From assembly GCA_017615355.1 (NCBI GenBank), contig JAGAAJ010000033.1, positions 1 to 32,370 of the forward strand: 32,370 nt of DNA, read 5' to 3'. Below are positions 1 through 32,370 of the stretch, piece after piece. A program made the translations under genes and the position numbers. Position 1 is the stretch's first letter. Every line of letters begins with the position of its first letter. Source of the DNA: Prevotella sp. GTDB lineage: Bacteria > Bacteroidota > Bacteroidia > Bacteroidales > Bacteroidaceae. The notes beneath the pieces were generated by a model. The model made no database searches. It saw nothing but the letters and a program-made list of their open reading frames with translations, and was not told the origin of the DNA.

Positions 1-429
1 AAGGACGACAAAGGCTCGCCCATCTTCGGTTTTCAGGTCTTCATCGAAGGCGTGGAGGGCGGCAAGGCCCAAGGCTACTCAAAGAAGGAGGCCCAGCAGC
101 TGTCGTCGAAAGAGACGCTGGAACGCCTGCGCCGCGAACCCCAGTTCATCGACAGCATCTTCGCCGCCAAGTCGGAACGAACGAAGATGGAGGAAGAGCC
201 CACTATGGCCGCGCCGAACATCGAAACATTATCGGAGGCACCGATTTTTCCGGACAATCCGGTAATTCCAGAAAGCCCTGAAATCCCTGAGACTCCAGAA
301 GCCCCTGCGGCCCAATCGGCTCCCCCTGACGACGAGTTCGATCTCTCAGACATCACCCACAATCCCAAGGAGTTGTCAAGGGAAGAGATCATCGCCGCCG
401 CTGAAGAAGCCGCCTTCGCCGAATCATAG
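1..429 (+). CDS. rnc: Ribonuclease III, C-terminal part (partial, 5' end outside window)
   Basis: The frame is open from base 1, so the gene starts upstream of the window. The first ~45 visible residues read like the second half of a double-stranded-RNA-binding domain: an FQVFIEG strand, then a glycine-rich turn followed by GYSKKEAQQLSSKETLERL, which matches the family pattern G-x-G-x-SKKEAE-x-x-AA-x-x-AL-x-x-L. RNase III cuts dsRNA in rRNA and mRNA processing and carries this domain at its C-terminus. After FAAKSER follows an ~80-residue low-complexity acidic/proline tail containing PES-PEI-PET-PEA, encoded by 9-bp repeats, ending at TAG 427-429. The catalytic RNase III domain is not visible, so another dsRBD protein is possible; the call rests on the domain pattern and the known form of the Bacteroidota enzyme. 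Confidence 0.68.
   Translation, partial: KDDKGSPIFGFQVFIEGVEGGKAQGYSKKEAQQLSSKETLERLRREPQFIDSIFAAKSERTKMEEEPTMAAPNIETLSEAPIFPDNPVIPESPEIPETPEAPAAQSAPPDDEFDLSDITHNPKELSREEIIAAAEEAAFAES
268..312 (+). repeat. 9-bp tandem repeat coding (PEx)n
   Basis: Five consecutive 9-bp units begin at 268, 277, 286, 295 and 304, each of the form CCnGnnnnn. They encode PES, PEI, PET, PEA and PAA in the tail of the RNase III-like protein. The period is a multiple of three, so copy-number change would only alter tail length. Confidence 0.75.
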
Positions 430-433
430 TGTG

Positions 434-454
434 TCTGGCGGTTTCCCCGCCAGA
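434..454 (+). terminator. Hairpin downstream of rnc
   Basis: A perfect 8-bp stem, TCTGGCGG (434-441) pairing with CCGCCAGA (447-454), has a 5-nt loop and lies 4 bp after the rnc stop codon. No U-run follows, so it may be a weak terminator, an mRNA 3'-end stabiliser or an attenuator before the glycosidase genes. No convincing promoter is visible between it and the next start. Confidence 0.45.
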
Positions 455-465
455 TTCACCATTAA

Positions 466-3234
<2,769 letters not shown>

Positions 3235-3252
3235 TTGATAATTTTTCTGACA

Positions 3253-3279
3253 ACGAATAATACGAATTACACGAATCAA
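3253..3279 (+). repeat. Three 9-bp tandem units before second GH2 gene
   Basis: Units ACGAATAAT, ACGAATTAC and ACGAATCAA fill most of the 49-bp gap before the ATG at 3284. The end of the array, TACACGAATCAA, recurs just before the start at 9275. Confidence 0.75.
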
Positions 3280-3283
3280 TAAT

Positions 3284-6151
3284 ATGCGTCGCCTGAGTTT
3301 ATTCTTTATTCTTTTTTCCTGTATCTTTAGCAGCACAGCTGCGCAGGAGACTGAGCGTCTCTACCTCAGCGGCACGGGCTGCGACGATATGGTGGAGTGG
3401 GACTTCAAATGCACCGATGGGCGTAACAGCGGCCAATGGACGAAGATTGGTGTTCCCTCGTGTTGGGAGCTACAGGGGTTCGGCACCTACCAATACGGTA
3501 TGCGATTTTATGGCAAGGCCACACCTGAAGGCATCGCCGACGAGAAAGGCCTTTATAAGACCGAGTTCTCGCTGCCGCAGGAGTGGCAAGGCTTCCAGAT
3601 ACAGCTGGTCTTCGAGGCTGTCTTCACCGATGCCAACGTCACCATCAACGGACGCAAGGCTGGCGCAGGCCTTTATCAAGGCGGCTTTACGCGGCACACC
3701 ATCGACGTGAGCGATCGTGTGTTCTTCGGGCCGAAGAAAAAAAACCGCTTGGAGGTGGAAGTCTCGAAGGAGAGCGCAAACGCACAGGTGAACCTTGCTG
3801 AGCGCCGCGCCGACTACTGGAACTTCGGCGGCATCTGGCGTCCTGTTTTTATTGTGGCAAAGCCCATGCAGAACATCAGTCGCGTGGCGATTGACGCAAA
3901 AGCCGACGGCCGTTTCCAAGCCGACGTTTTCCTCAACCGTGCCCTGCCAGGCTGTTCAGTATGTGTCGATATCATCGACACCAAAGGGAAGAAGGAAGCC
4001 ACCAGTCCCGCTATGACTATAGCCAGTGACCAAGCCCATATTGATTTCACCGTCAACAGCCCCAAGCTGTGGACGGCTGAGACGCCGAATCTCTACACCG
4101 CCGTCTTCACGCTGAAGGACGCACAGGGCAAGACCCTCCATGTGGAGCGCCAACGCTTCGGCTTCCGCACCATTGAATATCGCCACTCCTATAACGGTGA
4201 TGACGGTGACGGTGTCTTCATCAACGGCCAAAAAGTTATCATGAAGGGCGTCAACCGCCACAGTTTCCGCCCTGAGAGTGGCCGCACAATCTCCAAGACG
4301 AAGAATATTGAGGATGTATTGCTCATCAAGTCGATGAACATGAACGCCGTGCGACTCAGTCATTATCCCGCTGACCCTGAATTCCTCGATGCTTGCGACT
4401 CGCTCGGCCTCTATGTAGAGTGCGAGCTGCCTGGCTGGCACTGGGCACACGAAACCATCGTGGGCTCACAGATTGCTGAGGATATGGTGACTCGCGATGT
4501 CAACCACCCCAGCATCATCTTCTGGAGCAACGGCAATGAGGGCGGCTTTAACTATGAGCTGGAGTCGGTATTCACGACGCTCGACCCTCAGCAGCGTGTC
4601 GTCCTCTACCCGTGGGCCAATCGCAACGGCTTTGAGACGAAACACTACCGTTCGTGGGGCGAGACAGCGGAGTATATGCGCCAAAAAGAGATATTCATGC
4701 CCACCGAGTTCCTGCACGGTCTCTATGACGGTGGTCACGGTGCAGGTCTGAAGGATTACTGGCAACTAATGATGTCTAATCCCCGCTGTGCCGGTGGATT
4801 CCTCTGGGACCTGATGGATCAAGCCGTTGTCCGTACAGACAAGAACGGCATTCTTGACCCCGTTGGCAACTTCGGATCTGACGGTATCTTCGGCCCTCAC
4901 ATGGAGAAGGAAGGCTCGTACTATACCATCCGCGAAGTGTGGAGTCCCATCCAAATCACAGCTTCCACCTCGGAATACTCAGCTTTCAGCTCCCAGCACT
5001 TATTGCTCGGCAAAGAGCTCGTCATTAAAAACGCATACGACTTTACCAACCTTAAAGACTGTTCGCTTCGCTATCGGTGGATAGACCTGCCATTCTATGG
5101 CGGGACAGCTGAAAAGGTAGTCAGTGAGGGCACAATCACACTACCGTCGGCAGCACCCGGAGAAAGCATCACGCTTCCCTTGCCGAAAGGCAACGGGGCC
5201 ATGCTCGAGCTCACCGCCATCGACCCACACGCCCAAGAGGTGATGACGTGGCGATTCCTGAAGAATCAACAGTTTCCTACTGACTGGTTATTAGGTGTGA
5301 AGTCTCAAACAAAGACTGAGACCGACAACGAGCTCAAAGTGACGGTAGGACCAACCAGCTACACCTTCTCAAAAAAAGACGGGCGTCTTATGGGAGTGAA
5401 GACCGCCAACCACACTTACAGCCTCAGCAACGGCCCTCGCTTCATCGCTGCCAAGCGCGCCGACCGCAGCGACGACGGTTTTTATAATCATGACGACAAA
5501 GAGGCCTTCCAAAAGAAGACGCAATACACAGAATATGCCGACCAAGGCGAATTTGCCGGTTTCGAATTGTCCGACAATGGCCATCTCACTGCCAATTATC
5601 GTCATGGCAGTCTGCAGAAGGTCGACTGGTGGTTCTTCGACGACAGCAGCGTATTACTCTCGGCCAAGGCCACGTTCAACGGCGTGGTAGACCTCATGGG
5701 CATCTGCTTCGACTACCCCGAAGCTCTCGTTAAGAGCAAGCGCTGGGTGGGCCGTGGCCCTTACCGCGTATGGCAAAACCGCCTCGACGGACCGCAATAT
5801 GGCTACTGGCAGACCGACTACAACGACCCCATCCCTGGCGAGAGCTGGCAGTATCCTGAGTTCAAGGGCTATTTCGCCGGCGTGCAATGGATGCAGCTGC
5901 AGACCAGCGAGGGTGCCATCGGCATCTCACCAGCCCACAGTCTCCAAGAGCCAACGTACATCGGGGTCTTCACCCCTCGCGACGGGCGCGACCATATCCT
6001 CTATACACTCCCTGAAACGGGCATCGCACTGTTCAACATCATCCCAGCCGTGCGCAATAAGGTAAACACCACCGACCTCAATGGCCCCAGCGCCCAGCCC
6101 CATTGGGCAAAAGGCCTCGAAGCTCTCTCAGCAAGACTCTGGTTCGAATAA
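3284..6151 (+). CDS. Exported GH2 glycosidase (second, divergent)
   Basis: 955-aa family 2 glycoside hydrolase with a signal peptide (MRRLSLFFILFSCIFSSTAAQ). The order is a jelly-roll N-domain (VPSCWELQGFGTYQYG, ~residues 60-80), an Ig-like domain, a TIM barrel (NRHSFRPESGRT, then [18 protein letters not shown]) and a long C-terminal beta region with GRGPYRVWQNRLDGPQYG. The acid/base is Glu419 in SNGNEGG; the nucleophile is probably Glu475 in PTEFLHG. TEFLHGLYDGGHG replaces the usual SEYxHxxGN, so this is not a classical LacZ and the sugar specificity (galactoside, glucuronide or other) cannot be read from sequence. It lies 49 bp after the first GH2 gene and runs directly into the next gene (TAA-T-ATG). 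Confidence 0.85.
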   Translation: MRRLSLFFILFSCIFSSTAAQETERLYLSGTGCDDMVEWDFKCTDGRNSGQWTKIGVPSCWELQGFGTYQYGMRFYGKATPEGIADEKGLYKTEFSLPQEWQGFQIQLVFEAVFTDANVTINGRKAGAGLYQGGFTRHTIDVSDRVFFGPKKKNRLEVEVSKESANAQVNLAERRADYWNFGGIWRPVFIVAKPMQNISRVAIDAKADGRFQADVFLNRALPGCSVCVDIIDTKGKKEATSPAMTIASDQAHIDFTVNSPKLWTAETPNLYTAVFTLKDAQGKTLHVERQRFGFRTIEYRHSYNGDDGDGVFINGQKVIMKGVNRHSFRPESGRTISKTKNIEDVLLIKSMNMNAVRLSHYPADPEFLDACDSLGLYVECELPGWHWAHETIVGSQIAEDMVTRDVNHPSIIFWSNGNEGGFNYELESVFTTLDPQQRVVLYPWANRNGFETKHYRSWGETAEYMRQKEIFMPTEFLHGLYDGGHGAGLKDYWQLMMSNPRCAGGFLWDLMDQAVVRTDKNGILDPVGNFGSDGIFGPHMEKEGSYYTIREVWSPIQITASTSEYSAFSSQHLLLGKELVIKNAYDFTNLKDCSLRYRWIDLPFYGGTAEKVVSEGTITLPSAAPGESITLPLPKGNGAMLELTAIDPHAQEVMTWRFLKNQQFPTDWLLGVKSQTKTETDNELKVTVGPTSYTFSKKDGRLMGVKTANHTYSLSNGPRFIAAKRADRSDDGFYNHDDKEAFQKKTQYTEYADQGEFAGFELSDNGHLTANYRHGSLQKVDWWFFDDSSVLLSAKATFNGVVDLMGICFDYPEALVKSKRWVGRGPYRVWQNRLDGPQYGYWQTDYNDPIPGESWQYPEFKGYFAGVQWMQLQTSEGAIGISPAHSLQEPTYIGVFTPRDGRDHILYTLPETGIALFNIIPAVRNKVNTTDLNGPSAQPHWAKGLEALSARLWFE

Positions 6152-6152
6152 T

Positions 6153-9100
6153 ATGAAACGACTCCTCCTGTCATTTATCATTTGTCATTTGTCATTTAGC
6201 ATCAACGCTGCTGACACGCATAATCCTTGGACATTCTGGTACTGGATGTACGGGGCCGTCAGCGAGGCGGGCATCAAGGCCGATCTACAGGCTATGAAAG
6301 ATGTAGGCCTCGGTGGCTGCTACCTCATGCCCATTCGAGGATGGGAAGAAAAGCCTGATTATCAAGGTGATGTTCAGCAGCTAAGTCCGAAATTCTGGGA
6401 GATGGTGGACTATGCTATGCAACAGTCTGACTCTTTGGGACTCGGCATGGGCATTCACATCTGTGATGGCTTCGCCCTCGCTGGTGGTCCTTGGATAACG
6501 CCCGCAGAATCGATGCAGAAAATTGTATCGACGCAGACCCTCATTACGGGAGGTACTGGCAAATGCGATAGTCTCATTCAACCAACTAGTTACGAAGGCT
6601 ACTATGAGGACATTGCCTGTTTCGCCATACCCTCAGAGCACGGTGAACTGTGCGTAAAACCGGCTACACCTGTCATCACATTCTCATCTTCCATAACCCG
6701 TGATGAGAAAGGCACCTACCGTGCTTCAGAGCCTGGTTGGATTCAGTACAAATACCCTGAGACAGTTACCTTCCGTAGCGTCGAGATCATCCCCTCTGGG
6801 AATAACATCCAGTCACAGCGTCTCAAGATGCTGGTGAGCAACGATGGTGAGAAGTTCACACTCGTGAAACAGTTTGAGCCGGCTCGTCAGGGTTGGCAGG
6901 ATCAGGGCTACGGTTTCACCTACGCCATTCCCAAAACCTCTGGTCGCTATTTCCGTTTTGAGTGGACGCCAGAAGGCACTGAGCCAGGTTCCGAGGACCT
7001 GGATGCCGCCAAATGGAAGCCCGTGCTGAAACTGAAGGACATCCGTATGAGCGACCAGCTGCGCATCAATCAATGGGAAGGCAAGAGTGGTCTTCTTTGG
7101 CGTCTCGCTCCAGAGACCACTAAAGAAATCCCTGATGAAGACTGTGTCAAACTGAAGGACATTCGTCGCATAGAGCTTAAAGATGGACGATTGGCAGAGC
7201 CGCTTCCTAAGGGCAATTGGCTCGTTGTTCGTATTGGCCATACCTCCACAGGCTATACCAACGCTACCGCTGGTGGCGGCAAGGGTTTGGAGTGCGACAA
7301 ATTCTCAGAGGCTGTTGTCAGGAAACAAGTGAGCCAATGGTTTGGGAAGTTTATGGAGCGTCCACATAGCAATGTCGTAAAATATATGCATGTCGACTCT
7401 TGGGAGTGCGGTTCGCAGAACTGGAGCGACAACTTCGCTAAAGAATTCCTGCATCGTCGTGGCTATGATCTTATACCTTGGCTGCCTGCTATGGTGGGCA
7501 TTCCTCTTGAGAGTGCCGCCAAGAGTGAACAGGTGCTCAGAGACGTACGGCAGACCATTGATGAACTGAAGAATGAAGTGTTTTTTAAGACTGTTAGCGA
7601 CTGTGCCCATGCCTATGGTATGCAGCTTTCTGCAGAATGTGTTGCCCCGACGATGATGAGTGACGGCATGAGCCACTATCGCTATGCCGATATCCCCATG
7701 GGCGAATATTGGCTCAACTCTCCCACTCACGACAAACCCAATGACATGTTGGATGCCATCAGCGGCGGACATATCTATGGCAAGAACATCATCCAGGCTG
7801 AAGGTTTCACGGAGGTAAGAGGTGTATGGGACGAGACGCCTGCCAGCATCAAGTCATTGCTGGATCGTAACTTCGCCTTGGGCATGAATCGTCTGTTCTT
7901 CCACGTCACCGCTCATAACCCCTGGCTCGACAGGAAACCAGGAATGACACTCGATGGAATCGGTCTTTTCTTCCAACGTGACCAGACGTGGTTCCCTGAG
8001 GCCAAAGGGTTAGTGGACTATGTCACACGCTGTCAGAAGCTCCTGCAAAGAGGCAAACCTGTGATAGATATTGCTGTCTATACTGGGGAGGAAATGCCAA
8101 GACGAGCCCTCACGCCTGACCGTATTGTATCCATGTTACCAGGACTATTTGGAGCAGAGCGTGTGGCTTCAGAACAGAAGAGATTGGCTAATGTCGGGCA
8201 GCCGATGGAGGAATCGCCTGTAGGTGTGAACCATTCCGCCGGCATCCTCGATCTGAAGGACTGGATCAATCCGCTGCACGGCTATCAATACGATTCGATG
8301 AACAAAGACGCCCTGCTTAACATGCCATTTAATTACAAGGTGCTTGTCATCCCTGAGGGCTGTCTTGTCTCCGACGAAGTCCGCACCCGTATTGAAGCGC
8401 TTCGCCAGCAGGGCGTTGTCATCATTGACAAGCCCTTCACGCAAGATTCTATTCCAGGCGTACCCCGTGATGTGAAGATGAGCTATGGTGAAGGCATCGC
8501 ATACACCCATCGACGTGATGGCAATACGGACATTTATTTCATCGCTAACCAGACGTATAAGGAAGAACCTGTATTGATGGCGTTCAATGTCAGCGGTAAG
8601 CAGGTAGCATTCTATGATGCCGTTACAGACCAATACAGCTGTCCCAATTACTGGGAGCGGAACGGGCATACTGTCGTAGAGTGCGGTTTCCCCTCAGCAA
8701 GCAGTTCCGGGTTCTTTATCTTTTCAGATAGTGTTCTCACCTCACAGGAAGAAGCCCCCTTTGTAACGAATAATTCCCAAATGGAAACAAAATATCTGCT
8801 TTGGGATATTTCCTTCCGAGAGACTGGTTTGACATTAAAGAGCCAGGAGCTCTTCGACTGGAGTCAGCATGCTAACGATAGAATTCGATATTTCAGCGGA
8901 CATGCACGCTATACAACGACGCTGAAGCTGAAGAAGGACGAAGTTCCGCAAGGCAGTGCTTGGCTCTCTTTCCCCAATGTGAAAGATATCGCCCATGTCT
9001 GGATTAATGGCAAGGACTATGGCATTGCCTGGACAGGACCTTATGAAGTGGAGATCACAGGAGCCTTGAAGAAAGGCAAGAATATGATCGAGATAGAGGT

Positions 9101-9254
9101 TGTCAACACCTGGCACAATGCCATACGTGGAGCAGACCAAGGGAAAGCACCTTTCGATGGAATCTGGACAAATGCCAAACATCGTACCAAGGGTGACGGT
9201 TTATTGCCAGCAGGACTTCTCGAGCAACCTGTCATTTTTACAACCACGTATTAA
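6153..9254 (+). CDS. Exported GH106-like alpha-L-rhamnosidase
   Basis: 1033-aa protein. The start at 6153 is preferred over an in-frame upstream codon because it begins a signal peptide and lies 1 bp after the preceding stop, suggesting translational coupling. N-terminal NPWTFWYWMYGAVSEAGI and KADLQAMKDVGLGG, and central HVDSWECGSQNWSDNF followed by EFLHRRGYDLIPWLPAMVG, fit family GH106, whose characterised members release L-rhamnose from pectic rhamnogalacturonans. Glu418 in DSWE is a likely catalytic or metal-site residue. An F5/8-like beta-sandwich (~residues 190-290, YPETVTFRSVEI) interrupts the barrel, and a C-terminal galactose-binding-like domain (AHVWINGKDYG) ends the protein. The hydrophobic core of the signal peptide is encoded by four 7-bp repeats. 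Confidence 0.83.
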   Translation: MKRLLLSFIICHLSFSINAADTHNPWTFWYWMYGAVSEAGIKADLQAMKDVGLGGCYLMPIRGWEEKPDYQGDVQQLSPKFWEMVDYAMQQSDSLGLGMGIHICDGFALAGGPWITPAESMQKIVSTQTLITGGTGKCDSLIQPTSYEGYYEDIACFAIPSEHGELCVKPATPVITFSSSITRDEKGTYRASEPGWIQYKYPETVTFRSVEIIPSGNNIQSQRLKMLVSNDGEKFTLVKQFEPARQGWQDQGYGFTYAIPKTSGRYFRFEWTPEGTEPGSEDLDAAKWKPVLKLKDIRMSDQLRINQWEGKSGLLWRLAPETTKEIPDEDCVKLKDIRRIELKDGRLAEPLPKGNWLVVRIGHTSTGYTNATAGGGKGLECDKFSEAVVRKQVSQWFGKFMERPHSNVVKYMHVDSWECGSQNWSDNFAKEFLHRRGYDLIPWLPAMVGIPLESAAKSEQVLRDVRQTIDELKNEVFFKTVSDCAHAYGMQLSAECVAPTMMSDGMSHYRYADIPMGEYWLNSPTHDKPNDMLDAISGGHIYGKNIIQAEGFTEVRGVWDETPASIKSLLDRNFALGMNRLFFHVTAHNPWLDRKPGMTLDGIGLFFQRDQTWFPEAKGLVDYVTRCQKLLQRGKPVIDIAVYTGEEMPRRALTPDRIVSMLPGLFGAERVASEQKRLANVGQPMEESPVGVNHSAGILDLKDWINPLHGYQYDSMNKDALLNMPFNYKVLVIPEGCLVSDEVRTRIEALRQQGVVIIDKPFTQDSIPGVPRDVKMSYGEGIAYTHRRDGNTDIYFIANQTYKEEPVLMAFNVSGKQVAFYDAVTDQYSCPNYWERNGHTVVECGFPSASSSGFFIFSDSVLTSQEEAPFVTNNSQMETKYLLWDISFRETGLTLKSQELFDWSQHANDRIRYFSGHARYTTTLKLKKDEVPQGSAWLSFPNVKDIAHVWINGKDYGIAWTGPYEVEITGALKKGKNMIEIEVVNTWHNAIRGADQGKAPFDGIWTNAKHRTKGDGLLPAGLLEQPVIFTTTY
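6171..6198 (+). repeat. Heptanucleotide repeat (TCATTTR)4 in a signal peptide
   Basis: Units TCATTTA, TCATTTG, TCATTTG and TCATTTA begin at 6171, 6178, 6185 and 6192, only 18 bp after the start codon. They encode the SFIICHLSF core of the GH106-like protein's signal peptide. The period is not a multiple of three. Confidence 0.9.
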
Positions 9255-9274
9255 GCAAAGTACACGAATCAAAT

Positions 9275-10726
9275 ATGAAGAAGTTTATCTGTGTCATCTG
9301 CACCATCTGTGGCTTCATCACAGCCGCACAATCAAAAGTCACGCTGCCTCATTTTTTTAGCGACAACATGGTGCTGCAGCAGCAGTCGGAGTGTAACATT
9401 TGGGGAAAAGCGGACGTTGGTAAGTCTGTGGTTGTTATCACCTCGTGGGACAAGAAGTCGTATTCAGCAAAGGTCGACAATAACGGCGATTTTCTAGTGA
9501 AGGTAAAAACCCCTGAAGCTGGCGGGCCTTACGACATCACATTCGCCCTGGCTACTATCAGCAAGTCATCTGCTGCCTCATCAGGAATGGCCTACGACTG
9601 CACTTTGCACAATGTGATGATTGGCGAAGTGTGGATATGCTCTGGGCAGTCGAATATGGAGATGCTGATGAAGGGCTATAAGGCACAGCCTGTGGAGAGC
9701 GCGACCGAAGAATTGTTCTCCTGCAAAGACAATGAGTTGCGATTGTTCTATGCCAAGCGATTAGCATCATTAGAGCCCCAGCAAGACCTTGCCGGCTCTT
9801 GGCAAGAAGCAGATATAGCAAGTGTTCGCGAGTTCTCGGCTACTGCCTATTTCTTCGGCAAGGCCCTGAGAAAAGCCCTCGGCGTTCCTGTAGGGTTGAT
9901 TTGTACGGCTTTTGGCGGTTCAGCCTGCGAAGCGTGGATGAATGCCGACTGGCTGAAGGCCTTCCCCAAGGTACAGCAGACCATTACTGAGGAGGATGTG
10001 AAGAAACTCCTGCAACGTTGTCCGACAGCCCTCTACAACGGACAACTCAAGCCCCTTATCGGCTACGGCATCCGAGGTGCTATCTGGTATCAGGGCGAGG
10101 ACAATGTGCCCCGCTATGATTTCTATGCTCCCCTACTCTCCCGAATGATTCAGGGCTGGCGGTCAGAATGGCAACAAGGCGATTTCCCTTTCTACTATTG
10201 TCAGATTGCTCCTTTCGACTATAGCGTCACCGACTGGGCCCTCTACAATAGTGCCCTGCTTCGTGAACAACAGTCAAAGGTAGAAACAATGGTCGACAAC
10301 TGTCGTATGGCTGTGTTGTTGGATACAGGTATCAAGGATGTTATCCATCCTCGGAAGAAGCGTCTCGCTGGAGAACGTCTCGCCATCCTCGCCCTTGCTA
10401 ATACCTATGAAGTTAAAGGGCTGCCCGACTTCGCGACATATAAAGATGTAGAGTTTAAAAACGATACGGCAGTTGTCAGTTTTGATCGGAGTAAGGAATG
10501 GGTTTACTTCGAACACGATGGCACCTCTCAGAATTTCGAGGTAGCAGGCGACGATAAGGTATTCCATCCTGCGACAAAGGTATGGACCAATCGCAATCGC
10601 GTCTATGTCATCTGCAACGAGGTCAAAGCACCCGTTGCCGTACGTTACGCCTTCAAGGACTGGGTCGTCGGCGACTTGATGCACGACGGTCTGCCCGTGA
10701 GTTCTTTCCGCACCGATAACTGGTAA
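9275..10726 (+). CDS. Exported SGNH/SASA-type carbohydrate acetylesterase
   Basis: 483-aa protein with a signal peptide (MKKFICVICTICGFITAAQ) and the sialate-O-acetylesterase-like (SASA, PF03629-type) fold. The N-terminal beta domain has the typical LPHFFSDNMVLQQQSECNIW. The nucleophile is Ser126 in CSGQSNMEM. Further conserved blocks are GGSACEAWM and IWYQGEDNV, and the Asp355/His358 pair lies in KDVIHPRKK. Such enzymes remove O-acetyl groups from sialic acid or from plant polysaccharides. Beside GH106, GH2 and GH141-like genes, a pectin or hemicellulose acetyl ester is the likelier substrate (inference). It begins 20 bp after the GH106-like gene. Confidence 0.87.
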   Translation: MKKFICVICTICGFITAAQSKVTLPHFFSDNMVLQQQSECNIWGKADVGKSVVVITSWDKKSYSAKVDNNGDFLVKVKTPEAGGPYDITFALATISKSSAASSGMAYDCTLHNVMIGEVWICSGQSNMEMLMKGYKAQPVESATEELFSCKDNELRLFYAKRLASLEPQQDLAGSWQEADIASVREFSATAYFFGKALRKALGVPVGLICTAFGGSACEAWMNADWLKAFPKVQQTITEEDVKKLLQRCPTALYNGQLKPLIGYGIRGAIWYQGEDNVPRYDFYAPLLSRMIQGWRSEWQQGDFPFYYCQIAPFDYSVTDWALYNSALLREQQSKVETMVDNCRMAVLLDTGIKDVIHPRKKRLAGERLAILALANTYEVKGLPDFATYKDVEFKNDTAVVSFDRSKEWVYFEHDGTSQNFEVAGDDKVFHPATKVWTNRNRVYVICNEVKAPVAVRYAFKDWVVGDLMHDGLPVSSFRTDNW

Positions 10727-10739
10727 TCATCTATCGAAC

Positions 10740-12569
10740 ATGTTCAGACTCATTACCATTTTCCTTACACTCTTCCCACTATGGGCCACTGCACAGAGCA
10801 ACACATTCACGGTGACAGTTGAGCCCGGCGAGTATACTATCGAGCAGGCTTTGCAGCAGGCACGCCTCGCCCGTCTGCAAGGTCGTGAGCAGGATGGTTC
10901 CCCCGTCCTGAAACTGCGGCCAGGCACCTACCGATTGTCACAGCCCGTCATTCTACGCCCCGAAGACAGCGGCACGCACATTATTGCTGAAGGCGACGTG
11001 CGACTGAGTGGCGGTGTGGTCATCAACGACTGGAGCAAACAAGGCAACCTCTGGGTGGCTGACGTTCCTTTGTGGAACGGGCGTCCGCTGGAGTTCCGCC
11101 AGCTGTGGGTGAACGGTCGAAAAGCCGTCCGTGCCCGCGACGTCAGCGACTTTGAGCAGATGCATCGCATCCTCGGTGTAGACAAGCAGCACGAGATTAT
11201 CTATGTGCCCCGTAAGAGTGTTGAGTGTTTAGGGTTAAGTGTTAAGAGACATTTGCCCAAGGAAAAGTCACTCAACACTCAACATTCAACACTCAACACA
11301 CTCGAGATGGTCCTTCACGAGATGTGGTGCATAGCCAACCTACGCATCAAGGATATGCGTGAGCAGGGCGATTCTGTTGCTCTGACGTTCCATCAGCCTG
11401 AGAGTCATATCCACTTCATGCACCCGTGGCCGTCGCCAATGGTTACAGAAGATGGTAAGCAAAACTCCGCTTTCTATCTGACGGATGCTAGCGAGCTATT
11501 GGATGAGCCAGGTGAGTGGTGGCTGGACATGCCAAATCGGAAGCTTTATTACCTGCCGCTACCCGATGAAAATATGCAGACGGCTGAGGTCGTAGCACCT
11601 GCATTGGAAACATTATTGATGGCTGAGGGCACGCCCGACGAGCCCGTAAAAGATATCACCATCGAAGGAATCACCTTCGAGCATAGCACGTGGCTCAGGC
11701 CCAGCATCAAAGGCCACGCACCGCTACAGGCCGGCATGTTTATGATTGAGGCATACAAGATTCGTCCGCAAATCAGCCGTCCCAATGGTGACCACAAGCT
11801 CGACAACCAAGGCTGGGTAGGTCGCCCCGCCGCAGCTGTCGCCATCAACTGCGCCGAGAGTTTTTCCCTCTCAGGCTGCACCTTCCGTCATACCGCCTCC
11901 ACCGCCCTCGACTACCACCGCTATATCAACGGAGGAACCGTCGACCGCTGTACTTTCAACGATATAGGCGGCACAGCCATCCTAGCAGGCAGTTTCGGAC
12001 CAGAGGGTCACGAAGCGCATCTGCCGTATAACCCCTCCGACCAACGCGAGATTTGCACCAACCTGACCATCATCAACAACCGCATCGACGATGCCGCCAA
12101 CGAGGACTGGGGCTGCCTCGGCATAGGCGCTGGGTTTGTACGTGGCATCCGCATTGAACACAACGAAATCAGCAACGTCTCCTATACTGGCATCAGCCTT
12201 GGCTGGGGATGGAACCGCCAGCCTTGTGCCATGGCCGACAACGTGGTTCGTGCCAACTACATCCACCACTACGCCCGCCACATGTACGACACCGCCGGCA
12301 TCTACACGCTGGGCGCACAGCCCAACACCATCATCGAGGAAAACGTCGTGGACAGCATCTACGGCCCTTCTTATGTGCACGACCCTGAGCATTGGTTCTA
12401 TCTCTATACCGACGAGGGCAGTAGCGGCATTACCTTGCGCCATAACTGGACACCCAGCGAGAAATACCTGAAAAATGCCGTCGGCCCCAACAACGTATGG
12501 GAAGACAACGGCCCACAGGTGAGCAACAGCGTCAAAGCACGCGCAGGAGTAATGAGAGGTAAGAATTGA
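10740..12569 (+). CDS. Exported right-handed beta-helix hydrolase, GH141-like
   Basis: 609-aa protein with a signal peptide (MFRLITIFLTLFPLWATAQ). The opening pattern, VLKLRPGTYRLSQPVILRPE, then RLSGGVVINDW and FRQLWVNGRKAVRARDV, is typical of parallel beta-helix glycosidases. GH141 is the best fit: it includes an alpha-L-fucosidase acting on rhamnogalacturonan II and a xylanase. GH120-type beta-helix enzymes are an alternative. The C-terminal half (~370-600) shows irregular beta-helix turns with Asn ladders (NNRIDDAANEDWGCLGIGAG, RIEHNEISNVSYTGISLGWG). Residues ~160-187 form an insertion encoded by heptanucleotide repeats in inverted orientation, where the N-terminal domain would be expected to continue. 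It begins 13 bp after the esterase gene and ends the CAZyme run. Confidence 0.75.
   Translation: MFRLITIFLTLFPLWATAQSNTFTVTVEPGEYTIEQALQQARLARLQGREQDGSPVLKLRPGTYRLSQPVILRPEDSGTHIIAEGDVRLSGGVVINDWSKQGNLWVADVPLWNGRPLEFRQLWVNGRKAVRARDVSDFEQMHRILGVDKQHEIIYVPRKSVECLGLSVKRHLPKEKSLNTQHSTLNTLEMVLHEMWCIANLRIKDMREQGDSVALTFHQPESHIHFMHPWPSPMVTEDGKQNSAFYLTDASELLDEPGEWWLDMPNRKLYYLPLPDENMQTAEVVAPALETLLMAEGTPDEPVKDITIEGITFEHSTWLRPSIKGHAPLQAGMFMIEAYKIRPQISRPNGDHKLDNQGWVGRPAAAVAINCAESFSLSGCTFRHTASTALDYHRYINGGTVDRCTFNDIGGTAILAGSFGPEGHEAHLPYNPSDQREICTNLTIINNRIDDAANEDWGCLGIGAGFVRGIRIEHNEISNVSYTGISLGWGWNRQPCAMADNVVRANYIHHYARHMYDTAGIYTLGAQPNTIIEENVVDSIYGPSYVHDPEHWFYLYTDEGSSGITLRHNWTPSEKYLKNAVGPNNVWEDNGPQVSNSVKARAGVMRGKN
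11218..11299 (+). repeat. Inverted heptanucleotide arrays inside the GH141-like gene
   Basis: Left arm 11218-11248 is made of GTGTTGA, GTGTTTA, GGGTTAA and GTGTTAA plus GAG. Right arm 11270-11299 is ACTCAAC, ACTCAAC, ATTCAAC, ACTCAAC plus AC. The right arm is an imperfect reverse complement of the left, with a 21-nt spacer, so the mRNA could fold into a long hairpin inside the reading frame. The frame stays open through it. Confidence 0.85.
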
Positions 12570-12591
12570 GGGATGAGAGGCGAGTATTTAG

Positions 12592-13893
12592 GTGAAGGAG
12601 ATCGACCATAACATTCTGCGCCTGGCGCTACCCAGCATCGTGTCGAACATCACGGTGCCGCTGTTAGGGCTATGCGACGTTGTCATTATGGGGCACGTAG
12701 GTGGCGCCAGACATATAGGTGCTATTGCTGTCGGCTCGATGATCTTCAACGTCATGTACTGGCTGTTCGTCTTTCTGCGGATGAGCACCAGCGGACTGAC
12801 GGCACAGGCCTACGGCGCAGGACGATGGGACATCACACGACGGGTGCGACGCCGTCACCTGACAATGGCACTCTGCTATGGCGGAGCTATCATCGTACTT
12901 CAGAAGCCATTGCGTCTGCTCACATTCTGGCTGCTGCAGGCTGAAGGCGATGTCGCCACACTCTGCACACCGTATTATTACATTTGCATCTGGGGTGCAC
13001 CGGCCGTACTGGGTCTCTATGTGGTGACAGGTTGGCTCGTCGGTATGCAGAACACACGCCTGCCGATGATTATCGCCATCGGACAAAACGTGGTGAACAT
13101 CGCCACATCGCTGTTATTGGTTCTTGTCTTTGACTTGGGCATCGTAGGCGTGGCCATCGGCACATTAGTGGCACAATGGGTGGGATTCTTTACAGCAGCA
13201 GCCTTGGCAGAAAGGCTCCGGACTAATGAAGCCAAGAAGACTAGTACAACTAGTGAAACTAGTATTAACAGTGAGATTGGAGAGACTAGTGAAACCGATA
13301 AAAACAGCGGCGCCTTCTTCCTTTTCCTCCGTACGGTCTGTCTGGTCAGCGTGAACATGTATTTCACGTCGGCTGGCTCAGCACAGGGTGCATTGATACT
13401 GGCGGCTAACACACTACTGATGCAATTCTTCACCTTCTACAGCTATATGACCGACGGCTTTGCCAACGCAGGCGAGGCCCTGGCGGGACGCTACGTGGGG
13501 GCAAAAGATACGACGATGCTCAAGCAGACAGTACGCCATCTGTTTCTTTGGGGCTTCGCGATGGCACTACTCTTTACTGCCATCTATGCTATTGGAGGCA
13601 ATACCGTGCTACACCTGCTCACCACCGATAGCGAGGTCATCGCCACAGCCAGCCATTATCTACCCTGGGCAATCTGCATTCCTTTCGCAGGCATGGCGGC
13701 TTTCGTATGGGACGGCATCTTCATCGGCATGACACGTGCCAAAGGGATGCTGATGGCATGTTTCGTGGCAGCTGTGGTATTTTTCGCATTATGGCTGTGG
13801 CTGTCACCGACGCTACACAACGATGCACTCTGGCTAGCTTTCCTTGCTTTCTTGGCGACACGAGGCGTAGTACAAACAATAGAAGCACTATGA
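12592..13893 (+). CDS. MATE-family multidrug/organic cation exporter
   Basis: 433-aa polytopic inner-membrane protein with a GTG start at 12592; the family-typical start IDHNILRLALPSIVSNITVP follows directly. Two bundles of about six helices are visible. The N-half has LLGLCDVVIMGHVGG, TSGLTAQAYGAG and the helices around GLYVVTGWLVGMQNTRLPM; the C-half has YMTDGFANAGEALAGRYVGA. MATE proteins export drugs and cationic metabolites against Na+ or H+. Residues 217-237 in the loop between the halves are a Thr/Ser/Glu repeat insertion absent from the family core. Its TGA overlaps the next gene's ATG (ATGA), indicating co-translation. Substrate unknown. Confidence 0.9.
   Translation: MKEIDHNILRLALPSIVSNITVPLLGLCDVVIMGHVGGARHIGAIAVGSMIFNVMYWLFVFLRMSTSGLTAQAYGAGRWDITRRVRRRHLTMALCYGGAIIVLQKPLRLLTFWLLQAEGDVATLCTPYYYICIWGAPAVLGLYVVTGWLVGMQNTRLPMIIAIGQNVVNIATSLLLVLVFDLGIVGVAIGTLVAQWVGFFTAAALAERLRTNEAKKTSTTSETSINSEIGETSETDKNSGAFFLFLRTVCLVSVNMYFTSAGSAQGALILAANTLLMQFFTFYSYMTDGFANAGEALAGRYVGAKDTTMLKQTVRHLFLWGFAMALLFTAIYAIGGNTVLHLLTTDSEVIATASHYLPWAICIPFAGMAAFVWDGIFIGMTRAKGMLMACFVAAVVFFALWLWLSPTLHNDALWLAFLAFLATRGVVQTIEAL
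13240..13302 (+). repeat. 9-bp tandem repeat coding (TSx)n in MATE linker
   Basis: Seven 9-bp units starting at 13240 mostly read ACTAGTnnn and encode TST, TSE, TSI, NSE, IGE, TSE and TDK. The central units have diverged. The array lies in the predicted loop between the two six-helix halves, where extra length is tolerated. Confidence 0.8.
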
Positions 13894-15074
13894 GAACAGC
13901 AATTATCGGCGGAGGAGCGGCAGGTTTCTTCCTTGCCATCAACCTGAAGGAGATGATGCCCGCTATGGACGTGATCATCATAGAGAGTGCCCAAAAGGTG
14001 CTGCGCAAGGTGGCGGTAAGTGGTGGCGGACGCTGCAACGTGACAAACACTTTTGAGGATATCCGCGACCTGAAGGAGGTCTATCCACGTGGTCACCGAC
14101 TGATGGGACGCCTGTTCCGCACATTCAGTCCGCAGGATGCCTGGCAATGGTTCGAGCTACGCTGCGTGCGTCTGACCGCGCAGGCCGACCATTGCGTCTT
14201 CCCCGTATCTCAGGATGCCCATACCATCATCAACCTCTTTTTGGCAGAGACAAAGCGCTTAGGCGTCATTGTAAAGACAGGCTGCCGTATCACTTCGCTC
14301 GATGAACTGAGGGACTTCGACTATATCTGTGTCACTACAGGCGGACAGCCGCGAGCCGAAGGATTACAATGGCTGGAGCAGGACATCGTTGAGCCAGTAC
14401 CCTCACTTTTCACCCTGAGCATCGCCGACAGCGAGTTGAATGCGCTAACAGGTACCGTTGTGCCTGATGCTACAGTCTTCATCCCAGGAACAAAGCTCAG
14501 GGCCAGCGGACCATTGCTGTTGACCCATTGGGGTATGAGCGGCCCTGCCATCCTGCGACTCTCGAGCTATGCGGCACGTCATCTGGCTGAGTGCGACTAT
14601 CTGTCGCCGCTGATGGTAAACTGGGCAAGTGCTACTGAGGCAGAGGCGACAGAGGCCGTTGTAACCCTGATAAAGCAATGTGCGCAGAAGCTCATCACAA
14701 GTGTAGCACCACTACAACTTCCGCAGCGTTTATGGACTTACCTCTGCGAAAAAGCCATCGGACAACGTGCCCATGCGCCGTGGAACAGCCTGAATGCAAA
14801 GGAACAGCGCCGACTGGTCAACGTGCTCATCGCTGACGAATACCATACCAACGGGCGTGCCCCTCATCGTGACGAGTTCGTCACCTGTGGTGGCGTGGCC
14901 CTCACAGCCGTTCATTCAAGCACCTTGGAAAGCCGCACACATCCTGGTCTCTTCTTCGCTGGCGAGGTGCTCGACATCGATGGTGTCACAGGCGGCTTCA
15001 ACTTCCAGGCGGCATGGACCACCGCCTACACGGTCGCCTGCGCTATCAGTAACAGCGTAAGAACGGGGAAGTGA
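13890..15074 (+). CDS. BaiN/HI0933-family NAD(P)/FAD-dependent oxidoreductase
   Basis: 394-aa flavoprotein. The start at 13890 is chosen because it overlaps the MATE stop by 4 bp and opens the Rossmann motif MRTAIIGGGAAGFFLAINL at residue 1; an in-frame extension upstream is only overlap with MATE. VLRKVAVSGGGRCNVTN and the C-terminal GEVLDIDGVTGGFNFQAAWT are signature blocks of the HI0933-like family, which binds FAD with two Rossmann-like parts and an inserted beta domain. Family members are soluble. The physiological substrate is unknown for most of them; BaiN of Clostridium reduces bile-acid intermediates, which should not be transferred here. Confidence 0.9.
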   Translation: MRTAIIGGGAAGFFLAINLKEMMPAMDVIIIESAQKVLRKVAVSGGGRCNVTNTFEDIRDLKEVYPRGHRLMGRLFRTFSPQDAWQWFELRCVRLTAQADHCVFPVSQDAHTIINLFLAETKRLGVIVKTGCRITSLDELRDFDYICVTTGGQPRAEGLQWLEQDIVEPVPSLFTLSIADSELNALTGTVVPDATVFIPGTKLRASGPLLLTHWGMSGPAILRLSSYAARHLAECDYLSPLMVNWASATEAEATEAVVTLIKQCAQKLITSVAPLQLPQRLWTYLCEKAIGQRAHAPWNSLNAKEQRRLVNVLIADEYHTNGRAPHRDEFVTCGGVALTAVHSSTLESRTHPGLFFAGEVLDIDGVTGGFNFQAAWTTAYTVACAISNSVRTGK

Positions 15075-15147
15075 GAGGCAAGGCACTTCTTTTTATAAAA
15101 AATGCCAATAATCATAGCGAAACGATGGTTGTTTGCAGAAAAAAGTG

Positions 15148-15155
15148 TAAATTTG
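15148..15155 (+). promoter_or_regulatory. Bacteroidota -7 element TAAATTTG
   Basis: TAAATTTG fits the TAnnTTTG consensus of the primary sigma factor of Bacteroidota and lies 22 bp before the ATG of the S41 protease gene. A TTTG sits at 15132-15135, but its spacing (12 bp) is too short for the -33 box. A separate transcription unit starting here is plausible but not certain. Confidence 0.45.
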
Positions 15156-15176
15156 CGCTCGAAAACTGAAAAAGAG

Positions 15177-16790
15177 ATGAGAAAAAGCATCATATTGACA
15201 GCAGCGATGAGCATGTTGCTCACCATAACGGTCTTCGCACAGCGCGAGAGTGAGATGCTGAGACTGAGAAAGTTGAATATGGCGCGCACAGCCATTGAGG
15301 CACTTTATGTAGACACCGTCAACGCCGATAAACTGGTAGAGGATGCCATTCGCGGCATGTTGGAGAAACTTGACCCACACTCTGCCTATAGCGACCCCAA
15401 AGAGACGAAGGAGATGAACGAGCCGCTGAACGGCAGTTTCGAGGGTATCGGCGTGCAGTTCAACATGGTCGACGACACGCTGCTGGTCATACAGCCTGTT
15501 TCGAAAGGCCCTTCGGAGAAAGTGGGCATCGTGGCAGGCGACCGCATTGTGGCTGTGGCTGACACCGCCATTGCAGGTGTGAAGATGTCGAAAGAGGAAA
15601 TCATGCGACGTCTGCGTGGTCCTAAGGGCACCACAGCCCACCTGAAGGTAGTACGCCGCGGTATCAGCGACACATTGCGCTTTGATGTGATACGCGACAA
15701 AATCCCTGTCTTCTCCATCGACGCCACGTATATGCTACGCCCAGGCATCGGCTACATCCGCATCGGCAATTTCTCGGCAACGACGTATGATGAGTTCATC
15801 CAAAGCTTGGAAAAGCTGAAGCAACAGGGTATGAAAGACCTCGTCCTCGACCTTCAGAGCAATGGCGGCGGCTACCTGCAGGCTGCCGTTGACGTGGCGG
15901 GCGAGTTCCTGGAGCACGGCGACCTCATTGTCTATACCGACGGGCGCTCCGTTCCTCACCGAGACTATAAGGCTGGTGGCAATGGTGCTTTCCGTCAGTC
16001 TGCCTCCACCTTCAACAATCCGTTGCAGGCCAGCGAAAACCGTGTCATCGTGCTCGTCGACCAGTTCTCGGCCTCAGCTGCAGAGATTGTTACTGGCGCC
16101 ATACAAGATCAGGACCGTGGCATCGTCGTGGGACGCCGCACCTTTGGCAAGGGTCTCGTTCAAAGGCCCATCGAGCTGCCCGACGGTTCGATGATCCGCC
16201 TCACCATAGCCCATTATTACACACCTTCGGGACGTTGCATCCAGAAACCATACGAGAAAGGCGACAAGAAAAGCTATGACCAGGACATCGTGAACCGCCT
16301 GAAGAGCGGCGAGCTGACCAATGAGGACAGCATACACGTGGCCGACTCGCTGCGTTTCGAGACGCTGCGCCTGCATCGTACTGTCTATGGCGGCGGCGGC
16401 ATCATGCCCGACTATTTCGTGGCACAGGACACCGCCCACTACACACGCCTGCATCGTGAACTCTCGGCAAAGAGTGTCATCATCCAGCAGAACCTGCATT
16501 ACGTGGATGACCATCGCAAACAATTGCAAAGGAAATACACCTCGTTCAGCGACTTCCAGCAGCATTTCACCGTGCCGCAGCAGCTGATCGACGCTATTAT
16601 CAGCGAGGGTGAGAAACAGGGCATTAAGGCCAAGGACGACGATGAGCTGCAAAAGACGCTGCCCACGCTTACGCTACAGCTGAAGGCCCTCATCGCCCGT
16701 GACATCTGGGATATGAGCGAATATTACGCCATCATGAACGAGGACAACGAGCTCGTTCAAAAAGCCATACAATTACTAAATAAGGAATAA
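15177..16790 (+). CDS. S41 carboxyl-terminal processing protease (CtpA/Prc-like)
   Basis: 537-aa exported serine protease. The start at 15177 is taken because it begins a signal peptide (MRKSIILTAAMSMLLTITVFAQ) and lies downstream of a -7 element; an in-frame ATG at 15102 would precede that element. Domain order: helical N-part, PDZ domain (FEGIGVQFNMVDDTLLV onward, ~70-150) and S41 core. The catalytic dyad is Ser300 in DQFSASAAEI and Lys325 in RTFGKGLVQ, 25 residues apart as in E. coli Tsp. Such proteases trim or degrade envelope proteins from the C-terminus in the periplasm. Ends 4 bp before the next gene, so probably co-transcribed. Confidence 0.92.
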   Translation: MRKSIILTAAMSMLLTITVFAQRESEMLRLRKLNMARTAIEALYVDTVNADKLVEDAIRGMLEKLDPHSAYSDPKETKEMNEPLNGSFEGIGVQFNMVDDTLLVIQPVSKGPSEKVGIVAGDRIVAVADTAIAGVKMSKEEIMRRLRGPKGTTAHLKVVRRGISDTLRFDVIRDKIPVFSIDATYMLRPGIGYIRIGNFSATTYDEFIQSLEKLKQQGMKDLVLDLQSNGGGYLQAAVDVAGEFLEHGDLIVYTDGRSVPHRDYKAGGNGAFRQSASTFNNPLQASENRVIVLVDQFSASAAEIVTGAIQDQDRGIVVGRRTFGKGLVQRPIELPDGSMIRLTIAHYYTPSGRCIQKPYEKGDKKSYDQDIVNRLKSGELTNEDSIHVADSLRFETLRLHRTVYGGGGIMPDYFVAQDTAHYTRLHRELSAKSVIIQQNLHYVDDHRKQLQRKYTSFSDFQQHFTVPQQLIDAIISEGEKQGIKAKDDDELQKTLPTLTLQLKALIARDIWDMSEYYAIMNEDNELVQKAIQLLNKE

Positions 16791-16794
16791 AAAG

Positions 16795-19248
16795 ATGAAA
16801 ATCAGGAAACTTCTGGTGCTTGCTGCGCTCTTTGCCAGCATCAGCGCCAATGCCCAGACCACCGTGAAGGGCGTCGTCATCGACAAGACGCAAGGTGTGG
16901 GCGAACCCTTTGCCACCGTGAGGGTGTTCAAGCAAGGGAAAACAGACAAGGCAACCGAGATGTTCCTCACCGACGTGGAGGGCATCTTCAGCCATGAGGT
17001 CAACGGTAAGGGCAGCTACGACGTCGTCATCAGCAGCCTCGGCAAGAACGACATCAAGCAGACCATCGAACTGACAGGCAGCGGCGAGGTCGACATGGGC
17101 ACGCTCTACATGACCGAGAACGCCAACGAGCTGGAGGGTGTCGTGGTGATTGCGCAGAAACCGTTAGTGAAGATGGAGGTCGACAAGATGACCTACAACG
17201 TGAGCGAGGACGAGGACTCCAAGGTATCTACCGTTCTCGACATGTTGAGGAAGGTGCCGATGGTGACCGTCGACGGCCAGGACAACATTACCGTCAACGG
17301 CTCGTCGTCCTTTAAGGTCTATGTCGACGGCAAGCCCAATGTCATGTTCAGCAGCAACCCCTCGCTGATCTTCAAGAGTATGCCGGCGGCGGCTGTAAAG
17401 AACATTGAGGTCATCACCAACCCTGGTGCCAAGTACGATGCCGAGGGCGCTGGCGGCGTGTTGAACATCATCCTCGACAGGCAGGTGGTAGGCTCTGACG
17501 ATATGAACGGCTACAACGGTACGCTGCGTGCTGAGATTGGCAACACAGCCTGGGGAGGTGCCCTCTTCCTTAGCGGACAGCAGGGACGCCTCACCTACAG
17601 CATCGACTACACGCAGGGAAAGACCAGCCCAGGAACGACGAAGGTGAGCAGCACCATGGAGCAACTGCTGTGCGACCAAACCTCTGAAAGCCGTACAAAG
17701 ACCAGGATTCCCTTCACGATGGGTAGCCTCGCATTGAGCTACGAGCTGGACTCGATGAGTACCGTCAGCCTCTCTGCAGATATTACCAAGATGGAGATGA
17801 AGAACACGGGCCGCACGGAGACAAATTTGGCTATACCCTTTAGGTCTGCCCTTGGGCCAACCTACGGCAACGACCTCTATTTGAAGAGCAACAACACGAG
17901 TTTCAGCGGCAGTCTCGACTATCAGCGCTTCTTCAACAAGGAACGCTCCAGCTGGCTGGCCGTCATCTACCAGCTCTCCTACGACCCCACGCATAGTGAG
18001 ACACGCAATGACTACGATGCCGTGCCAGGCCTGCCTTTCGACATCACCGACCGTTACTCCGACGACCGCGAGAAGACTACCGAGCACACCCTGCAGACCG
18101 ACTTCACCACGCCCTTCGGCACAGACAACACCCTCAACGTGGGTGCCAAGCTGATGCTGCGCAAGGCCACCAGCGATGCCAAATACTACTTGGCCGATGT
18201 CTACAACGCCGACATGAGCATGGACTATGAGCATCGTAATAAGATAGGAGCCGCCTATGCCGAGTACGAGGGCAAGTGGGGCATGTTTGGAGCCAAGGCC
18301 GGTCTGCGCTATGAGCACACATGGCAGGACATCGAGTACCACCTGGGCAACGGCCAGGACTTCCAGAAGGACTACGGCACACTCGTACCTTCGGCCAGCC
18401 TCAGCTATACGCTCGCTCCCACCAGTAACATCGGACTCACATACAACATGCGCATCTCGCGTCCTGGCATCACCTACCTGAATCCCTACGTCGACCGCAG
18501 CAGTCCGACGGCGCTCACCTACGGTAACAGCGACCTCGACGTGGAGAAGACACACAACGTGGCACTCGTCTTCAACGCCTTCAGCCAGAAGCTGATGATC
18601 AACCTGAACCTGAGCCACAACTTCACCGACAACGGCATCGAGCAGTACAGTTTCGACGACGGCACCTACCTCAACACCACCTACGGCAATATCGGCAAGC
18701 GCCACCTGACGTCCCTCAGCGGCTACATCAACTGGCTGATGTTCAAGAACACACGCCTGTTTGTCAACGGCGGCGTGAGCTACGTAGACCTCCGCTCGAA
18801 GGAGCTGGATGCCCGCAACAACGGCTGGCAGGCCAACTTCATGGGTGGTTTGCAGCAGACTTTGCCGCTGAAAATCAAGCTCGGCGCCTACCTCATCAGC
18901 CAGTCGAAGACCTACACCCTGCAGGGATGGAGCAGCGGCATGAACCTACTCATAGGTATGCTGACGAAGGACTTCTTCAAAGACAAGCTGACCCTGGGCG
19001 TACAGGGCCTGACAGGCCTCAGCGACGGCGGCTGCATAAAGATGGAGACGATGAGCAAGGGCAAGGACTTCACCAATCACATGAACATCCGCGTGCCCAT
19101 CTATCGCATCAGCTTCGTCGCCACCTACACCTTCGGCAACACGAAGAAGAACTTCCAGCAGGCACGCCGCACCAGCGTGGAGAACGACTTTATCGAGCAG
19201 AAGTCGCAGGGCGAGATGATTCAGGGAGCAGGAAACATCGGCCGATAA
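16795..19248 (+). CDS. Outer-membrane beta-barrel receptor with carboxypeptidase-D-like N-domain
   Basis: 817-aa outer-membrane protein with a signal peptide (MKIRKLLVLAALFASISANAQ). Residues ~22-105 form a CarboxypepD_reg-like sandwich (TTVKGVVIDKTQGVGEPFAT). A plug-like region follows (VDKMTYNVSEDEDSKVSTVL, then LDMLRKVPMVTVDG and KNIEVITNPGAKYDAEGAGG), and then a long barrel of alternating aromatic strands of the OMP_b-brl_3 type, rich in Asn, Tyr and Gly. Ligand unknown. It lacks a SusD partner and its N-terminal features differ from SusC-type receptors, so I do not assign it to glycan import; family members are often linked to envelope or metal homeostasis. Confidence 0.88.
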   Translation: MKIRKLLVLAALFASISANAQTTVKGVVIDKTQGVGEPFATVRVFKQGKTDKATEMFLTDVEGIFSHEVNGKGSYDVVISSLGKNDIKQTIELTGSGEVDMGTLYMTENANELEGVVVIAQKPLVKMEVDKMTYNVSEDEDSKVSTVLDMLRKVPMVTVDGQDNITVNGSSSFKVYVDGKPNVMFSSNPSLIFKSMPAAAVKNIEVITNPGAKYDAEGAGGVLNIILDRQVVGSDDMNGYNGTLRAEIGNTAWGGALFLSGQQGRLTYSIDYTQGKTSPGTTKVSSTMEQLLCDQTSESRTKTRIPFTMGSLALSYELDSMSTVSLSADITKMEMKNTGRTETNLAIPFRSALGPTYGNDLYLKSNNTSFSGSLDYQRFFNKERSSWLAVIYQLSYDPTHSETRNDYDAVPGLPFDITDRYSDDREKTTEHTLQTDFTTPFGTDNTLNVGAKLMLRKATSDAKYYLADVYNADMSMDYEHRNKIGAAYAEYEGKWGMFGAKAGLRYEHTWQDIEYHLGNGQDFQKDYGTLVPSASLSYTLAPTSNIGLTYNMRISRPGITYLNPYVDRSSPTALTYGNSDLDVEKTHNVALVFNAFSQKLMINLNLSHNFTDNGIEQYSFDDGTYLNTTYGNIGKRHLTSLSGYINWLMFKNTRLFVNGGVSYVDLRSKELDARNNGWQANFMGGLQQTLPLKIKLGAYLISQSKTYTLQGWSSGMNLLIGMLTKDFFKDKLTLGVQGLTGLSDGGCIKMETMSKGKDFTNHMNIRVPIYRISFVATYTFGNTKKNFQQARRTSVENDFIEQKSQGEMIQGAGNIGR

Positions 19249-19254
19249 AATAAT

Positions 19255-19286
19255 CGAAATAACGTCATAACGAAATAACGTCATAA
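19255..19286 (+). repeat. Perfect 16-bp direct duplication before holB
   Basis: CGAAATAACGTCATAA occurs at 19255-19270 and again at 19271-19286, followed by further CGA-rich sequence up to the holB start at 19308. It fills more than half of the 59-bp gap between the receptor gene and holB. Confidence 0.9.
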
Positions 19287-19307
19287 CGACAGAAACGACA
19301 AAAGGCA

Positions 19308-20435
19308 ATGACCTTTCATGAAGTAATAGGACAGGACGAGTGCAAGGAGCGCTTGCTGCAGATGGTCAGCGAAAGCCGTCTGCCGCATGCCATCATGCTG
19401 TGCGGCCCTGCAGGCATCGGCAAGCTGGCGCTGGCCACCGCCTTCGGCTGCCACTTGCTGTCTCAGGGTAATCTCGTACCCACGAAAGAAGAGCCCGCGA
19501 TGCTTCGCAACCTGGCCCATCCTGACCTGCACTTCACCTACCCCACCATCAAGCTGCCGTCGATGAGCGCCGACCACAAGCCCGTCAGCGATGACTTTGC
19601 CCGCGAATGGCATAGCCTCATCACTACCGAGGGGCCGTACTTCTCGATGGACCAATGGCTGGCGGCTATCGGCGCCGAGAACCAGCAGGCCATCATCACG
19701 GCCGGCGAGAGCGACGACCTGGTACGCAAGCTCAGCCTAAAGTCGAGCCAGGGCGGCTATAAGGTCAGCATCATCTGGCTGCCCGAGCGCATGAACCAGG
19801 AATGTGCCAACAAACTGCTGAAACTCATCGAGGAGCCACCCAGCCAGACGGTCTTCCTCATGGTTTGCGAAGAGCCCGACAAGCTGCTGGAGACCATCCG
19901 CAGCCGCGTGCAGCGCATCGACGTGAAGCGATTGCCCGTCAGCGTCATTGAGCAGGAATTAGTGGCACGACGCGGCATCGACCCTGAGCAGGCTCAGCGC
20001 ATCGCCCGACTGGCTGGCGGCTCGTGGCTCAGGGCCTTACAGGAGCTGCAGGCCGGCACGGAGAACGAGCAGTTCCTCGACCTCTTCATCCTGCTGATGC
20101 GCCAGGCCTACAAACGCGACGTGAAGGGCATGAAGGCGTGGGCCGATGCGATGGCCGCCTTCGGACGTGAGAAGCAGAAGCGCTTCCTCAGCTATTTCCT
20201 CCACATGATGAGAGAGAGCTTCATGTACAACTTCAAGCAGCCCGACCTCTCCTACATGACACAGCAGGAGGAGGACTTCGCCCGCAACTTCGCCCGTTTC
20301 ATCAACGAGGGCAACATCCTCGCCATCAACGACCTCATCAACCTCGCCATACGCGACATCGGCCAGAACGCCAACGCCAAGATTGTGTTCTTCGACCTGG
20401 CCTTGCAGATGACAGTATTGCTCATACAAAAATAA
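19308..20435 (+). CDS. holB: DNA polymerase III delta' subunit (clamp loader)
   Basis: 375-aa AAA+ protein. FHEVIGQDECKERLLQMV opens the clamp-loader fold; a Walker A motif GPAGIGK lies at residues 33-39, followed by LALATAFGCHLLSQ. The sensor/arginine region reads TIRSRVQRIDV, the equivalent of the SRC motif (TxxSRCQ) of clamp-loader subunits, here with Val in place of Cys. Delta' is the stator of the complex that loads the sliding clamp at primed DNA. The order holB-ricT-gldH is common in Bacteroidota and supports the call. ricT begins 7 bp after the stop. Confidence 0.88.
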   Translation: MTFHEVIGQDECKERLLQMVSESRLPHAIMLCGPAGIGKLALATAFGCHLLSQGNLVPTKEEPAMLRNLAHPDLHFTYPTIKLPSMSADHKPVSDDFAREWHSLITTEGPYFSMDQWLAAIGAENQQAIITAGESDDLVRKLSLKSSQGGYKVSIIWLPERMNQECANKLLKLIEEPPSQTVFLMVCEEPDKLLETIRSRVQRIDVKRLPVSVIEQELVARRGIDPEQAQRIARLAGGSWLRALQELQAGTENEQFLDLFILLMRQAYKRDVKGMKAWADAMAAFGREKQKRFLSYFLHMMRESFMYNFKQPDLSYMTQQEEDFARNFARFINEGNILAINDLINLAIRDIGQNANAKIVFFDLALQMTVLLIQK

Positions 20436-20441
20436 CAACAT

Positions 20442-21647
20442 ATGGAAAAGAAGAAAGAGTACCCCATACGCACGGGTTGTGACCGCGGGCTCTGCGCCGC
20501 CGCCATAGGCCGTCAGGACCGCCAGCTCAACACCTACGACTGGCTGGCCGATGTGCCAGGCAATGCCGAGTCGACCGACCTCGTCGAGGTGCAGTTCAAG
20601 CACACCCGCAAGGGCTATTACCACAACATCAACAACCTGCCGCTGAAGAAGGGCGACATCGTGGCCGTCGAGGCCAGCCCGGGCCACGACATCGGCGTCG
20701 TCACGCTGACGGGCCGTCTTGTCTACCTGCAGATCAAGAAAGCCAACCTGAAGAGCGCCGACGACATCAAGCGCGTCTACCGCCTGGCCCGTCAGAGCGA
20801 CATGGACAAATTCTACGAGGCAAAGGCACGCGAGCACGAGACGATGATCGAGAGCCGCGAGATTGCCAAGGGTCTTGGGCTGCAGATGAAGATTGGCGAC
20901 GTGGAGTATCAGGGCGACGGCCAGAAGGCCATCTTCTACTATATCGCCGACGAGCGTGTGGACTTCCGCCAGCTCATCAAGGACCTCGCTGCCGCCTTCC
21001 ATGTGCGTATTGAGATGAAGCAGATTGGTGCTCGCCAGGAGGCCGGCCGCATCGGCGGCACAGGTCCCTGTGGACGCGAGCTCTGCTGTGCCACGTGGAT
21101 GAAGAACTTTGTCTCGGTCAGCACGGGTTCCGCCCGTTTTCAGGACATCTCGCTCAACCCGCAGAAGCTGGCCGGCATGTGCGCTAAGCTGAAATGCTGC
21201 CTCAACTACGAGGTGGACGACTATATCGAGCACGGTCGCAAGCTGCCCAGCCGCGAGATCGTCTTGCAGACACAGGACGCCGACTATTTCTATTTCAAGA
21301 GCGACATCCTGGCCGGACTTGTCACCTACAGCACCGACAAGCGTTTGGCCGCCAACCTCGAGACCATTACCGCCGAGCGGGCGAAGGAGATCATCGAGAT
21401 GAACCGCCGCGGCGAGAAACCCGTCGACCTGCAGCCTGATGACCAGCGCAAGGAGCCGGAGCCCTCAGCCGACCTGCTGGCAGGCGACAGCATCACCCGC
21501 TTCGACAAGGCGAAGAAGAAGAAAAAGAAGAAGAACAAGTCTCACTCCTCAGAAGAGGAGAGAGGAGAGAGGAAAGAGGAAAGCAAAGGAGAGAGAAAGG
21601 ATGACTCTCACAAGGAGAAACCCCAAAAGGAGGAGCAGCCGAAGTAA
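20442..21647 (+). CDS. ricT: PSP1-domain protein RicT (YaaT)
   Basis: 401-aa protein with the PSP1 domain (VEVQFKHTRKGYYHN, then YLQIKKANLKSADDIKRVYR and IADERVDFRQLIKDLAAAF). The cysteine clusters CGRELCC (Cys210, 215, 216) and CAKLKCC (Cys247, 252, 253) match the positions that help hold Fe-S clusters in the Bacillus RicAFT complex, which assists RNase Y in mRNA maturation. Its role in Bacteroidota is not settled. Beyond ~residue 340 the protein runs into a lysine/glutamate tail (KKKKKKKNKSHSSEEE, then GERKEESKGERK), encoded by a purine-rich tract from ~21510. The tail overlaps the next gene by 47 bp. Confidence 0.9.
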   Translation: MEKKKEYPIRTGCDRGLCAAAIGRQDRQLNTYDWLADVPGNAESTDLVEVQFKHTRKGYYHNINNLPLKKGDIVAVEASPGHDIGVVTLTGRLVYLQIKKANLKSADDIKRVYRLARQSDMDKFYEAKAREHETMIESREIAKGLGLQMKIGDVEYQGDGQKAIFYYIADERVDFRQLIKDLAAAFHVRIEMKQIGARQEAGRIGGTGPCGRELCCATWMKNFVSVSTGSARFQDISLNPQKLAGMCAKLKCCLNYEVDDYIEHGRKLPSREIVLQTQDADYFYFKSDILAGLVTYSTDKRLAANLETITAERAKEIIEMNRRGEKPVDLQPDDQRKEPEPSADLLAGDSITRFDKAKKKKKKKNKSHSSEEERGERKEESKGERKDDSHKEKPQKEEQPK

Positions 21648-22122
21648 CAGCCTCGGCAAGACTCTCTTTCTCATAGCGGCAATGGCATTGGCTGTTGCCG
21701 CTTGCAGTCGTTTGCCTATCTACAGCCATTATGAGCACATCGACGGCGAGAGCTGGCGACGCGACGACACCCTCACCTTCACCACCACCGTCCGCGACAG
21801 CGCCAACTATCACCTCATTCTGGGCCTGCGTGCCACCAATGCCTATCCCTACAAGCAGCTCACCGTCAATGTTGACGTGAGGGTCAACGAAAACGAAAAC
21901 CAAAACGAAAAGTTCTCCCCCCTCCCCTCTCCTCTAACCATCGACCTTACCGATGCCGAAGGCGATATGCTGGGTAGCGGCGGTACCATCTATTCTTACG
22001 ACGTGCCCATGGGTGACGTTGTGCTCGGCAGCAGCGACACGCTCACCGTCAGCATCCATCATGCCATGAGCAAATTCTCGCTGCCCGGCATTACCGACAT
22101 CGGCCTGACGGTGGCACAATAG
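21601..22122 (+). CDS. gldH: Gliding motility lipoprotein GldH
   Basis: 173-aa lipoprotein. The start at 21601 lies inside the 3' end of ricT; it gives a basic n-region, a hydrophobic stretch and the lipobox AVAAC with Cys35. A later Met (at 21682) would leave no basic n-region. The body, YSHYEHIDGESWRRDDTLTF then NYHLILGLRATNAYPYKQLT, matches GldH. In Flavobacterium, GldH is needed for gliding; homologues persist in non-gliding gut species with unclear role. Residues ~95-112 (NENENQNEK, then a Pro/Ser stretch) are a low-complexity insertion made by a hexamer repeat plus a pyrimidine tract. It ends 42 bp from the convergent gene. Confidence 0.85.
   Translation: MTLTRRNPKRRSSRSNSLGKTLFLIAAMALAVAACSRLPIYSHYEHIDGESWRRDDTLTFTTTVRDSANYHLILGLRATNAYPYKQLTVNVDVRVNENENQNEKFSPLPSPLTIDLTDAEGDMLGSGGTIYSYDVPMGDVVLGSSDTLTVSIHHAMSKFSLPGITDIGLTVAQ
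21886..21911 (+). repeat. Hexamer tandem repeat in gldH
   Basis: Units AACGAA, AACGAA, AACCAA and AACGAA begin at 21886, and a C/T tract follows at 21915-21935. The 26-nt array recurs with one mismatch on the other strand at 23430-23455. Confidence 0.85.
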
Positions 22123-22164
22123 CCTGATTGTGCCAACCGCCCTTCATCTTTCAATAAGAAACGA

Positions 22165-23391
22165 CTACCGAGACTTCAGCAGACGGTCGATGGCACGGTC
22201 GAGCGAGATAGTAGGCTCGATGATGTTGTAGTCCTGCCAGAAGGTAGAGTCGCGGAAAAACTCCACTTGATCAAAGAAAGCATCGCGCTGGTCGAATGAC
22301 TCGCGCCCGCTGATGGGCTGCGCCGGCTCCGTCTCGTGGCTGGTGACGGCCATCTCGCAGCAGGCGGTAAACGATGTGGCAAAGAGGCGTCGACGCCAGT
22401 CGCAGTTGAAGCGGAACGTGGTACGCACATAGCTGATGTGAGTGATGCCGTCCTCCTGCCTGTAGTCAATCAGCAGCGACAGCTCCTTAGGTCTGAAGCG
22501 CACGCCGGCAGGTTTCTTGACGAGCATCATCAACGTGGCCTTCTCGCGGTCGCTCATGTCGAGAGAGAGCTCAGCACGGGTGAAGGCCAGCGTCTCCTGG
22601 TCGATATACAGCTTTCCATAGTACAGGGCGTAGGGTTTCTTGCAACGCGGCCTGATGCTCACCACATACTGGCTGCGGTCGCCAATGCTGGTGGGCGTCT
22701 CCATCGTCATATCATAGCTGTCCAGATCCTCGTCGTTCAGCAGCAGGTCACGGTTCTTCACGATGTCGAGCTGCACGGGAGTGACAGGGCCGCCCGTCAC
22801 TTTCACGCTCAGCGTGTCGCCCGACCTCGGGCTGAGCAGGCGGCGTCCCTTGCGGATGGCCACACGGTCACGGCCAAACGAAGGCCTGTACGGCGTCTTA
22901 TACATGTCGACGACGCCCTCGGCCACCATGATATAGCGCTGCCGCTTCATCGCCGTCTCACGATAGAAGCAATGGAAGAGCTCAGGACGGCTGCTATAGT
23001 TCTTGGGAATCTTCCTGATGGCCTCATACACCAAGTCACGAGGGTCCATAGCCACCACCAGCACCTCGCCCAACTGAATCGTGGTAGGCTGTAGGCGAAT
23101 GCGAAGTCCGCCCTCCGCCTTCAGCTCGTCGCCTTCAATCCTAAGAGAGCGGTAGCCCACATGCGACACCACGATACTATTCAGCTCCGTGTCGGCCTTC
23201 AGCAGGAAATAGCCGTCCTCGTTGGTCACCACAGCCTGGCCGCCACCGCTAACGCTCACACCCGCCAATGCATGTCCCGTAGTTGCGCTCACCACCGTGC
23301 CGCTCACCGTGGTGCGCTGCTGCGACCACGCCTCCAGACAGAGCAGCGTCGTCAGCAAGAATAAGATGGCAATCCTCTTCATGTCAGTCAT
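22165..23391 (-). CDS. Exported carboxypeptidase-like regulatory domain protein
   Basis: 408-aa protein of a Bacteroidota family. Translation can start at the ATG ending at 23391 or, more conventionally, at the ATG ending at 23382 (MKRIAILFLLTTLLCLEAWS), which opens a signal peptide. Residues ~27-105 form a CarboxypepD_reg-like domain (TVSGTVVSATTGHALAGVSV; DGYFLLKAD). Then come LGEVLVVAMDPRDLVYEAIR and FHCFYRETAMKRQRYIMVAEG, a module seen in many exported Bacteroidota proteins of unknown function (DUF5686-like in style, not proven). Probably periplasmic or outer-membrane associated. Its leader holds a promoter, a hairpin and hexamer repeats. Confidence 0.8.
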   Translation of the reverse strand: MTDMKRIAILFLLTTLLCLEAWSQQRTTVSGTVVSATTGHALAGVSVSGGGQAVVTNEDGYFLLKADTELNSIVVSHVGYRSLRIEGDELKAEGGLRIRLQPTTIQLGEVLVVAMDPRDLVYEAIRKIPKNYSSRPELFHCFYRETAMKRQRYIMVAEGVVDMYKTPYRPSFGRDRVAIRKGRRLLSPRSGDTLSVKVTGGPVTPVQLDIVKNRDLLLNDEDLDSYDMTMETPTSIGDRSQYVVSIRPRCKKPYALYYGKLYIDQETLAFTRAELSLDMSDREKATLMMLVKKPAGVRFRPKELSLLIDYRQEDGITHISYVRTTFRFNCDWRRRLFATSFTACCEMAVTSHETEPAQPISGRESFDQRDAFFDQVEFFRDSTFWQDYNIIEPTISLDRAIDRLLKSR

Positions 23392-23413
23392 AGTTTTGGT
23401 TTTCTACTTTGTT

Positions 23414-23455
23414 TCCGTCTTCGTCTTCGTTTTCGTTCTGGTTTTCGTTTTCGTT
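23414..23455 (-). repeat. Hexamer repeat array in 5' leader of the minus-strand gene
   Basis: Read on the minus strand from 23455 downwards, seven hexamers (GGAACG, AAAACG, AAAACC, AGAACG, AAAACG, AAGACG, AAGACG) lie in the leader, about 25-65 nt before the start codon. 23430-23455 matches the gldH array at 25 of 26 positions. Confidence 0.85.
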
Positions 23456-23474
23456 CCGGCGGGAAAACCGCCGG
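23456..23474 (-). promoter_or_regulatory. GC-rich hairpin in 5' leader
   Basis: CCGGCGG (23456-23462) and CCGCCGG (23468-23474) form a perfect 7-bp stem with a 5-nt loop. It lies just after the predicted transcription start of the minus-strand gene and immediately before the hexamer array. It could protect the mRNA 5' end or attenuate transcription. Confidence 0.5.
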
Positions 23475-23489
23475 ACACGGTTTTCGTTG

Positions 23490-23521
23490 CAAAGATAAGA
23501 AATCTCCTGCATACCGCCAAA
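23490..23521 (-). promoter_or_regulatory. Bacteroidota promoter for the CarboxypepD_reg-like gene
   Basis: On the minus strand the -33 box TTTG (23521-23518) and the -7 box TATCTTTG (23497-23490) are separated by 20 bp, close to the TTTG-N19-TAnnTTTG consensus. The predicted start near 23483 leaves a leader of ~90 nt. Confidence 0.75.
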
Positions 23522-23583
23522 GAATCCTTGTCAAAAAGTGAGACATTTTTTGGCTCACCTGCAAGATTATCAAAAATAATGAT

Positions 23584-23591
23584 TACCTTTG
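23584..23591 (+). promoter_or_regulatory. Bacteroidota -7 element TACCTTTG
   Basis: TACCTTTG fits TAnnTTTG and lies 35 bp before the ATG of the PH-domain gene. No TTTG is found at the expected -33 distance. The 235-bp gap therefore serves as a divergent promoter region. Confidence 0.55.
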
Positions 23592-23626
23592 CACCCAAAG
23601 AAACCATTTACTACACATTATTGAAT

Positions 23627-24088
23627 ATGGGATACATACAGAAAAACCTCATGCAGGGCGAGAAAGTGATGTTCGAGGCCAAGTTTCATGGCATCGTCTA
23701 TTTCTGGCCGTGCTTCATTGCCGTGTTGGCTATCGGCATTTTCTTCATCAGCAGCTGGAGCTTCCTGCTGCGTCTCATCCTCGTGCTGGCCGTGTGGCTG
23801 GCTGCCTTCATTTGGGCCGTGTCCATTCATGGCGGCAAGCAGTATGTGCTCACCACCCGCCGTCTCATCTTCAAGCGCGGCATCATCAAGCGCACATCGC
23901 ATGAGCTGCTGCTGCGCAAGTGCGAGGGCATCAGCATTGAGCAGTCGCTCATGGGCCGTCTCTTCGGCTATGGCAGCGTGCTGGTGTCGACAGGCGAGGA
24001 GAAAAACCGCTACGACTACATCAAGAACCCCCTGGCCTTCAGCACCTGCATCAACCAGCAGATCGACAACGTCAAGGATGATAAATAG
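23627..24088 (+). CDS. Bacterial PH-domain membrane protein (YdbT-like)
   Basis: 153-aa protein. The start at 23627 (MGYIQKNLMQGEKVMFEAKF) is chosen because it lies just downstream of a -7 element; the open frame further upstream reads through repeats. Two membrane segments (FWPCFIAVLAIGIFF and FLLRLILVLAVWLAAFIWAV, ~residues 25-65) precede a bacterial PH (bPH_2-type) domain with the hallmark LLRKCEGISIEQSLMGRLFG, then YGSVLVSTG. Such proteins are common but their function is mostly unknown. Monocistronic here, with a promoter region shared back-to-back with the minus-strand gene. Confidence 0.85.
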   Translation: MGYIQKNLMQGEKVMFEAKFHGIVYFWPCFIAVLAIGIFFISSWSFLLRLILVLAVWLAAFIWAVSIHGGKQYVLTTRRLIFKRGIIKRTSHELLLRKCEGISIEQSLMGRLFGYGSVLVSTGEEKNRYDYIKNPLAFSTCINQQIDNVKDDK

Positions 24089-24128
24089 CCCTTCTTTATT
24101 CTAATCTTTACGGATGCGAACCTATCAT

Positions 24129-24230
24129 TCCGGAGCCTCCAAAATTTCCTGCAGAGCCTCCGGAATTTTCTGAGGAGCCTCTTTATTCTGCTGAGGAGGC
24201 TCTTTATTTTGCTGCGGAGGCTCCTGAGTC
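24129..24230. repeat. Imperfect ~21-bp tandem units built on GGAGCCTC/GAGGCTC
   Basis: The clearest copies, 24171-24191 and 24192-24212, are TGAGGAGsCTCTTTATTyTGC and differ at two positions. Diverged copies flank them. All contain GGAGCCTC or its complement-like GAGGCTC, so the tract can also fold on itself. On the minus strand the 21-bp period translates as 7-residue units (QQNKEPP). Confidence 0.75.
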
Positions 24231-24260
24231 GGCGGTTTTACATCTTCAAGGTAGTCGAAA

Positions 24261-24354
24261 GTTAACGAATACACTATTAACGAATTAACGTTTACCGCTA
24301 TGCTGACAATGTTAAAATCTCAAGGTTAATAGTGTAATTCGTTAATTCGTTAAC
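24261..24354. repeat. Imperfect inverted repeat, ~30-bp arms
   Basis: Left arm 24261-24289 and the reverse complement of right arm 24325-24354 share GTTAACGAAT and ACACTATTAAC, with GAATTAAC blocks placed differently, around a ~35-bp centre. It is MITE-like in form but no target-site duplication was recognised. TAACTTTG at 24351-24358 looks like a -7 box but faces no gene. Confidence 0.65.
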
Positions 24355-24417
24355 TTTGCAAATAGACTAATTGGTTAATTATGTGAAAATTAGCTAAAAA
24401 TCACGCGAGGCACCAAT

Positions 24418-25293
24418 CTAAACAAAAAGTCTGACGATGAGGATGGCAGCGGCGAAGAGAAGACCGATGGCGAGAGTCATGAGCAGCGAGGCTGTCAGGG
24501 TGTAGAGGAATGTCTTCCGCTTGCTATAGCCTGACAACTGCTTCAGGGGCAGTAGCGCGAGGAGCAGCACCAATAAGCTGAGGAGCGAATTGTCGATGCA
24601 GAAAAAGTCCATCACCACGCTGACGATGGAGTACATGTTGGCCATGTAGACGGTGGCCACCACCAGCTCGGAATAGCGCAGGTCGGGGATGGCCGGACAC
24701 TTGCGGAAGAACGGATAGAGGAACGCCGACAGGAGGACAAGGCTGAACAGGGAGAAGAGCGTAGGGAAGGACGTGAGGAAGTCAGCAGCTTCCTTTATGA
24801 TGTTGGTGGCCTTCACGGTTGCATCCGTCACATTCTCCACGGTTTCTGTTGTCGCGCTACCCGACTCGTTGACTTGCATCACCACTTCCTCTTTCTTGAA
24901 GCTGTTCTTACCCATGATGTTGAGTCCGCCCTGCACGGCGAGTGAGAGCGTTGAGAGCAGGAAGAACATCTTGAAGGGTGGGAAGTAGGCCATCTGCATG
25001 CCTGAGAGGTAGTCGCGGATCATGAATCCTGGACGCAGCAGCAGGTCGCGCAGGGTGCGGAACATGCCGCGGTTGCCCAGTCCCCACACGTCGAGGAACA
25101 GGAGGAAGGCCCTCTTGAATGAATAGCGCCCGATCTTTGACGACTGTCCGCAGCGAGGACAATAGTTCCCCACATACTCCGTACCGCAAGTGGAGCAGCG
25201 ATGCTGCTGCTCCACCATCGGCGCTACCTCGTGAGGACGCCGTTGCCACAGGCGAAATGCCCGTCTGCGCACTTGGAAATCTCTTCTGTTCAT
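24418..25293 (-). CDS. DUF3667 zinc-ribbon membrane protein
   Basis: 291-aa protein. Residues 20-50 (PHEVAP, then CSTCGTEYVGNYCPRCGQ) form the zinc ribbon with Cys33, 36, 45 and 48, typical of DUF3667 proteins. DVWGLGNRGMFRTLRDLLLRPGFMIRDYLSG is the conserved amphipathic block. Four to five membrane segments follow (FPPFKMFFLLSTLSLAV; LFSLFSLVLLSAFLYPF; VATVYMANMYSIVSVVM; two at the C-terminus). Residues ~130-160 form a polar Thr/Val/Glu loop. Function unknown. It starts 30 bp after the malQ stop, so it probably shares the malQ transcript, though a metabolic link is not implied. Confidence 0.87.
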   Translation of the reverse strand: MNRRDFQVRRRAFRLWQRRPHEVAPMVEQQHRCSTCGTEYVGNYCPRCGQSSKIGRYSFKRAFLLFLDVWGLGNRGMFRTLRDLLLRPGFMIRDYLSGMQMAYFPPFKMFFLLSTLSLAVQGGLNIMGKNSFKKEEVVMQVNESGSATTETVENVTDATVKATNIIKEAADFLTSFPTLFSLFSLVLLSAFLYPFFRKCPAIPDLRYSELVVATVYMANMYSIVSVVMDFFCIDNSLLSLLVLLLALLPLKQLSGYSKRKTFLYTLTASLLMTLAIGLLFAAAILIVRLFV

Positions 25294-25323
25294 TCTTTCA
25301 TCAGGCGCTGAACCCTTCCCTGG

Positions 25324-27816
25324 CTATTTGCGTCCGCTGTTGGTGATGAGCTCCTGCAGCTGGGCATTGAAGCCGTCGGCGGCGAGGAGCTGCTCGATGG
25401 TGAGGTGCATGCGGTAGCGCCAGTAGTGACGCGGGTTGGCAGGGATGTTGATCCTTTCTGCGTTCTGGTCGGGCAGGCGCAGCTGCTCGTCGATGCTGAG
25501 CCAGTCCTGCAGGGAGAGGAGGCAGAGCATGGAGGGCGAGGTGAGATGACGGCTCACGATGTCCTTGGCCAGCCAGCCGGGCAGCGGATGGGGTGCTGCA
25601 TCTGAGCGGTAGAGCATGGTGTTGTAGTATTTCTGCGTGCGCTCCCAGTCCTCGTCCCACCATTGGCGCAGGGTGGCCATATCGTGTGTCGAGATGGTGC
25701 AGACGGAGCGGTAGGGATTGCGGCTCAGGTGGCCGAACTCTACGGCAGGGTCTTTGGGCATCGACTGAATCTCGAGGGAGAGGATGCGCAACTCGTTCAT
25801 CACCCAGGGCACGCAGTCGGGCACCATACCCAGATCCTCGGCACAGCAAAGCATCCGCGTGGCCTGCGTCAGACGCGGCAGCTTCTTCATGGCCTCCTGA
25901 TACCAGAAATGATTATTGCGGCGATAGAAGTAGTCGTTGTAGAGGTTCCAGAAGCGCTGGCGCTCGTCGTCGTTGAACAAGGTCTGGAACTCGGGCAGCT
26001 TCGTGGCATTGATGCGGGGATGCCAGGCATTCTCCTGGCGCTTGTGGTCCTTGAGGAAGAACTCCTCGTGGAAGGGCACGCCGTAGGCCTCTATCTCCTC
26101 GCGTGTCATGGGCAGCGAGGGCTGGAACTGGCCGTAGAGACCGCTCTTCTCAGGCATGGGAATCTCCCAGATGCGGAAGAATCCGAGGACGTGGTCGATG
26201 CGGTAGGCGTCGAAATACTGGGCCATCTTGCTGAAGCGGCGCACCCACCATTGGCAGCCGTCCTTCATCATCTCGTCCCAGTTGTAGGTGGGGAAGCCCC
26301 AGTTCTGTCCGTCCTCGCTGAAGGCATCAGGCGGCGCACCTGCCTGTCCGTTGAGGTTGAAGTAGCGTGGCTCGGCCAACACGTCGGCTCCGTCACGATT
26401 GACGCCGATGGGGATATCGCCCTTCAGGATGACACGCTGCTGGCGGGCATGCTCGTGGGCGCTACGCATCTGCTGGTCGAGGAAGAACTGGATGAAGTGC
26501 CAGAAGGTCTCCGTGCCGCCTTTGTCGCGGTTGACGCAGAACTGGGCATAGGGCTCGAGCCACTCCTTGTTCTGCTCGACGAAATCCTTGTAGGCCTTGG
26601 AGCGACGCACCTTGGCACCCTCCTGGGCAAAGAGCTCGCGCAGGTATTCCATCTTCGTGGCGAACATACGCTCGTAGTCAATCTGCGGCAGGGCATTCAG
26701 CTCCTGGCGCAGCTGCTCGTAGTGGGCTCGGCGTTTCTCATCTTTTAATATGGGGAGCTGACGGAAGTCCATATACTGCGGATGCAGGGCGTAGATGCTG
26801 ATGCTGTTGTAGGGGTAGCTGTCCTGCCACGAGCCTGTGGTGTTGGTGTCGTTGATGGGCAGCACCTGCAGGATGCGCTGACCAGTCTTTGCACACCAGT
26901 CGACCATCAGCTTCAGGTCGCCGAAGTCGCCCACGCCGAAGCTACCCTCTGAACGAAGTGAGAAGACGGGGATGACGGTGCCAGCACCCTTCCATGCATA
27001 GAAGGGGAAGTAGGCCTGCGGCAGCTCGTAGACGAAGACATCGTCTTTCTGCACACCTACGCTGGGCAGCTCGATGAAACGGTTGTCGCCCGTCTCCCAA
27101 TAGCGGTCGGCATCGGTCAAGTCAGGATCCACACGTATCTCCTGAGTATCCTCTGCGCTCTTTCGCGGCTTTCTGCCAGCCATATTGGCCGCGATGAACT
27201 TAAACTCAAACCTTCCAGGCAGGCGGTCGGCATTGAGGCTCACCACCCACTCGTGACACTCGTGCTCGGTCATCATCAGGGCCAAGTCGGGATCCCAGCC
27301 GCCTAAGTAGGCAGCAGCACCAACGATGGCCAGGCACTCGCCCTGACGCAGCTGCGGAGCGCGCACCTTCAGGCGTACCGTACGCTGATACTCTACAGGC
27401 GTGCTGAGCTGGCGCTCGCGACGCATCACACAATCGGTGAAGGCCGAGGAGTAGAGGTAGGCGTCCTCAGGGATGTCGAGCCAATGGTCATACACCACAT
27501 AGCGGGTGCCCTTGACGGCAGCCAGCTCCAGGCGATGGGGCTCCATCAGCCATTCGTGACGCACCTCCTCATCGCCGCGACAAACGCTATAGTAATAGTC
27601 CAGAAAGGGTTGAGGGTTAAGAGTTGAGTGTTGAGAGACATTTGTTGAGAGTTTAGAGACGTTACTCGACGGAAGCTCACACCACCAATGCAAGCCGTCG
27701 TTCGTTTGCATAGGTTGTGTGCAAACTGCCTTTGACGAGGTGCCGTCAAGCAGGTTCAACACCAGCTGTTCGCCGAAATTGGTCTGATACTCAAGGTTGA
27801 AAAGAAGTTTCATCAT
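25324..27816 (-). CDS. malQ: 4-alpha-glucanotransferase (amylomaltase) with CBM20 domains, GH77
   Basis: 830-aa enzyme that transfers alpha-1,4-glucan chains between maltodextrins during starch or glycogen use. Two N-terminal starch-binding (CBM20-like) domains (~1-110, ~120-235: GECLAIVGAAAYLGGWDPD) precede the GH77 barrel (FSLRSEGSFGVGDFGDLKLM; SWQDSYPYNSISIYALHPQY). Catalytic residues are Asp541 in RIDHVLGFFRIWE, Glu660 in CAEDLGM and Asp712 in STHDMATLRQWW. No signal peptide, so it acts in the cytoplasm. Two adjacent ATGs (27816 and 27813) can start it. Residues ~50-72 in the first CBM20 are an insertion encoded by heptanucleotide repeats, between HWWCELP and LDYYYSV. Confidence 0.93.
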   Translation of the reverse strand: MMKLLFNLEYQTNFGEQLVLNLLDGTSSKAVCTQPMQTNDGLHWWCELPSSNVSKLSTNVSQHSTLNPQPFLDYYYSVCRGDEEVRHEWLMEPHRLELAAVKGTRYVVYDHWLDIPEDAYLYSSAFTDCVMRRERQLSTPVEYQRTVRLKVRAPQLRQGECLAIVGAAAYLGGWDPDLALMMTEHECHEWVVSLNADRLPGRFEFKFIAANMAGRKPRKSAEDTQEIRVDPDLTDADRYWETGDNRFIELPSVGVQKDDVFVYELPQAYFPFYAWKGAGTVIPVFSLRSEGSFGVGDFGDLKLMVDWCAKTGQRILQVLPINDTNTTGSWQDSYPYNSISIYALHPQYMDFRQLPILKDEKRRAHYEQLRQELNALPQIDYERMFATKMEYLRELFAQEGAKVRRSKAYKDFVEQNKEWLEPYAQFCVNRDKGGTETFWHFIQFFLDQQMRSAHEHARQQRVILKGDIPIGVNRDGADVLAEPRYFNLNGQAGAPPDAFSEDGQNWGFPTYNWDEMMKDGCQWWVRRFSKMAQYFDAYRIDHVLGFFRIWEIPMPEKSGLYGQFQPSLPMTREEIEAYGVPFHEEFFLKDHKRQENAWHPRINATKLPEFQTLFNDDERQRFWNLYNDYFYRRNNHFWYQEAMKKLPRLTQATRMLCCAEDLGMVPDCVPWVMNELRILSLEIQSMPKDPAVEFGHLSRNPYRSVCTISTHDMATLRQWWDEDWERTQKYYNTMLYRSDAAPHPLPGWLAKDIVSRHLTSPSMLCLLSLQDWLSIDEQLRLPDQNAERINIPANPRHYWRYRMHLTIEQLLAADGFNAQLQELITNSGRK
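27607..27662 (+). repeat. Heptanucleotide repeat array inside malQ
   Basis: Eight 7-bp units on the plus strand start at 27607: GGGTTGA, GGGTTAA, GAGTTGA, GTGTTGA, GAGACAT, TTGTTGA, GAGTTTA, GAGACGT. The stretch 27628-27644 matches 11239-11255 in the GH141-like gene at 16 of 17 positions. malQ is read on the opposite strand. Confidence 0.9.
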
Positions 27817-27840
27817 GGTTCCATAGTTTTTAGTCTACCG

Positions 27841-27848
27841 CAAAGTTA
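27841..27848 (-). promoter_or_regulatory. Possible -7 element for malQ
   Basis: On the minus strand 27848-27841 reads TAACTTTG, a good TAnnTTTG match 24 bp before the malQ ATG. No TTTG lies at the -33 position. Confidence 0.5.
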
Positions 27849-27937
27849 CGGCTTTTTTCCTCCCGCTGGTCATAAAAAAAGGCAGAATAAAACAAAAGCA
27901 CGATGCAAACGATTGCAGCAAAATACCCCGAAGATTA

Positions 27938-27969
27938 TTTGGAGATATGACAGCTTTGTTGTATCTTTG
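27938..27969 (+). promoter_or_regulatory. Bacteroidota promoter for the 1111-aa protein
   Basis: TTTG at 27938-27941 and TATCTTTG at 27962-27969 are 20 bp apart, close to the consensus. The predicted start near 27976 gives a ~30-nt leader before the ATG at 28008. The gene is therefore probably transcribed alone. Confidence 0.78.
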
Positions 27970-28007
27970 CAGCCAACACAGATACTAATTACTAAAAACA
28001 TCCGACT

Positions 28008-31000
28008 ATGGCGAACCCCAAAAACAAGAAACCCTCAACCAAAAACAGCTACTATTGGTTCCTACTGCTGCCCATCGCAGCACTTGTCGTACTGGCCATC
28101 GTCCTGATTCCCAAGTCGAAACACCATGACTGGGACGACGATGACGAGGACGATGAAACGTCCGAGGTCGTTTCAGGCTCTGATGGCCCTGAGCTGGAAT
28201 GGGGCGGCAACAGTCCTGCCTTCCGCAAGGAGGTGGCTCCTGGCATCGTCATCTCAGCACGTGAGAATGCCTTCGAGCAGCCTACCGAGGTGGAATTCCG
28301 CTTCGCTACGGAAGACGAGGACAAAATGGTCGGAAAGAAAGTGGAGCAGCAGCTGGAACATCAGGTGCCCCTCTTCACCTTCAGTCTCGATGCAGGATTG
28401 GAACCAACGCAGCACATCCCGGGCACCTTCAATGTGGAGTTTGACCTTGAAGAGTTGGAGATTCCCGAAGAGCTATGGGCCGGCCTTCGCGTATGCCGCG
28501 TCGACGACTATGGCAATTTGCAGGAATGGGCCTGTCGTGTGAAAGACGGTAAGTTCAGCTTCGATACCGACCGCAACTGCCTCTGGGCCATCACCTGCTT
28601 TACAGTAGCGGCGGCATTGGCAGCTAAGCTAGGCACAGCGGCTTCCTTGACGATAGGACTGGTCATTGCCGCCTCGGGTATCCCGCATGGGTTCAGCTAT
28701 CTTGCCCTCAGGACTGGCTACGGCAACAAGCCATTCGTCTACGACCACTTCGAAGTGCCACATTATGGAACCATCAGGATGGGATTCTGTCCTGAAGACA
28801 CAGAACACCCCGAAGCCCAGAAATTCCTGGAGATGGCACAGGATGCTGAAAAGCGCATCCTCAACCACCAGAAGAAAGCACAGCGCGAGGCAGATGAGGC
28901 AAGAGATTATGAGAGGACTTTGCGTAATGCCGACAATCCCATCCCTATCTATCACGATACTGAGACCCGCTTCTCTTTTTCCAAAATCTATACCAAAAGA
29001 CTGGCCAACGACGATGAGCTGATAGAATTGCTGAAAACCATCAGGGAAGAGATGCCACAAAGCATCTTGGACGTTGAGCAGATGGTGCAGTCGTCCATTA
29101 CCTATTTAAGAGATGTACAACAGCTGAAGATGCCAGGCAGTATGTGCGGCCTTTATCTCGGAGACAAAGATATCGTCGACGGCAAAGGACAGGCACTCGG
29201 CGTTTACAACCATTACTTGGATATGGATCCGTGGATAGGCATTTTGTATGCCGGCAAATACGTTGTTAACGACGGACCGGTAATCAGAGAGAACGGAAGA
29301 TCGCGCCGACTGAACAGAATAGATGAAACGGAAAAGGACAGGTTGCAGCTGTGTATATGCCATGAGATATTCCACCACATCCAAGGGTCATACGTGCTGA
29401 ACAGCCTGTTCCGCGACTTGAGGCTGGCAGAATCGACGGCCTCCGTGCTGGAGCACGACTTTACCGATTGGCTCTATAGAAAAGGAAAGCTAGCCTATGA
29501 CCCACGCACCAGGGAAGGAGACCGTAATCTGGAGTTTGTCGACCGTGCCCCAAAGGAGTGGCTGTTCGGCTCGTTATGCGAACCTGTCACTCCCTCGTCT
29601 GTCAAGTTTGACCAGTTGGGAGAGTTGATCAAGGCTACCCTTGTCGCGATGGCAAGACTGAAGGTGCAGGAAAACAGCCATCAGCCGTTTATGGATCCCA
29701 GTTATACGGCAGAAGCCGACCGTGCAGCCCAAGAGGCTCTTGAAAATCTTTCAATCAGGGCCAGGATCACGAAGGATCAGCTGTTGGATGTATGTGCTTT
29801 CCTGGGCGAGCACTTTGGAGGCCCCAACTGCGAAGTGGGCTATATGCTGGGCGATTTCATCGACTACCTGCGACGTCACAAGATGCCCAGCAACAAGCTG
29901 TACTATATCCTGGAATACGGCTCGGGATGGAACCTCGCCGAAGCCCTCAGACAAGGATTCCTGATTGATAGCGATGCAGAATTCTATCAATTCTATGAAG
30001 GCTTTGTCAAGCAGTATCTCAAGGACATCGTCAAGCGGCAAGACTACTTCGTCACCAGGGACACATTCAAGACTTTCTATCGCGGACAGCTTTGTGAGCC
30101 GTATGAGGTTGACCCGCAGAACTGTGTCCAGGAGCTGTCGTGCTGGTCGCACGCAGGAGCCTATGCCTGCCGCACTCTGAAGATCAAATCAAAGCGACCG
30201 GAAGACGTCTATAACCTCCTGCTGGTTCCTTCAGCAGGCTTGAAAGGCGACGGCGAGAAGGCCATCAAAGCCGTCATCCTCAAAGAAGACTCGCTTTTCG
30301 CACGAACTCCGTACTACTTAGAGGCTGACAGCAACAGTAACCATTCGCCAGAACATGTTGCTCTTCTCTTCACCGACCAATTCAAGGGCTATCTTACAGG
30401 GCGTAGTCTCTATGACAGCAGCAAGGCCGTTCTGAACGAGGACAACGACTACTACGATGCCGTGGCCTACTTCGCTCCTACGGAGAAACCGCGCATCAGT
30501 CCCTCGGCTGATGGGCAATTCGAATTTGAATTGGCTGAGCGGCCTGGAGAAATTCTGATGAAGAAGGAATATGTGACGGGTGTGGAGTTTGTGCTGAAGG
30601 ACAATAAGACGGGTAAGCCTGTTGATTCGCTGAAGGTGGTGTTCCCTGCAGACAAACGAGAACCCACCAAGGGACTGCTGACCTATCCCAACCGTCAGGT
30701 GGGTGAAGAGCCAGACGTCACAGGCTACGTCCGCTGGTACTATCAGCCCAATCCCAACGACACCACCTGCTATTACAGCCCGTGGAGCAAGGAGGGCGAC
30801 GCAGCATCGGGGCTCATCATCGACAATGACACGCGAGTTGCTGATATGGGATTCTATAGGGATGGGGACCGTTCGGGTTTCAACAGTCTCCCCAAAGGTC
30901 ATCTGAAGGTGTGGAGCGACGGACGTTTCGAGTGGCACTCTCCCTCTGCCAGCAGAAATGGCATGAGTGTATCGTCGTTTAGCGCCAAAGGCAAGGGCTT

Positions 31001-31343
31001 GCTGGGTGCTGAGCTGGATCACATTGTGCTGCACGTCGATGGTGTGATTGGCGAAATCGACCCCTCATCGTTCTCTTCGTCAGGCCTGACAATCAATGAA
31101 AGGCAAACGAATGAGCGAGGAGAAGAAGTGACGGTCACTACGGAATACAGCGTGAGGAGCGCTCAAGGCGCATATGTCTGCTTCAAGAAGCCATCGTCGC
31201 CTGGTGCCACCATCAAAGTCATCGTATGCTTCCCCAAGGCCACTAGAAAACGTGGTAATGGCTCTTCTGAAGAAGCCCAACTGGAATTCTACGGCTATGG
31301 AGAAGCACGCGAGATGACTACCAACCCGTTTGTCGACTACTGA
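28008..31343 (+). CDS. Membrane-anchored putative gluzincin-type metallopeptidase, unknown family
   Basis: 1111-aa protein; I do not recognise the family. Lysine-rich residues 1-12 and a membrane segment at ~15-35 (YYWFLLLPIAALVVLAIVL), followed by an acidic stretch (DWDDDDEDDE, 41-50), suggest N-in, C-periplasmic topology. Residues ~60-205 resemble ZU5/UPA-type beta-sandwiches (APGIVISARENAFEQPTEV; LWAGLRVCRVDDYGNLQEW). A hydrophobic stretch (~193-230) and a charged helical stretch (~268-308) follow. LCICHEIFHHIQ holds HExxH (His452, Glu453, His456), and Glu475 in RLAESTASVLE lies 18 residues after the second His, the M1-like gluzincin spacing. The C-terminal third looks like beta domains. 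Peptidase activity is inferred; substrate unknown. It has its own promoter and is followed by a terminator. Confidence 0.7.
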   Translation: MANPKNKKPSTKNSYYWFLLLPIAALVVLAIVLIPKSKHHDWDDDDEDDETSEVVSGSDGPELEWGGNSPAFRKEVAPGIVISARENAFEQPTEVEFRFATEDEDKMVGKKVEQQLEHQVPLFTFSLDAGLEPTQHIPGTFNVEFDLEELEIPEELWAGLRVCRVDDYGNLQEWACRVKDGKFSFDTDRNCLWAITCFTVAAALAAKLGTAASLTIGLVIAASGIPHGFSYLALRTGYGNKPFVYDHFEVPHYGTIRMGFCPEDTEHPEAQKFLEMAQDAEKRILNHQKKAQREADEARDYERTLRNADNPIPIYHDTETRFSFSKIYTKRLANDDELIELLKTIREEMPQSILDVEQMVQSSITYLRDVQQLKMPGSMCGLYLGDKDIVDGKGQALGVYNHYLDMDPWIGILYAGKYVVNDGPVIRENGRSRRLNRIDETEKDRLQLCICHEIFHHIQGSYVLNSLFRDLRLAESTASVLEHDFTDWLYRKGKLAYDPRTREGDRNLEFVDRAPKEWLFGSLCEPVTPSSVKFDQLGELIKATLVAMARLKVQENSHQPFMDPSYTAEADRAAQEALENLSIRARITKDQLLDVCAFLGEHFGGPNCEVGYMLGDFIDYLRRHKMPSNKLYYILEYGSGWNLAEALRQGFLIDSDAEFYQFYEGFVKQYLKDIVKRQDYFVTRDTFKTFYRGQLCEPYEVDPQNCVQELSCWSHAGAYACRTLKIKSKRPEDVYNLLLVPSAGLKGDGEKAIKAVILKEDSLFARTPYYLEADSNSNHSPEHVALLFTDQFKGYLTGRSLYDSSKAVLNEDNDYYDAVAYFAPTEKPRISPSADGQFEFELAERPGEILMKKEYVTGVEFVLKDNKTGKPVDSLKVVFPADKREPTKGLLTYPNRQVGEEPDVTGYVRWYYQPNPNDTTCYYSPWSKEGDAASGLIIDNDTRVADMGFYRDGDRSGFNSLPKGHLKVWSDGRFEWHSPSASRNGMSVSSFSAKGKGLLGAELDHIVLHVDGVIGEIDPSSFSSSGLTINERQTNERGEEVTVTTEYSVRSAQGAYVCFKKPSSPGATIKVIVCFPKATRKRGNGSSEEAQLEFYGYGEAREMTTNPFVDY

Positions 31344-31355
31344 TTAGGAAAAAAA

Positions 31356-31382
31356 TTAACCCCCCAAATCCTGGGGGGTTAA
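31356..31382 (-). terminator. Strong intrinsic terminator of nadB (possibly bidirectional)
   Basis: TTAACCCCCC (31356-31365) pairs perfectly with GGGGGGTTAA (31373-31382) across a 7-nt loop. On the minus strand the stem is followed by a run of seven T, so it terminates nadB, whose stop is at 31384-31386. It also lies 12 bp after the plus-strand gene's stop and may serve that gene too. Confidence 0.88.
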
Positions 31383-31383
31383 A

Positions 31384-32370
31384 TTATTTGTCGTAGGCGT
31401 GTACGGGATAGTCGATGGTGTAGTGTAGGCCGCGACTCTCCTTGCGCTCTAAGGCGAAGCGGGTGATGAGGTAGCCCACGTTGATCATGTTGCGCAGCTC
31501 GCAGATGTCGCGGCTGGCTTTTACACGCTTAAACAGGCGCTCCGTCTCTTCATAGAGCATGTCGAGACGGTCCCATGCGCGATGCAGGCGCAGGTCGCTG
31601 CGCACGATGCCCACGTAGTTGGCCATGATCTGGTTGACCTCGCGTACGCTCTGGGTGATGAGCACCTTCTCCTCGTTGGTCATCGTGCCCTCGTCGTTCC
31701 ATTCAGGTACGTGGTCGTTGAAGTCGTAGAGGTCGACGTGCTTCAGCGAGTCCTTCGCAGCGGTGTCGGCATAGACGACGGCCTCGATGAGCGAGTTGCT
31801 GGCCAGACGGTTGCCGCCGTGCAAACCTGTGCAGGAACATTCGCCAAGGGCATAGAGACGCTCGATGCTGGTTTGTCCGTTGAGGTCTACCTTGATGCCG
31901 CCGCACATATAGTGGGCAGCAGGACGCACGGGGATGTAGTCGGTGGTGATGTCGATACCCATCGAGAGACACTTCTGATAGATGTTGGGGAAATGGTGGC
32001 GTGTCTCGGCTGGGTCTTTGTGGGTGACGTCGAGGCATACGTGGTCGATGCCGTGAATCTTCATCTCCTTATCGATGGCACGTGCCACGATGTCGCGAGG
32101 AGCCAGCGAGAGGCGCTCGTCGTATTTCTCCATGAACGTCTCTCCGTTGGGCAGCTTCAGGATGCCGCCGTAGCCGCGCATCGCCTCCGTGATGAGATAG
32201 GCAGGGTGCGTCTCCTTTGGATTGTGCAGCACGGTAGGGTGGAACTGCACGAACTCCATATCCTGTACCGTTCCCTTGGCACGATAGACCATAGCGATGC
32301 CGTCGCCCGTAGCGATGACAGGATTCGAGGTGGTCAGGTAGACGGCACCGCAGCCGCCTGTGCACATCAC
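31384..32370 (-). CDS. nadB: L-aspartate oxidase, C-terminal part (partial, 5' end outside window)
   Basis: 328 visible residues of a flavoprotein that oxidises L-aspartate to iminoaspartate, the first step of de novo NAD synthesis. TGGCGAVYLTTSNPVIATGD is the FAD-domain end; FVQFHPTVL, YLITEAMRGYGG and PRDIVARAI are shared by the fumarate reductase/NadB family. VRPAAHYMCGGI (equivalent of PARHYTCGG) and LGECSCTGLHGGNRLASNSL favour NadB over succinate dehydrogenase. The C-terminal helical domain (LRLHRAWDRLDMLYEETERL) is complete. The N-terminal nucleotide-binding motif lies outside the window. Confidence 0.92.
   Translation of the reverse strand: MMCTGGCGAVYLTTSNPVIATGDGIAMVYRAKGTVQDMEFVQFHPTVLHNPKETHPAYLITEAMRGYGGILKLPNGETFMEKYDERLSLAPRDIVARAIDKEMKIHGIDHVCLDVTHKDPAETRHHFPNIYQKCLSMGIDITTDYIPVRPAAHYMCGGIKVDLNGQTSIERLYALGECSCTGLHGGNRLASNSLIEAVVYADTAAKDSLKHVDLYDFNDHVPEWNDEGTMTNEEKVLITQSVREVNQIMANYVGIVRSDLRLHRAWDRLDMLYEETERLFKRVKASRDICELRNMINVGYLITRFALERKESRGLHYTIDYPVHAYDK

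Follow-up and report, generated by a model that had tools for sequence, protein, structure and literature searches.

Seven-base tandem arrays with strand-asymmetric units are in excess in the genome of this Prevotella sp., and part of them form the arms of palindromic modules that have likely spread as non-autonomous insertion elements, the solo arrays likely comprising single or degraded arms, together with products of slippage, from the same process. We give this reading a probability of roughly 0.55. The spread of the modules is inferred, and slippage could be the origin of the arrays that stand alone, which make up about four-fifths of the total.

Tandem arrays were counted in 28% of the genome, a sample of 900,212 bases that includes the window (the whole stretch of 32,370 bases analysed here) with 5 of the 111 period-7 arrays. 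Counts for periods 4, 5, 6, 7, 8, 9, 10, 11, and 12 were 1, 1, 33, 111, 27, 26, 1, 2, and 16, respectively. When every seventh contig was taken (308,287 bases), 38 period-7 arrays scored at least 10, whereas five rounds of dinucleotide shuffling averaged 0.2 per round, and periods 5, 10, and 11 gave 1, 1, and 0 arrays. The initial annotation had proposed a genome-level repeat process, which the specific enrichment of period 7 in both samples supports. The units lack C or G in 89 of the 111 period-7 arrays (22.5% at random), including 25 of the 35 intergenic ones, compared with 5/33, 8/27, and 2/26 at periods 6, 8, and 9. The period-7 units are strand-asymmetric, and this signature is specific to period 7 and is seen outside genes too. 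The same annotation had also grouped the 6- and 9-bp arrays with the heptamers as one class, a grouping that the unit composition contradicts (5/33 and 2/26 versus 89/111). The window's 6-, 9-, 16-, and 21-bp arrays are likewise found by TRF; periods 6 and 9 are divisible by three and nothing unusual in coding sequence. There are 45 distinct heptamer units in the 111 arrays. A fixed TCA/TGA motif is enriched (66/111, 23% at random) but was dropped as the essence of the unit because many units lack it. The pattern TCANNTC occurs sporadically, in 41 of 296 genomes and 27 of 140 genera, own genome included; its reversed control is not independent, since the same kind of array matches the reversed pattern (38 matches and 54 control matches in the own genome), and the search was therefore used for sporadic spread only.

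The placement of the 111 arrays is uneven. Intergenic DNA holds 35 (8.7 expected by length), the first 40 codons of ORFs hold 19 (9.7 expected), ORF interiors 51 (85.2 expected), and the last 30 codons 6 (7.4 expected); ORFs were called by length, and arrays within them are stop-free partly by construction. The earlier statement that arrays lie nearly always in linkers, tails, or signal peptides is accurate for the window but not genome-wide, where enrichment is greatest in intergenic DNA and arrays are under-represented in the interiors of genes. Arrays also stand at contig ends (5 of 106, 0.56 expected). Copy-number variation between strains, another of the original proposals, rests on these arrays at contig ends and on one overlap of two contig ends whose arrays differ. 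A comparison of genomes G003 and G026 was set aside, as the pieces are about 90% identical and give no clean array difference, with one array boundary meeting masked N.

An inverted organization distinguishes part of the arrays. A reverse-complement partner lies within 150 bp of 21 of the 111 arrays, against 4 for the reversed and 3 for the complement control; a direct partner lies within the same distance of 11, which is also commoner than these controls. At a lower threshold, 110 arrays gave near pairs that were inverted in 10 cases, direct in 3, and tied in 2. Elsewhere direct partners are at least as frequent as inverted ones, with 10 versus 9 of 33 in the same-genus sample and 10 versus 6 of 45 at the GH141 loci. 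Twenty of the 111 arrays adjoin one of two dispersed cores, compared with 1 at shifted control positions. The arrays had been likened to independent tandem repeats such as STRR, the heptanucleotide repeats of cyanobacterial genomes. This description suits the solo majority (90/111 without an inverted partner, 91/111 without either core) and fails for the 21 with an inverted partner, often accompanied by a conserved core. With about one-fifth of the arrays so arranged, at least part of the system is therefore a palindromic element and not a plain STRR-like repeat.

Modules are present both within genes and in the DNA between them. A module consists of a purine-rich heptamer array, a short core, a spacer, the inverted core, and a pyrimidine-rich heptamer array. 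Hairpins with heptamer arms span about 70 to 170 bp, many of them under 100 bp. Family A comprises 22 distinct pairs (23 were listed, L255 being the same place as L347, and L349, which has no left array, is included), with spacers of 12 to 115 bases. In its core, GCGGNAGCAA, the base after GCGG varies. A resemblance to the integron core site was considered and is not claimed. The 5' arm is G-rich in 11 of 14 cases in the own genome, 9 of 9 in the same genus, 3 of 6 at the GH141 loci (two equal), and 3 of 4 in the phylum; this polarity has exceptions. Within an element the two arms are more alike than permuted arms are (0.833 versus 0.772, P 5e-5, 22 distinct family A pairs), also with one pair per genome (9 pairs, P 5.5e-4). 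Inverted arms are present, but no target-site duplication is definable at the modules because the ends of the repeat arms are not sharply marked.

In the window, TRF recovers the four heptamer arrays that had been named from the sequence, at 2572-2605, 6171-6202, 11217-11246, and 27606-27635, and finds others at 11269-11299, 21553-21583, and 3298-3318, as well as a short one at 21914-21932. Two loci had been said to share one sequence, and positions 11217-11255 and 27606-27644 are indeed 84.6% identical over 39 bases. The features are as follows.

10740 to 12569, plus strand: host gene of a GH141-type glycosidase of 609 aa (PF21231, E 8e-64; Beta_helix PF13229; 80 related loci kept)
11216 to 11246, plus strand: left purine-rich arm of a family B palindrome, a degenerate heptamer array in frame in the GH141 gene (TRF)
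11247 to 11268, plus strand: core and loop of the family B palindrome in the GH141 gene, resembling L004, L182, L201, and the window locus at 27606
11269 to 11299, plus strand: right pyrimidine-rich arm in the GH141 gene, CACTCAA heptamers, reverse complement of the left arm (TRF)
25324 to 27816, minus strand: host gene of a GH77 4-alpha-glucanotransferase with CBM20, 830 aa (PF02446, E 3.5e-137; PF00686)
27606 to 27662, minus strand: one-sided family B arm in the GH77 gene, a heptamer array plus core, in frame, giving an insert of about 14 residues
2572 to 2605, plus strand: solo array of ACATCAG and ACATCTT heptamers, within a linker of the GH2 protein encoded at 487-3234 (TRF, GH2 domains)
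3298 to 3318, plus strand: short TTTATTC heptamer array at the N-terminus, signal-peptide-like by eye, of a further GH2 protein (gene 3284-6151)
6171 to 6202, plus strand: solo TCATTTA heptamer array in a GH106 protein (gene 6150-9254; TRF)
21553 to 21583, plus strand: solo AAGAGGA heptamer array in gene 20442-21647, within the charged tail at the C-terminus of a PSP1-domain protein

The GH141 palindrome folds strongly as RNA (11210-11305, z -5.1), with none of 200 shuffles folding as well, and three CACTCAA units with at most 2 mismatches have 34 overlapping matches in the genome against 0 for the reversed control. The one-sided GH77 arm forms no hairpin of its own (z -0.2) and carries the core pattern at 27630-27644. 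Its insert is found in none of 22 relatives (the 22 of 29 whose fetched DNA covers the site). In the GH106 protein, whose N-terminus resembles a signal peptide, the TCATTTA array encodes the hydrophobic stretch of that segment, and the same unit occurs in inverted pairs at L187 (4278-4384) and L008 (12271-12340).

The sense strand of the modules reads open, so that a module adds either a peptide, in this genome roughly 14 to 45 residues long and located in loops at the sites compared, or the hydrophobic portion of an N-terminal segment. Outside the window, hosts with Pfam support are a Peptidase_U32, an AAA_11/AAA_12 helicase with two modules, an OEP protein, chorismate synthase, an ABC protein, a GH78 protein, and a DHODB-type protein. 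In-frame modules of 84 to 125 bases give alike peptides in unrelated genes, and the proposed in-frame occurrence in coding sequence is seen in the GH141, chorismate synthase, U32 peptidase, and helicase genes. Orthologues were compared for the inserts of chorismate synthase (AroC) and GH77. The AroC insert is carried by 0 of 29 orthologues, and 38 residues stand where the solved AroC 5z9a has 5. A predicted model of AroC is only fair (mean pLDDT 72.5, with residues 1-9, 20-22, and 107-129 below 50 as well), so the low score at 280-303 gives weak support. In carA of Bacteroides finegoldii both arms are in frame; they flank a segment common to relatives, and the pair is therefore not one inserted cassette.

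Of 249 genomes of the same genus, 132 contain family A, against 17 with the reversed control (one match each), and G034, G532, and G535 rank among its richest carriers. Outside the genus the family matches 37 of 197 genomes, with 1 to 3 matches each, all but one with a mismatch, against 7 for the reversed control, which is near background. The family B core pattern has 20 matches in this genome (control 0), and the family is expanded here and in two other genomes. One 46-base spacer is common to modules at three sites whose flanks have no significant similarity; all three copies lie on one contig within 10 kb, in a genome that is 62% complete, which makes local recombination a possible source. 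Sister species differ in the heptamers of one GH141 loop. The GH141 tree served only to place these species; its 5 label changes were discarded as evidence of clustering, being no lower than with shuffled labels (500/500 as low). Arms are also present in viral contigs, and one of these, L295, encodes a head maturation protease. Matches in the plasmid and phage collections amounted to 2 records each; one plasmid record is from E. coli, and one phage record, without annotation, holds an inverted pair of GAAGAAT-type arrays.

Under the insertion-element reading, a module would be copied to a new site through some enzyme, slippage would alter its arms in steps of whole heptamers, and the two arms would stay alike through fold-back template switching between them. 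Selection would then remove insertions that stop or break genes, leaving modules in loops, tails, leaders, and spacers. Alternatively, the arrays may be ordinary microsatellites, in which slipped-strand mispairing favours seven bases, arrays persist wherever stop-free reading is tolerated, and inverted pairs are by-products. This account, which we consider rather unlikely though the strongest of the rivals, draws on the heptanucleotide bias described in many bacteria (Mrazek 2007, cited in PMC4679880, PMC4692102), on the 90 arrays without an inverted partner, and on the contig-end arrays, including those that differ between two overlapping ends. The 45 distinct units, and a unit that differs between sister species at one site, are also as local growth predicts. 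Slippage nevertheless leaves unexplained the conserved non-repetitive cores at dozens of sites, the inverted partners beyond controls, the in-frame modules with alike peptides in unrelated genes, and the one spacer at three sites.

REPINs are inverted doublets with a variable spacer, found together with solo halves. By analogy, the modules could be REPINs or MITEs, non-autonomous derivatives of an IS or RAYT system that are moved in trans by a transposase. The inverted doublets, variable spacers, solo halves, and genus-wide families would suit this, but the idea appears improbable: the profile search found no Y1_Tnp domain in this genome (G000, 89.73% complete), one of 40 searched, 27 of which were positive, and the varying base after GCGG leaves the family A core with no fixed GTAG tag. 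The available text of PMC3733652 does not describe tandem-array arms for such elements. A profile search with RVT_1 likewise gave 0 matches in this genome, and the reverse transcriptase or REP-like transposase that had been suggested as maker of the arrays was dropped. It is more improbable still that the inverted arms are RNA hairpins kept by selection, as terminators or for start-codon control, and are not mobile DNA. Strong folds (z -12.6, -8.75, and -5.1 for the strongest elements) and the intergenic enrichment of arrays speak for such hairpins, as do L187, L008, and L188, where a start codon lies between the arms and the right one specifies a hydrophobic N-terminus. Against them, several modules are intragenic, as in AroC, the helicase, and the U32 peptidase; z exceeds -2 in three of the six elements that were folded (L181 at -1.3 and L004 at -1.95 among the weak folds); and Rfam gave 0 matches over five sources (window, L196, L181, L182, and L172).

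TAACTGA arrays are reported from Beggiatoaceae, with TAACTGA sets in five Bacteroidetes as well, and GGGNATC is a heptanucleotide repeat of Xanthomonas and Nostoc (PMC4679880, PMC4692102). As with these and STRR, period 7 is enriched over other periods here, and the arrays are dispersed, in intergenic excess, and sporadic among lineages. Those systems, as their sources describe them, have one unit type and are mainly intergenic, whereas here the units are many and numerous cases are coding and in frame; unlike STRR, which form direct arrays only, 21 of the 111 have inverted partners, often with cores, the other 90 fitting STRR. The BrickBuilt MITE of Porphyromonas gingivalis, described with a 23-base unit, small inverted-repeat ends, and an always intergenic position (PMC4596501), is likewise a dispersed Bacteroidales element containing a tandem repeat, but in the present modules the heptamer repeats are themselves the arms and many lie within genes. 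Template switching between inverted-repeat arms is reported to make arms alike and to invert spacers (PMC8604942); it would fit the likeness of the module arms but not their dispersal.

Compared by description, the closest known kind appears to be the Rickettsia palindromic elements (RPE). These and the Wolbachia palindromic elements are described as short palindromes of many copies and several families whose in-frame insertions in unrelated genes encode a conserved peptide and are compatible with the protein (PMC10969869, PMC3767692, PMC3733652). The present elements share the many palindromic copies (about 100-150 bp in RPE) and the in-frame insertion into conserved genes, absent from orthologues of AroC and, for the one-sided arm, of GH77. 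They differ in that the arms of heptamer modules are tandem arrays whose unit varies between elements and species, that in CarA such arms flank native sequence, and that family A ranges across a genus of Bacteroidota.

More tentatively, and with less confidence than in the insertion-element reading itself, these may represent a new, phage-carried class of protein-inserted mobile palindrome in which half-modules of a GC-rich core plus heptamers enter genes in frame as inverted pairs around host sequence, across a major gut and rumen genus. Their arms would be exchangeable and turn over between sister species, steadily supplying loop and signal-peptide sequence to conserved enzymes. If the insertion-element reading is right, Prevotella-type bacteria, too, undergo in-frame insertion of palindromes into core enzymes, a process known chiefly from Rickettsia and Wolbachia, with change by whole heptamers as an added engine of variability. 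Alike peptides in unrelated proteins would thereby be explained, with a warning against taking them as homology. A culturable Bacteroidales setting would also be at hand for asking what makes seven the prevailing period of bacterial microsatellites and by what route palindromes get into coding sequence. In-frame module pairs would go on adding short, changeable stretches to proteins.

The window is contig 108 of draft genome G000 (3,246,813 bases, 147 contigs, 89.73% complete); comparison of the GH141 gene places it closest, among named relatives, to records of Prevotella and Prevotellaceae. All of the heptamer arrays named in the initial annotation were found in the window, together with additional ones. 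Stretches of G000 were then sampled by contig number, blind to content, and with the window added they total 900,212 bases; arrays were called by a rule identical across periods (+1 match, -3 mismatch, score of at least 10, shorter periods excluded). Period 7 is represented by 111 arrays, as against 33, 27, 26, and 16 for periods 6, 8, 9, and 12, and 1, 1, 1, and 2 for periods 4, 5, 10, and 11. The comparison with shuffled sequence that the annotation had proposed, run on the first 308,287 bases, gave 38 real arrays versus 0.2 per round after dinucleotide shuffling. Enrichment is also seen in 600,000 pooled bases from 22 same-genus genomes (33 arrays of period 7 versus 6, 7, and 4 of periods 8, 10, and 11), where array number differs widely from genome to genome.

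The heptamer units have a distinct composition. Units free of C or free of G make up 89 of the 111 arrays, versus 22.5% of random heptamers of G000, and this signature is not seen at periods 6, 8, and 9 (5/33, 8/27, and 2/26). TCA or TGA occurs within the unit in 66 of the 111 arrays (random, 23%). Avoidance of stop codons alone does not account for the signature, since it is shared by arrays outside open reading frames (25 of 35). Within ORFs 150 aa or longer, the sense unit is stop-free in all frames in 58 of 65 arrays, and in 6 of the remaining 7 the perfect version would stop in the used frame and is rescued by a variant unit. Stop-free arrays are expected of real coding sequence, but are partly a result of calling ORFs by openness.

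About a fifth of the G000 arrays have an inverted partner. The reverse complement of each unit was sought within 150 bases of its array; as controls of like composition, the unit was also sought in reversed form and in complemented form. Period-7 arms were also recognized by eye in 11 of 23 long hairpins of the G000 sample, or in 5 under a stricter automatic rule.

Table. Partners of heptamer arrays, and orientation of near pairs
Sample (arrays in the partner test): reverse complement, reversed, complement, direct; near pairs (own, lower array threshold) inverted, direct, ties
G000 (111): 21, 4, 3, 11; 10, 3, 2
Same genus (33): 9, 1, 1, 10; 6, 4, 3
GH141 loci (45): 6, 2, 2, 10; 5, 6, 0
Phylum samples (13): 4, 0, 0, 3; 6, 2, 0

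The complete module consists of a purine-rich heptamer array, a core, a spacer, the inverted core, and a pyrimidine-rich heptamer array, and two families are distinguished by core. In family A the half-core GAAGAATTTGCTNCCGC is joined to the array, and in family B GTTGAGNGACNTTTG; each lies beside 10 of the 111 arrays, a total of 20 as against 1 when positions are shifted by 3 kb. Family A, at up to one mismatch, is present in 132 of 249 same-genus genomes (G000 counted); G000 has 23 copies and G535 has 93. Its reversed control gave one match in each of 17 same-genus genomes (hand count). Outside the genus it is found in 37 of 197 genomes of the order at 1 to 3 matches each, all but one mismatched (reversed control, 7). 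Family B is found in 21 of the 249 genomes; G000 has 20 copies, G416 has 23, and G458 has 11, and in these three its control pattern had zero matches. Across 23 genomes, sampled in small amounts, family A copy number correlates with period-7 density (Spearman 0.65, P 8e-4).

Modules are also present in frame within genes, two of them in the window:
10740..12569 (+), GH141 gene, containing a family B palindrome with arms at 11216..11246 and 11269..11299
25324..27816 (-), GH77 gene, containing a one-sided family B arm at 27606..27662

Four conserved G000 genes host family A modules, encoding a Peptidase_U32 protein, an AAA_11/AAA_12 helicase (which has a family B module besides), an outer-membrane efflux protein, and chorismate synthase. 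The four inserts encode like peptides, the first arm charged and the second hydrophobic or polar. Further hosts are an ABC protein, a DHODB-type protein, and a GH78 protein. In the two genes compared with orthologues, the insert is absent from the latter. Chorismate synthase is the clearest case, G000 alone having the insert among 30 aligned proteins, at a loop that is naturally variable in length; G000 has 38 residues where the solved structure 5z9a has 5. In the predicted model, pLDDT falls below 50 at residues 280-303, but also at some conserved residues. The GH77 arm was not found at its site in the 22 of 29 relatives whose DNA covers it.

The GH141 loop, between the YVP motif and EMVLHEMWC, shows how one site can hold different heptamers. 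By eye, 11 of 81 proteins have an array there, and in many the loop is short. Among 21 loops examined as DNA, the window and its two nearest relatives, which form one clade, have CACTCAA, AAATCTC, and CTCAAC-type units, while a sister pair (L053 and L054) has AATTCTC and CTTCACT. The array, or its unit, therefore changes faster than species split. Loci from two other species (L055 and L121) have a GC-rich dispersed insert in this loop, encoding PSPNERG / PSPWERAG type peptides, so the loop accepts unrelated inserts.

Other repeats were observed alongside the modules. Mutually inverted intergenic 21-bp arrays of the GAGCCTCC type lie at window 24133-24223; this family has 24 matches at up to 4 mismatches in the 900-kb G000 sample (reversed control, 1), and period 21 is prominent, with 34 arrays at score 12 versus 6 at period 18 and 4 at period 24. 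An intergenic 16-bp tandem array (19250-19289) immediately precedes the gene at 19308, and a 1111-aa protein (28008-31343) has no Pfam match at E 0.001. At three sampled loci (L187 4278-4384, L008 12271-12340, and L188 18797-18966) a start codon lies between inverted heptamer arms, and the hydrophobic N-terminal part of the protein is encoded by the right arm; the proteins are a glucosaminidase, one that is exo/endonuclease-like, and one that is SusD-like (named by eye). These are possible start-codon hairpins. Inverted arms with mostly AT-rich centres occur at L181 5479-5645, L191 1833-1993, L171 506-671, and L019 18469-18658, with units of 8 to 9 bases, and at L133 6254-6512, with units of 7 bases; the L133 stretch falls within about 500 bases absent from the related genome G026. 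Tandem TGGGAC...GTCCCA hairpins at 21-base spacing are found at L009 16302-16356 and L016 19276-19327. Long hairpins with CGCAGAG type repeats as arms (L184 2108-2273 and L176 157-248) are perhaps another dispersed family.

Genome G375 (62% complete) has three modules within 10 kb with a common 46-base spacer (91 to 100% identity), the only copies found there by a spacer search. The three modules differ from one another in the heptamer variants of their arms, and their flanks are without significant similarity (best E 0.064). Over 22 distinct family A pairs, arm agreement is 0.833 within and 0.772 between elements (P 5e-5; P 5.5e-4 at one pair per genome, 9 pairs), a likeness that fits fold-back template switching. 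In carA of Bacteroides finegoldii TSDC17.2-1.1 (WP_007752280.1; NZ_OY725930.1, labelled plasmid) two inverted arms, each in frame, flank a segment common to relatives, so inverted arms do not always represent a single inserted cassette. The carA of Phocaeicola massiliensis is without both arms; in that of Parabacteroides distasonis the right-hand site holds a CGATTCT/CAATTCT array and the left-hand one a sequence no more than heptamer-like. Solo arrays, the majority, may be products of slippage alone. Within the G000 assembly, contigs C96 (L184) and C117 (L187) overlap at about 97% identity where aroA (EPSP synthase) has its 3' end, and continue into different heptamer arrays; this is most simply read as two strains assembled together, mis-binning being a possible alternative. 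Arrays are commoner at contig ends than expected (5/106 vs 0.56).

Arms occur in viral contigs as well. By a fixed rule, a heptamer arm is present in 35 of 57 viral-contig stretches with the exact 17-base half-core. Ten proteins were scanned from 3 of the half-core viral contigs; one protein of L295, among the 35 stretches with an arm, is a head maturation protease, and viral contig L315 has an integrase and an arm too short for the rule.

The open-licence literature, as far as it was covered, describes heptamer repeats in Beggiatoaceae, Xanthomonas, and Nostoc, as well as Rickettsia palindromic elements, REPs, and BrickBuilt. Heptamer-armed palindromes in Prevotella genes were not found in that literature, most subscription papers lying outside its scope. 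The modules would move by copying, with an enzyme presumably behind their spread through the genus; slippage and template switching may drive the change of their arms, and selection would act as a filter on insertions.
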